A stretch of 50,343 nt of DNA from Parabacteroides distasonis (GTDB lineage: Bacteria; Bacteroidota; Bacteroidia; Bacteroidales; Tannerellaceae), in assembly GCF_004793765.1 (NCBI RefSeq), contig NZ_SRYM01000028.1:1-50343 (forward strand), written 5' to 3'. The position numbers were made by a program, and so were the translations under genes. A model generated the notes under the pieces. That model was not told where the DNA came from and did not search any database. It saw only the letters and a list, made by a program, of their open reading frames with translations. This document shows positions 1 to 50,343 of the stretch, in pieces (position 1 is the first letter of the stretch; each line of letters begins with the position of its first letter).

Positions 1-97
1 CACGACTGAATATTAACTTTAGCCATTATGCTGCTTAATTTTGATTAGTTACTTACTAAATTAATTTTATTTATTTCGTTTGCTTGATAAAACAACC

Positions 98-119
98 AAG
101 AGGGGGAATCCCCCCCTTC
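98..119. terminator. GC-rich hairpin in the leading gene-free stretch (1-249)
   Basis: A run of five G and a run of seven C, separated by AAT, form a strong short hairpin flanked by AAG and CTT. No clear T-run follows, so its role as a terminator of a gene to the left of the window is only inferred. The rest of 1-186 is AT-rich and I see no gene in it. Confidence 0.4.
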
Positions 120-186
120 TCGGACATAAAATAATCTTACAGGAATAAAGGGCGGGTAAAAGCGGGCCTAGTTGTTATATAATAAA

Positions 187-225
187 TTGATTTGATCATA
201 AAATAGAATACTTTTGTTACATTTG
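187..225 (+). promoter_or_regulatory. Bacteroidales-type promoter of the sigma factor operon
   Basis: TACTTTTG at 209-216 matches the TAnnTTTG -7 box, with a TTG 19 bases upstream at 187-189. A second match, TACATTTG, lies at 218-225. Either would start transcription 15-35 bases before the sigma factor ATG at 250. Confidence 0.55.
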
Positions 226-249
226 CCTCAATCTTTTATCTAAAGTGGT

Positions 250-861
250 ATGTGTGAGCAATTGTATCTAACGGATGATCGTCTTCTTTTCGATAAGATC
301 AGAGGGGGCAACGCAAAGGCGTTCGAATACGCTTTTCGCAAGTTCTCTCCCCGTTTAGAGGCATTTGCCCAGAAATACACCAACGATACAAACGAGGCGG
401 AGGATATCGTACAGGATGTATTCTTGAAATTATGGGAAAGAAGGGAGTTGCTGGATAACATCTCGCTGACCTCTTTTCTTTTCATGATGGTAAGGAATAG
501 TTGTCTAAACTATTTAAAACACCGTCAGATAGCCGATACGGTACAGCAACGGATACCGGATACCGAGACTGCCGAGCGATTATACGCGGCGGATTTCGTA
601 CCCGACCCTTCCTCCTTGCTGATCCAAAAGGAACTGTCCGACTCGATCGATCAGATTATGGAGGAACTGCCGCCCAAATGCAAGGAAGCGTTCGTTCTCA
701 GCCGTCTGAACGGCTTGAAAAACCGGGAGATAGCGGAGCATATGGCTATTACGGAGAAAGTGGTGGAGAAACACATTACCCGTGCCTTGAAACGATTCCG
801 GGATGGATTAAGGCGTTATGCCTTATTACTGGGAACGCTCCTTAGTCTTTGGAAATGGTAA
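250..861 (+). CDS. ECF RNA polymerase sigma factor, FecI/RagA-operon type
   Basis: This is a 203-residue sigma-70 family protein of the extracytoplasmic-function class. Region 2 is seen near residues 25-90 (the DIVQDVFLKLWE helix and FLFMMVRNSCLNYLKH). Region 4, a helix-turn-helix, lies near residues 138-190 (LPPKCKEAFVLSRLNGLKNREIAEHM). Length is normal for the family. It is followed after 23 bases by a FecR-type anti-sigma factor and then by SusD and SusC genes. By established knowledge of such loci, it should be released by FecR when the receptor binds its ligand and then transcribe the downstream uptake genes. Because the receptor gene is frameshifted here, the signalling loop may be broken. 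Confidence 0.93.
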   Translation: MCEQLYLTDDRLLFDKIRGGNAKAFEYAFRKFSPRLEAFAQKYTNDTNEAEDIVQDVFLKLWERRELLDNISLTSFLFMMVRNSCLNYLKHRQIADTVQQRIPDTETAERLYAADFVPDPSSLLIQKELSDSIDQIMEELPPKCKEAFVLSRLNGLKNREIAEHMAITEKVVEKHITRALKRFRDGLRRYALLLGTLLSLWKW

Positions 862-884
862 TACAGATTTAGTAAAACAGGAAA

Positions 885-1886
885 ATGGAGAATAAACGAT
901 TCGAACATATAATTACACGGTATCTGAAAGGCAAGGCGACACCGGAGGAAGAAGCGGAGTTGCTTCAAGCCATCCATGCCTCCAAGGAATGGGAGGCCGC
1001 TTTCCGGAAGCGAACCGCCGAATGGAATCCTTTGGAAGAGACTGAAGCCGATCCGGAAACGGACCGGAAATGGAATCGGATCGCTTCTGTCATCACGCCC
1101 TCGGAATCTCAATGGCAAACCGAAGAGGCACCGGTTATTTCTTTGGTCTCAACTTCTTCCCGAAGAATATGGTTCTCGATAGCAGCGGTGGTCTTACTAT
1201 TGCTTGTATCCGGAGTTACCGTCTATTTCTTGAATCAAGGCGGAAAAGCGGGAACAGGAAATGCCGAATGGCAAACGATTATAGCTGCACAAGAGGATCG
1301 TTCGATCCTTTTACCCGATGGTAGTTCCGTTTATTTGAGAGAGAATTCCGAGCTAAGCTATCCGGAGCTCTTCGCCTCTTCCGTACGAGAGGTCAAAATC
1401 AAAGGAGAAGCCTTTTTTGAGGTCACTCCCAATAGCGAGCAGCCTTTTATAGTTGATGCTTCCGGCTTATCGGTCAAGGTACTGGGAACCTCTTTCAGCG
1501 TACAGACCTCCGATCAAGGAAACGAGATCTCCGTGATCTTGGTAGAAGGAAAGGTGAGCCTGAATAACGCGCATGAGAAAGAATTGGTACAGTTGCATCC
1601 GAACCAAAAAGCCGATTATTTCGTGAATGACGAACATTATACGGTAACGGAAGTTGATAGTGAACGGCTTACCTCGTGGAGAAAAGGGATCATCTTTTAT
1701 GATAACGCTTCCCTAGATGAAATCGTACGCTTGATCGAACAAACCTATAAGGTCTCACTCATGTACACACGTCCAGAAAACGATGATCAACGTTTCTCCG
1801 GCGCTTTTCTAAAGACACAAAAATTAGAAACCGTATTACAACAAACCAATAAACTCACGGGTACGAACTTGATTCTTATTCAATGA
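885..1886 (+). CDS. FecR-family anti-sigma factor
   Basis: A 333-residue inner-membrane protein with three parts: a cytoplasmic N-terminal part that would bind the sigma factor, one transmembrane helix near residues 94-116, and a periplasmic FecR domain near 125-235 (DRSILLPDGSSVYL, VREVKIKGEAFFEV). The C-terminal segment from about 260 resembles the DUF4974 domain common in Bacteroidota FecR proteins. Its stop overlaps the ATG of the SusD gene by four bases (ATGA), so translation is probably coupled. By family knowledge it relays the signal from the SusC N-terminal STN domain to the ECF sigma factor. No defect is visible in this gene. Confidence 0.92.
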   Translation: MENKRFEHIITRYLKGKATPEEEAELLQAIHASKEWEAAFRKRTAEWNPLEETEADPETDRKWNRIASVITPSESQWQTEEAPVISLVSTSSRRIWFSIAAVVLLLLVSGVTVYFLNQGGKAGTGNAEWQTIIAAQEDRSILLPDGSSVYLRENSELSYPELFASSVREVKIKGEAFFEVTPNSEQPFIVDASGLSVKVLGTSFSVQTSDQGNEISVILVEGKVSLNNAHEKELVQLHPNQKADYFVNDEHYTVTEVDSERLTSWRKGIIFYDNASLDEIVRLIEQTYKVSLMYTRPENDDQRFSGAFLKTQKLETVLQQTNKLTGTNLILIQ

Positions 1887-3631
1887 AGAGATACGCGCCA
1901 CTGCTGTTAACCTTTCTTTTTCTCCCGCTGCTCTTCTCCTGCTTCGATCTGGAAGAAGACCTATACGACCAGCTGGAGAAAGAGGATTATTATACGGATT
2001 ATGAATCCTTAATGGCCTCCGTACTCCGTCCTTATGAGCATGCGAAATGGGCGGAAACTAATTTCTCTTTCTGGCTGCAAGAGTTATCGGCGGATCAACT
2101 CGTGATCACCCAAAAACGAGAGCATTGGGAAGACGGGGGCGTATGGCGTATGATCCACCAGCATACATGGGATACGTACGAGAAAAACAGCGAGCAAATG
2201 TGGAACGCTTGCTACGGTGGTATCGGATATTGTAATAATACATTGGCGGATATCCAAGAGTTATCATATGATAACTTCGGACTCTGCGAGTCCGACAAGC
2301 GGCAGCATATCGCCGAGCTTACCGCTTTACGGGCTTATTTCCAACTTTTACTTCTGGATGCGTTCCGCATCCCCGCGATCTCCCTCACGACAGAGGAAGA
2401 GGTCGGTTCGGCTACCCCACAAGAAAATTTCCACTTTATAGAAGAGAGCTTATTAAACGCCATCCCCGATTTACCCAAGGCACCCTCTAAGAATTACGAG
2501 GGACGTATCACCCAAGGAGCGGCGGCCGTATTATTGATGAGGCTCTATTTTAACGCGTCTTGGTACATCAATATACCGATGTGGGAACAGACCGGAGCGT
2601 TTTGCGAACGGATTATCAACGGAGAGTTCGGCACTTACTCTCTCACCTCGGAATGGACCGATTTATGGAACGCAGGCAATCAAGATTGTCCGGAATTAAT
2701 CTGGTCTTATACCCAGTCCCGGCAAGTAGGATATGACGGCTTTTACTATCAGTTTTTCATGCACTACCAAGCAGCCGAACGATTCGGTTGCGGCAAGGAT
2801 TTGTCTATGCCAAACAATGGTTGCCACCTCAGTCCCTCTTACGATCCATCCGGCAAGCCCTACCCTTATACGTTAGGACGCACGTTTTCCAAATTTCCTG
2901 ATACGGATCTCCGGAAGAAGAACTTCAAGGTACTCTCACAAGGCATTTACGAGGGATTATTCCTCTTCGGAGCCCAACAGATATACAATAGCGACCAGCT
3001 TCAGTATGGTGCCGAGGAATGGGGAAACTACCCCCTCATTTTCATAGATCAAGTAGCACGTTATTCCGACCATCTATCCGATACGGAAAAGAAAGCGCTC
3101 ACAGATAAACAATTATCTTCCGATACGCCGTGGATCATACAAGATAAACGATTCACCTCCCTCGCATCCAATATCAAGACCGGCGAGGAGAATACAGGTA
3201 TCCGTATCGTGAAATATCCGCTTTATCCATCCGGAGACGTGGGGCTGATGGCGAATAATCTGGTAGTGTTACGGCTGACAGAGGTTTATTATACGCTGGC
3301 GGAAGTTTCCTTCCGTCTGGGTAATCCAGCCAAGGCCGAGGCGATCTTGAACCAGATACGCAAACGGTACTATGCGCCGGAAGACTGGGAACAAGTACGC
3401 TATCCGGAAGATGGCTCCGTCCTTACCGCACAGGAATTATTGGACGAATGGGGACGTGAATTTCTAGCGGAGAAACGGAGACGTACCGATTTAAACCGGT
3501 TCGGCCTATTCACGACCGGTATCTGGTGGGATAAGCAACCCTCCGATAGTTATCGCCGGTTCTATCCGATACCTGCCCGGGCGATATCGGCCAACCCCTT
3601 ATTGAAACGTTCGGAAGGATATATCTATTAA
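1883..3631 (+). CDS. SusD/RagB-family nutrient-binding outer-membrane lipoprotein
   Basis: This 582-residue protein starts with a lipoprotein signal ending at Cys20 (LLFSC) and shows the SusD layout: helical TPR-like N-terminal half (YGGIGYCNNTLADI, AELTALRAYFQLLLLDAF) and a C-terminal RagB/SusD part ending with the typical EWGREFLAEKRRRTDLNRFG and FYPIPARAI segments. SusD proteins sit on the cell surface as the lid of a SusC porin and bind a glycan or peptide ligand. The substrate cannot be read from this sequence, and no glycosidase is next to it. It precedes its SusC partner, whereas SusC usually comes first. Confidence 0.92.
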   Translation: MKRYAPLLLTFLFLPLLFSCFDLEEDLYDQLEKEDYYTDYESLMASVLRPYEHAKWAETNFSFWLQELSADQLVITQKREHWEDGGVWRMIHQHTWDTYEKNSEQMWNACYGGIGYCNNTLADIQELSYDNFGLCESDKRQHIAELTALRAYFQLLLLDAFRIPAISLTTEEEVGSATPQENFHFIEESLLNAIPDLPKAPSKNYEGRITQGAAAVLLMRLYFNASWYINIPMWEQTGAFCERIINGEFGTYSLTSEWTDLWNAGNQDCPELIWSYTQSRQVGYDGFYYQFFMHYQAAERFGCGKDLSMPNNGCHLSPSYDPSGKPYPYTLGRTFSKFPDTDLRKKNFKVLSQGIYEGLFLFGAQQIYNSDQLQYGAEEWGNYPLIFIDQVARYSDHLSDTEKKALTDKQLSSDTPWIIQDKRFTSLASNIKTGEENTGIRIVKYPLYPSGDVGLMANNLVVLRLTEVYYTLAEVSFRLGNPAKAEAILNQIRKRYYAPEDWEQVRYPEDGSVLTAQELLDEWGREFLAEKRRRTDLNRFGLFTTGIWWDKQPSDSYRRFYPIPARAISANPLLKRSEGYIY

Positions 3632-3647
3632 CCGTTTAATTCACCCT

Positions 3648-6600
3648 ATGCAAATCAAGATATACATATCATTCTTAATAACGGCTCTGTTTCTTTGCGT
3701 CCCGTATACACAGGCTCAAGAGATCGAGATTCCCATCACCTTGAATGAGCATGGAACTCAATTAAGGGATGTATTGCGGAAAATAGAGCAACAATCCCCT
3801 TATCTTTTCCTATACAACGAGAATCAGTTGGATATGAACCAGAAAATCAATGAGAAAATAACCTCATCGGATATCCGTAAAATACTAGACCGGTTATGCA
3901 GACCGATCGGGATACGCTATGAGATCATGGATGTACAGATCTTGTTGTTGCCTAAGATCGATACGGGGAAGCCCAAGCCCTATCCAGTCCCGGTTACGGG
4001 TTATGTCACGGATGAGAAAGGATCTCCCATGGAATTTGTCTCAGTAATCGATCTTCTTTCCGGGAAAGGAGGACTGACGAATGAGGAAGGTTATTTCCGC
4101 TTCTTTACGGATAAGGATTCGTGCCGGCTACAAATCTCCCATCTGGCCTATAAGCCGGAGCTAATGGAGGTAGGGCCCGATAACCGTCATTTACAGATCC
4201 AATTGGTACCGGCTGTCTTTAATTTGGACGAGGTAGTAGCGATCGGCTATGGAACCCTGGCACGCAAGGAGCTGACATCAGCCGTGGACTATGTATCCTC
4301 GGAACGATTTTTATCCGGAAAGGTTAATAATCCCATCCAAGGTATCAAAGGATTGATCGCCGGAATGAGCATATCGGGATCTTCCTTGTCCGATATAAAC
4401 TCGATACCGGATATACAGATACGGGGCGCAGGTTCTATTTTGGCCGGAAACAATCCATTGGCCGTGGTAGACGGGGTACCCGGAGTATCCTTGAATAGTT
4501 TATCGCTAGCCGAAATCGCCTCCATATCGGTATTAAAAGACGGGTCTTCCGCCGCCATTTACGGTTCGAACGGGGCCAACGGAGTGATCTTGATAACAAC
4601 CAAAAGAGGTAAAAGCTCGGATAAGTTGCAGGCTAATTATCAAACCTACCTAGCGGCCGCCCACGAATATAATAAACCTCGTATCCTTTCGCCCGAAGCC
4701 TTTGTAGCGACCGGGAGAGACACTAATCTAGGGTACCATACCATACGGATTGGCAAGCCGCTTTGATACGCTCCTGCCCCTTGGAACAAAATCATGATTT
4801 ATCCGTTCAAAACGGATGGAAAAGCGGAGCGTTCCGTATCTCCATGAATTACAGGGACGGACAAGGGCTAGATATCGTATCCTCCCGCCGGGAGTACGCC
4901 TTACGTACCCATATCAGCCAAAACCTCCTCTCCGGCTATCTGGAGCTAACCGTATCGCTCGCTTACAAAAAACAACAGTTGCGCCTAGGTAACCATACGG
5001 CTTTCCAGCAGGCGATGCTAGCCAATCCTACCGCCCCGATCTATACCGATGAGGAAGAGACGGAGTATCTTTATCCATCCGGTTTCGAACGAGATAATCC
5101 CGTAGCCTCACTAAAAGAGGAAAACCGCCAACAAGAGAACCAGTTTATGACCGGCTCGCTAACCGCACGGATCAACTGGAGCAAAGCCTTTTATTCCACC
5201 ATCATGCTTGCCGAAAACCGGGAAGAGATCGAGGAAAATGTTTATTGGACCTCAAGGGCCAAAGAATCCGTAGACAATAATCGGAAAGGGCGAGCGGATC
5301 GCACCTCTTCCAAATATGTAAACCGGACGCTAGACTGGACGAATCATTACGATAATACGTGGGACCAGCACACGGTCAAAGCGATGATAGGCTATTCATT
5401 CCAACGTTGGGATCATTCGGGAATGAACGCCGGAAACGCCGACTTCCCTACCGACTTCTTCACATGGAACAACATAGGCACCGGTTCTTACCTTACCGAT
5501 GGAAAAGCAACCTTAAGCTCGTTCAAGAATTCCAGCAAGTTGATCAGTGTCTTTGCCCGGTTTAATTATTCTTATCGGGACTTATTGATGCTTTCCGCCT
5601 CGTTTCGCAGGGAAGGTTCCAGTAAATTCGGGGCGAATCATAAATGGGGCAACTTCCCTGCCCTTTCGGGCGGTATACGCTTGAGCGAGTTACCCGCCTT
5701 CCAAGCGGAATGGTTGGACGATCTTAAATTCAGGGTTGGTTACGGGGTATCGGGCCGCCATAATTTCTCCCCTTACCAATCGCTAGAGACATACGCCGGA
5801 GCGGGTAAAGTCATGGTAAACGGTAAATGGATTCAAGTATTCGGGCCTAGCAATAACCCCAACCCGGATTTACGCTGGGAAAAAAGCCTGCATACCAACA
5901 TAGGCGCCGAGGCGATCTTACTTAACTCCCGCCTCATGCTCTCCTTGAATCTATTCAAACGCACGACTAAAGATCTCCTGTTTGTCTACAATGCGATCAA
6001 GCCTCCCATGATCCATGATAATATCACGACAAACGTAGGCACCATCGACTCCAAGGGGTTGGAATGGGAAATGAACTGGCTACCCGTGCGTACCAAAAAC
6101 TTTCAATATTCGACAAGCCTCACGGGTAGCCTATTGAGCAGTACGCTGAAAAGTCTTTCCAACAATCAGTTCAAACTAGGCTATACCTATCTGTATGATC
6201 TTCCCACCCCCGGATTACCTGGCCCGGCTATCCGCTTGGAGGAAGGAAAGCCGATCGGTTCCTTTTTCGGTTGGCGCTATGCCGGAACCGACGCCGAGGG
6301 TAATATCTTGGTATGGAGCAAAGACGGGAGAAAGATCCCGACTACGGAACGAACCGAGGAAGACAAGGCTTTTATCGGAAATGGCGTACCGAGAGTACAA
6401 CTCTCTTTCAACCATACGTTTACTTGGAAGAATTTCGATTTACGATTGTTTTTCACCTCTTGGCTGGGATACGATCTGTTGAATCTGAAGCAAATGTACT
6501 ACGGACTACAAAACGTACCGGTTATCAATCTTTTAGAAGACGCTTATACCCGTAACGATGCCATTAAAGGAGACAAGATCTATTGCGATTACTTTCTGGA

Positions 6601-6841
6601 GAACGGTAATTTCTTGAAATTAGAGGAATTGACCTTGGGATATAAAATCCCTCTCCCAGACAATAAATGGATTCAATCGCTACGTTCTTATTTCTCGGTA
6701 AACAATGTATTTACGCTTACCGGATACACCGGAGGCGATCCCGCCAATATCAACGTGAATGGCGTAGAACCCAGCATCGAGACCACTTCCATCTATCCTG
6801 TAGTCCGTACCTTCACGCTGGGATTATCCGTCCAATTCTAA
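3648..6841 (+). pseudogene. SusC/RagA-type TonB-dependent receptor, frameshifted by a 5-bp duplication
   Basis: The first part (3648-4766, 372 residues) has a signal peptide, an STN signalling domain (about residues 28-105), a carboxypeptidase-regulatory-like domain and most of the plug (DEVVAIGYGT, then VLKDGSSAAIYGSNGANGVI). It ends prematurely in TGA. The second part (readable to 6841) encodes the beta-barrel up to a normal C-terminus (FTLGLSVQF). Between them the 5-mer CCATA occurs twice in tandem (4736-4745). Removing one copy gives a continuous frame reading YHTDWQAALIRSCPLEQ and a full protein of about 1062 residues. The STN domain fits the upstream FecI/FecR pair. No other lesion is seen, so the break is either recent, a slippage switch or a sequencing error. 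Confidence 0.9.
4734..4746 (+). repeat. 5-bp tandem repeat at the SusC frameshift
   Basis: The 13 bases TACCATACCATAC have period 5 (2.6 copies). One unit too many shifts the receptor frame. The tract is short but is a plausible substrate for strand slippage. Confidence 0.9.
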
Positions 6842-6849
6842 AGACATCC

Positions 6850-6939
6850 ACTGCAAGCCGGGTTGCAGTACTACCGCAATGCGGATGCAGTAAGACTGCA
6901 ACGCCCATGCAGCGGCACTGCAATGCGGGTTGCAGTAAC
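6850..6939. repeat. Array of four 22-23-bp hairpin units
   Basis: Units start at 6850, 6873, 6895 and 6917. The outer two are perfect short hairpins, ACTGCAA, a 6-base loop, then TTGCAGT; the inner two are degenerate versions (ACCGCAA or ACTGCAA, then TGCAGT or TGCAGC). The gap between the SusC end and nadB is 221 bp, and this array fills about 90 of them. A longer alternative hairpin (TGCGGGTTG at 6924-6932 with CAACCCGCA at 6941-6949) overlaps the last unit, and the two folds exclude each other. The role is unknown; it may terminate the SusC operon or bind a protein. Confidence 0.8.
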
Positions 6940-7033
6940 ACAACCCGCAAGGCTGTATCCGGGAAACCTGTAGTCAATACTTATTTTTGTACGAAAAGCA
7001 AGCGCGAAAGGAACAACCAAATCAGTTAATCCC

Positions 7034-7041
7034 TAACTTTG
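7034..7041 (+). promoter_or_regulatory. -7 box of nadB
   Basis: TAACTTTG fits TAnnTTTG and lies 21 bases before the nadB ATG, so the leader would be only about 15 bases. A second match, TATTTTTG, is at 6982-6989. Confidence 0.5.
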
Positions 7042-7062
7042 TGAGCCTAAACAGTAAATAAT

Positions 7063-8634
7063 ATGGTACAGAGATTCGATTATTTAGTGATAGGCTCGGG
7101 AATCGCCGGTATGAGTTTCGCGCTGAAAGTAGCCAATGAAGGCAAGAGCGTAGCACTTATCTGTAAAGCCGGACAAGAAGAAGCCAACACATATTTCGCA
7201 CAAGGAGGTATCGCTTCCGTAACCAACTTGAAAGTAGATAATTTCGAGAAGCACATAGAAGACACGATGATCGCCGGCGACTGGATCAGTGACCGGGCAG
7301 CCGTGGAGAAAGTCGTGCGTGAGGCTCCCGCCCAGATCGAGGCGCTTATCCGATGGGGAGTTAATTTCGATAAAAAAGAAAGCGGAGAATTCGACCTGCA
7401 TAAAGAAGGAGGACACTCCGAGTTTCGTATCCTGCACCATGCCGACAATACGGGAGCCGAGATACAGACGAGCCTGATAGAAACGGTAAACAACCATCCC
7501 AACATCGCCGTATTCACGAATCATTATGCGGTAGAGATTATCACCCAGCATCATATGGGTATTATCGTCACCCGCCATACCCCCGGCATCAAATGTTTCG
7601 GTGCCTATGTATTAAACGAGGAAACGGGAGAGGTACATACTTTCTTGTCGAAGATAACCGTTATGGCAACCGGAGGCTGTGAGGCTGTCTACCGGAATAC
7701 GACAAACCCGCTGGTAGCTACCGGAGACGGTATCGCCATGGTCTACCGTGCGAAAGGCTCCGTAAAAGATATGGAGTTCATACAATTCCACCCAACCGCC
7801 TTGTTCCATCCAGGCGATCGTCCCTCCTTCCTTATCACGGAAGCGATGAGAGGGTATGGGGCCGTCTTGAGGAACCAGAGTGGCGAGGAATTCATGCAGA
7901 AATACGATCCCCGCCTTTCGCTGGCTCCTCGTGATATCGTAGCCCGTGCGATCGATAACGAGATGAAGCAACGGGGTGAAGACCATGTCTATTTGGACGT
8001 GACGCACAAAGATCCGGAAGAGACAAAGAAACATTTCCCCAATATCTATAAAAAATGCCTCAGCTTAGGGATCGATATCACGAAAGATTACATCCCGGTA
8101 GCCCCTGCCGCCCATTATTTATGCGGAGGTATCAAGGTAGACTTAAACGGGCAATCCAGCATCCGCCGGCTATACGCGATCGGAGAATGTTCTTGCACCG
8201 GCTTGCACGGTGGTAACCGATTGGCATCAAACTCATTGATCGAGGCAGTTGTATATGCCGACGCCGCGGCGAAACACTCATTAAGCGTCATGGATCGCTA
8301 TGAGTTCAACCAGGATGTACCGGAATGGAACGATGAGGGAACGATCACCAATGAAGAGCGTGTATTGATCACCCAAAGCATGAAAGAGGTAAACCAAATC
8401 ATGGAGGCGTATGTAGGTATCGTTCGTAGTAACACACGTTTGATCCGTGCATGGAACCGTCTGGATATTTTATATGAGGAGACAGAGAGCCTGTTCAAGC
8501 GTTGCAAGGCATCCCGGGAATTATGCGAGTTGCGTAATATGATCAATGTAGGTTATTTGATCACTCGTCAAGCGATGGAGCGGAAAGAGAGCCGGGGATT
8601 ACATTATACGATTGATTATCCACCGGTTAAATAA
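7063..8634 (+). CDS. nadB: L-aspartate oxidase
   Basis: This 523-residue flavoenzyme oxidises L-aspartate to iminoaspartate, the first step of de novo NAD synthesis; quinolinate synthase (nadA, at 34992) uses the product. The N-terminal FAD-binding motif is clear (VIGSGIAGMSFA). The family segments EFIQFHPTALF, the Arg-rich active-site stretch SLAPRDIVARAID, and the conserved GGIKVDLNGQSSI and LHGGNRLASNSLIEA are all present, followed by the helical C-terminal domain. Length is normal. It has its own promoter and a hairpin after the stop, so it is probably transcribed alone. Aspartate oxidase is preferred over fumarate reductase/succinate dehydrogenase flavoprotein because of the length, the NadB-like C-terminal domain and the lack of Sdh/Frd partner genes. 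Confidence 0.95.
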   Translation: MVQRFDYLVIGSGIAGMSFALKVANEGKSVALICKAGQEEANTYFAQGGIASVTNLKVDNFEKHIEDTMIAGDWISDRAAVEKVVREAPAQIEALIRWGVNFDKKESGEFDLHKEGGHSEFRILHHADNTGAEIQTSLIETVNNHPNIAVFTNHYAVEIITQHHMGIIVTRHTPGIKCFGAYVLNEETGEVHTFLSKITVMATGGCEAVYRNTTNPLVATGDGIAMVYRAKGSVKDMEFIQFHPTALFHPGDRPSFLITEAMRGYGAVLRNQSGEEFMQKYDPRLSLAPRDIVARAIDNEMKQRGEDHVYLDVTHKDPEETKKHFPNIYKKCLSLGIDITKDYIPVAPAAHYLCGGIKVDLNGQSSIRRLYAIGECSCTGLHGGNRLASNSLIEAVVYADAAAKHSLSVMDRYEFNQDVPEWNDEGTITNEERVLITQSMKEVNQIMEAYVGIVRSNTRLIRAWNRLDILYEETESLFKRCKASRELCELRNMINVGYLITRQAMERKESRGLHYTIDYPPVK

Positions 8635-8635
8635 T

Positions 8636-8684
8636 GAGAATTGAGAATTGAGAATTACTAGCTATGTTAATTCCCAATTCTCAA
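8636..8684. terminator. Hairpin between convergent nadB and rubrerythrin genes
   Basis: Three tandem copies of GAGAATT (8636-8656) can pair with AATTCTCAA at 8676-8684. It lies between two convergent genes and probably terminates both. Confidence 0.6.
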
Positions 8685-8694
8685 CTTTTAATTA

Positions 8695-9273
8695 TCAATA
8701 GTTCTGTTTCATCGGTTCAAAGTAAGCTTGCGGATGAGCGCATGCCGGACAAGTAACCGGAGCCTTCTTACCCTCGAATACGAAACCACAGTTACGGCAT
8801 TGCCAGAAGATAGCCTCATCTTTCTCGAATACTTTACCTTCCTCTACGTTAGCCAACAATTTACGATAACGCTTCTCGTGTTCAGCCTCTACCTTCGCGA
8901 TCATCTTAAAAGCTACAGCGATAGCGGGAAAACCTTCTTCCTCTGCGATCTTAGCGAACTCAGGATACAATTCAACCCACTCCTCATTCTCACCAGCTGC
9001 TGCTGCGGCCAAGTTCTCAGCGGTTGTTCCGATTACGCCTGCGGGATAAGAAGCGGTAATCTCAACCATTCCACCTTCCAAGAACTTGAAGAAACGTTTA
9101 GCGTGTTCCTTCTCTTGCTCGGCTGTTTCCATGAAAACCCCAGCGATTTGCTCGTAACCTTCTTTTTTAGCTACGCTAGCGAAAAATGTGTAACGACTTC
9201 TTGCCTGAGATTCTCCGGCAAATGATTTCAACAAATTCTGCTCGGTACGTGTACCTTTAATACTTTTTTCCAT
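8695..9273 (-). CDS. rbr: Rubrerythrin
   Basis: A 192-residue non-haem iron protein that reduces hydrogen peroxide in the cytoplasm of anaerobes. The N-terminal ferritin-like diiron domain shows the expected Glu/His ligands ([27 protein letters not shown] and EAEHEKRY). The C-terminal rubredoxin-like domain carries two CxxC knuckles (CRNC near residue 158 and CPAC near 175) for a single iron. The whole length is typical. It stands alone with its own promoter 64 bases upstream, which fits an oxidative-stress gene; regulator binding sites were not recognised. Confidence 0.95.
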
Positions 9274-9336
9274 ACTGCTAATTTTATGTAGTAAATTAAT
9301 GAGTCTGTTTTATATATCGTTTTTCTTATGACTGAT

Positions 9337-9344
9337 CAAAAGTA
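9337..9344 (-). promoter_or_regulatory. -7 box of rubrerythrin
   Basis: On the minus strand the bases read TACTTTTG, an exact TAnnTTTG match, giving a leader of roughly 55 bases before the rubrerythrin ATG. No good -33 element is visible. The remainder of the 9274-9560 gap is AT-rich and holds only this promoter and that of the transporter. Confidence 0.5.
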
Positions 9345-9503
9345 AGAATTTGTTTCTAGACATCGATTACGCAAACATTAAATAATATCTATCTCTCAAT
9401 AGACATCACTTATTTATCAAGGAACAACTTCTTCACTTTTTTATCATGAAACAACAAATCCTCCTAAATTGTTTACCCAAAACCGGAATGGGTCTTTATA
9501 TTT

Positions 9504-9532
9504 TTTGCATATTCTTTATTTTATTAACTTTG
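9504..9532 (+). promoter_or_regulatory. Promoter of the SulP transporter
   Basis: TTTG at 9504-9507 and TAACTTTG at 9525-9532 are separated by 17 bases, close to the TTTG-N19-TAnnTTTG arrangement of Bacteroidales housekeeping promoters. The ATG follows at 9561. Confidence 0.65.
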
Positions 9533-9560
9533 CATCCTCAAATCAACAGGCAAAAGAAAA

Positions 9561-11240
9561 ATGAAGAACAAATTTGATTTTCAGCCCAAACTCTTTACGG
9601 CGCTGAAAAATTATTCCAAAGAGAGGTTCATGACGGATCTCATGGCGGGTATAATTGTCGGCATAGTTGCCTTGCCACTCGCCATCGCTTTTGGTATCGC
9701 TTCCGGGGTAAGTCCGGAGAAAGGACTGATTACAGCCATTATCGGGGGATTCATCGTTTCCCTGCTGGGAGGTTGTAACGTACAAATCGGCGGACCTACG
9801 GGAGCGTTTATCGTAATCGTCTACGGCATTATCCAGAATTTCGGTATCGAGGGACTGGCAATCGCTACGGTCATAGCGGGAATCATTCTCGTATTGATGG
9901 GAGCTTTGAAACTGGGGACGGTCATTAAGTTCATCCCCTATCCGATCGTAGTAGGTTTTACGAGCGGTATCGCTGTCACGATCTTCACGACACAGATGAA
10001 AGACTTATTCGGATTGACAATGGATAAGGTTCCGGCAGATTTCATATCGAAATGGATCGCTTATTTCGGAGCGTTCGACACGGTGAACCCTTGGGCATTC
10101 GTCATCGGTATCATTAGTATCCTGATCATTACGTTAAGCCCGAGACTAACGAAAAAAATTCCGGGTTCCTTGATCGCTATCGTCATCATGACGATCGTTG
10201 TTTACATCATGCGTAATCATTTGGGTATTATAGGCATCGAGACAATTGGAGACCGATTCACGATTAACGCTTCTTTACCAGCCCCAGCTCCGATCACGTT
10301 CAATATGGAAACTATCAACTTATTGCTTCCCTCCGCCTTTACGATTGCTATCCTTGGGGCTATCGAGTCTTTATTATCCGCTACGGTAGCGGATGGTGTG
10401 ACAGGCGACAAGCATAATTCGAATACGGAACTAATCGCCCAAGGCGCAGCGAATATCATCGTTCCTATTTTTGGTGGTATTCCCGTGACCGGCGCCATCG
10501 CCCGCACAATGACCAATATAAATAATGGTGGACGAACCCCGGTTGCCGGTATTATTCACGCCATCGTATTATTATTGATCTTGCTTTTCCTCGGGCCGCT
10601 TACCAAGCACATTCCAATGGCTTGTCTGGCTGGCGTATTGATCATCGTATCTTATAATATGAGTGAGTGGCGTACGTTCCGTTCCTTGATGAAAAACCCG
10701 AAAAGCGATGTATCCGTTTTATTGGTGACTTTCTTCCTGACGGTTATCTTTGATCTTACGATCGCTATCGAGATCGGCCTTCTGATCGCCATGTTATTCT
10801 TTATGCGCCGTGTAGCCGAGACCACGCATGTATCTGTTACCACGGATGAAATCGATCTTTCCGACGAGGGCGAGATTCATCATGACGAGGAAGTCCTCTC
10901 CCTGCCTAAAGGCGTAGAGGTGTACGAGATCGACGGCCCGTTCTTTTTCGGCGTGGCGAATAAATTCGATGGTATCATGAAAAGTATGGGAGATAAACCG
11001 AAAGTCCGCATCATCCGTATGCGTAAGGTTTCGTTCATAGATTCCACCGGTCTGCATAACTTGGAAAGTCTTTTCCGTCTTTCCGAGGCAGAGCATATCC
11101 ATATGATCCTTTCGGGTGTCAATGAACATGTACACCGTGTATTGACAAAATCCGGATTCGACAAGAAGATCGGCGCGGAAAATATTTGCAGTAATATCAA
11201 TGAGGCGGTAGAGAAAGCGAAAGCTGCCGTACAAGTCTAA
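9561..11240 (+). CDS. SulP/SLC26-family anion transporter with STAS domain
   Basis: A 559-residue inner-membrane transporter. The first 420 residues are strongly hydrophobic with the family's early segment (MAGIIVGIVALPLAIAFGIA, then GPTGAFIVIVYGI) and about 12-14 membrane segments. The cytoplasmic C-terminus from about residue 440 is a STAS domain (VRIIRMRKVSFIDSTGLHNL). SulP proteins carry sulfate, bicarbonate or dicarboxylates, often with sodium or protons. The substrate cannot be decided here because no carbonic anhydrase or sulfate-assimilation gene is adjacent. It is flanked by its own promoter and a 17-bp hairpin, so it looks monocistronic. Confidence 0.93.
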   Translation: MKNKFDFQPKLFTALKNYSKERFMTDLMAGIIVGIVALPLAIAFGIASGVSPEKGLITAIIGGFIVSLLGGCNVQIGGPTGAFIVIVYGIIQNFGIEGLAIATVIAGIILVLMGALKLGTVIKFIPYPIVVGFTSGIAVTIFTTQMKDLFGLTMDKVPADFISKWIAYFGAFDTVNPWAFVIGIISILIITLSPRLTKKIPGSLIAIVIMTIVVYIMRNHLGIIGIETIGDRFTINASLPAPAPITFNMETINLLLPSAFTIAILGAIESLLSATVADGVTGDKHNSNTELIAQGAANIIVPIFGGIPVTGAIARTMTNINNGGRTPVAGIIHAIVLLLILLFLGPLTKHIPMACLAGVLIIVSYNMSEWRTFRSLMKNPKSDVSVLLVTFFLTVIFDLTIAIEIGLLIAMLFFMRRVAETTHVSVTTDEIDLSDEGEIHHDEEVLSLPKGVEVYEIDGPFFFGVANKFDGIMKSMGDKPKVRIIRMRKVSFIDSTGLHNLESLFRLSEAEHIHMILSGVNEHVHRVLTKSGFDKKIGAENICSNINEAVEKAKAAVQV

Positions 11241-11252
11241 GATACCATCAGA

Positions 11253-11288
11253 TTTGTAGAGACGGGGCACGCCCCGTCTCTACAAATA
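11253..11288. terminator. 17-bp perfect palindromic hairpin between convergent genes
   Basis: The arms at 11253-11269 and 11272-11288 are perfectly complementary (ATTTGTAGAGACGGGGC and its complement) with a two-base loop. It lies between the SulP and phosphoesterase genes, whose 3' ends face each other. From memory, similar GTAGAGACGGGGC-type palindromes recur in many Bacteroidota genomes, so it may also be a dispersed REP-like element. Confidence 0.8.
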
Positions 11289-11293
11289 GGTAT

Positions 11294-12739
11294 TTATTCT
11301 GGCAAATAGAGCATATCATCCGGTAAAACGGATTCTTTGATTGTCCGGCTGGAAACTCCAACCTCCAAGGCCTCGCCCATATAATCCTCGAAATACAAAA
11401 CACGTAATTCGTGGAAACCAGCGTCTAACGCTACCTTTCCTTTCGCTATACGAGCGTTATGAGAGCCATCATTATCAACAATAGCTTTACCGTCTATAAA
11501 CAGTTTGGAACCATCATCCGAATACGTATAAAAGCGATATACACCTTTTTCAGGGATATTTATCAACGTACGGAACTCATAAGCGAAATGATCCTTGCCC
11601 GGAGCCTCCTGAATGGAGATATTTTTCATCGTACCCTCTTTCACTTTTGTCCCGGAAGCGATCTGATCCGTATGTTTAAATTTACCTTCATAATAGGTAT
11701 AAGCTACCCCGTGCTTTTTAGGTTTTACCGTTTTGGCGGGTAAGAATTCCATCGTTTCCTCATCCTTAGAGGTCAGGCCAGACGGATAATAATACGTATA
11801 TTCCTTTCCGGACGGGGTACGGATCCATGAATCAAACTCAAACTTGCCCTCACGCAACTCAATGATACGGCCACCCCGCTCGAAATCTCCATAAGCGTCC
11901 CATCCGGATACACGCCCGAAAGCTAGCCCCACGTTATATAACATTCCTATATAATCGTTATCATGATCGTGCCCGGCAAAAGTAGCCATCACATCCTTCA
12001 TTTCCACCAAGGAAGCGAAGAAGCCCGTGTTGATCTTGGGAGAGGCGATTCCCTCTTCTTTCTGTCCTAATGTAGTCTCCGCCCCAACGATCTCATTATA
12101 TTCCAGCAGAGGAATATGAAAAAAGGCCAAGGCTGGCAACGGTTTGCCGTCATTTTCCTTGGTATAGCGCGTACTTTGCTCACGATACCAATGGATCTGG
12201 TCGAAATGAATCCAATCATACGTGCCGTAATCTTTTAGCGTAGGATAATCGTTGGAGTCGATACAATACAATAAGGCCACCGGTTTCTTTCCGTCCGAAC
12301 TGTAGACCGGTACCACATAGTTTCCGGCTCCATGGATATCACCCGGTCCCTTCTCGCCCATAAAATAAGGTGATTTACTAAGCATGGCATAAATCTCGTC
12401 CTTGGGGACGATCTCCGCGTCGTGATTTCCCATCATGACCGTAAACGGTATCTTGGCCTCCTCAAAGATCCCGATCACTGACTTCCATCCTTCCAAACCG
12501 GGGCTTGCTGTCACCACGTCGCCCGTCAGCATTGCCACATCCGGATTCTCCGCCTTTAATACGGATTGTATCGTAGCGACTGTCTTAGCGCATTTAGATG
12601 ATTTCTGATCCCAATGAATGTCTGTAAATTGGACGATCTTGAATTTCCCATCCTTGAAAGCAAGCTGTTTTTGTGCGAATAAGCTCATCGGGGCGCAAAA
12701 GCACAACAAGGCTATCGCTAATAAAAAAGTCTTTTTCAT
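11294..12739 (-). CDS. Secreted calcineurin-like metallophosphoesterase with C-terminal PA14-like domain
   Basis: The 481-residue product has a signal peptide (cleavage near residue 22 after MSLFA) and the complete two-metal phosphoesterase motif set in order: FTDIHWDQ, MLTGDVV, MMGNHDAE, a histidine in AFFHIPLLEY and FAGHDHDND. The last 120 residues (EFRTLINIPEKGVYRFYTY, DDGSKLFIDGKAI) resemble a PA14/chitobiase-type beta-sandwich that often binds sugars. It therefore probably hydrolyses a phosphomonoester or diester outside the inner membrane. The natural substrate is unknown. It is transcribed toward the SulP gene and separated from upstream genes by a terminator. Confidence 0.88.
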   Translation of the reverse strand: MKKTFLLAIALLCFCAPMSLFAQKQLAFKDGKFKIVQFTDIHWDQKSSKCAKTVATIQSVLKAENPDVAMLTGDVVTASPGLEGWKSVIGIFEEAKIPFTVMMGNHDAEIVPKDEIYAMLSKSPYFMGEKGPGDIHGAGNYVVPVYSSDGKKPVALLYCIDSNDYPTLKDYGTYDWIHFDQIHWYREQSTRYTKENDGKPLPALAFFHIPLLEYNEIVGAETTLGQKEEGIASPKINTGFFASLVEMKDVMATFAGHDHDNDYIGMLYNVGLAFGRVSGWDAYGDFERGGRIIELREGKFEFDSWIRTPSGKEYTYYYPSGLTSKDEETMEFLPAKTVKPKKHGVAYTYYEGKFKHTDQIASGTKVKEGTMKNISIQEAPGKDHFAYEFRTLINIPEKGVYRFYTYSDDGSKLFIDGKAIVDNDGSHNARIAKGKVALDAGFHELRVLYFEDYMGEALEVGVSSRTIKESVLPDDMLYLPE

Positions 12740-12772
12740 GTTCTTCGATTTTGTAATTGGGGGCTAAGTTAT

Positions 12773-12807
12773 AAAAAAAAGAGAGCGATGTATAAAAACA
12801 GGCTCTC
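12773..12807 (-). terminator. Rho-independent terminator
   Basis: Read on the minus strand: GAGAGC, a 15-base loop, GCTCTC and then eight T. It ends the outer-membrane-protein/small-protein cluster before the phosphoesterase gene. Confidence 0.7.
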
Positions 12808-12843
12808 TTCCTTATGTTAAATGCCACAATGAAACCCTTGCTG

Positions 12844-13002
12844 TCAAACAAAAGCTATATACATATCCGCAAGCCGGGTTTTCCTGTCAAAATGCGGGAT
12901 CTCTTTTACTATTTTCTCACAATCCTCAAGGCTCATTCCTCCTTTAGGTTCCCCCCAGTACCAAAGTTTAGGGGTATTCTGTTTTTTACTTGTTGACTCC
13001 AT
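12844..13002 (-). CDS. Small protein with the MEST leader (52 aa), paralogue of the next lipoprotein's N-terminus
   Basis: Starting at the ATG that begins MEST (13000-13002), this short frame encodes 52 residues. Its first 20 or so (MESTSKKQN, then YWGEPKGGM) match the start of the 206-residue lipoprotein encoded at 13639-14259 (MESTTEKRN, then YWDEAKKGMM), and the DNA upstream is nearly identical too. After that point the two differ: this one ends with a short charged tail and has no membrane segment. It is the second gene of the downstream copy of a duplicated module, 68 bases after an outer-membrane-protein gene. I do not know its function; it may be a truncated or replaced payload. An in-frame ATG 39 bases upstream is less likely because it lies outside the conserved part. 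Confidence 0.5.
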   Translation of the reverse strand: MESTSKKQNTPKLWYWGEPKGGMSLEDCEKIVKEIPHFDRKTRLADMYIAFV

Positions 13003-13070
13003 AATTCTCGTTGTTTTTATCGTAAGACAGGAAACGCTCAAATACCCCTATCCTCAAAATATATAAAAGA

Positions 13071-13526
13071 TTAAAATAATGTGAATTTATATCCAACCGA
13101 CAACCCCAATTTCAAATCCCGGTCATTGACACAATTCTGGAAATAGTTCACTCCCACATAAAATTTTTTTACCTCTATACCGGCCGCCGCCGTAGCTCCC
13201 AGATTCCAATATTCACCACTACCGGTGTAAGCACCCGCATTTAATCGGAGATTCACTTTATCGCTCAACGGAATATGAAAAGAAGCATACACGGGTACAA
13301 AAAAATCAATATTCCAATCATCTCCATATGAAAACGAATTCCCTGCGGTATGCAGCAACAATCCCGTTTGTATAGAAAACAACCGTGATTGTGGAAAGTT
13401 TATATACGCCCCCGTCTGAAGCCCCCATCCATCTCCTCCTAGTATTCCGGTACGAGCTTCTATATCAGCGGCCTGCGATCGACCAAAAGATAAAAGCAAT
13501 ATTAACAGAACAAACAACTTCTTCAT
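13071..13526 (-). CDS. Small outer-membrane beta-barrel protein, copy 2 of a tandem duplication
   Basis: A 151-residue protein with a signal peptide (cleavage near residue 20, SQA) and alternating hydrophobic/polar strands with many Gly and Tyr residues, ending in Phe, as outer-membrane barrels do. It is almost identical to the protein at 14327-14782, with about seven differences (for example Ala20 for Thr, Arg48 for Gln). It looks like the compact 8-strand barrel class, but no specific family is recognised. It is followed by the 52-residue MEST protein and preceded by a long inverted repeat. Confidence 0.75.
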   Translation of the reverse strand: MKKLFVLLILLLSFGRSQAADIEARTGILGGDGWGLQTGAYINFPQSRLFSIQTGLLLHTAGNSFSYGDDWNIDFFVPVYASFHIPLSDKVNLRLNAGAYTGSGEYWNLGATAAAGIEVKKFYVGVNYFQNCVNDRDLKLGLSVGYKFTLF

Positions 13527-13547
13527 TACTTACAAGGTATTAATATT

Positions 13548-13611
13548 AATATTTAGATTGAATAAAAGTTCGACATATCATGATATAGAACTCCCATTCA
13601 ATCTAAATATT
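13548..13611. repeat. 16-bp inverted repeat with nested palindrome, copy 2
   Basis: Arms AATATTTAGATTGAAT (13548-13563) and its complement (13596-13611) enclose 32 bases, in whose middle lies the 12-bp palindrome ATATCATGATAT (13575-13586). It sits between the lipoprotein stop and the barrel-protein start. It may be a terminator or a binding site. Confidence 0.8.
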
Positions 13612-13638
13612 GCTTCTATATCATTATTCGGCTCCAAG

Positions 13639-14259
13639 TTAGTGTATTCCGAATATAGCATCTTTTATGACGATCGAATCTTCCGAATTCTCTATATTAT
13701 ATAGGATGCCTTCCATCTTCCCTTCAATATAAGGGGTACCACTTCCCTCATGAAAACGAATACTATCCACTTGTATCCGAAATGAAGATTTCAGTGGATG
13801 ATACACTATTTTAGCGTCATCTTTCGTGATCCTAACAGTAGATTCTATCTCTTCATTCAATAATTTACCCTTATCGATCAGATATTCTCCTTCTCTCAAT
13901 GGAATCAATGAGATCCTCAGCATAGGATAAGGATAGTCAGAGATATGCACTCCTAATGGTATCTCCCAATAGAAACCGCTTAAATCGGTATTTACCTCCT
14001 GCCAAAAATTTCCATGATCAATGAAAGAATGAGAGTTCGACTGATTAGCTATAGAAATATCTTGACTATTCACCTTTCCTTCAAAGTACCCCAAATAGTA
14101 AGGAGTTTCTTCAAAAGAAGTATCCTCATCCTTGTCACAAGAAACGAATGAGAATAGTAAAAGAATGAATAAAGAAAAGATGAAACCTGCCATCATTCCT
14201 TTTTTAGCTTCATCCCAGTAAAGCATAGAGATATTCCGTTTTTCAGTTGTTGATTCCAT
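13639..14259 (-). CDS. Lipoprotein of unknown function with MEST leader
   Basis: The frame from the MEST start gives 206 residues. Residues 1-21 are hydrophilic, then MMAGFIFSLFILLLFSFVSC forms a canonical lipoprotein signal with lipobox Cys41. The true start may therefore be Met22 or Met23 (about 14190), but the upstream 21 residues are shared with the small protein at 12844-13002, which argues that they are translated or functional. The mature part is an acidic, mostly beta-predicted chain (YYLGYFEGKVNSQDISI, then IPLREGEYLIDKG). No domain is recognised. It lies 67 bases after a barrel-protein gene, in the upstream copy of the duplicated module. Confidence 0.7.
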   Translation of the reverse strand: MESTTEKRNISMLYWDEAKKGMMAGFIFSLFILLLFSFVSCDKDEDTSFEETPYYLGYFEGKVNSQDISIANQSNSHSFIDHGNFWQEVNTDLSGFYWEIPLGVHISDYPYPMLRISLIPLREGEYLIDKGKLLNEEIESTVRITKDDAKIVYHPLKSSFRIQVDSIRFHEGSGTPYIEGKMEGILYNIENSEDSIVIKDAIFGIH

Positions 14260-14326
14260 AATGACTATTGTTTTCTTATAAGACAGGAAACCATCAAATA
14301 CCCCTATCCTCAAAATATATAAAAGA

Positions 14327-14782
14327 TTAAAATAATGTGAATTTATATCCAACCGACAAACCTAATTTCAAATCCCGGTCATTGACGCAATTCTGGAAAT
14401 AGTTCACTCCCACATAAAATCTTTTTACCTCTATACCGGCCTCCGCCGTAGCTCCCAGATTCCAATATTCACCGGTACCGGTGTAAACACCCGCATTTAA
14501 TCGGAGATTCACTTTATCGCTCAACGGAATATGAAAAGAAGCATACACGGGTACAAAAAAATCAATATTCCAATCATCTCCATATGAAAACGAATTCCCC
14601 GCGGTATGCAGCAACAATCCTGTTTGTATAGAAAGCAACTGTGATTGTGGAAAGTTTATATATGCCCCGGTTTGAAGTCCCCATCCATCTCCTCCTAATA
14701 TACCAGTACGAGCCTCTATATCAGTTGCCTGCGATCGGCCAAAAGATAAAAGCAATATCAACAGAACAAACAACTTCTTCAT
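14327..14782 (-). CDS. Small outer-membrane beta-barrel protein, copy 1 of a tandem duplication
   Basis: Same 151-residue protein as at 13071-13526 with a handful of substitutions, including Glu for Ala near residue 119 and Arg for Lys near 126. Signal peptide, Gly/Tyr-rich strands and C-terminal Phe support an outer-membrane location. The near identity over about 680 bases, including the flanking inverted repeat, shows a recent or gene-converted duplication with a period of about 1256 bp. It follows the gene for a 138-residue lipoprotein after a gap filled by an inverted repeat. Confidence 0.75.
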   Translation of the reverse strand: MKKLFVLLILLLSFGRSQATDIEARTGILGGDGWGLQTGAYINFPQSQLLSIQTGLLLHTAGNSFSYGDDWNIDFFVPVYASFHIPLSDKVNLRLNAGVYTGTGEYWNLGATAEAGIEVKRFYVGVNYFQNCVNDRDLKLGLSVGYKFTLF

Positions 14783-14798
14783 TACTTACAAGGTATTA

Positions 14799-14872
14799 AA
14801 ATTAATATTTAGATTGAATAAAAGTTCGACATATCATGATATAGAACTCCCATTCAATCTAAATATTAATTT
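14799..14872. repeat. 21-bp inverted repeat with nested palindrome, copy 1
   Basis: The arms 14799-14819 and 14852-14872 are perfectly complementary over 21 bases and enclose the same 32-base centre with ATATCATGATAT as copy 2. It lies between a lipoprotein stop and the barrel-protein start, so it could end one transcript or control the next. Confidence 0.8.
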
Positions 14873-14896
14873 AATCCTAATTTTCAGAATACTATC

Positions 14897-15313
14897 TTAT
14901 CTCACAAGATATAGAAAACCTTCATATTCTGGAATAGAAATTAGTTTACCATTAAACGTACCTTCAAAAGGATCAAACAGATAAAAGGGAGTCTTAACCA
15001 ACACCAAAGTATCTATCTTACTTTTTGCCTCGATATATAAGGAATCAACGCCACTATAAAGAGCAGATATGCTACTTACGAAATAAACACCCTCTCGTTC
15101 ATCCACTGACACATCATAAAATTGGCGCATCATACCGTTATCTCTATATTTAATAACGACCTTATCTTCTTTTGATGTCAAGACAGAAGAACTATCGCTA
15201 TTCATCAAAACAAAACTAAAAACCGTCGGAGGAGGCCAATCCTCACGCTTTGTACAAGATAGAAATAAGTGTACAAAAACCAATAACCAAAGTAAATTTC
15301 TTTTTTTCATCAT
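14897..15313 (-). CDS. Small lipoprotein next to the C10 protease
   Basis: A 138-residue product with a lipoprotein signal (LLVFVHLFLSC, Cys20) and a beta-rich mature part (VVIKYRDNGMMRQF, VDSLYIEAKS). Its ATG overlaps the stop of the C10 protease by four bases (ATGA), so the two are almost surely co-translated. No domain is recognised. In Bacteroides fragilis, C10 proteases are accompanied by small Spi/staphostatin-like inhibitors (established knowledge). A similar role here is only an inference from position and size. Confidence 0.7.
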   Translation of the reverse strand: MMKKRNLLWLLVFVHLFLSCTKREDWPPPTVFSFVLMNSDSSSVLTSKEDKVVIKYRDNGMMRQFYDVSVDEREGVYFVSSISALYSGVDSLYIEAKSKIDTLVLVKTPFYLFDPFEGTFNGKLISIPEYEGFLYLVR

Positions 15314-16446
15314 TTTGGATAAATACTTATAATCATTCTATGAAAAAAATTAGTAGTATAATCAAATATAAGTTTTCCATCTTCAATATAAGACCAATTA
15401 TCCAGTTGATAATAGCCATTATACTTCTCGCTATTTCCAAAATTCATATGTAGCATTGAATAAGAATACATAGTGCTATTATATATTTGTATGCCATCAC
15501 ATACCCAAGCATGTCCACTTCCACTAACTTGATTAACTCCACTCAGAATTACAGGTCTTCCCGAGAATATTTCACTTTTTACTTTGGCATAGTTATATTT
15601 TTCTCTAGAGGCATTATAACCATATCCTCTTAGCACATTATCCAAAACCGTATTTCTTGCAGATGATCCATTCGGAGTATAATCCATATTCAAATGATCT
15701 TTATTTCCTAATTCTGCTAAAAAACGAGCAGTAACACCTGTAGCATTATTAAAGCTCATCGCCGCCCAATTATAGCTCTTTGGATATTCCCAGAATCTCA
15801 TTATTTGACCTATGGCAACAGCAGTACATCCCACAGGACAATTTGTTGGGCAATATTTGTTATAATTATTTCTTTGATTCCATGAAGTTTTTAAATACGG
15901 CCCTTTTACAATTTGCGAGGTATGATCTGGATCGTCACAATTGACCATTTTTAGTGGTTTTTCTGGACACTCAGCTGAATTCCACATACTTGTAATCATA
16001 GGATCGGGTTGAAAATTTTGATTTCTACATCGAGTAATATGTTCAGACACCCATTCTAACCAAAGAGTTACCACTTCCGGAGCATTATCCAGAGAAAACT
16101 CCCCTTCATCAGAAAAACCAAGGATAGGATAAACTCTCTTGTCTGCAGATATAATACTAAAACCTTTACTTTCGTAGTTCACAATATACAACGTAGGTAA
16201 ACTACGTTCCTTTCCATAAGAAACAATATTTTTAATTTCTTTTTCTTGATGAATAGATTTTGTTGATATAAGTGTATATCTATTTAATCTTTGAGCTATT
16301 CCTACAACAAGGTTTGAATCCACACTAAAAAATTTTTCCGGCAAATTATCTGACTGGATATTTTTTATAGTTTCATTTTCAATATTTGATTGACAACCCA
16401 AAAAGAAAAGGATGATAAAAAAAGTAATTAGTAGATTTATTTTCAT
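15310..16446 (-). CDS. C10 (streptopain-like) cysteine peptidase, lipoprotein
   Basis: A 378-residue precursor with a lipobox at Cys18 (FFLGC), a propeptide of the SpeB kind (about residues 20-150, with GFSIISADKRVYPILGFSD) and a catalytic domain. The active-site Cys is about residue 207 in CPVGCTAVAIGQIM and the His about 312 in GSGHAWVCDG, both typical of family C10 (SpeB, interpain, B. fragilis Bfp proteases). It would be anchored to a membrane facing the periplasm or surface and become active after removal of the propeptide. Neighbours are a DUF3244-like secreted protein upstream (11-base gap) and a small lipoprotein overlapping its end, a layout also typical for protease/inhibitor loci. 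Confidence 0.9.
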   Translation of the reverse strand: MKINLLITFFIILFFLGCQSNIENETIKNIQSDNLPEKFFSVDSNLVVGIAQRLNRYTLISTKSIHQEKEIKNIVSYGKERSLPTLYIVNYESKGFSIISADKRVYPILGFSDEGEFSLDNAPEVVTLWLEWVSEHITRCRNQNFQPDPMITSMWNSAECPEKPLKMVNCDDPDHTSQIVKGPYLKTSWNQRNNYNKYCPTNCPVGCTAVAIGQIMRFWEYPKSYNWAAMSFNNATGVTARFLAELGNKDHLNMDYTPNGSSARNTVLDNVLRGYGYNASREKYNYAKVKSEIFSGRPVILSGVNQVSGSGHAWVCDGIQIYNSTMYSYSMLHMNFGNSEKYNGYYQLDNWSYIEDGKLIFDYTTNFFHRMIISIYPK

Positions 16447-16457
16447 TTTGTTTTTAT

Positions 16458-16814
16458 TTAATTATTAACAAATTCTCCATATATGTTATTATATCCATCT
16501 GTAATTTGTACCATACCCATACCTTGATAGTCTAAAGGTACAATCAAAAAAGTAATATCTCTCGTTTGTACCTTTTCATTATAGATCACTTCTCCCGTAG
16601 AACTAGTGACAATAACACATACATCACCAAGATCCTCGTGAAAGTTTACTATCAGTTCTCTATTAGCCTCCTCAATCGATGCATCCATTGGCAAACCTAT
16701 TGGAATGGATTTTTTCTTATGTTCCCATTTACCATGTAGATCTATAGGCTTACCCCAGCATGGCATAGCCCATAATAAAGCTATTGCCGCTAATAACAAT
16801 TTAAGCTGTCTCAT
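16458..16814 (-). CDS. Secreted DUF3244-like protein
   Basis: A 118-residue protein with a signal peptide (cleavage near residue 21, PCWG) and a small beta-sandwich-like mature part (ELIVNFHEDLGDVCVIVTSS, GEVIYNEKVQT, GMGMVQITDG). This matches the short secreted DUF3244 proteins of Bacteroidota, as far as can be judged by eye. It is the first gene of the C10 protease operon, 11 bases before the protease. An inhibitor or chaperone role for the protease is possible but not shown. Confidence 0.7.
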   Translation of the reverse strand: MRQLKLLLAAIALLWAMPCWGKPIDLHGKWEHKKKSIPIGLPMDASIEEANRELIVNFHEDLGDVCVIVTSSTGEVIYNEKVQTRDITFLIVPLDYQGMGMVQITDGYNNIYGEFVNN

Positions 16815-16863
16815 TTCGTTTTTATTTTTTCAACGTAAAGATCAAGCCTATAGAAGAAACAAG

Positions 16864-16871
16864 CAAATATA
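16864..16871 (-). promoter_or_regulatory. -7 box of the C10 protease operon
   Basis: The minus strand reads TATATTTG, a TAnnTTTG match, about 50 bases before the first ATG. Upstream of it, ATAATCAA (16902-16909) and TTGATTAT (16921-16928) form an inverted repeat that could be an operator or the terminator of the regulator gene. Confidence 0.5.
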
Positions 16872-16987
16872 ACGCTAAATAATAAGCGACAAACGAAATT
16901 CATAATCAACTAATATTTAATTGATTATAAATCAACTAGCAGGACAAAGGGTAAAGCCAATATTAATAGAAGCTATTGTTTATCAAT

Positions 16988-18745
16988 CTATTGTACACTA
17001 TTAATAAGATAAGCACATAAATCAAGCTCTTTCGCTATGATTCCCAGCCTTTGGCGTACACGCTGCCGACGCTTGTTTACCGAATCCGGCTGGATATGTA
17101 ACAGGATAGATTCACCTATCGAATCCAAACCCAACAAGCTCAAATAACAATAACGCAATTCGGCGGCAGATAAATTAAACGCAGCGAGTCGATCCGCTAA
17201 AAAAGGATAAACCTCATTCACTTGCGTAATAATATTTTGCCAGTCTTTTTCTGATAGTGGAGATTTGGTAGCTCCCGGTACTACTTTTTGGGATAGCTTG
17301 ATTACTTTCTTGGCTATAGCGGATGATAAGAATAGATCCTTACGCCGTTCCGCTATCCGAAGGACGAGGGTTTCCTCTTCTTTTTTTATTTGTTCATATT
17401 CTTTCTCCAGTTTCTCTCTTGAATCAAGTTCATTCAGTTTTTCATTTTTTTCAGACAATTGAATAGATAAAGCCTCTAATCTATCTTGTTTGTTACGTAA
17501 ATTATCCCGTAGTCTGAATAATTCATTACTCTTATTCGACAAATCGATTTCCTGCTTAAGAAGTCTTTTATTTTTTCTATCAATTCGTATTTGAAAGACC
17601 CATAATAATATTAAAAGAATAGATACAGATATTACCCAATAGATAAAATACTTTTGTTTATCCGATTTTAATCGCATATTTTCCAATGATATTTTTAAAT
17701 GCTCATATTCCTTTTCTATTTTTATTATGTTTTCCCTATTTCGTATTGTCAAGATCGAATCTGAGGCACTGTTATATTCATCCAAGTAAAACCAAGCCTT
17801 TTCCCAATTACCCTCCGCTTTCTCTAACAAAGAATAACCATAAAGTACCGAAAAACGGGTCATATCATTAAAACTAGGTACACTTGCTTTCTCCAAACAA
17901 ATACGGGCATTCTTAAAATCGCCTTCTTCTATATATATACCAGCCAATGTCCTGTAACTTGGTGCGTCATCAAAATCTGACATATTGATATCTTTCCACA
18001 AATACAATTTAGCTAACTCTTTATTATCTAACATATTATAAATATTCCCTATTCCATTATATATAGTCCCTATATCGGAAGAGTCACCGACTTCAACTAT
18101 AATAGTATTCGCTTTCAACAAAAAAGTTAACGCTATATCTAATGAATCTGAAAATGCGTACATTCTTCCTATATCCTGCAAGGCGAAAGCTGAGCTTCTC
18201 ATATTCCCCGCTTTCCGGAAATAAGATTCCGCTTCCTTATATTTGTCCTTTCCTAACAGATAATCACCCTTAAAATCATACAGATCCCCCATATAGCTAC
18301 AAATATATCCGGCTTGATTATAGTCTTCACTGCGTAAAGCGATATCCAAAGCCTGCAAATAAACTTTCATAGCCTTCTCATTCTCCTTATCCTCCACATA
18401 CGAACGCCCTAGGTACAAACCTATTTTCGCTTGCTCTTGCTTCGTCCCATGATCCTCATAATAGGCTTGCGCACGCCGCAATTGCTGTACGTAGGGCAGA
18501 TCCGTATATAACGTGTCCGCCACTTTACCGGATAGCATACACCAACGAGCCAATAATTTATCACTCAAATTATCAGGCACGGCTATGCTATCCAATAGGA
18601 TAAGGGAACTATCCGGATCGGATTTCAACAAGGATTCCGCACGATCGATTAGGTATGTGGCATCGCTCTCATCTTTACAACCGATAAAAGAGAACGTAGA
18701 TAATAATGATATCAGAATAAGTAAATGCCTCATCAGTTTTTGCAT
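16988..18745 (-). CDS. TPR-containing transmembrane transcriptional regulator
   Basis: A 585-residue protein with an N-terminal signal bearing a lipobox (STFSFIGC), about six TPR units (residues 30-330), one transmembrane helix near residues 365-385 (YFIYWVISVSILLILLWVF), a long coiled coil (about 390-470) and a C-terminal helix-turn-helix of the LuxR-like kind (LSAAELRYCYLSLLGLDSI, SVNKRRQRVRQRLGI). It would sense something in the periplasm and bind DNA from the membrane. It is a clear paralogue of the gene at 48672 (shared IGLYLGRSYVEDKE and AGYICSYMGDLY). It directly precedes the DUF3244/C10 operon on the same strand, which is its likely target. The start may be Met1 or Met5. Confidence 0.85.
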   Translation of the reverse strand: MQKLMRHLLILISLLSTFSFIGCKDESDATYLIDRAESLLKSDPDSSLILLDSIAVPDNLSDKLLARWCMLSGKVADTLYTDLPYVQQLRRAQAYYEDHGTKQEQAKIGLYLGRSYVEDKENEKAMKVYLQALDIALRSEDYNQAGYICSYMGDLYDFKGDYLLGKDKYKEAESYFRKAGNMRSSAFALQDIGRMYAFSDSLDIALTFLLKANTIIVEVGDSSDIGTIYNGIGNIYNMLDNKELAKLYLWKDINMSDFDDAPSYRTLAGIYIEEGDFKNARICLEKASVPSFNDMTRFSVLYGYSLLEKAEGNWEKAWFYLDEYNSASDSILTIRNRENIIKIEKEYEHLKISLENMRLKSDKQKYFIYWVISVSILLILLWVFQIRIDRKNKRLLKQEIDLSNKSNELFRLRDNLRNKQDRLEALSIQLSEKNEKLNELDSREKLEKEYEQIKKEEETLVLRIAERRKDLFLSSAIAKKVIKLSQKVVPGATKSPLSEKDWQNIITQVNEVYPFLADRLAAFNLSAAELRYCYLSLLGLDSIGESILLHIQPDSVNKRRQRVRQRLGIIAKELDLCAYLINSVQ

Positions 18746-18834
18746 TTAGATTTTATGCGCAAGATACGCACATTTTTTATCAAGTCATAAAATTGATCCA
18801 TGATAAGCCGTTTTCCTGAGACCGACAAGTTGTT

Positions 18835-18926
18835 TTTCAGAGAAGATATACTTACTTGGCAAAGTAATATATACTGCGTTGGCAAAGTAAATATATCTTC
18901 TCCGGAAAAGTAAGTAGTATTGCTTT
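18835..18926. repeat. Array of 23-bp units upstream of the TPR regulator
   Basis: Three direct units start at 18858, 18881 and 18904, each opening with GGCAAAGTAA or GGAAAAGTAA: period exactly 23. A fourth element in the opposite orientation (18840-18857) is complementary to 18885-18902 with one mismatch. The array lies about 90 bases upstream of the regulator start and just after the end of the ATPase gene. No gene is visible in the 187-base gap. Confidence 0.75.
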
Positions 18927-18932
18927 TTCAAA

Positions 18933-20255
18933 TTACATATCTTCCAATGACAAACAGACAGGATTTATCTGATATTTCGATAATAACTTATTCTTCAAAC
19001 GCTCTACTTTCGCGGCGAATTGCTCCGGCTTGAAATTTTTCTTCTGTCGTTTCACCTCCGCTACTAACGCCACTTTTTTCTCTAATTCCAAAGCTACGAT
19101 ATCAATCTCATCCTGCCCGTTCCTCGTGTCCCACCATGAGCCGATGGCACGATAGCGAAAGCTCTCGGCCAATCGCTGCTTGAAGTATTTCTCTAATAAC
19201 TTACCCGAATAAGTAGGATAGTCGGCCTCTATGATAGACCGCAAGCCTACAAAATTTTTGATCTCTATCAAAGAGCGATAACGGTCAAAATAGTTGAACC
19301 AAAAACGAATAAAGTTATCTGTTATCTCGTATCGGACGGTTTGGGAACCTTCTTTCGCCAAGATAGGACGTTGCCTTACAATAATATCGTAATCCTCGAT
19401 CAGTCTTTTTATTTGCCCTCCTATACTCTTGTTGCCTAGAGCGGCCTCTATCTCCGGCTGTGTATTGATTCCTCCCGAGATCGCACTTAATATGGAAAAA
19501 TAGGTGGCGTAATTCTTACCGAACTCCTCTATCAACAGGTTTTTTCCCTCATCGGTAAACGGGGAGTTATCCCTAACCATGAAATCGATCATCTCATTCA
19601 CGCTCAACGCATCGTTGTCACAAAAAAGCTCCACGTATTTAGGAATTCCACCGGAAAACGCATAGAGCGCCAACAGATCGTCGTTCGTATACGTGGGTCT
19701 GTGATCTCGCATAATCTCTTTGAGTGTCGATAAATCGAAAGCCGACAACTTGATTATATTATCCGACCTGCCAAACAAGGGTTCTTTCGAGTGCTGGAAT
19801 ATCTTCAACATCAACGAATAAATAGATCCGGAAACGACCAGGTTCATCCGGGACTTACCCCGGTATTGATCCCATATATTTTGCATGTCGCTATATACCG
19901 ACTCGTTTATATTGTAAAACTCCTGAAACTCGTCTATGACCAAATTGAATGATTGTCGCATGGCTAATTCCATCAAATAACGAAATAGCGAACGAAACGT
20001 ATTTATCTCGTTAGGTACATAGGTATTCAAAGATTGAGATATGATCGGAATGTATTCGGCGCAAAGAGTCGCCTCATTCTTGCGCCCGACAAATAGATAA
20101 ACGGTAGGCATTCCTTCTACAGCCTTCATTACGAGACTTGTCTTACCGATACGCCGTCTTCCGGTCACGACAGTCAGCCGAGAATGGTCTTTGAAGGCCA
20201 AGTTCCCGATACGTCTCAATTCCGCTAATTCACTTTCTCGATCATAGAATCTCAT
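18933..20255 (-). CDS. AAA ATPase of the ATPase_2/DUF234 type
   Basis: A 440-residue protein with Walker A TGRRRIGKTS near residue 31-40, Walker B NLVIDEFQEF near 108-117, a winged-helix-like middle (about 225-300) and a C-terminal DUF234-type region with a nuclease-like signature (DEIDIVALELEKKVALVAEVK). Such ATPases occur in isolated copies in gut Bacteroidota and archaea; their biological role is unclear. The D-Ile-D plus E-x-K pattern recalls the PD-(D/E)xK fold and could mean DNA cleavage, which is inference. The promoter carries a tandem 15-bp repeat that may allow autoregulation. Confidence 0.85.
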   Translation of the reverse strand: MRFYDRESELAELRRIGNLAFKDHSRLTVVTGRRRIGKTSLVMKAVEGMPTVYLFVGRKNEATLCAEYIPIISQSLNTYVPNEINTFRSLFRYLMELAMRQSFNLVIDEFQEFYNINESVYSDMQNIWDQYRGKSRMNLVVSGSIYSLMLKIFQHSKEPLFGRSDNIIKLSAFDLSTLKEIMRDHRPTYTNDDLLALYAFSGGIPKYVELFCDNDALSVNEMIDFMVRDNSPFTDEGKNLLIEEFGKNYATYFSILSAISGGINTQPEIEAALGNKSIGGQIKRLIEDYDIIVRQRPILAKEGSQTVRYEITDNFIRFWFNYFDRYRSLIEIKNFVGLRSIIEADYPTYSGKLLEKYFKQRLAESFRYRAIGSWWDTRNGQDEIDIVALELEKKVALVAEVKRQKKNFKPEQFAAKVERLKNKLLSKYQINPVCLSLEDM

Positions 20256-20271
20256 TGTCTTCTTTATTTTG

Positions 20272-20307
20272 TTACAGCGGTAACAATTACAGCGGTAACA
20301 AAATTAG
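20272..20307 (-). promoter_or_regulatory. Promoter with tandem 15-bp dyad repeat, DUF234 ATPase gene
   Basis: TTACAGCGGTAACAA is present twice, back to back (20272-20286 and 20287-20301); each copy contains GTTAC/GTAAC-type symmetry. On the minus strand TAATTTTG (20300-20307) is a TAnnTTTG -7 box, so the repeats cover the transcription start and leader. This is the position of a repressor site. Confidence 0.7.
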
Positions 20308-20354
20308 CGAAATAAATCAGATACACAAATTATTCACCAAACATCTATTTCCAT

Positions 20355-20362
20355 TATCTTTG
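20355..20362 (+). promoter_or_regulatory. -7 box of the NagX-like gene
   Basis: TATCTTTG matches TAnnTTTG and lies 36 bases before the ATG at 20398. It is divergent from the ATPase promoter in the same gap. Confidence 0.5.
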
Positions 20363-20397
20363 GATTTTCATTGGAAACTTTTTAATCTATTATCGAT

Positions 20398-21504
20398 ATG
20401 GCACAACAATCCGGAAGATTATTATCCCTCGACGTGATGAGGGGAATTACGATCGCAGGGATGATTTTAGTAAACAACCCCGGATCGTGGAAGTATGTAT
20501 ATACGCCTTTAAGGCACGCACATTGGGATGGCCTCACGCCTACCGATTTGGTATTTCCCTTCTTTATGTTCATCATGGGAGTCTCCATGTTCTTCTCGCT
20601 TCGGAAATATAACTTCAAGCTGTCCAAAGAAAGCGTGACAAAAGTATTGAGACGCACGGTATTGATATTCCTCGTGGGATTAGGGCTGAATCTGTTCGGG
20701 CATGTTTGCTACAATGGATTTACCGATTTCCATAATTTACGTATCCTTGGGGTGATGCAAAGGTTGGCGCTGGCCTACGGTTTCGGCTCCTTGATAGGAT
20801 TAGCGATCAATCATAAGTATATTTTGCAGGTCGCCACAGGTATATTGATATTTTACTGGGCATTGCTAGGTTTCACGCATAGTATGGAAATGTCGGAGGA
20901 TAGCATTATAGCAGTCGTAGACAGAGCTTTATTCGGTACGTCGCATATGTATCACGATGATACGGCGGATGGTACACGGATCGCCTTCGATCCGGAAGGG
21001 CTTTTGAGCTGCGTCGGTAGCATAGCGCATGTATTACTCGGATTCTACGTGGGAAAGGTGATACTGGATTGCAAAAAGAATAATGAGTTGATCATCCGCA
21101 ATATATTCATTTTCGGTACGATTATTCTTCTCGTCGGTTTCTTATTGAGTTACGGCTGTCCGATCAATAAGAAGATATGGAGCAGTACGTTCGTATTGGT
21201 AACTTGCGGATTCGCCTCCTTATTCCTCGCCTTATTGATCTGGATCATCGACATAAACGGGAAGAAGAAATGGACGTTATTCTTTGAGTCGTTCGGTATC
21301 AACCTGCTGTATCTGTATGTACAAGGGGATCTGTTCGCCGTATTGCTGGGGATGAGCGGTATCTCCGCCTTTATGTATATGGATCTGTTCAGGCCGCTAT
21401 TCGGCGATTTCGGGGGATCGCTTGCCTGGGCTATCTTCTTCGTGGTGTTAAACTGGATACCGGGGTATTTCCTGTATAAGAAGAAAATTTATATCAAGCT
21501 GTAA
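20398..21504 (+). CDS. NagX/HGSNAT-like membrane acyltransferase (DUF5009/DUF1624 type)
   Basis: A 368-residue protein with roughly ten membrane helices. The N-terminal signature SLDVMRGITIAGMILVNNPG and the segment PLRHAHWDGLTPTDLVFPFF are typical of the family of human heparan-alpha-glucosaminide N-acetyltransferase and of bacterial NagX. By family knowledge, these use acetyl-CoA from the cytoplasm to acetylate amino sugars across or within the membrane, with a histidine near the first loop as catalytic candidate (the HAHW His). It stands alone with its own promoter. The link to amino-sugar use is inference from the family. Confidence 0.82.
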   Translation: MAQQSGRLLSLDVMRGITIAGMILVNNPGSWKYVYTPLRHAHWDGLTPTDLVFPFFMFIMGVSMFFSLRKYNFKLSKESVTKVLRRTVLIFLVGLGLNLFGHVCYNGFTDFHNLRILGVMQRLALAYGFGSLIGLAINHKYILQVATGILIFYWALLGFTHSMEMSEDSIIAVVDRALFGTSHMYHDDTADGTRIAFDPEGLLSCVGSIAHVLLGFYVGKVILDCKKNNELIIRNIFIFGTIILLVGFLLSYGCPINKKIWSSTFVLVTCGFASLFLALLIWIIDINGKKKWTLFFESFGINLLYLYVQGDLFAVLLGMSGISAFMYMDLFRPLFGDFGGSLAWAIFFVVLNWIPGYFLYKKKIYIKL

Positions 21505-21567
21505 AAAGGAGAGTGCCCCAATTTAGGGCAGAGCAGGGAGGAGTAGGAGTAATATAATATACTTACG

Positions 21568-23013
21568 TTATTTGAGAGAGATCTTGAAGGTTTCCTCGGC
21601 ACCGGCTGAGGTATAGAGCTTGAAGACGTACATTCCGGCGGGCGCTTCGCTGAAGTCCAGCGTGCCGCCGCTTTCCGGCAAGTAGCCCGTAGCCTTGAAG
21701 CTTCCGGAAGTCAGATCGGCCAAGACGTATCGCATGGTGGCATTTGCCGTGCTCTTACGGTTTGCCAAGGCAACTGCCACCTCGTCATCTTGCGGGATGG
21801 GAGTTACGGTCACGATACGCGAGCCAGGTTCTATGGCCAGCGAGAAGGTACCCCGGTCGGAGAAGCTGATCTGCGTGGTATAATAGCCTCCCGTGCCACA
21901 ACCGTTGGTACCTCTAACGGAGACGGTGTAGGTTCCGGTACTGTAAGGCGAGCTGATGAATTTGGAAGGGGAAGTGAAAATATTGGATCCGATCGTCCAT
22001 TCCGTGCGGCTGATGCCTGCGTCCCCGCCAAAAGTCTCCGCCGTCAGTGTGGATCCGTTGTAGGTGATACCGGAGATAATGGGGACACCTACCCATAATG
22101 CTTTCCTTACTAAATAACTATTTCCGGCCTTGATATTGATGTAAGCCCGACCGCTACTGTTGGCCTTGATGGCATAATTCTTCCCGGATTGGGATACGAT
22201 GGATAAGTTCGGGCTTAGCTCCAGCGTTCCGCCTGAGGCGGAAATGTTGAAGCTAGCCGTTGCCCCACCGCATATCAAGTCTGGGCCAGAAATGGAGTAG
22301 AGGTCAACGTAAGAGGTAATCCAGCTGCGGTAGGTACCAATGTTGGTGTAATAGGATGGCCTTTGTGTAGGATAATTCCCATCTCCGCGAGAGACTAAAC
22401 CTATCAATTCTGTTTCTGATGAAGAAATGGTCAGAGGAGAACCGCTGTCGCCATAATAAATGGTAGAGGTAGATGCTTTTGCCTCTATCTCTTCTTACTT
22501 ACAAGATGCGATAGTGACATTTGCTTTACGTAATTGAGATATTCCTGTATTATGATATTGGTCTATTTGCCCCCATCCACTGACAATAGCTGTCGTTCCT
22601 AAAGAATATGTATTTTTATTAGATATATTGATAGGTTGTTTTGATGAGTCAAAACTGATAGGTGTAGACAATTTTAGTAATGCTATATCATTTTTCTTTG
22701 CAACACTATCATACTGAAAATGAACTATTTTTTGACTGATAGATTTTCGTTATGTGTCATTATTTAGATTGGTATAACCTAGACTAATAGACATTTGAGA
22801 GACTGAATACTTTTCGGCTATATGTGCAACTGTTAAAATCCATTGATTGTTAATTATGACACCGCCTCCTGTATATTTCCCATCTATAAAAATAGCTACT
22901 TGAAAAGGCCTTTGTGTGATATCAATAGCTGATCCTCCAATAATTCTTTGTTGTGCGAATAGTGTTATACTTGTGAAAAATAACGCTAAGATTATAAAGT
23001 ATTTTGTTTTCAT
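21568..23013 (-). pseudogene. Trypsin-like (S1) serine protease with two in-frame UAA stops and a sorting-type C-terminus
   Basis: One reading frame of 482 codons runs from the ATG at 23013 to the stop at 21568, interrupted only by TAA at codon 88 (22750-22752) and codon 173 (22495-22497). The signal peptide, the IIGG mature start and all three catalytic residues are in frame: His64 (ILTVAHIA), Asp109 (NDIALLKL) and Ser190 (GDSGSPL). The second half has an Ig/PKD-like region and ends in a segment like a T9SS sorting domain (AGMYVFKLYTSAGAEETFKI). No frameshift is present. Most simply it is a recently inactivated secreted protease. Readthrough is a less likely alternative. Confidence 0.85.
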
Positions 23014-23034
23014 GATTAATATGTATTTAAAATG

Positions 23035-23451
23035 TTATTCCCGTATTCTAATATCTTTCAAATAGGCTTTATTGTACATAAGTTCTTCATATGAAAATCC
23101 CCACTCCCAATCGCATCCATCTCTATAGTCTGAGTAAGACTTTATCACGTTGGTGACAGAGGCTGATAGGTACACTTTGGAGTTAAATAGAATTTTATAA
23201 GTTTTGAGATCTTTGAGAGTAACCCCAATTCGTTTATCCACGATATCGCCCAAATTTTGGGTAACGAGTCTGTCATCCTTGAAATACTCATCCGCATAGG
23301 AAGAATAATAAATGGAGACATATCCATCTTGCTCGCATCGTACAACCGCCGGTACATACTCCAGATAAAAAACAGTTTCTTGTTCATAGGCTAATAAATT
23401 TATAGTGTTAGACAATGCCCTAAAGATAAGAATCTTATTTGGAATTAACAA
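23035..23451 (-). CDS. Hypothetical protein, probably N-terminally truncated
   Basis: A frame of up to 138 residues that ends 21 bases before the protease gene. It has no signal peptide and begins within a stretch that looks like mid-protein sequence, so the start is doubtful. Its last residues (YLKDIRIRE) and the DNA around the stop are repeated just upstream, at about 23445-23480, as the end of another frame (YLKDIRMRC and a stop at 23445). This points to a former tandem pair of paralogues, the upstream one mostly lost. No family is recognised. Confidence 0.4.
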   Translation of the reverse strand: MLIPNKILIFRALSNTINLLAYEQETVFYLEYVPAVVRCEQDGYVSIYYSSYADEYFKDDRLVTQNLGDIVDKRIGVTLKDLKTYKILFNSKVYLSASVTNVIKSYSDYRDGCDWEWGFSYEELMYNKAYLKDIRIRE

Positions 23452-23687
23452 CGCATTCTAATATCTTTCAGATAGGGATAATGTATAGCAATACGAGGCA
23501 GGCTCTATTGTCTATATAGCATAAAAAAGCCTTCTACCTTATCTTTATGCTTCTAAATAGAAGCTAATAGTGACAATGCTTTTCTTTGAATTAGACAAAC
23601 TAGAAGCCGAGAAGAGCGATAAAATACCCTTTGGGGTGGAAATATCCCCGTTTTCGGGTGCGAAAGGCGGCGAAAGCCTACACGTAT

Positions 23688-23797
23688 AGTCGCATTTGGC
23701 TATGCCAATACTGCCGTTGGGCATTATAAACAGTCACGAATAGGGTTGTCAGTAGTCGTGAATGGGCATCGTAACCCGGTTAGAACCCAGTCGTAAC
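23688..23797. repeat. Degenerate array of 22-bp units upstream of the DUF4143 ATPase
   Basis: Starting at 23688 the sequence can be cut into five 22-base units. AGTC opens units at 23688, 23732 and 23754, and ACTG the one at 23710. GTAAC closes the units ending at 23775 and 23797. ATAGGGTT (23740-23747) is mirrored by AACCCTAT (23795-23802). The units are more degenerate than in the other arrays. The rest of 23452-24067 holds a small hairpin (23549-23564) and no convincing gene. Confidence 0.55.
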
Positions 23798-24067
23798 CCT
23801 ATCGGATAGTCCAAAGAAATCAATGGATATGAATTAAGATGAATTATTTCCGCTAGAATGAAAGGCCGTTTTTCGGTATCGCATTATCAATGAAAGGATT
23901 GCCGATTTTTTCTTGCGAATTTGGCGACGAGCCGCACTTGAGCCCAGAAAAATCGATTCTCCGGAGGTTCCGTTTACAAATTGTCAAAATGTCAAACATG
24001 AACATGTCCCGGGATATTGTACCAAGTTGTAAAGGAAGCGATAGCGGAAATAATCGTTATTGCTCCG

Positions 24068-24104
24068 TATATAGAGCAAAAAAGTATTATCTTTGCTCTA
24101 TATA
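24068..24104 (+). promoter_or_regulatory. 13-bp inverted repeat over the promoter of the DUF4143 ATPase
   Basis: TATATAGAGCAAA (24068-24080) and its perfect complement (24092-24104) are separated by 11 bases. The -7 box TATCTTTG (24088-24095) overlaps the right arm, and the ATG follows at 24117. A dimeric repressor bound here would block transcription. Confidence 0.75.
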
Positions 24105-24116
24105 TGAAGCAACGAT

Positions 24117-25394
24117 ATGGAAAAAAGGATCATAAAGGCTATTATCGCTGAACGCCAAAAGGAAATCAGCGAAATACAACTAGTAGAAAGACCTATTTCT
24201 TTCGAAGAAAGCGGGAATTACGTATTAGTAGGTATCCGTCGTGCGGGTAAATCCTATCAGATGTATCAAGATATACAGGATCGTATAAAATCGGGAAAGA
24301 CAACTATCGAAGATTGTCTCTATATCAATTTTGAGGACGAACGTATATCTTCAATCAAGGCCTCCGAATTAGGCATTCTATTGGAATGTTATGCCGAGAT
24401 GTATGATAACCGTAAACCACTTGTATATCTTGATGAGATACAAAACATAGATGGATGGGAAAAATTCGCCCGCCGTCTGGCCGACTCCAAATACAGGGTA
24501 TTTATCACTGGAAGCAACGCCAAAATGCTCAGTAAGGAAATTGCCACTACTTTGGGGGGACGGTACATCATACGTGAGGTATTTCCTTTCTCTTTCGCTG
24601 AATGTTTAATGTATCATTCCATCGAATTAAAGAAGAATTGGGAATTTGATCCTGATTTACGACTGAAAGTCGTTAAATTGTTCGATAGCTATTTCCATTT
24701 CGGAGGATTCGCGGAGACCTTTTCTTTAAGCGATAAACGGGAATGGATCAATTCGCTCTATCAAAAGATCCTTTTAGGAGATATTATAGCTCGCAACGAG
24801 ATCCGTAATAGCAATGCCATCCGACTGCTCGCGAAAAAAATAGCGGAAAGTGTCATGCAGCCTACCACCCAAACCCGATTATTAAATATCATAAAGTCTT
24901 CGGGAAGTAGCGTAGGACGTAACACCTTAGCCGATTATTTAAGCTATATGAATGAAGTCTATCTGACATTCAATATCCCTAATTTCACGGACTCCTTGAC
25001 TGAGCGAACGAATAGCTGCAAACGATATTATTACGACAATGGATTGCTCAATAACTTCCTGTTAGACGCAGAAACCAAGCTACTGGAGAATATCGTAGCG
25101 ATAAACCTTATCAGACAATATAGAACAGGAGAAGAAGATGGGGTATTTTTTTACAATAAAGGGATTGAGGTAGATTTCTACATTCCTGATATAAAGACGG
25201 CCATACAAGTATCTTATAGCATTGACGATCCGGTTACCCGTGAACGTGAGGTCAAGGCTTTGCGTAAAATATCGGAAGCGTTTCCTGTTGAGAAAGCCTT
25301 TATCATCACTCGCGATGAGGAAAAGACCCTATCGGAAGAAGGATTGACAATCGAAGTGATTCCTATCTGGAAATGGTTGTTAAAGTACAATTAA
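24117..25394 (+). CDS. AAA ATPase of the AAA_14/DUF4143 type
   Basis: A 425-residue ATPase with Walker A VGIRRAGKS (about residues 38-46), Walker B PLVYLDEIQN (about 100-109), the sensor-like FITGSNAKML (about 129-138) and REVFPFSFAE, followed by a helical middle and a C-terminal DUF4143 domain (GIEVDFYIPDIKTAIQVSYS). This D-F-Y plus Q-V-S region matches the restriction-endonuclease-like core seen in the family. Such genes occur in many copies in gut Bacteroidota and are often traded between strains; their role is not established. A divergent array and a promoter-overlapping inverted repeat lie upstream, and a bidirectional terminator follows. Confidence 0.88.
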   Translation: MEKRIIKAIIAERQKEISEIQLVERPISFEESGNYVLVGIRRAGKSYQMYQDIQDRIKSGKTTIEDCLYINFEDERISSIKASELGILLECYAEMYDNRKPLVYLDEIQNIDGWEKFARRLADSKYRVFITGSNAKMLSKEIATTLGGRYIIREVFPFSFAECLMYHSIELKKNWEFDPDLRLKVVKLFDSYFHFGGFAETFSLSDKREWINSLYQKILLGDIIARNEIRNSNAIRLLAKKIAESVMQPTTQTRLLNIIKSSGSSVGRNTLADYLSYMNEVYLTFNIPNFTDSLTERTNSCKRYYYDNGLLNNFLLDAETKLLENIVAINLIRQYRTGEEDGVFFYNKGIEVDFYIPDIKTAIQVSYSIDDPVTREREVKALRKISEAFPVEKAFIITRDEEKTLSEEGLTIEVIPIWKWLLKYN

Positions 25395-25421
25395 ATAACC
25401 CATCATCATTCCGAAAATAAG

Positions 25422-25467
25422 AAAGCGGCCTGCCAAATCCACGTACAGATATTGGCAAGGCCGCTTT
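25422..25467. terminator. Bidirectional terminator
   Basis: AAAGCGGCC plus TGCCAA pairs with TTGGCA, one bulged A and GGCCGCTTT. It lies between the convergent ATPase and GH2 genes. Confidence 0.85.
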
Positions 25468-25494
25468 TCATATCAGGTATCAGCCCCTAGCTGA

Positions 25495-28400
25495 CTAGTT
25501 CACGTTATAACCGGAGATAACCACCTTCGGGGTCTCGCCTCTTGTATCGACATCTTTCCAATGAATGTTGATCTCTTTCTTCTCGCCCGGAAGCAAGGAG
25601 AAATAGTTGTCGCTATAGAACATCGGGAGGAATTGCTCGCCATCCTTCTCGCCCACTACATTCACACGGATCATCAGAGCCGGGGTGGATGAAGTGTTCT
25701 CCAAGGTAGCAGTAGCGGTCCAAGTACCGTCATTACCCTTATTGGTTGCCACGTTGGATCGTAAAGTAACCTTTGGCAGCTCACGCAAAGCTTGGTAGTT
25801 GCCTTCCTCTACGCCACGCAGATAGAAGTTATCCGATACGATCTTGCCGTTCTCGGTCAATGTAAGCTTCACGAAATGAGTATTAGACACACTAGCGGGA
25901 AAATCTAATTTCATACATCTATTTGTCGTATCCTCCTTGCTGTCCACGGATACCTCGTTTTCCCACGAGATAGAACCGTCCATATTGATGATTTGAGCCT
26001 TCGCCGTCAAGCCATCACGTACGCCGGCGCTATAGTTCACTACCTCGATCTCGTCCGTCACCGGATTCCATTGGATATGCAAAGGCTCGGAAGCTTTCTT
26101 ACAGCCAAAATAAGCGGCGGTAGGCTCGAAATAATAGTCATAGGTCTGCCATACCATAGAAGGCCATGCCGGATGCGTCATCCACAGCAATAATCCCTTA
26201 CGGTTCAAGCTTCTCGATTCGAACATACCCCGGTAACCATCATAGTTTACCCACTGAGCCAGATCAGCGAATTCCTTGGCGTTGTTCGGCTTGCCGAAGC
26301 CCTTTTCGATGATAGCGTTGAAAGAAGCGCAAGACTGGGCGCCTTCCATCGTATAATCGTGCTGTCCCCATTGAGCGTTTTGCGGCCAAAAGGCATCCGG
26401 AGAGAAGGTACGAACCAAGCTCTCGTAATTCATCACGTTAGGCATACCCCGCTCGCTATGGAACTTATCGCTACCACTCTTCAAGCTAAAGTATTCCTTA
26501 ACCGGAAGCGCACGGTACGGGCCATGGCCACTTACCACCTCATCCGCCGAGCTGGAGATATAATGTAAGCCCGGATGATCCTCTTTCACGATACGGCGTA
26601 AAGCCTTGTCGATCTGCTCCGGCGGGAAGCCCTCGTTGCGCCCGCAATAAATACCGATAGAGGCATGGTTGCGAAAACGTTTCACGTAATCCTCCGCGTT
26701 GGCGATAAACATCTCCGGGTCATAAGGATCAGGTCCGTCGGAAGGATTCGCCAACCAGAAATCTTGCCAGATCATGATACCATGACGGTCGCAAGCCTCA
26801 TACAACTCCTTGTCGCCGATCTGCCCTACCCAGTTACGCATAATCGTAAAGTTCATATCGGCATGGTAAGCCACGGCGATGTCGTACTCACGACCCCGGT
26901 AATTCAGATTAGACTCACCGAATCCCCAGTTACCGCCACGTCCGATAAAACGACGGCCGTTGATAAAGAGACTCAAGATGCTATTATTCTCGTTGAAAGT
27001 CATTTGTCGGATACCTACCTTGAAATCCTCAGAGTCGGATACCTTATCGCCTACCTTAAAGGTGAAATTAGCGTCGTATAAATAAGGAGAACCGTATCCT
27101 TTAGGCCACCACAGACGCGGGTTCTGGACCTTCAATTGACTGAAGCTATTTGGGTTGAAAGTAACTGTCTTCTCCTCGCCTGCGGCCAATTCTACCGGTT
27201 GCTCGAAAGTGATATCGCCGATCTTTCCTGTCAATACACCCTTTACAGGAGCGGCATCATGGTTCTTCACGATCACTTCCGGAGTCAAGGTAGCGGAAGT
27301 CGTATCCGGCAACGGCAATACAACCTGTACGAACGGGTCTTGAATCGTTACCTTGCCTGTAGAAGTCAAGTACACGTCATTCCAGATACCGATATTACGA
27401 CCACGGATCGTCGAGATCCAGTCCCAACCGATCGTAGCATGGAAGGTCGGGTTATCAGCGCCTAAGATACCACCGTTGAAATCCGTATTCTTCTCACATT
27501 TCTCCTTGATAGCGCCGATATGCTCATTCTTGATGATCTCCACCGCAACAACATTCTTACCCGGTACGACCACATCTGTCACGTCGAATACACCCCGGAT
27601 AAACGCTCCCTTGATACGGCCGATCTTTTTACCGTTCACAAATACATTGGCCTTCCAGTTGATGCCATCGAAATTCAAGAACAAACGGTCTTGCTTGAAT
27701 CCTTCGGGTACCTCAAACTCATCCCTATACCAGAAATTAGAGTTGAAGAATGACTCGGATATCTGCATCAGGTTATCCGCATAATTCGGATTCGGGATAG
27801 CTCCGATATTCTTATAACTGCTCAATACCGTTCCCGGCACGGTCGCCACGATCCAATTTTCCGGAGAGAAAGAAGGTTTCGATATTTCCTCGCCGGAAGC
27901 GGTTACTTCGGAAGCTCGTTGTACTTTCCAGTTTCCGCCCGATAAACGGATCTCGTCTTTTGTAGCAGCCGGAGCAGCGGCTGGTTGGGCAAGCAAGCCA
28001 CCTTTACCCATCACCTCTATCTCGCTTAAGATATAGCGTACGTCATTAGCCGGTTGCTCCATCCATACCCGTACGTAGCGGCCTTTTCCTTTTAGCTTGA
28101 TCTCATCCAAATTGGCTTCCCCGCCCGGAAGATTAGCTATATCAACCCACTGTTTCGCATCATCGGAAACTTGAATCTTACCCTTGATCGCTTTATTGAT
28201 CCAATGTAATTTTACTTTGTCGAATTCGGATTGGCTACCCAAGTCCACATAGACCCACTCCTCTCCTGTCGTGGCGCTCATCCAAGCGCTATTAAAGAAT
28301 TTGGAAGGAAGCAAATCTATCAATTTATCTTGGTTATAGAAATTCATCTCGAAGAATGCCCAATAAGCGGCACCTTCCATTTTCAATCGCATCCGATAAT

Positions 28401-29118
28401 AAGCGTACTCACCCGGTTGATCGAACGTCAATGTCTCATTCAACATCCGAGTGGGCAACGTACCCGGATCCCAGCTATTCTTGTTCGGGTCCGAATGGGC
28501 TTTATATTTGCTGGCCTTACCCGGCATACCTTTACCCTTTAAGGCTGCCAATTCCGTCCAAGTATTCCCATCATTCGATCCCTCGCAAATAATCTCATAC
28601 CCGTCCTTGACCTTATTCTCGTCATAAGCCACGCTACCGCGGAATTGCACCTTGTCGGCTTTCTCTTTCCAGTTATTTAGCGTGAACAGGAAATAGGCAT
28701 CCTCGCCTGTAACTGCGTTGCGAGAATAAGGACCTTGATCGATCATCCACTCACGCTCACGACGAGCGATATCCCCATTTTGCGTGGAGAGATCGAGATA
28801 CTGAGGTTGTTTATCGCTAATAACACCATCCGTCACCAGTTGAGCCGTTAGATTGTAATCATAACTGGAGGAGTTGTAAGCGCTACGCAAAAGAGCTATG
28901 TTACGATACGTGGAATAATCCGGACGTAATGAAGGGGAGAAGTCCTCTCCCGGATCTCCCGGATATGAACCGATACCTCTAGTATAATAATCCGACCGAT
29001 CGAAAGATTCTATCGGAACACCACTCTGCCCACATCCTCCTAGCAATGCGGAGATTACTATCGCTCCACAGAGCGTCAAAAGTCGAGGCAATTTTTTCTT
29101 TTTACTCAATGTTCTCAT
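25495..29118 (-). CDS. Glycoside hydrolase family 2 lipoprotein with discoidin (F5/8 C) domains
   Basis: A 1207-residue protein with a lipoprotein signal ending at Cys29 (LLGGC). Residues about 75-270 and 275-370 look like F5/8-type-C domains (DGYEIICEGSNDGNTW; VYVDLGSQSEFDKVKL). Then come the GH2 sugar-binding, Ig-like and TIM-barrel domains. The acid/base Glu is about residue 829 (YCGRNEG) and the nucleophile about 899 (VMNYESL), a spacing of 70 as expected. The family includes beta-mannosidases, beta-galactosidases and exo-beta-glucosaminidases; the long barrel with NYES is nearest to the mannosidase/glucosaminidase branch, but substrate is not certain. No SusC/D pair is adjacent. Confidence 0.88.
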   Translation of the reverse strand: MRTLSKKKKLPRLLTLCGAIVISALLGGCGQSGVPIESFDRSDYYTRGIGSYPGDPGEDFSPSLRPDYSTYRNIALLRSAYNSSSYDYNLTAQLVTDGVISDKQPQYLDLSTQNGDIARREREWMIDQGPYSRNAVTGEDAYFLFTLNNWKEKADKVQFRGSVAYDENKVKDGYEIICEGSNDGNTWTELAALKGKGMPGKASKYKAHSDPNKNSWDPGTLPTRMLNETLTFDQPGEYAYYRMRLKMEGAAYWAFFEMNFYNQDKLIDLLPSKFFNSAWMSATTGEEWVYVDLGSQSEFDKVKLHWINKAIKGKIQVSDDAKQWVDIANLPGGEANLDEIKLKGKGRYVRVWMEQPANDVRYILSEIEVMGKGGLLAQPAAAPAATKDEIRLSGGNWKVQRASEVTASGEEISKPSFSPENWIVATVPGTVLSSYKNIGAIPNPNYADNLMQISESFFNSNFWYRDEFEVPEGFKQDRLFLNFDGINWKANVFVNGKKIGRIKGAFIRGVFDVTDVVVPGKNVVAVEIIKNEHIGAIKEKCEKNTDFNGGILGADNPTFHATIGWDWISTIRGRNIGIWNDVYLTSTGKVTIQDPFVQVVLPLPDTTSATLTPEVIVKNHDAAPVKGVLTGKIGDITFEQPVELAAGEEKTVTFNPNSFSQLKVQNPRLWWPKGYGSPYLYDANFTFKVGDKVSDSEDFKVGIRQMTFNENNSILSLFINGRRFIGRGGNWGFGESNLNYRGREYDIAVAYHADMNFTIMRNWVGQIGDKELYEACDRHGIMIWQDFWLANPSDGPDPYDPEMFIANAEDYVKRFRNHASIGIYCGRNEGFPPEQIDKALRRIVKEDHPGLHYISSSADEVVSGHGPYRALPVKEYFSLKSGSDKFHSERGMPNVMNYESLVRTFSPDAFWPQNAQWGQHDYTMEGAQSCASFNAIIEKGFGKPNNAKEFADLAQWVNYDGYRGMFESRSLNRKGLLLWMTHPAWPSMVWQTYDYYFEPTAAYFGCKKASEPLHIQWNPVTDEIEVVNYSAGVRDGLTAKAQIINMDGSISWENEVSVDSKEDTTNRCMKLDFPASVSNTHFVKLTLTENGKIVSDNFYLRGVEEGNYQALRELPKVTLRSNVATNKGNDGTWTATATLENTSSTPALMIRVNVVGEKDGEQFLPMFYSDNYFSLLPGEKKEINIHWKDVDTRGETPKVVISGYNVN

Positions 29119-29150
29119 ACTACTTATTGTGTTTCTCTAAATTAGTTAGT

Positions 29151-29930
29151 TTAATAAGATACCGTCACGTTAAAACCCTCTTTCCGGGCCCTCTCCGCAA
29201 TCGCATCTAATTCTTCTTTGGTAGCTTTTTTCAAAGCTTTAACCGGGGTCTCCCTATCTATCGTATAAATCATGACTTGTTTCGGACGGATTTGTTTTAA
29301 GGCGGAAATCCAGCCTGCTATCTCCTCTTCCGTCATGTTATTAACCGATTCCCCGTTTACTTCCCCTTTCAAGAACATGGTCTGTATAATCAAATTCCCG
29401 TTAAAACGGCATAATTGCTTTAATAAAAACTCGAAATTAAACACTGGGGAATTAGGTGCGTCTATCTGCCGGATACGACTGTCTAATACAGAATCCAGTT
29501 TCAATATGTTATCCTCTATTTTATTCAAGGCTTGAAAGACTTCCTCTTTATGGAGCATCGTAGAGTTAGAAAGTACGGCGATTTTAGCGTCAGGGAAAAA
29601 CCGATCCCGGATAACGATCGTATCATCAATGATTCCACCGAATTCCGGATGTATCGTAGGCTCTCCGTTTCCGGCGAACGTAATTACATCCGGAGCGATC
29701 CCTTCCGCTTTCATAGAACTTAGTTTTTGCTCCAAGGCTTCCCTCACTTCCGTACGAGTAGGCAGTTTACTATGAATCCTATGATTCTCATTCAATCCGC
29801 ATTCGCAATAAATGCAATTAAAAGAGCATAATTTCCCGTCTGTAGGAAGTAAATTCATCCCTAAAGAGACACCTAGACGCCGACTATGTATCGGGCCAAA
29901 TACGATTTTATCAAAAAGAATTGTAGACAT
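29151..29930 (-). CDS. Radical SAM protein (COG0731-like)
   Basis: A 259-residue enzyme with the radical SAM cluster motif CxxxCxxC (Cys35, Cys39, Cys42 in CSFNCIYCECG) and the downstream SAM-binding ITFAGNGEPTIHPEF. It belongs to the cytoplasmic radical SAM group sometimes annotated as wybutosine-like or MoaA-like, and the precise reaction is unknown. No molybdopterin or tRNA-modification partner is close by. It lies between the helix-hairpin-helix protein (33 bases upstream) and the GH2 gene (32 bases downstream) on the same strand, so co-transcription is possible. Confidence 0.85.
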   Translation of the reverse strand: MSTILFDKIVFGPIHSRRLGVSLGMNLLPTDGKLCSFNCIYCECGLNENHRIHSKLPTRTEVREALEQKLSSMKAEGIAPDVITFAGNGEPTIHPEFGGIIDDTIVIRDRFFPDAKIAVLSNSTMLHKEEVFQALNKIEDNILKLDSVLDSRIRQIDAPNSPVFNFEFLLKQLCRFNGNLIIQTMFLKGEVNGESVNNMTEEEIAGWISALKQIRPKQVMIYTIDRETPVKALKKATKEELDAIAERARKEGFNVTVSY

Positions 29931-29963
29931 AGCGCTGTTTGTTTTTACCCACGCAAATCTACT

Positions 29964-32024
29964 CTAAAATTTCCAGCGAAGCAAAGCATAAAGATCTGTT
30001 TTATCAGAACCGCTTATCTCCTCCGTATCAGTACCTATCAAATCCCTGTCCCAATAATGGGTGTGAGCTAGTTTAGCGGATAAAGATAAACGTTTCCAAA
30101 TATCCAAACGAAAGGTGAAAGCGAACCGTATCCCATTGCCATAAAAAGAAGGCATATTAAAGGCATACAATATATTCTTCTCATACGAACTGATCCGGCT
30201 ATTGTAACCATCCGTATGAAACCACGCTAGATAACCATCCAGTTGAAGAGGTAGGGTAGTGGGTTTCCAACCTATACTTTGGGAGATCATCACCCCTTTA
30301 TTAAGTTCCTTGGTAGGCTCATCGAATAGAATACCATCTAAGGAAGTCTTAAAAATAAAAGGAGAAGAAAAGTTATAAACCTGTTGAAAACGAATACGAT
30401 GTTGTCTATACGGATTGATTATCAACAAATTATCATTTTCAAATATTCCATTCTTTTCTTTTTGCCGGTATTTATAACGAAGATAAGTTGAATAGTTTCT
30501 ACTAGGGGTATAATCTATCTGAGCCATATATTCCTGTCCTCCAGAAGGAGCGTCTATCCCGTATTTCAACCAAGGGAAACGGAATAAGTCCGCATAAACG
30601 GATAATTTCCAGCGGGCAATCGGGGTTAATTGCAATCCCATATAAACCCCTTGCTCGTTCTGAATCGTAGAGCCTTGCGAGAAAGCGTTCCCAAATAAAG
30701 CTTGATAACGGCGATCGTAATAGCGGTATAATACCAAGAAAGATATGTAGGAGGCAGGTATTAATTGCAAGGCATTCAAGGTAGAAACAGCTCCGTTTTT
30801 CGAAAGAGCGGTCTCGCCATAAAACTTGATACGATTCGTTTTCAACATATAGTCAACACCCATGTTGAAATTATTGTAACCTCTGAAATAGAACAGGTTA
30901 TAAGGTTTTGGATCGGGATCCATCTTAAACTTACCGAACGAATAAGAGAGAGTCGTTAAACCGATATGAAAATGAGGCGTAGCATAACGGATATTTCCTC
31001 CATATACTTGCATCGTTATCGTTTTCTTCTTTTCCCAATCCCGTTGCAAGCGGTGAAGTCCGTCTGTTTTCAATGAGGTGAATGTCAAGCTATCTACGGC
31101 CGCATCCATTTTCCGGTACGAATAGAAAACACTTATATCCAAGTTTCTAATCGTAATTGTGCCGGCTACTCCTCGGAAGAAATCCTGCTCATTGGTGGAA
31201 AAGTGCCTACGGAAGCCGTTTGTCCTTCGCTCCGCTTGAGCGACTACTGCCGTACGGCTAGGGGAAAAGTCATTGCTAATCACCAAACCTTGTCCGAAAG
31301 ACATCTTGTAATCCCCTATAGCCAAGCTTTTTAACCAGTTGATATCTTTTAGGAATAGATGTGCGGAATAAAAGTCATATCCTTTATGATATGCGTTCCA
31401 AAAAGGTTCGCCCGCATCTTTCTCGGCTACGAAGCCTGCTTGTAAACGATCCTCGAAAGTATAGGAATAACGTAAGGAGTGATAGAAAGGTTCTCCTCTA
31501 TATTTACGATTCGGATATAACGAAAGTATGCTGTCCGTTTGTTCACCATATCCCTTTTTCTGTTGAAAACATTGATCATACCTGATTTGTAATTCATTAC
31601 GACCATATTTCAACAGGTTCTTAACCGTAAGCAACCGTTTTTCAACATGATTATCACCTATATAAACAAATGGAAGGAGAAGAGATATCGTCTGAAAATC
31701 GATATCCTCTATATTCTTCAACTCATAGATGCTAACCATATTTCCGTATCGTTTCCGATAGGAGAGGAGCTGCTCAATTTGGCGATCGGATAGAAAAGGT
31801 AATCGCTTCAGTTGCTCTTCCGTCACGGCATTCAAATCAAAAGGATGCTCAGTTAAATAAGATAAATCGGCATACAAACTTTCGATACGTTCCGTATCCT
31901 CGGTTTCCAAGGCTAGTTCCTCTACATACTCCATCCACTTATCAACAGAATATTCTATTTGAGAATTAGCGTAATAACTATTTATCAACAGGATTATCGA
32001 CAAGATTATAAACAATCGTTTCAT
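29964..32024 (-). CDS. Helix-hairpin-helix protein with outer-membrane barrel-like C-terminus
   Basis: A 686-residue protein with a signal peptide (cleavage near residue 21). A tandem helix-hairpin-helix region of the ComEA kind follows (about residues 55-115: LNAVTEEQLKRLPFLSDRQI, YGNMVSIYELKNIEDIDF). The remaining 560 residues are rich in aromatic beta-strand repeats (LRYSYTFEDRLQAGF, AFTFRLDIWKRLSL) and end in LRWKF, as outer-membrane barrels do. Similar conserved proteins are widespread in Bacteroidota; a role in surface or DNA-related processes is not known. It lies 13 bases after the PorV/PorQ-like gene, which suggests a joint operon. Confidence 0.75.
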   Translation of the reverse strand: MKRLFIILSIILLINSYYANSQIEYSVDKWMEYVEELALETEDTERIESLYADLSYLTEHPFDLNAVTEEQLKRLPFLSDRQIEQLLSYRKRYGNMVSIYELKNIEDIDFQTISLLLPFVYIGDNHVEKRLLTVKNLLKYGRNELQIRYDQCFQQKKGYGEQTDSILSLYPNRKYRGEPFYHSLRYSYTFEDRLQAGFVAEKDAGEPFWNAYHKGYDFYSAHLFLKDINWLKSLAIGDYKMSFGQGLVISNDFSPSRTAVVAQAERRTNGFRRHFSTNEQDFFRGVAGTITIRNLDISVFYSYRKMDAAVDSLTFTSLKTDGLHRLQRDWEKKKTITMQVYGGNIRYATPHFHIGLTTLSYSFGKFKMDPDPKPYNLFYFRGYNNFNMGVDYMLKTNRIKFYGETALSKNGAVSTLNALQLIPASYISFLVLYRYYDRRYQALFGNAFSQGSTIQNEQGVYMGLQLTPIARWKLSVYADLFRFPWLKYGIDAPSGGQEYMAQIDYTPSRNYSTYLRYKYRQKEKNGIFENDNLLIINPYRQHRIRFQQVYNFSSPFIFKTSLDGILFDEPTKELNKGVMISQSIGWKPTTLPLQLDGYLAWFHTDGYNSRISSYEKNILYAFNMPSFYGNGIRFAFTFRLDIWKRLSLSAKLAHTHYWDRDLIGTDTEEISGSDKTDLYALLRWKF

Positions 32025-32037
32025 AGCTAAGTATCAT

Positions 32038-32847
32038 TTAAAAAGAGAATGATAAACCAAGACCGGTACTCATCCCTAAAATCGGATGGTAAATAGAGGC
32101 TACATCTATCGTAAAGCAAGAAAAGTTATAACCAATTCCTAAAGAGGGTAGGAGAGGAGCAGTCTGTATTCCGGCACGAATAAAAAAAGAATCGAAAGCG
32201 GTGTATTCAAGACCCAAGTTCCCAACAACTAGGTTTTCATTTTCCGTTCCTACACTTCCTATAATTAACAGACTGTTTATAATCTCCCATTGAAAACTTA
32301 TTTGAATTAAGTAATAATTAAAATCTTCTATTTCAATATCTTTATCTCCTATAGAAACAGATGGTAAATTCATTATTAACATTCCTATTAACAACTTATC
32401 AATAGGAGAGAAAGTGATTCCAATGTCTGTTGACAGTCTGGATCTTGTATTTTCCGATAGATCAGTTTGCAAGAAACTATAGTGAACTCCAAGCCCTAAC
32501 GCCCATTGATCCCCCAAGCGTTTTCCTCCCAGCACACGAACCATCATTTCTCTATATCCGTCAAACCCGAAAACAGAGATATCAACACCTGCGGATAATA
32601 GTTGATTCGGATAATAAAAACTACCGGACATCGTACCCAGTTCTTTCAACGTATACCGATTAAAATACTCTAAATGAATAGATTTTTTCTCTTTATCGAC
32701 AATAAGAGCCGGATTGAATAAAACAGATTGTGTCGCTACATTCCCTCCCATCCCCGCGCTGCGAACATCCGGTAAACGTAAGTTATCAACACCATGTACA
32801 TACAATGAAAATAGCCCTGTGAACAAGGATAACAATAGATATTTCAT
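32038..32847 (-). CDS. PorV/PorQ-like outer-membrane protein
   Basis: A 269-residue protein with a signal peptide (cleavage near residue 19) and a beta-barrel. The start of the mature part (LPDVRSAGMGGNVATQSVLFNPALIV) resembles the FadL-fold PorV/PorQ family of T9SS shuttle proteins, whose members begin with a similar AGMGG-NPA segment. The C-terminus GLGLSFSF is a normal barrel end. It is shorter than typical PorV (about 390) and PorQ (about 330), so the assignment is tentative. It is first in a run of same-strand genes that continues to the GH2 gene. Confidence 0.6.
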   Translation of the reverse strand: MKYLLLSLFTGLFSLYVHGVDNLRLPDVRSAGMGGNVATQSVLFNPALIVDKEKKSIHLEYFNRYTLKELGTMSGSFYYPNQLLSAGVDISVFGFDGYREMMVRVLGGKRLGDQWALGLGVHYSFLQTDLSENTRSRLSTDIGITFSPIDKLLIGMLIMNLPSVSIGDKDIEIEDFNYYLIQISFQWEIINSLLIIGSVGTENENLVVGNLGLEYTAFDSFFIRAGIQTAPLLPSLGIGYNFSCFTIDVASIYHPILGMSTGLGLSFSF

Positions 32848-32868
32848 AGTTAAGATTTTGTATGGTTT

Positions 32869-33048
32869 CTACTCCTGCATCCGGTACGCTTCTTTGGCTT
32901 TCACCACTACATTATTGATAAAATTATTCCCTTTGGCATATCCTAATAGGGGTTGTAACTCTCTGGTACTCCAGCATTCTATGCCTTCTACCTCACATGA
33001 AATGGATTCGAATTTTCCGAATAAGGCGGTAATATCTTCTTTCTTCAT
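32869..33048 (-). pseudogene. dinD: N-terminal remnant of dinD (DNA-damage-inducible protein D)
   Basis: A 59-residue frame starts MKKEDITALFGKFE and continues with ECWSTRELQPLLGYAK, which I recognise as the conserved N-terminus of DinD/BRO-type proteins; full-length members have roughly 270-290 residues. Here it stops right after VVVKAKEAYRMQE. The rest of the gene is absent and the next gene begins 22 bases further on. It is therefore a truncated remnant, probably left by deletion. Whether the fragment is still made is unknown. Confidence 0.75.
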
Positions 33049-33167
33049 AGTTAATATATGCTTAAGTTGTTGTCAATTGCGCAAATGTAATGTTTTATAT
33101 TCATTTAGCAAGTTATTAACAGATAAATGATGCTGAGAATCACGTAGTATTTATATTTTCGCGGTAT

Positions 33168-33773
33168 ATGATACGAAAAGGGATATATTGTGTTTTGGCT
33201 CTACTCGCTTTCTCTAGCTTTAAAGGGAGGGCGCAGACGGTAAAGACAAATATTGTTCCGGAAGGTTATCAGAAAGCTCAGCTGTATGAAGGTGATACAA
33301 TGGCTGTCGTCAACCTTCGGGAAGTTTTCATATATCCTCAAGTTAAGTTTAAGAATAAGCGTGAACAAGCGAAGTACAATAAGTTGGTACGAGACGTAAA
33401 GCGTACTTTGCCCTATGCCAAGATGGTGTATGATACATTGATAGAGACCTACGAATACATGGAAACCTTACCGAATGACAAGGCTCGCCAAGCCCACTTG
33501 AAACGGATGGAGAAAGAGTTGTTCGCCCAATATAAACCGGAACTAAAAAAATTATCCTTCTCGCAAGGTAAGCTACTTATCAAACTGATCGATAGGGAAT
33601 GTAATCAATCCAGTTACAATTTACTGAAAGCCTACCTGGGAAGTTTCCGTGCGGGCTTTTGGAATTTCTTCGCCGGCATGTTCGGAGCCAGCCTCAAATC
33701 GGAATACGACCCGAAAGGTAAAGATGCCATGACCGAACGGGTCGTCGTATTGGTTGAGAATGGTTTAATCTGA
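33168..33773 (+). CDS. DUF4294-like protein
   Basis: A 201-residue protein with a signal peptide (cleavage near residue 22, GRAQ). It has a conserved charged helical part (KRTLPYAKMVYDTLIETYEY, KRMEKELFAQYKPELKKL, SQGKLLIKLIDRECNQSSY), which matches the DUF4294 family of Bacteroidota as I know it. Function is unknown. Its last nine bases overlap the end of the convergent methyltransferase gene. No terminator fits between them. Confidence 0.75.
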   Translation: MIRKGIYCVLALLAFSSFKGRAQTVKTNIVPEGYQKAQLYEGDTMAVVNLREVFIYPQVKFKNKREQAKYNKLVRDVKRTLPYAKMVYDTLIETYEYMETLPNDKARQAHLKRMEKELFAQYKPELKKLSFSQGKLLIKLIDRECNQSSYNLLKAYLGSFRAGFWNFFAGMFGASLKSEYDPKGKDAMTERVVVLVENGLI

Positions 33774-34295
33774 TAGCTGCTTGAAGAAATCCCAGATTAC
33801 GATACCGGTAGTAACCGATACGTTCAAGGAATGCTTTGTACCATATTGAGGTATTTCAATACATATATCACAGTTATCAACCACATTTTGTTGAACTCCT
33901 TTTACCTCGTTACCCATGACGATAGCGTATTTCTTTGTCTTGTCTAACTGCAAGTTATCTAACATGACACTACCTTCCGCTTGCTCTACGGCACATACCG
34001 TATACCCCTCTCGACGCAATTTATCAACAGCCTCCGGGGTATCTTTGAAATATTCCCAATCTACGGTTTCTTCCGCTCCTAAGGCAGTCTTATGGATCTC
34101 CGCATTCGGAGGACAAGCCGTAATGCCACAAAGATAAATAGCCTCTACCCGGAAAGCATCGGAGGTACGGAATACGGAACCCACGTTGTTAAGACTTCTA
34201 ATATGGTCTAAGACAACGATTAAAGGTATCTTCTTACTTTCCTTAAAAGCCTCGGGAGTCAGGCGGTTCAATTCGGTTACTTTTAATTTTCGCAT
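33765..34295 (-). CDS. TrmH-family (SpoU) RNA 2'-O-methyltransferase
   Basis: From the ATG at 34295 (MRKLKVTEL) the protein has 176 residues. The three SpoU motifs are clear: NNVGSVFRTSDAF, AIVMGNEVKGV and IPQYGTKHSLNVSVTTGI. These proteins use SAM and a trefoil-knot fold to methylate ribose in tRNA or rRNA; the target base is not evident and no N-terminal substrate-binding domain is present. An earlier in-frame start at 34316 is rejected because it lies inside the promoter -7 box. The gene is convergent with the DUF4294-like gene. Confidence 0.9.
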   Translation of the reverse strand: MRKLKVTELNRLTPEAFKESKKIPLIVVLDHIRSLNNVGSVFRTSDAFRVEAIYLCGITACPPNAEIHKTALGAEETVDWEYFKDTPEAVDKLRREGYTVCAVEQAEGSVMLDNLQLDKTKKYAIVMGNEVKGVQQNVVDNCDICIEIPQYGTKHSLNVSVTTGIVIWDFFKQLSD

Positions 34296-34313
34296 AACAA
34301 ATATCTTTGACCG

Positions 34314-34321
34314 CAAAAGTA
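34314..34321 (-). promoter_or_regulatory. -7 box of the TrmH-family gene
   Basis: Minus-strand TACTTTTG, an exact TAnnTTTG match 19 bases before the ATG at 34295. It fixes the start of that gene. Confidence 0.55.
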
Positions 34322-34339
34322 GCGAATATCCGTGGATAT

Positions 34340-34991
34340 GCCGTTGAAAAGCTATTAATAAGTAGTGGACATAAAATGAAAAATAGTTCTTGCTTTATTC
34401 AAATACTTGTCCATACCCCCCTCTTTCTCAAATTAGCAAATGAATAAGCTACTTATTTATTACGCACTATCAACAGCCCTTATACACCTATTGACAACCT
34501 CGCAGGAGGATCTATTTTTTCACAATCAAGGTTGTCAACAATAAACAGCTAGATATTCATAAAGTCTATAACTATAAGAATTACAATCTATAAATAGACA
34601 TCCATACTGTTGGTATCCTTTTGATAAGCCGTTCACAAACCTTAATAAGTCAATAACCAAAGATTGTAACAAAAATGTATTAACCATTTCAACAGCCTAT
34701 CATATCCATCATATTTATTTTTAAAATTAAAGATTAATAAGAATATAATATAATGATTGTGGATAACTCCTGAGGGTTCATGGTAGCTCATCCATCGATG
34801 GCAAAGATAAGAATCTTTCTTGTTATTTCTATAAATGAAGAAAGTTTATACCTTTGTGCTTTGTGAACAATAGGTTAATAAACTAGATAAAATAAAGATT
34901 ATCAGTAATACTTTCTGTGGATAATATTGTTTATATATAGTGAAAGCCCTATTGGGAGCAGTAGAAACAGGAATCATTAATATATAAGGCT
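34340..34991. other. AT-rich gene-free region with DnaA boxes, candidate replication origin
   Basis: No gene is visible in about 650 bases. Two perfect DnaA boxes in the same orientation (TGTGGATAA at 34758-34766 and 34916-34924) and one near match (TTATACACC, 34480-34488) are present. Directly left of the first perfect box is a very AT-rich run (about 34708-34757) that could be an unwinding element. A 10-bp inverted repeat (34491-34500 and 34529-34538, TTGACAACCT and its complement) adds structure. Base composition of plus-strand genes shifts from C-rich at the far left to G-rich on the right, as at an origin. This is a candidate only; dnaA is not adjacent. Confidence 0.45.
34849..34856 (+). 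promoter_or_regulatory. -7 box, probably of nadA
   Basis: TACCTTTG fits TAnnTTTG and would give nadA a leader of about 130 bases that includes the DnaA box at 34916. No good -33 element is visible. Confidence 0.4.
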
Positions 34992-35978
34992 ATGTTGACA
35001 AACCAATCAATCGGGTACATGGATGCGCCCGTTCCTAAGGATTTAGACCTTAAGGAAGCGATCGACAAGTTACGTAAGGAGAAGAATGCGGTTATATTGG
35101 CGCATTACTATCAAACTGGCGATATACAGGATATAGCGGACTATGTGGGAGACAGTCTGGCCTTGGCGCAATGGGCGGCTAAGACGAAGGCGGATATCAT
35201 CGTGCTTTGCGGGGTTCACTTTATGGGAGAGACAGCGAAGATCCTTTGTCCGGATAAGAAAGTGCTGGTACCGGACTTGAATGCCGGTTGCTCCTTGGCG
35301 GATAGTTGTCCGGCTCCGGAGTTCGCCGAGTTCGTCAAGCAACATCCCGGTCATACGGTAATCTCTTACGTGAATACGACTGCCGCCGTGAAAGCGGTCA
35401 CGGATGTGGTAGTTACTTCCACGAACGCCCGTCAGATCGTGGAGAGCTTCCCGGAAGGTACACCGATAATTTTCGGCCCGGATCGTAACTTGGGTAATTA
35501 TATCAATAGCATCACGGGACGTAATATGTTGCTTTGGGATGGCGCTTGCCATGTGCATGAGCAATTCTCGTTGGAGAAGATCTTATTTTTGAAGAAGAAG
35601 TACCCGAACGCGGAAGTGATCACCCATCCGGAATGCAAGCAGCCGGTTATACAGGTCTCAGATTTTGTAGGATCGACCGCGGCCTTGCTGAAGCATACCA
35701 TTAAGTCCGACGCGAAACAATTCATTGTAGCGACGGAAAGTGGCGTTATTCACGAGATGCGTAAGCAGAGTCCGGATAAGGAGTTCATCCCGGCTCCTCC
35801 GAACGACAGCACTTGCGCTTGCAACGAATGTAATTTCATGCGCTTGAACACGATGGAGAAGCTATATAATTGCTTGAAGTTCGAGATGCCGGAGATATTC
35901 GTGGACGAGGAGGTACAGAAGAAAGCGATCAAACCGATCAAGAAGATGCTGGAGATCTCTGAGAAGCTGGGACTCTGA
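34992..35978 (+). CDS. nadA: Quinolinate synthase A
   Basis: A 328-residue iron-sulfur enzyme that condenses iminoaspartate (made by NadB) with dihydroxyacetone phosphate to quinolinate in NAD synthesis. Characteristic segments are AHYYQTGDIQDIADYVGDSL, CGVHFMGETAKIL, PDLNAGCSLADSCPA, THPECKQPVIQ and the C-terminal CACNECNFMRLNTMEKLYN. These contain the conserved cysteines from which the three [4Fe-4S] ligands are drawn. Length is normal. It is alone, with a hairpin terminator after the stop; nadB is at 7063 in this window and nadC is not seen. Confidence 0.96.
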   Translation: MLTNQSIGYMDAPVPKDLDLKEAIDKLRKEKNAVILAHYYQTGDIQDIADYVGDSLALAQWAAKTKADIIVLCGVHFMGETAKILCPDKKVLVPDLNAGCSLADSCPAPEFAEFVKQHPGHTVISYVNTTAAVKAVTDVVVTSTNARQIVESFPEGTPIIFGPDRNLGNYINSITGRNMLLWDGACHVHEQFSLEKILFLKKKYPNAEVITHPECKQPVIQVSDFVGSTAALLKHTIKSDAKQFIVATESGVIHEMRKQSPDKEFIPAPPNDSTCACNECNFMRLNTMEKLYNCLKFEMPEIFVDEEVQKKAIKPIKKMLEISEKLGL

Positions 35979-36007
35979 TTCATACAAATGCGGTATCGAT
36001 CTCAATG

Positions 36008-36051
36008 GATAGACCGGACTTGGGTGATATAAAATCTAAGCCCGGTCTATC
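36008..36051 (+). terminator. Terminator of nadA
   Basis: GATAGACCGG (36008-36017) pairs with CCGGTCTATC (36042-36051), extended by CTT/AAG next to a single mismatch. No strong T-run follows. Confidence 0.65.
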
Positions 36052-36071
36052 ATATATAAATAATCAAAATT

Positions 36072-36173
36072 ATCTACAATATCTACAACTATCCTTATAA
36101 TCATTTGAATCTAAAATATTTATCCTATTGTTGTAGATAGGAAAACATCTACAATAGTAAGTCTTTATCTACC
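36072..36173. repeat. Cluster of ATCTACAA words
   Basis: ATCTACAA occurs at 36072 and 36081, its complement TTGTAGAT at 36131-36138 and again ATCTACAA at 36147-36154; the last two form a perfect 8-bp stem with an 8-base loop. ATCTACC follows at 36167. The spacing is irregular. It lies in the 560-base gap between nadA and the receptor gene. Confidence 0.55.
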
Positions 36174-36316
36174 ATCATTTTCCGTTTTTAGTAAGTGTCT
36201 TTGCCATGCCGTCGAAGGAATTTTCTACACTCTACGTATGTAATCAGTCCGTTTTTCTTCCTTTCTTTATATAGATAAAATGTTAATATATAAGTATTTG
36301 TGGTTTTTTATGGTAT

Positions 36317-36426
36317 AAAACAAAAGTTTTCCCCATATAAAACTTTTGTTTTCATAGAAGGAAACTTCTGTTTTCTATAGGGGAAACTTTTGTTTCCCTA
36401 GGGAGAAACCATTTGCTTCGCTACCC
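36317..36426. repeat. Array of five 22-bp dyad units upstream of the TonB-dependent receptor
   Basis: Units start at 36317, 36339, 36361, 36383 and 36405, exactly 22 bases apart. Each has the core AAAC, four bases, GTTT, usually extended to GAAAC/GTTTC; in the fourth unit GGGAAAC and GTTTCCC form a perfect 7-bp stem. The fifth is degenerate. It lies about 75 bases before the receptor's -7 box. Confidence 0.85.
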
Positions 36427-36499
36427 GAACCTGAGCGATCCCGGGAAAGAATATATCAAGAATGATCGCTATTAATTACCGTAACATGCTGAATTTAGT

Positions 36500-36507
36500 T
36501 ACTTTTG
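36500..36507 (+). promoter_or_regulatory. -7 box of the outer-membrane receptor gene
   Basis: TACTTTTG fits TAnnTTTG. Because it overlaps an upstream in-frame ATG at 36505, translation must start at the next one, 36538. Confidence 0.6.
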
Positions 36508-36537
36508 CGTAGAAATCTAATTGTAATTCTCAATATC

Positions 36538-38958
36538 ATGAAAAAGATAGGACTAATGTTGGCCTTATTATGGGTGATTTGCGCTCTCTCATGGGCTTCT
36601 TCTTCGGATGCCCGTATTAAGGGGCAGTTAATAGATGCCTCTACGAATCAAGTAATTAATTATGCGGATATCTTTCTGTTTACGATGGGAAGTGAGAAAC
36701 CTTTGCAACAGACTTTTCCGGACGATCAAGGACGTTTCTCCTTTACTAAGATAGCCCCGGGTAGTTATGTGGTCATGGTTCGTTTGATGGGATATGATGT
36801 GTTGACAAGGAATGATATAACCTTGAATGCCTCGGCTCCGGTGGATTTAGGTAAGTTGATGATGAATCCCTTGGAGGTAGGCATCGCTGAGGTGGAGGTA
36901 GTGGCCGAGAAACGCCAATTGGTTTATAAGCTGGATAAGAAAGTGGTCGAGGCTTCCTCCAATATGATGGGAGGAGGCGGTTCCGCCGTGGACATATTGG
37001 AGAATACGCCTTCCATACGGGTAGATGCGGAAGGCGATGTCACTTTCCGTGGAAGCAGCGGCTTTTTGGTTTACATAGATGGTAAGCCGAGTGTCTTCTC
37101 GGGTACACAGGCTTTGGAGCAAGTCCCGGCCGGGCATATAGAGAATATAGAGATTATCACGACGCCCTCCGCCAAGCACGATACGGAAGGCGACGTGGGT
37201 ATCATTAATATTATCACGAAGAAGCATTCCCAGCGGGGATTGAGCGGGATGGTGAATCTTTCGGGAAGTACATGGCTTTCCCGTCATGTCGATTTCTTGT
37301 TGGCACAGCAACATCAGCGTTCCCGTTGGTACGTCGGTGGACAATGGACGGATCGTATGCGCAAGAGTGATTTCGACCAAGAGAAGAAGACGGTCGTCGG
37401 CGATCAAACAACGACTTCGCATTCCGTCGGGCCTCGTACGGGAGACAGTTACCATTATACGCTGAAAGGCGGTTGGAGCTTGAATCTTCCCAAGACAACC
37501 ATCGCGTTGGATCTGGAAGGGGGCTATGGCGGAAATAAGCGTAAGGGAGAGATGACTTATAAGGAAACCCGCTCGACGGCGGGCCGCTCTCCGGTGACGG
37601 AAGATTATCGAAGCATAGATGATTATGATAATGATGAGAATATAGGCTTGGGAAGTCTGGCGGTACAGCATAAGTTCAACGATAAGGGACACGAGCTTTC
37701 CGGTAGCACCTATTACAAATATGGCGGTCATGCCTTGGAATATTTCTTTAATGACTTGATGTCCTTGGAAGGACAACGCCAACAGGGGCACCGTGCTTAT
37801 GAGGCCGAGCACCGGGAAACGATGCGTATCAATCTGGATTACGCCTTGCCTTTCGGGAAGGGAGGCAAGCTAGAGGCGGGTTACCAATATTATTCCTATC
37901 TGGAAGACGGCGATTACAATATGGAATGGTGGGACCCCGAGGGGCAGACGTTCTTTTGGCGTGACGATATCTACAATACGTTTTATTTTCAGGAAGGGGT
38001 GAATTCTATCTATACGATTCTTTCGCATACGTGGAAGAATTTAGAGGCGCAAGCGGGCGTTAGGGGAGAGCATACGCATACGGTCTTGCGAAGTTCCGTG
38101 GAGGGAGCGGACCGTACGAAGAACCGCTTTGAGTTTTTCCCATCGGTGCATTTGGGCTATACGTTCCCGAATGAGCATCGATTGTTGGCTTCCTATTCCC
38201 GTCGTACCACACGTCCGCAGCTTTTCTATATGGAGCCTTATATCACGTATCGCGACTTTTATACGGCCGAGATCGGTAATCCGGATATACGTCCGGAGTA
38301 CATCAACTCCTTTGAAGTGAACTACCGGAAGAATTTCGGGGAAAATACGGTATCCGCCACCGCCTTTCATCGGTATCGGAAAGATAAGATCGAGCGATTG
38401 CGAGTTCCTTATTCAGCCGGTGTAACCTTGGATTCGATGGCGAACGTAGGACATGATTACTCGACGGGTATCGAGCTAAGCGTCAGCCTGCATCCGGTGC
38501 GCTGGTGGAATACCACGGTCAACGGAAACGTTTATCACTATAAGGTAAAGAACGAACAGGCCGCCGGTGGAAATACGACCTCAAGCACCAATTACGATAT
38601 CCTATGGAACAACCTGTTTAATCTGGGAAAATACACTCGTATCCAGCTGGATGGTAGTTTTGTAGGCCCTTCCGTAACGACGCAAGGCCGCACGGACGCT
38701 TATTGGTACGCGAACGTAGCCGTCCGCCAGCAACTATGTAACCGAAAACTAACCGCCACCTTAGCTTTCCGGGATATTTTCCGTTCCGCCAAATATATCA
38801 GCGATATTCAAACGGCAGATTTACGCTCCTTGACACGTATTAAACCCAAATATCCACAAATCACATTGACATTGAGTTGGACATTTAATAGTTTCAAGGC
38901 TAAATCTACCCAAGCGAAAGAAGATCGCTCGGAGATGTTCGAGGGTATAAAGCATTAA
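36538..38958 (+). CDS. TonB-dependent receptor-like outer-membrane protein (OMP_b-brl_3 type)
   Basis: From MKKIGLMLALLW the product has 806 residues: signal peptide (about 20), a carboxypeptidase-regulatory-like domain (about 22-105, IKGQLIDASTNQVINYADI), a plug (about 120-215, VDILENTPSIRVDAEGDVTF; GIINIITKKHSQRG) and a long beta-barrel of the outer_membrane_beta-barrel family. There is no SusD partner. The family takes up or exports unknown ligands, possibly metals or peptides. It is flanked by a 22-bp array and promoter upstream and a strong hairpin downstream, so it is monocistronic. Confidence 0.88.
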   Translation: MKKIGLMLALLWVICALSWASSSDARIKGQLIDASTNQVINYADIFLFTMGSEKPLQQTFPDDQGRFSFTKIAPGSYVVMVRLMGYDVLTRNDITLNASAPVDLGKLMMNPLEVGIAEVEVVAEKRQLVYKLDKKVVEASSNMMGGGGSAVDILENTPSIRVDAEGDVTFRGSSGFLVYIDGKPSVFSGTQALEQVPAGHIENIEIITTPSAKHDTEGDVGIINIITKKHSQRGLSGMVNLSGSTWLSRHVDFLLAQQHQRSRWYVGGQWTDRMRKSDFDQEKKTVVGDQTTTSHSVGPRTGDSYHYTLKGGWSLNLPKTTIALDLEGGYGGNKRKGEMTYKETRSTAGRSPVTEDYRSIDDYDNDENIGLGSLAVQHKFNDKGHELSGSTYYKYGGHALEYFFNDLMSLEGQRQQGHRAYEAEHRETMRINLDYALPFGKGGKLEAGYQYYSYLEDGDYNMEWWDPEGQTFFWRDDIYNTFYFQEGVNSIYTILSHTWKNLEAQAGVRGEHTHTVLRSSVEGADRTKNRFEFFPSVHLGYTFPNEHRLLASYSRRTTRPQLFYMEPYITYRDFYTAEIGNPDIRPEYINSFEVNYRKNFGENTVSATAFHRYRKDKIERLRVPYSAGVTLDSMANVGHDYSTGIELSVSLHPVRWWNTTVNGNVYHYKVKNEQAAGGNTTSSTNYDILWNNLFNLGKYTRIQLDGSFVGPSVTTQGRTDAYWYANVAVRQQLCNRKLTATLAFRDIFRSAKYISDIQTADLRSLTRIKPKYPQITLTLSWTFNSFKAKSTQAKEDRSEMFEGIKH

Positions 38959-38964
38959 TTATAT

Positions 38965-39027
38965 AAGGGAGTGTGTCTTAAAATCCATATCTACAAATCG
39001 TTTCGATATTTCCAGACACACTCCCTT
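38965..39027. terminator. Terminator between convergent receptor and porZ genes
   Basis: A perfect 14-bp stem (AAGGGAGTGTGTCT at 38965-38978 with its complement at 39014-39027), 35-base loop, followed on the plus strand by GTTTTTATTT. Confidence 0.8.
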
Positions 39028-39031
39028 GTTT

Positions 39032-41356
39032 TTATTTAATAACCATAATCTTGGTTACCACACTTTCTTTCGCTTCAGGTGTGGAAGAAAGCACCAGATA
39101 AACGCCACTAGCTACACGGTTGCCGTTTATGTTCCGGCAATTCCATGTAAGTTGTCCACCGGAAGACTTCGCTTGAAAGATAATGTTGCCATTCAAATCC
39201 GTTATTTTAACGTTGGAGTCCGTCATCAATCCCGTGATCGTGACTTGATCCGCATACTCCGGGCGTACAGGATTTGGATAAGCGTAGACTTCTGAATAAT
39301 CGTCCTTGCCTTCACTAGCGTCCGACATATAAGAAATGATACCATTTTCCGTTCCGAAAAAAACTTCCCCGGTTTGATCGTTAATAGCGATACTGTTTAT
39401 CTTATTGGAAAGTAGAGGAGAATTTTCGGTCGTGAAATTCTCTATGGTCTCACTTCCATCCTCATTTACTAAAAATACTCCGTTTCCTTCCGTACCTAAC
39501 CATTTGCGATTACCTCCATCTACGGCGATGGCTGTTACTTTAGCGTTATCTAGGAAATAAGTAGGGATATCATCTTGAATGGATCGGATGATTCGGGTAC
39601 AATACACATTTTCCGGGTCGTTTACCGCTTTATCCGGCACCGGACAAATTATAGGGCCTCTATTGGTTCCTATCCATATGGTACCGTTCTTATCCTCAAC
39701 CATGCAGAAATAGCCACTGACAGAGATCGCTTCTCCTGTTGGCTTGTTCAGATTGAAACTTGTAATTTTATTTACTACATCATCAGAGGTATCATCTATA
39801 GTACCTTTATCATCGAAAACGATGATGCTTACATCTTCTCGCGGTATATTTATCCACTTATGGCCTTTGGAGGTAATCAATATTTTATCTACTAGAGACT
39901 GATTGTTAAGTATGTTATACTGATTGGCTTTTAATACGCTCCATGTACCATCATTTTTCAATATGTTGATGCAACTAGCTATGGCCGTATTTGTCATCCA
40001 CAGATTACCCTTCTTATCATAGCACAGTCCTTCCACACGTGTATAATTTAAAGATGCGTCACTAGTAGCGGAGGCTAATGTGCTGTTCGTCCTATTATGC
40101 AGTTTCACGTACTCATTGTCTTTGAACTCATAAACCCCTTCTCCCCATGTAGACGCGAAGTAATGTGTCGGGTCGTTAGGATCAACGGCAATCGATGTGA
40201 TGTCGGAGAAGCGGACTTTGCTCTTTTGTGCTATTTTCGTTTCATCGAAGTTGGTCCATTTCCCGTTTTCGTAAACCATCAATGTGCCGGGGCGTTCTTT
40301 TCTGTTCGTCCATCGTCCACCACCGGCTACCAATAACTTGCCTTGTTGAAAAGTCATGAAGTCGCAATAATTACGTTTCGGACTATCTTCTAAAGAAATC
40401 AACTGAGAGGCAAATACTTCCATTTGGTTTCCTTTCAGCTTCATACCTACTAGTCCATCCGATCCGGAAGCGACCCAATAGGTATTGGATGTATTTTGGC
40501 AGGATATGTCATTTGTCGTACCCGTAGCTACTTGTGTTTTTTGCGATAGTGAAGAACATATGTAGGTATTGGTATTTGTATATGCGAGAAGCTTATCTCT
40601 TTGAACCGTTATGTTGTTTATATCACTATCTATACATAAGTTTTGAATCGCGTTATTTGAATCTTGGTAATAAACTCCTTTTTTCTTTACGAAAAAGCAA
40701 AGCGTATTTTGAAACAACCCGATCTTCGCAATATCGTCCTCATTAAATTTATCCGTGTTAAGTGAGATCTTTTTCCAATTATTCGCGTCTAATAAATTAT
40801 CATTCGTAGAAGCGGATAATAATCCCTCTGATGTAGCGGCATGGATAGAATTACCTTTGATACATACGGATCTTACTATTTTATTAAGTCTGTAAGTATC
40901 CGTAATCTCATTTTTACGCATATTGACTACGACAATACCAAAATTCATGGATAAATAAGCGTACTCTTTGTAAAAATAGATCGAATTAACCGTTTGATCT
41001 TGTATGTTTGTGCTGGTTTGTATATAAGGGATATTATAAATACCAACATCGCTCAATAAATCGATATTACCACTACTATAAATGATTAACAAGGTCTTGG
41101 TCTCTTGGTTATAATCTATATGGGTAATGCCGTTATCGCTTAATCCATTTTGACGGGAATAAAATTTTAAACTCTGGTCTTCCTTACCGTAGCTATATAA
41201 GGAACCATTTGCTACGGCGAAAACAGTGTTGTTAGCTTCCGTCACGTTTGTCGTACTGTAGTAAGACAGGTACGGAGTCCAAGTTCCGACACCTTGTGCT
41301 TGGATAATTTGTGTCAAAGCACATAATAGTAAGTATATGGATAAGATACGTTTCAT
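39032..41356 (-). CDS. porZ: PorZ-like type IX secretion protein
   Basis: From the ATG at 41356 (MKRILSIYLL) there are 774 residues; P. gingivalis PorZ has 776 (from memory). After a signal peptide come two beta-propeller-like regions (NNTVFAVANGSLYSYGKEDQ; GNLWMTNTAIASCINIL; GTIWIGTNRG; NRKWLGTEGNGVFL) and a C-terminal sorting-type domain (YAYPNPVRPEYADQVTITG; ASGVYLVLSS). By established knowledge PorZ is part of the T9SS attachment complex, which attaches cargo to anionic LPS. It starts five bases after rdgB, so the two are probably co-transcribed. A TTG nine bases earlier is an unlikely start. Confidence 0.8.
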   Translation of the reverse strand: MKRILSIYLLLCALTQIIQAQGVGTWTPYLSYYSTTNVTEANNTVFAVANGSLYSYGKEDQSLKFYSRQNGLSDNGITHIDYNQETKTLLIIYSSGNIDLLSDVGIYNIPYIQTSTNIQDQTVNSIYFYKEYAYLSMNFGIVVVNMRKNEITDTYRLNKIVRSVCIKGNSIHAATSEGLLSASTNDNLLDANNWKKISLNTDKFNEDDIAKIGLFQNTLCFFVKKKGVYYQDSNNAIQNLCIDSDINNITVQRDKLLAYTNTNTYICSSLSQKTQVATGTTNDISCQNTSNTYWVASGSDGLVGMKLKGNQMEVFASQLISLEDSPKRNYCDFMTFQQGKLLVAGGGRWTNRKERPGTLMVYENGKWTNFDETKIAQKSKVRFSDITSIAVDPNDPTHYFASTWGEGVYEFKDNEYVKLHNRTNSTLASATSDASLNYTRVEGLCYDKKGNLWMTNTAIASCINILKNDGTWSVLKANQYNILNNQSLVDKILITSKGHKWINIPREDVSIIVFDDKGTIDDTSDDVVNKITSFNLNKPTGEAISVSGYFCMVEDKNGTIWIGTNRGPIICPVPDKAVNDPENVYCTRIIRSIQDDIPTYFLDNAKVTAIAVDGGNRKWLGTEGNGVFLVNEDGSETIENFTTENSPLLSNKINSIAINDQTGEVFFGTENGIISYMSDASEGKDDYSEVYAYPNPVRPEYADQVTITGLMTDSNVKITDLNGNIIFQAKSSGGQLTWNCRNINGNRVASGVYLVLSSTPEAKESVVTKIMVIK

Positions 41357-41361
41357 ATTTA

Positions 41362-41946
41362 TCAAGATAAGGAAGATAAAAATTCAGCCAATTTATGTAC
41401 GGCAAGAGCACGATGGCTGATCGTGTTCTTTATATCATCGCCAAGCTCGGCAAATGTTTGTGTATAACCATCCGGCATAAAGATAGGATCGTATCCAAAA
41501 CCGGATTCACCTTTTTTCTCAGCGGTGATAACACCATTAATGATTCCATCGAACAAATATTCCTTACCATCCAGAATCAAGGCTATTACAGTACGGAAAC
41601 GAGCCTTTCGATTTTCTTTTCCTTCCATCTCGCAAAGCAATTTCCGCATATTGGCCTGTGCGTCATGTCCTGGTCCGGCGTAACGTGCGGAATATACACC
41701 CGGAGCGTTATTTAATGCTTCTACCTCAAGTCCGGTATCATCGGCAAAACAATCGAAGCCGTAGTGTTCTTTTATATATCGAGCTTTAAGCAAGGCGTTT
41801 CCTTCCAAAGTATCAGCTGTTTCAGGAATATCCTCCTGACAATTAATATCATGTAAATTAACTAATTCAAGGTTATCTCCAAGGATCTTCGAGACTTCTT
41901 GTAGTTTATGTGAGTTGTTTGTTGCGAAAACAAGTTTCTTTTTCAT
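41362..41946 (-). CDS. rdgB: RdgB/HAM1 non-canonical purine NTP pyrophosphatase
   Basis: A 194-residue cytoplasmic enzyme that removes dITP, XTP and similar nucleotides by hydrolysis to monophosphate and pyrophosphate. Typical segments are [16 protein letters not shown] at the start, [35 protein letters not shown] and [11 protein letters not shown] at the end. Length is normal. It precedes porZ on the minus strand and shares a short divergent gap with the membrane glycosyltransferase gene. Confidence 0.95.
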
Positions 41947-41972
41947 CTTTTACTTATTTTATTAAAAGTGAG

Positions 41973-41980
41973 TATCTTTG
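41973..41980 (+). promoter_or_regulatory. -7 box of the GT-C/GT2 operon
   Basis: TATCTTTG fits TAnnTTTG and lies 26 bases before the ATG at 42006. Confidence 0.5.
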
Positions 41981-42005
41981 CATCGTACAAAGTAAATAAA
42001 AATAT

Positions 42006-43121
42006 ATGAACTCTCGTATTACTATCCAGCGGTTTGTAGCTGGTTGCCTATTTATAACGATAAATACCTTATTTTATTTTAAATACTTGTATAGAGTATC
42101 TTTAACTACAGGTTTAGTAGCGATGGGAGGATATATAACGTTTATATGTTTGTTATTTTTTTTGTATAAAAAGCAGAAACTTGTCATCCCTATATGGGCA
42201 TGGATCGGATGTATGGGATTGCTCACCATTAGTAGCGGGTTTATATTTCATTTTATTCCAAAAGAAAGTTTGAGTGTAGATCGTTGGGAGATGATCCAAT
42301 TATTTTGGGATTCGGTTTCTAATGGGATTTATCCATACGGGGTTCATAGTCCGGGTGGTAATTATCCGGGGCCTATGCCTTTTTATTTTATAATGGCCTA
42401 TCCTTTTTATAAAGTGGGAGAGGTTGGATGGTTGACTATTGGCGGATTATGGCTGACTTTATGGTATTTTCAGAAAAGGCTTGATCGTAATAGCTTGGGA
42501 TTATTAATGGTATTGCTTTTATCTTCCTTAGCTATCTATTGGGAGGTATTTTCCCGCAGTACGATTTATATTAACTCCTTATTATTTGGCTTATATTTAT
42601 TTTGTTTGAAAGATTTACCCAAGCGTTCCGGCTTAAGTTTTTATGGATGGGCATTTATAGGCGGCATATTATTTTCTATGCGTATTGTGTTCGCTTTGCC
42701 CCTTATTATATGGGGTATGTATATTTGTTTGCGAAAAGAGATCGATATTGTGCGATTATTTAAATGGGGACTTTGTTTTATCGTCGCCTTTGTGTTAACT
42801 TTCCTTCCCTTTTATTGTATGGATCCATATACTTTTATACGATTAAATCCGTTTGTAACGCAGGGAGACGTATTATTGCCTTTCTCATATGTAGTTTGCT
42901 TTTTAGGGATAGCTTTTGTCTTACCCTTCTTTTGTAAGAAGTATTCGGACATATGTTTTTATAGTGGTTTGCTATTATTTATGACTATTTCGGGACATGT
43001 TGTATATGGATTGTATGATAATGGAATAAAGTCTTTTTTGACAAACGGAGCTGATATCTCTTATTACCTGTTTTGTTTTCCTTTTTTATTAGAAACTATT
43101 GTAAATAAAGACGAAGAATGA
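42006..43121 (+). CDS. Integral membrane protein, GT-C-like glycosyltransferase candidate
   Basis: A 371-residue protein with about ten membrane helices and a larger loop after the second or third helix (SVDRWEMIQLFWDSVSNGIY, then HSPGGNYPGPMPFY). Such an acidic loop followed by helices is typical of GT-C enzymes that use lipid-linked sugars. No named family is recognised. Its stop overlaps the ATG of a GT2 glycosyltransferase by four bases. The pair suggests that GT2 makes a polyprenyl-phosphate sugar and this protein transfers it on the other side of the membrane (inference). Confidence 0.65.
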   Translation: MNSRITIQRFVAGCLFITINTLFYFKYLYRVSLTTGLVAMGGYITFICLLFFLYKKQKLVIPIWAWIGCMGLLTISSGFIFHFIPKESLSVDRWEMIQLFWDSVSNGIYPYGVHSPGGNYPGPMPFYFIMAYPFYKVGEVGWLTIGGLWLTLWYFQKRLDRNSLGLLMVLLLSSLAIYWEVFSRSTIYINSLLFGLYLFCLKDLPKRSGLSFYGWAFIGGILFSMRIVFALPLIIWGMYICLRKEIDIVRLFKWGLCFIVAFVLTFLPFYCMDPYTFIRLNPFVTQGDVLLPFSYVVCFLGIAFVLPFFCKKYSDICFYSGLLLFMTISGHVVYGLYDNGIKSFLTNGADISYYLFCFPFLLETIVNKDEE

Positions 43122-43858
43122 TTGAAAATAAAGTGGTTACTGTCGTAATGCCTGCTTATAACGCCGAAAAGACGTTAGAACAAACTTATCAAGAGATTCC
43201 TTTTGATATAGTAGATCATGTGATTTTGGTGGATGACAAAAGCAATGATGAAACAGTAAAAAAAGCACGTGAGTTAGGTATTAAACATATTATTTCTCAT
43301 GAGATAAATAAGGGATACGGGGGAAACCAAAAAACTTGCTATGATAAGGCACTTGAGTTGAAATCGGATATTGTGATTATGCTTCATCCAGATTATCAAT
43401 ATACACCTAAATTGATACATGCTATGACTTATGTGATTGCGGATGATGTCTATCAAGTAGTCTTTGGTTCGCGGATTTTAGGAAAAGGGGCTTTAAGAGG
43501 TGGAATGCCTATTTATAAATATATAAGTAATCGTGTACTTACATTGATACAAAATATATTAATGAATAATAAGTTATCTGAGTATCATACGGGATATAGG
43601 GCTTTTTCGTCTGAGGTCTTAAAATCCATTGATTATAAGAAATGTTCGGATAATTTTGTTTTTGATAATCAAGTAATCGCTCAGATATGTGATAAAGGTT
43701 ATGAAATAGCCGAGGTTACTTGTCCTACAAAATATTTTCCTGAAGCTTCTTCTATTAAGTTATACAATAGTATGGTGTACGGATTGGGAGTATTAGGTGT
43801 AGCTTTTCAGTATTTTTTACATAAGGTGAGAATAAAAAAATATAGAATTTTGAAGTAG
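43118..43858 (+). CDS. GT2 glycosyltransferase, DPM1/polyprenyl-phosphate type
   Basis: A 246-residue GT-A-fold enzyme: VTVVMPAYNAEKTLEQTYQE at the N-terminus, HVILVDDKSNDET for nucleotide binding, NKGYGGNQKTCYDKAL, the metal-binding-type IVIMLHPDYQYTPKLI and the acceptor-side YHTGYRAFSSEVLKSI. There is no C-terminal membrane segment. It resembles dolichyl/undecaprenyl-phosphate sugar transferases. It is translationally coupled to the preceding membrane protein. The sugar is not evident. Confidence 0.88.
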   Translation: MIENKVVTVVMPAYNAEKTLEQTYQEIPFDIVDHVILVDDKSNDETVKKARELGIKHIISHEINKGYGGNQKTCYDKALELKSDIVIMLHPDYQYTPKLIHAMTYVIADDVYQVVFGSRILGKGALRGGMPIYKYISNRVLTLIQNILMNNKLSEYHTGYRAFSSEVLKSIDYKKCSDNFVFDNQVIAQICDKGYEIAEVTCPTKYFPEASSIKLYNSMVYGLGVLGVAFQYFLHKVRIKKYRILK

Positions 43859-43870
43859 TATTTATATCAC

Positions 43871-43908
43871 AAAAAAGAGCTGTTTTCTATTCAAAGCAGC
43901 TCTTTTTT
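43871..43908. terminator. Bidirectional terminator
   Basis: A 12-bp perfect stem (AAAAAAGAGCTG and CAGCTCTTTTTT) with a 14-base loop and T-runs on both strands, between the convergent GT2 and YitT-family genes. Confidence 0.92.
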
Positions 43909-43919
43909 GCATGAAACAT

Positions 43920-44798
43920 TTAAGTCTTTATCTGATCGAACCCCTCACCGTATACTCCTCGGACGATACTTTGGGAGATGAACGCTTGGTGGTCTATCCG
44001 CTTCACGATCCGGAAGATGGAGACGGATTCGGATTTCTTGGCGAGTAGTACGACTACCTTGACGGGTTTGCGGGAATAACCGCCCTCGCCGTCCAGTATC
44101 GTGCAGCCGCGGCCTAACTCATGGATGATACGATCCGCTATCTCGTCGTACTTCTGGGAGAAGATAAGGAATTGTACGGATTGGCGGTTACCGTTCAATA
44201 CCATGTCGAGTACGTAATTACTTATGACCATCTCTACAAAACCGAAAACAATCTTGTCCACGTTATGGAACAGGAAGAAAGAGGAACTAATGATGAAGAA
44301 ATCGCAAAACAGAAGGATACGTCCGATCGATATATTCTTATATTTATTGATTACCGCACCAATAATATCCGTACCTCCGGTACTACCGTTTGCCGAGAAT
44401 ACCAATCCTAGTCCGGCACCGCACATGAACGCTCCTATTATGATACCCATAAACGGTTGGTCTTGCAGTATGGGTTGTCCTTTCAGCAACCATTCAAAGA
44501 AGGAGAGGGAAGCGGATAGTGAGAAAACTCCGAAAATAGTTTTTATCAAGAATTTTAGACCAAGGATCTTTAAGGCTACCACCAACAAGGCTACGTTGAT
44601 GACAAAATAAGATACGGATACCGGGATCAATCCATTGGAAGCAAAGAAGATCAATGCGCAGATACCACTTACCCCACCTGTTACGATCTCGTTAGAGAGG
44701 ATAAAGGCGTTGAATCCGAATCCGTATAATAAAGTTCCGAACAGGATCATTAGATAATCCTGTACGGAAAAATAGATTTTTGTGAATTTTAAGTTCAT
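43920..44798 (-). CDS. YitT-family membrane protein (DUF161 plus DUF2179)
   Basis: A 292-residue protein: five or six membrane helices ([56 protein letters not shown]) typical of the YitT/DUF161 family and a soluble C-terminal DUF2179 domain ([20 protein letters not shown]). Function is not established. Its ATG overlaps the leuS stop by four bases (ATGA) and it has no own promoter, so it is transcribed and translated with leuS. Confidence 0.9.
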
Positions 44799-47635
44799 CC
44801 CACTACGATATTAACGATTTTGCCGGGAACGACAATTACCTTCTTAACAGTCTTGCCTTCCATCCATTTCGCTGAGTTCTCATGATTCAAAGCCGCTTTC
44901 TCGGCGTCCTCCTTAGAAATATCTGCCGGTAGCTCTAGGTTGTAGCGAGCTTTACCATTGAATGAGATCGCGTAAACAACGGATTTCTCCTTGAGATATT
45001 CTTCGTTGTGTTCCGGCCACTGAGCATCGCAGATGGTCGTATCATGTCCTAATTGATGCCATAGCTCTTCCGCTATATGAGGAGCGAACGGAGCCAATAA
45101 GGTGATCAGCGGCTCCAAGATGGCGCGCTTGCTGCATTTTAAGCTCGTTAACTCGTTCACGCAAATCATGAAGGCGCTAATGGACGTGTTGTATGAGAAA
45201 TGCTCGATGTCGAACGTTACTTTCTTGATCAGCTTATGCAAGGATTTCAATTCGTCGGCCGTAGGCTCGGCATCGGTAACTTGTAGGGTATCCGTATTGC
45301 CGAAGAACAAACCCCAAAGCTTCTTTAAGAAACGGTGTACGCCGTCGATACCGTTCGTATCCCAAGGCTTGGATTGCTCCAGCGGGCCTAGGAACATCTC
45401 GTACAAACGTAGGGTATCGGCACCATATTTCTCAACGATCATATCCGGGTTCACTACGTTGAACATGGATTTGGACATCTTCTCGACTGCCCATCCGCAG
45501 ATATATTTACCATCTTCCAATACGAACTCCGCATCGTTGTATTCCGGACGCCAGTTCTTGAAAACCTCTATATCTAACAGGTCGTTAGATACGATATTTA
45601 CGTCTACGTGGATAGGGGTGACCTCGTATTGGTCTTTCAAGTTCAAGGAAACGAATTTATTGGTTCCGTTGATGCGGTACACGAAGTTCGACCGTCCTTG
45701 GATCATACCTTGGTTGATCAATTTCTTGAACGGCTCTTCCTCGCAAACGATACCCAAGTCGAATAAGAACTTATTCCAGAAACGGCTGTAGATCAAGTGG
45801 CCGGTAGCGTGTTCCGTACCACCGATATATAAATCCACGTTTCTCCAATATTCATCCACGTCTTTAGCGACCAAGGCTTTATCATTACGCGGGTCCATAT
45901 AGCGCAAATAATAAGCGGAAGAACCGGCGAAGCCCGGCATCGTACAAAGTTCCAGCGGGAAGATCGTCTGGTTATCGATCTTTAATACCTCGGTGACTTT
46001 TTGGTTTACCGTGTCCCAAGCCCATTTAACGGCGTGTCCTAATGGAGGCTCGCCCGTCTCGGTAGGCAAGAATTTATCTACTTCCGGCAGTAACAGGGGC
46101 AGACATTCTTCCGGCAACATCTGAGGCATGCCATCGGCGTCGTAATATACCGGGAACGGTTCGCCCCAATAACGCTGGCGGCTGAAGATAGCGTCGCGCA
46201 AGCGGTAGTTTATCTTCACACGTCCCAGATCGTGATCTTTTACGTATTTCTTGGTAGCGGCTATCGCTTCCTTGATCGTCAGTCCGTTCAAGGAAAGATC
46301 GCAATAAGGAGTAATGTCGGCTCTCGGAGAATTGCATACGATACCTTCCTTGGCATCGAAACTTTCCTCGCTTACGTCGCAACCTTCCACCAACGGACGG
46401 ATTTCCAGTCCGAAATGCTTCGCGAAAGCGTAGTCGCGGCTATCGTGCGCCGGAACCGCCATGATCGCTCCCGTACCGTAGCCGGCCAATACATAGTCGC
46501 TGATCCAGATGGGAACCGCCTCGCCCGTAAACGGGTTAATAGCGTAGGAACCACTGAATACACCGGTTACCTGACGGTCGGCGATGCGCTCGCGCTCGGT
46601 ACGTTTCTTGGTGCGATCTAGGTAAGCGTCTACTTCCGCTTTTTGGTCTGCCGTAGTTAATTGTTGAACCAATTCGCTTTCCGGAGCTAATACCATGAAG
46701 GTAACACCAAACATCGTATCGGCACGGGTCGTAAAGATCGTGAATTCCCTGTCGCTGTCTTTTACCTTGAAGCGAACCTCGGCACCTTCGCTGCGTCCGA
46801 TCCAGTTCTTTTGGGTCTCTTTCAAGGAATCCGTCCAGTCGATCGTATCCAATCCGTCCAACAGGCGTTGCGCGTAAGCGGATACACGTAAGCACCATTG
46901 GCGCATGATCTTTTGTTCCACCGGATAGCCTCCACGCTCGGAAACACCGTTCACGACCTCATCATTCGCTAATACGGTACCCAAGGCGGCACACCAGTTT
47001 ACCATGGTCTCGCCACGATAAGCGATCCGGTAGTTGAGTAATATCTCTTGTTTTTCTTTATCGCTCTTGGCTTTCCATTCCTCGGCGGTGAAACTAAGTT
47101 CCTCTCCGCAAGCTACGTTCAGACCTTCCGTACCACTTGTCTCGAAGGCTTGTATCAACTCGCTGATCGGGCGGGCTTGCTTCTCGTCGTTGCAGTAGTA
47201 GCTGTTGAACATCCGGATGAAGGCCCATTGCGTCCATTTGTAATATTCGGGATCACAGGTACGGATCTCACGGCTCCAATCGTAGCAGAAACCGATCTTT
47301 TCCAATTGCTCCCGATAACGGGCTATATTATTTTTTGTCGTGATCTCCGGATGTTGTCCGGTCTGGATGGCGTATTGCTCTGCGGGCAATCCGTAAGCGT
47401 CGTAACCCATCGGGTGCAATACGTTAAAACCTTGCAAACGTTTGAAACGCGAATAAATATCAGAAGCTATATAACCGAGCGGGTGGCCAACGTGCAATCC
47501 CGCACCGGAAGGATAGGGGAACATGTCCAATACATAGTATTTAGGCTTATTCGTGTCTTTTTCGACTTTATAAACCTTTTCGGCAATCCAGTAGTCGTGC
47601 CACTTCTTCTCAATCTCTCTGAAATTGTACTCCAT
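44795..47635 (-). CDS. leuS: Leucyl-tRNA synthetase
   Basis: A 946-residue class I synthetase that charges tRNA-Leu. The HIGH signature is HVGH at residues 48-51 ([18 protein letters not shown]) and the KMSKS motif is exact at residues 719-723. The CP1 editing domain is visible in between (about 225-430, with [15 protein letters not shown] and [19 protein letters not shown]), and an anticodon-binding and C-terminal domain follows. Bacteroidota enzymes are of this length. A TAACTTTG -7 box lies 41 bases before the ATG. Confidence 0.98.
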
Positions 47636-47675
47636 GATCGTTTATCGTTTTTGTATCGTTTTCTATTTAAGGCCA

Positions 47676-47683
47676 CAAAGTTA
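47676..47683 (-). promoter_or_regulatory. -7 box of leuS
   Basis: Minus-strand TAACTTTG, an exact TAnnTTTG match, gives a leader of about 35 bases. I did not recognise a T-box or attenuator. The gap 47684-47801 shows nothing else. Confidence 0.55.
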
Positions 47684-47801
47684 GTGAATTTATTTATTTT
47701 ATATGAGTTATTTACATGAACTGTTTATTTCACGTAACCAATCCGGGGGCGAGATTGATTCTCGGTTCTTTTCGCTTGTAACTCAGCGAGTGACAGATTG
47801 A

Positions 47802-47978
47802 TTAGCTCAAGTTGCGTACGGGTATCTTCGTGTTTAAGATACTGCTGAGCATCGCTACTCCTAATTCTGTAAATGCGTAAGGATTACGTCTTAGTCCCAT
47901 TTTTATAGAATTGGACATCACAATTTGTGATTTCCAATTATCTACTTCCTCATTTGTTAGTTGAAACATGAAATCATC
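47802..47978 (-). pseudogene. Internal/C-terminal fragment of an ORF6N-domain protein
   Basis: A 58-codon frame with no start of its own reads DDFMFQLTNEEVDNWKSQIV, then RRNPYAFTELGVAMLSSIL and ends NTKIPVRNLS. It matches the ORF6N (KilA-N-like DNA-binding) domain and parallels the neighbouring fragment (DDFMFELTKEEL, AFTELGVAMLSSVL) with many differences. It lacks the N-terminus and ends much earlier than normal family members. It is a relic fused directly to the next fragment. Confidence 0.75.
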
Positions 47979-48265
47979 GGGAGCACACTACTAAGCATAG
48001 CCACCCCTAATTCCGTGAAAGCAAAAGGTTTATATTTGAAATTACTACCTCTTCCTTTATTCAAGATACCAAATTGGCATCTTGAAAGTTCCTCCTTGGT
48101 TAACTCAAACATGAAATCATCTCCTTCAAAGCGTTCTATATTACGTCTGACCGCACGTTTCAATTGGGCTGTTTCCGTTCCATACATTTCCGCCAGATCA
48201 AAATCCAGCATGACTTTCATACCTCTGATCTCGTGAATCTTGTTTTGTATCGTTTGTAATTCCAT
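47957..48265 (-). pseudogene. Truncated ORF6N-domain DNA-binding protein
   Basis: A 102-residue frame with a normal start (MELQTIQNKIHEIRGMKVML) and a clear ORF6N domain (DFDLAEMYGTETAQLKRAVR, then FAFTELGVAMLSSVL). ORF6N proteins, known from phages and accessory regions, usually have a further C-terminal domain. Here the coding breaks near 47980: the last residues (PMISCFN) are an out-of-frame reading of the second fragment. Two related genes were therefore joined by deletion. The fragment may still be expressed as a small DNA-binding protein. Confidence 0.75.
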
Positions 48266-48442
48266 AGTGAAGATTTTAGTTTAATATTATGGTCGCAAAG
48301 GTTTGTAAAATAATTGAGATAAGCAATAAGCTAGTTGGATATTTATGATTGGTTGCATTTGTAAGTTGTACAATGAATTATTGCTGATCCGGCTTATTGT
48401 CTATTTTTTATGTGTTCTTATTTTCCTTATAAGATTTCCGGG

Positions 48443-48530
48443 AAAAACACGTACGTGATTTATGAAAAACACGTACGACTTTTCGGAAAAACATGTACGT
48501 GTTTTACGGAAAACATGATGATGTTTTTAT
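48443..48530. repeat. Array of four 22-bp dyad units upstream of the second TPR regulator
   Basis: Units start at 48443, 48465, 48487 and 48509, exactly 22 bases apart. Each opens with AAAAAC or GAAAAC and contains a dyad of the form AAAACA, a 6-base centre such as CGTACG, TGTTTT. The last has AAAACAT and ATGTTTT around GATG, a perfect 7-bp stem. It ends about 30 bases before the regulator's -7 box, i.e. just upstream of the promoter. The rest of the 406-base gap has no gene. Confidence 0.85.
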
Positions 48531-48560
48531 ATCACTGATATTCATGTATATATAACTTGA

Positions 48561-48568
48561 TACCTTTG
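48561..48568 (+). promoter_or_regulatory. -7 box of the second TPR regulator
   Basis: TACCTTTG fits TAnnTTTG and gives a leader of about 95 bases before the ATG at 48672. Confidence 0.5.
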
Positions 48569-48671
48569 CATGGACTTATTGTGTGTTTTTTCTTCTTGTA
48601 TTTGTTATTTTGTTGTTCTATCGTTTGTTTATGAATTAAAAATATTTAATTTTGCTTATCTATAATAAAGG

Positions 48672-50343
48672 ATGAAGTCATTTATATATATACTATTAAC
48701 TTCCTTGACTTTCCTTGTGGTAGGATGCCAAAATGAATCTGAGGAAATCCGTTTGATCAATCAGGCGGAACGCCTGTTTGATGCCTATCCGGATAGCGTA
48801 ATCACTACATTGGATTCCATTCCGCTCCCGGAAGAGATGAGTCCCCGTCTGGTAGCCCGTTGGTGTATGTTATACGCACGTGCCGCCGATAAAATAGAGG
48901 ACGAGATGCCTTATACGAACCAGCTTGAGATCGCCTTGAAATACTATCAAAAGAAAAAGATGCGGGAAGAGGAGGCTGAGATCGGCCTTTATCTGGGGCG
49001 TTCGTATGTGGAGGATAAGGAGTACGAGAAGGCAATGAGGGCTTACTCCGATGCGCTGAAAGTAGCGTTGGCGATTAAGAACTATAATCGTGCCGGGTAT
49101 ATTTGTAGTTATATGGGGGATTTGTATGAGGTAGATGAGCGTTTTATGTTATCCGCTAAAAGGTATCAGGAAAGTGGTGGATATTTTCGGTTAGCAAATA
49201 ATATCAAAAGTTATATACGTGCATTTGTAAATGAGGGAAATATCTATATGATCGCTGATTCAAGCCATTTAGCTCTGACACCATTGAAACAAGCTGAAGC
49301 GATAATGGATTCTTTAAATATGAATGAGGTTAAGGAGTATGTGTACAATGGTTTAGCTAATACATATAGTGCTTTAGAAAATTATGACTTGGCTGAATAC
49401 TATGTATTACAATGTATAGAGATAGACTCGGAAAATGTAGCCTCATATTATTTGTTATTGGTTGATATTGAGGAAAAGCGAGGCAATTTAGATAAGGCGG
49501 AATATTACCTTCATAAGGTTCGTAATATATCTACTCATAATAGATTCATACCAGCTTCTATAGCTTATTATTCTTATATGATAAAAAGAGGACAAGGTGA
49601 TTTGCAAAGTGCTTTGAATGATTATGAAAAATATGTTGAAGTAGAAGATTCTCTTATAAATGTAAGTAAATCTGTAGATATATATGATGCAGAGCAAAAA
49701 TATGAGCGTTTGAAATTGCACAATGAAAATATAGAATTGGTTTTAAAGAATCAAAAGAGCTACCTGTTTATATTGCTTTTATTATTTGCTATTGCTTTAC
49801 TTGTCATTTTCTATTTAATGGCATTGAGACGAAAAAATAGATCACTATTGAAACAACAAGAGGAAATAAATGATTTAAATCAAAATATATATCATTTGTC
49901 TATAGAATTGCGTGAGAAAGAAGAGCAATTGAAGTTGCAAGAAAATTCATTACATCTAGCAAAGGAGGAATTAGTATCCTATGAAAATATAAAAAAAGAA
50001 GTAGAGGATTTGAGACATAGATTAATCAATTTAAGAGAAATAAAGATTTTAAACTCTAGCTTAGCTCAAAAAATAAAGAGGATGTCTCAAACGGTTTGGT
50101 CGAAAGCTTCACAAGCGGTAATCGATGAGAAGATGTGGATTGATATAGAAGTGTTGATGGTGGAGGTATATCCTGATATTGTAAAGGCATTGAGAGACGC
50201 GGACCTATCTTTTTCGGAAATGCACCTTTGTTTTCTTACCTTATTCAAATTAGATACGAAAGCCATGTCCATACTTTTGAATATCAAGCCAACTTCCGTA
50301 GACAAAACACGCTTGCGGGTACGGAAAAAGTTACATTGGGAAG
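48672..50343 (+). CDS. TPR-containing transmembrane transcriptional regulator (partial, runs off the right edge)
   Basis: The frame from ATG 48672 stays open to the window end (557 codons). The N-terminus is a lipoprotein-like signal (FLVVGCQNESEE), followed by about six TPR units (LYLGRSYVEDKEYEKAMRAY; AGYICSYMGDLYE), one membrane helix near residue 360-380 (YLFILLLLFAIALLVIFYLM), a coiled coil and the beginning of a helix-turn-helix (LSFSEMHLCFLTLFKLDTKA; SVDKTRLRVRKKLHW). It is a paralogue of the gene at 16988-18745 with the same architecture and likely ends within about 30 codons. Its target is expected just outside the window. Confidence 0.85.
   Translation, partial: MKSFIYILLTSLTFLVVGCQNESEEIRLINQAERLFDAYPDSVITTLDSIPLPEEMSPRLVARWCMLYARAADKIEDEMPYTNQLEIALKYYQKKKMREEEAEIGLYLGRSYVEDKEYEKAMRAYSDALKVALAIKNYNRAGYICSYMGDLYEVDERFMLSAKRYQESGGYFRLANNIKSYIRAFVNEGNIYMIADSSHLALTPLKQAEAIMDSLNMNEVKEYVYNGLANTYSALENYDLAEYYVLQCIEIDSENVASYYLLLVDIEEKRGNLDKAEYYLHKVRNISTHNRFIPASIAYYSYMIKRGQGDLQSALNDYEKYVEVEDSLINVSKSVDIYDAEQKYERLKLHNENIELVLKNQKSYLFILLLLFAIALLVIFYLMALRRKNRSLLKQQEEINDLNQNIYHLSIELREKEEQLKLQENSLHLAKEELVSYENIKKEVEDLRHRLINLREIKILNSSLAQKIKRMSQTVWSKASQAVIDEKMWIDIEVLMVEVYPDIVKALRDADLSFSEMHLCFLTLFKLDTKAMSILLNIKPTSVDKTRLRVRKKLHWE

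Follow-up and report, generated by a model that had tools for sequence, protein, structure and literature searches.

The question raised by this locus, a 50,343-bp window (the whole stretch of DNA analysed) of Parabacteroides distasonis contig NZ_SRYM01000028.1, was whether short intergenic arrays of different unit sequence are tied into one class by their pitch: the initial annotation had described five such arrays with a common 22–23-bp period. The comparison covered this P. distasonis-like genome (G000), a sister species (G001), and a second P. distasonis strain (TSDC17.2-1.1). Gene calls came from a simple script based on ORFs and codon scores, with no gene finder, and arrays were detected at an author-set unit-identity threshold varied from 0.60 to 0.66, arrays under 60–66% identity being missed. 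The G000 stretches came from contigs already carrying matches and were taken at arbitrary positions, the later ones being chosen for synteny.

Four of the five sites (A1, A2, A4, and A5) were arrays with a 22–23-bp period in the tandem-repeat test (Table 1), and the claim of five arrays thus stood except at A3. There, TRF gave an 11-bp repeat only for 23688–23797, and local autocorrelation at 60% identity gave nothing; A3 belonged to a dispersed element with the recurrent right end ...AATGTCAAA, no long ORF seen, 11 further full or partial matches in G000, and about 20 places in G001. A3 is not a 22-bp array. As for gene context, A1 began 8 bp 3′ of the stop codon of gene 4763–6841, encoding a TonB-dependent receptor barrel; A2 sat 6 bp past the stop codon of a minus-strand ATPase/DUF234 gene (18933–20255; Pfam); and A4 was flanked by nadA (34992–35978) and an outer-membrane barrel gene (36505–38958). 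The near-identical repeats and unique spacers of a CRISPR array were not found by eye, since the units either abutted or were separated by a few bases, and had diverged from one another.

Table 1. Repeat sites A1 to A5 in the window
Site	Position	Organisation	Unit positions	Motif or assignment
A1	6850..6936	87-bp element, four dyad units, 3-nt spacers	6850-6869, 6873-6891, 6895-6913, 6917-6936	ACTGCA-N7/8-TGCAGT
A2	~18835..18926	23-bp units		TRF, dispersed family
A3	~23529..23996	piece of 470-490-bp dispersed element		contains the initially annotated 23688-23797
A4	36317..36426	five units, exact 22-bp steps	cores at 36318, 36340, 36362, 36384, 36406	AAAC cores
A5	48443..48530	four units	starts at 48443, 48465, 48487, 48510	AAAACACGTACGTGTTTT-type dyads

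The autocorrelation analysis was applied to 816 kb of G000, and 36 of the 38 strong intergenic periodicities (gap-by-lag matches, lags 12–40) fell at 21–23 bp, while none of 569 coding pieces displayed strong periodicity at these lags. In a set of 181 G000 gaps, lags 21, 22, and 23 gave 3, 12, and 4 matches, respectively, and 20 dinucleotide shuffles of the same gaps gave no match at any lag from 12 to 45. G001 had 15 of 16 intergenic periodicities at 21–23 bp, and the threshold was reached by two of its 674 coding pieces (one at 21 and one at 22). The proposed pitch common to unrelated units was thus borne out as a sharp peak far above chance, with an excess of zero in shuffled and nearly zero in coding sequence. 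The peak recurred in TSDC17.2-1.1, in Phocaeicola massiliensis (six arrays in 150 kb), and in scattered Bacteroidales; no 21–23-bp array was found in 100 kb of Escherichia coli (39 gaps, 11.5 kb). Another sample consisted of 80 named loci (the best 80 of 135) retrieved with the ATPase gene 18933–20255 as query; this gene proved to be a dispersed paralogue, which ruled it out as a guide to orthologous sites, and the 80 loci therefore served only as an arbitrary sample. They gave 33 matches at lags 12–40, some being multiples of shorter repeats (e.g., L132:20442); 18 were at the common pitch, 17 of these in the 59 loci of Bacteroidales type, a class assigned by us from record titles. The 22–23-bp arrays are genuine and more general than the five window sites.

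The unit sequences had been taken as locus-specific, which was overturned by BLAST against the own genome: each window site belonged to a family of 12–21 places in G000. At E≤1e-3, A1 to A5 gave 30, 26, 12, 18, and 22 rows, corresponding to 21, 19, 12, 12, and 12 distinct places (strands merged, window site counted), respectively. Some A2 copies (L010 and L019) were near-perfect long palindromes (by eye). In 25 relatives, with first-look candidates scored in part, the only row from these families was a weak A1 match in G001. The 48 arrays found in 19% of the G000 genome fell into 26 BLAST sequence clusters, which ruled out one shared regulator with a single motif. Carriage by phages or plasmids was also rejected: one viral contig was a candidate match to an A1 pattern and none matched an A5 pattern, and the matches labelled as plasmid were TSDC17.2-1.1 records, chromosomal-looking by gene content.

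Placement upstream of promoters, as initially described, gave way to a preference for gene 3′ ends: in G000, 28 of every 40 arrays (70%, n=40) had a 3′ end as their nearest gene end (41% expected; p=0.001), as did 67% of the 18 arrays in G001 (42% expected; p=0.03), and 12 of 40 arrays versus 50 of 297 gaps lay between convergent genes (Fisher p=0.023); p values of several of the position and dyad tests are per-test values uncorrected for multiple testing.

The strain comparison was confined to the 18 of 48 G000 arrays with both flanks comparable in TSDC17.2-1.1 DNA. Arrays did recur in this strain, 16 of the 18 sites being occupied (one by an array unrelated in sequence) and the other two holding a single unit. 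Neither refuting condition set initially, a lack of excess over shuffled sequence or absence from other strains, was borne out. A1 had four units in the window genome and one in TSDC17.2-1.1, A4 had one additional 22-bp unit in TSDC17.2-1.1, and A5 was retained. Array length changed between strains by whole units (21, 22, and 67 bp). In 11 array gaps, from which L067 with its 133-bp difference at the array edge was excluded, the arrays had 75 substitutions, no small indels, and three indels of 22, 22, and 67 bp, versus 344 substitutions and 25 small indels in other gaps (Fisher p=0.013 for the small-indel deficit); outside the arrays, these 11 gaps likewise had no small indels (0 per 41 substitutions). 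The deficit suggests, on the small number of 75 substitutions, that array phase is protected against small indels. The substitution rate was 6.9% in arrays versus 4.0% in other gaps (p=2e-5).

Array replacement and absence were observed as well. At L063:10514, two P. distasonis strains harbored unrelated arrays (227 versus 224 bases compared) between flanks about 96% alike, and both arrays had the same unusual 24-bp pitch. In G001, an unrelated 22-bp array lay upstream of the same outer-membrane barrel gene as A4; an extra gene was also present at this site. An alignment of eight sites in G001 gave no recognisable array at four, which suits dispensable elements; at one site the array was cleanly missing in G001, with a length difference of 99 bp and no clear target duplication (by eye), the other sites being too diverged.

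Dyad symmetry, claimed initially as frequent, was found for 41 of 90 arrays at p≤0.05 (column-permutation test), the other 49 having no significant dyads. In held-out units, Watson–Crick pairing was kept in 103 of 188 double changes (null 0.389±0.039), and none of 200 permutations reached the observed value. Between strains, stems were no better conserved than elsewhere, and a single compensatory pair among 144 left strain-level compensatory change unsupported.

Arrays with many families at one pitch, dispersal, whole-unit gain and loss, faster substitution, and dyad-partner covariation may well form a numerous class of short intergenic elements, dispersed in Bacteroidales genomes and acting, or copied, as phased dyads at gene 3′ ends, a reading that we favour tentatively. 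On this reading they are a REP/BIME-like 3′-end class whose spacing is conserved beyond sequence, probably owing to a need for the dyads to share one DNA face. The spacing would be kept by a requirement that dyads on duplex DNA stay in phase for the elements to act or be copied: the few units per array, two helical turns apart and mostly just 3′ of genes or between convergent genes, would have each dyad extruded, or bound by a putative dyad-reading protein, on one helix face, by analogy with the E. coli REPs as gyrase targets. The elements would act as boundaries where transcripts end, by relieving supercoils, protecting the transcript ends, or insulating; the regulatory role and the cooperative protein binding proposed initially are putative. 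Unit number would rise and fall through slippage or recombination, and a putative copying process that is not RAYT-based would seed new sites.

REP/BIME elements are among the closest known systems. GTAG- and CGTC-tagged REPs are short intergenic palindromes with many copies, hairpin potential, and strain variation; those of E. coli lie at ORF 3′ ends and are gyrase targets, and CGTC REPs apparently lack a dedicated transposase (passages of PMC3733652). The arrays are likewise multi-copy, intergenic, and 3′-end-placed, with palindromic units in about half, but they differ in that each has a few units, arranged head to tail and spaced by two helical turns, and in spreading over 26 clusters. A RAYT-driven REP system was ruled out, as Y1_Tnp (PF01797), the sole transposase family searched, was found in none of 16 genomes of the genus (12 at ≥90% completeness and ≤5% contamination) and in 5 of 14 control genomes. 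Neisserial dRS3/NIME arrays, dispersed in intergenic regions, have conserved palindromic arms with variable centres, a resemblance in another phylum and with another sequence.

BrickBuilt of Porphyromonas gingivalis is a minisatellite-MITE with contiguous 23-nt units, intergenic location, 19 copies in one strain, and predicted stem loops, forming one sequence family with a leader, a tail, and 12-nt IS5-like terminal repeats (passages of PMC4596501). The present arrays resemble it in their contiguous tandem units of about 23 nt, intergenic location, and Bacteroidales host, while the A1 arrays were units alone, with no common leader or tail in the flanks (by eye); 14 of the 21 A1 loci were exactly 87 bp long as scanned. 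A1 end units were rejected as mutual inverted copies (centre similarity 0.700 versus 0.671 expected, p=0.12). The same text mentions 22- and 23-nt tandem direct repeats in P. gingivalis W83, the same pitch in the same bacterial order, said to be given without exact locations or comparison; those passages do not speak of a pitch that is general and independent of sequence. The initial term "undescribed" therefore holds only in part.

A BrickBuilt-like origin would make the arrays selfish, non-autonomous, functionless MITE-like repeats, mobilised by a transposase in trans and landing where they do least harm at 3′ ends. The precedent of 23-nt units, the families of 12–21 places, their turnover among the 25 relatives, the clean array-absent site in G001, and a 3′ bias that fits promoter avoidance all agree with such an origin. 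Against it, inspection of the A1 ends by eye gave neither a target duplication nor any terminal inverted repeat that recurred outside the units; the BrickBuilt-type terminal inverted repeat (GAGACCTTTGCA type) had three matches (≤2 mismatches) in the window versus 3.1 expected; and the lack of Y1 transposase in the 16 genomes also weighs against it. We regard this origin as possible but on the whole unlikely, and the same grade applies to its companion view that unit-number change is plain minisatellite slippage at an ancestral pitch; families could merely inherit one pitch, but one pitch across 26 clusters calls for an additional reason.

RNA elements offer an improbable alternative, in which transcription of the array within the 3′ UTR yields consecutive hairpins halting exonucleases or polymerase. 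The 3′-end placement, the enrichment between convergent genes, and the held-out covariation are in keeping with it, and G000 has, at one conserved site, a sequence that by eye reads as a terminator-like hairpin, with terminator-like hairpins there in several other species. Sense-strand G-U over A-C mismatches displayed no significant excess (7:10; four settings 17:10, 12:11, 18:16, and 16:10), leaving the row of RNA hairpins suggested initially with no significant strand-specific support; the window had no Rfam match at gathering scores, which rejected a known RNA family, and a hairpin row leaves the fixed 22-nt pitch without a reason. Quasi-palindrome correction plus slippage alone, with hairpin-templated mutation making palindromes and covariation, slippage making tandem copies, and no selection, is very improbable, since the high substitution rate, whole-unit changes, and palindromic A2 copies agree with it but the 21–23-bp dominance, nearly array-free coding DNA, and absence from the E. 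coli sample go unexplained.

The phased-dyad reading has a stronger form, which we consider rather doubtful: the arrays would be genome-wide Bacteroidales 3′-end boundary elements conserved in geometry rather than sequence, as rows of dyads held at two helical turns and read by a putative structure-sensing protein, with unrelated arrays swappable at one site without loss of function. It is prompted by the unrelated same-pitch arrays at L063:10514 (24 bp) and by the A4 barrel gene (22 bp). Were spacing the decisive property, one array could stand in for an unrelated one, and re-spacing by half a turn would abolish function. Dispersed bacterial repeats are normally recognised via shared sequence; sequence clustering would miss a spacing-invariant class and split it into dozens of minor families. 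As whole-unit VNTRs, the arrays provide sites that vary between strains of abundant gut bacteria, and they are a candidate for how the transcription units of these bacteria get bounded.

Local periodicity was scored wherever a 44-bp segment matched its own sequence, displaced by 12-45 bp, at 66% identity or more, in the window plus 20 stretches of 20 kb from its own genome (G000), with genes called by a simple script. The 181 intergenic gaps gave 3, 12, and 4 matches at lags 21, 22, and 23 and one at lag 30, the remainder being harmonics at 42 and 44 only, while 304 coding pieces gave one match each at lags 12 and 24. The initial annotation had made an intergenic excess of period 22-23 a condition for its arrays, and this excess stood against both controls: twenty dinucleotide shuffles of the 181 gaps yielded zero matches, and none occurred at lags 21-23 in 569 coding pieces of G000, whose enlarged sample (816 kb, lags 12-40) held 5, 22, 9, 1, and 1 matches at lags 21, 22, 23, 24, and 30. 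The signal was sharp in local arrays but visible and modest in the pooled global autocorrelation (z = 6.2, 5.9, and 4.1 at lags 21-23; lags 9 and 15 had 5.5 and 4.5). The 48 arrays of G000 fell into 26 BLAST clusters, the largest having five. Two nearly identical 23-bp-pitch arrays lay on one contig, C144 (L064:138-204 and L065:3193-3259); their flanks were near-identical as far as printed, perhaps representing a longer duplicated block.

Five arrays of 22-23 bp with locus-specific units had been described in the window (A1 to A5). Four were recovered by TRF and direct reading, while in A3 TRF found only an 11-bp repeat and autocorrelation gave no signal at 60%; A3 was instead a piece of a dispersed element whose recurrent right end lies at 23996. 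The units proved to be family-specific, as each of A1 to A5 matched further places in G000 (4.21 Mb in 177 contigs searched).

Arrays and associated features of the window; BLAST rows at E<=1e-3 for A1 to A5 include the self-match and both-strand rows of one site, and distinct places are our own count from these rows
Feature	Window position	BLAST rows in G000	Distinct places in G000	Other copies
A1	6850-6936	30	21	
A2	~18835-18926	26	19	
A3	23688-23797	12	12	
A4	36317-36426	18	12	
A5	48443-48530	22	12	
Dispersed element, 470-490 bp	23529-23996	12		G000: L022-L032; sister species G001: L231, L234, L236, L238, L240
ORF6N-domain gene(s) adjoining A5	47957-48265			L324:3598-5331

The dispersed element occupied about 20 places in G001; its right end closed with repeated TGTCAAA, and no terminal inverted repeat was obvious by eye. 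Beside A5, three tandem ORF6N genes were annotated in P. distasonis TSDC17.2-1.1 versus one called in the window.

Members of the A1 family are copies of a defined element: 14 of the 21 loci scanned spanned exactly 87 bp, with four dyad units, each 19 or 20 bp, separated by 3-nt spacers, and a further locus spanned 89 bp; by eye, three of the remaining six could be completed to 86-88 bp, two contained three units, and one stayed incomplete. Parsing of 18 of these loci (504 arm pairs) gave 16 paired changes keeping Watson-Crick pairing versus 9 not, plus 65 one-sided changes, counts that carry no null and include at least three poor parses.

Reverse-complement symmetry was significant in 41 of 90 arrays from six sets (column permutation). 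When one unit supplied the dyad axis and the remaining units served as the test, pairing was kept in 103 of 188 double changes versus 39±4% under column permutation, and in none of 200 permutations was the fraction as high as observed. Against this dyad evidence counts the strain comparison, where array stems were not better kept than comparable stems elsewhere (compensatory pairs, 1 of 144). G-U preference on the sense strand of the arrays was not significant.

A 3' end was the nearest gene end for (i) 70% of 40 arrays in G000, versus 41% expected under uniform placement (p=0.001) and 57% within the same gaps (p=0.02), and (ii) 67% of 18 arrays in G001, versus 42% (p=0.03) and 50% (p=0.04), respectively. 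Per kb of gap, G000 arrays were most frequent between convergent genes and fewest between divergent ones. This placement recalls the REPs of E. coli, which the available portion of PMC3733652 gives as gyrase targets. A search covering only the Y1/RAYT type of transposase found no such gene in 16 Parabacteroides genomes, which suggests that the arrays may have dispersed by another route.

Both window halves and five of six further 20-kb G000 regions matched TSDC17.2-1.1 at 91-97% over large parts; the sixth, L061, was not matched by the records of this strain in the plasmid collection. These matches place G000 within P. distasonis or very close to it. Plasmid-labelled TSDC17.2-1.1 records (NZ_OY7257xx-NZ_OY7258xx and OY7260xx; Parabacteroides and Phocaeicola) look chromosomal, the Parabacteroides ones encoding, for example, leuS, rho, an rpoD-type sigma factor, and ribosomal proteins. 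Both flanks of 18 of the 48 G000 arrays were present in the fetched TSDC17.2-1.1 DNA, and 11 of these 18 arrays were retained at equal length, including A5, where a 584-bp strain difference fell outside the array. Elsewhere, (i) two sites differed by exactly 22 bp, namely A4 (five units in G000 versus six) and L059:13495; (ii) two A1 sites, that of the window and L070:19284, had four units versus a single one, a 67-bp difference; (iii) L067:17253 had diverged, with a 133-bp difference at the array edge; (iv) at L071 the array was kept and its neighbouring tail changed by net 8 bp; and (v) between convergent genes, the array at L063:10514-10581 was wholly replaced (L325:11588; 227 versus 224 bases compared), both alleles having a 24-bp pitch and flanks about 96% identical. 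Taken the other way round, 15 of 24 TSDC17.2-1.1 arrays could be compared with G000, and L351:46654, of 21-bp pitch, differed by 21 bp.

Rates were compared using cleanly orthologous gaps, 11 holding arrays and 49 plain, excluding three gaps for a length difference >150 bp and four for identity <80%, a filter that the replaced site L063:10514 would fail. Arrays contained 75 substitutions in 1081 bases, three unit-size indels, and no small indels, versus 344 substitutions in 8688 bases and 30 indels (25 of them <=8 bp) in plain gaps. The substitution excess had p=2e-5; the small-indel deficit (p=0.013) is only suggestive, since the portions of those array gaps lying outside the arrays (41 substitutions in 1020 bases) likewise had zero indels.

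Between species, eight G000 arrays aligned with G001 (about 92% identical in longer blocks) were read by eye: one was conserved (L059:7956), two were partly kept, one was a weak AT-rich case, and four had no recognisable array in G001, one of these being a clean 99-bp difference between the stop codon and a terminator-like hairpin. At the A4 site, between nadA and an outer-membrane barrel gene, G001 had an unrelated 22-bp array immediately 5' of that barrel gene, as well as an extra gene (L242:598-1504, contig C37) absent from the window. The gap at L059:13495, 3' of a conserved gene, held a detectable array in two of nine other Parabacteroides (23 bp in G002; 22 bp with unrelated units in G009) and, by eye, terminator-like hairpins in several other species; the NAD synthase gap held one in none of ten.

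The pitch recurred in (i) G001 (943 kb), with 1, 8, and 6 matches at lags 21, 22, and 23 and one at 33, its 674 coding pieces giving one each at 21 and 22; (ii) twelve stretches of four other Parabacteroides, with 1, 2, and 2 and zero at remaining lags up to 40 (the total minus the G001 match); (iii) Phocaeicola massiliensis (150 kb), with three each at lags 21 and 22; and (iv) the best 80 of 135 named loci (1.18 Mb), with 3, 14, and 1 and at most three at each other lag up to 40, a small number of the matches there being multiples of shorter repeats. Of these 18 matches, 17 lay in 59 loci that we classed as Bacteroidales-type by our own grouping. E. coli K-12 (100 kb; 39 gaps, 11.5 kb) had none at lags 21-23 and one at 18.

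No general Bacteroidales description of such arrays was recognised in open-licence PMC text. The available portion of PMC4596501 describes BrickBuilt, a P. gingivalis MITE whose units are 23 nt long, and notes tandem repeats of 22 and 23 nt for strain W83; the portions available of a P. gingivalis resequencing paper (PMC5771137), which leaves short repeats unannotated, and of the B. thetaiotaomicron transcriptome papers PMC10994844 and PMC7366714 do not mention such arrays.

The fixed spacing common to unrelated units would point to the geometry of duplex DNA. About 22 bp makes two turns of DNA, so that all dyads would face the same way. That the arrays are selfish repeats with an inherited pitch is a serious rival to this reading; a row of RNA hairpins would fit worse, because hairpins would tolerate any spacing. 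Dyads on one face would better fit a cooperative or structural reading of the DNA itself.
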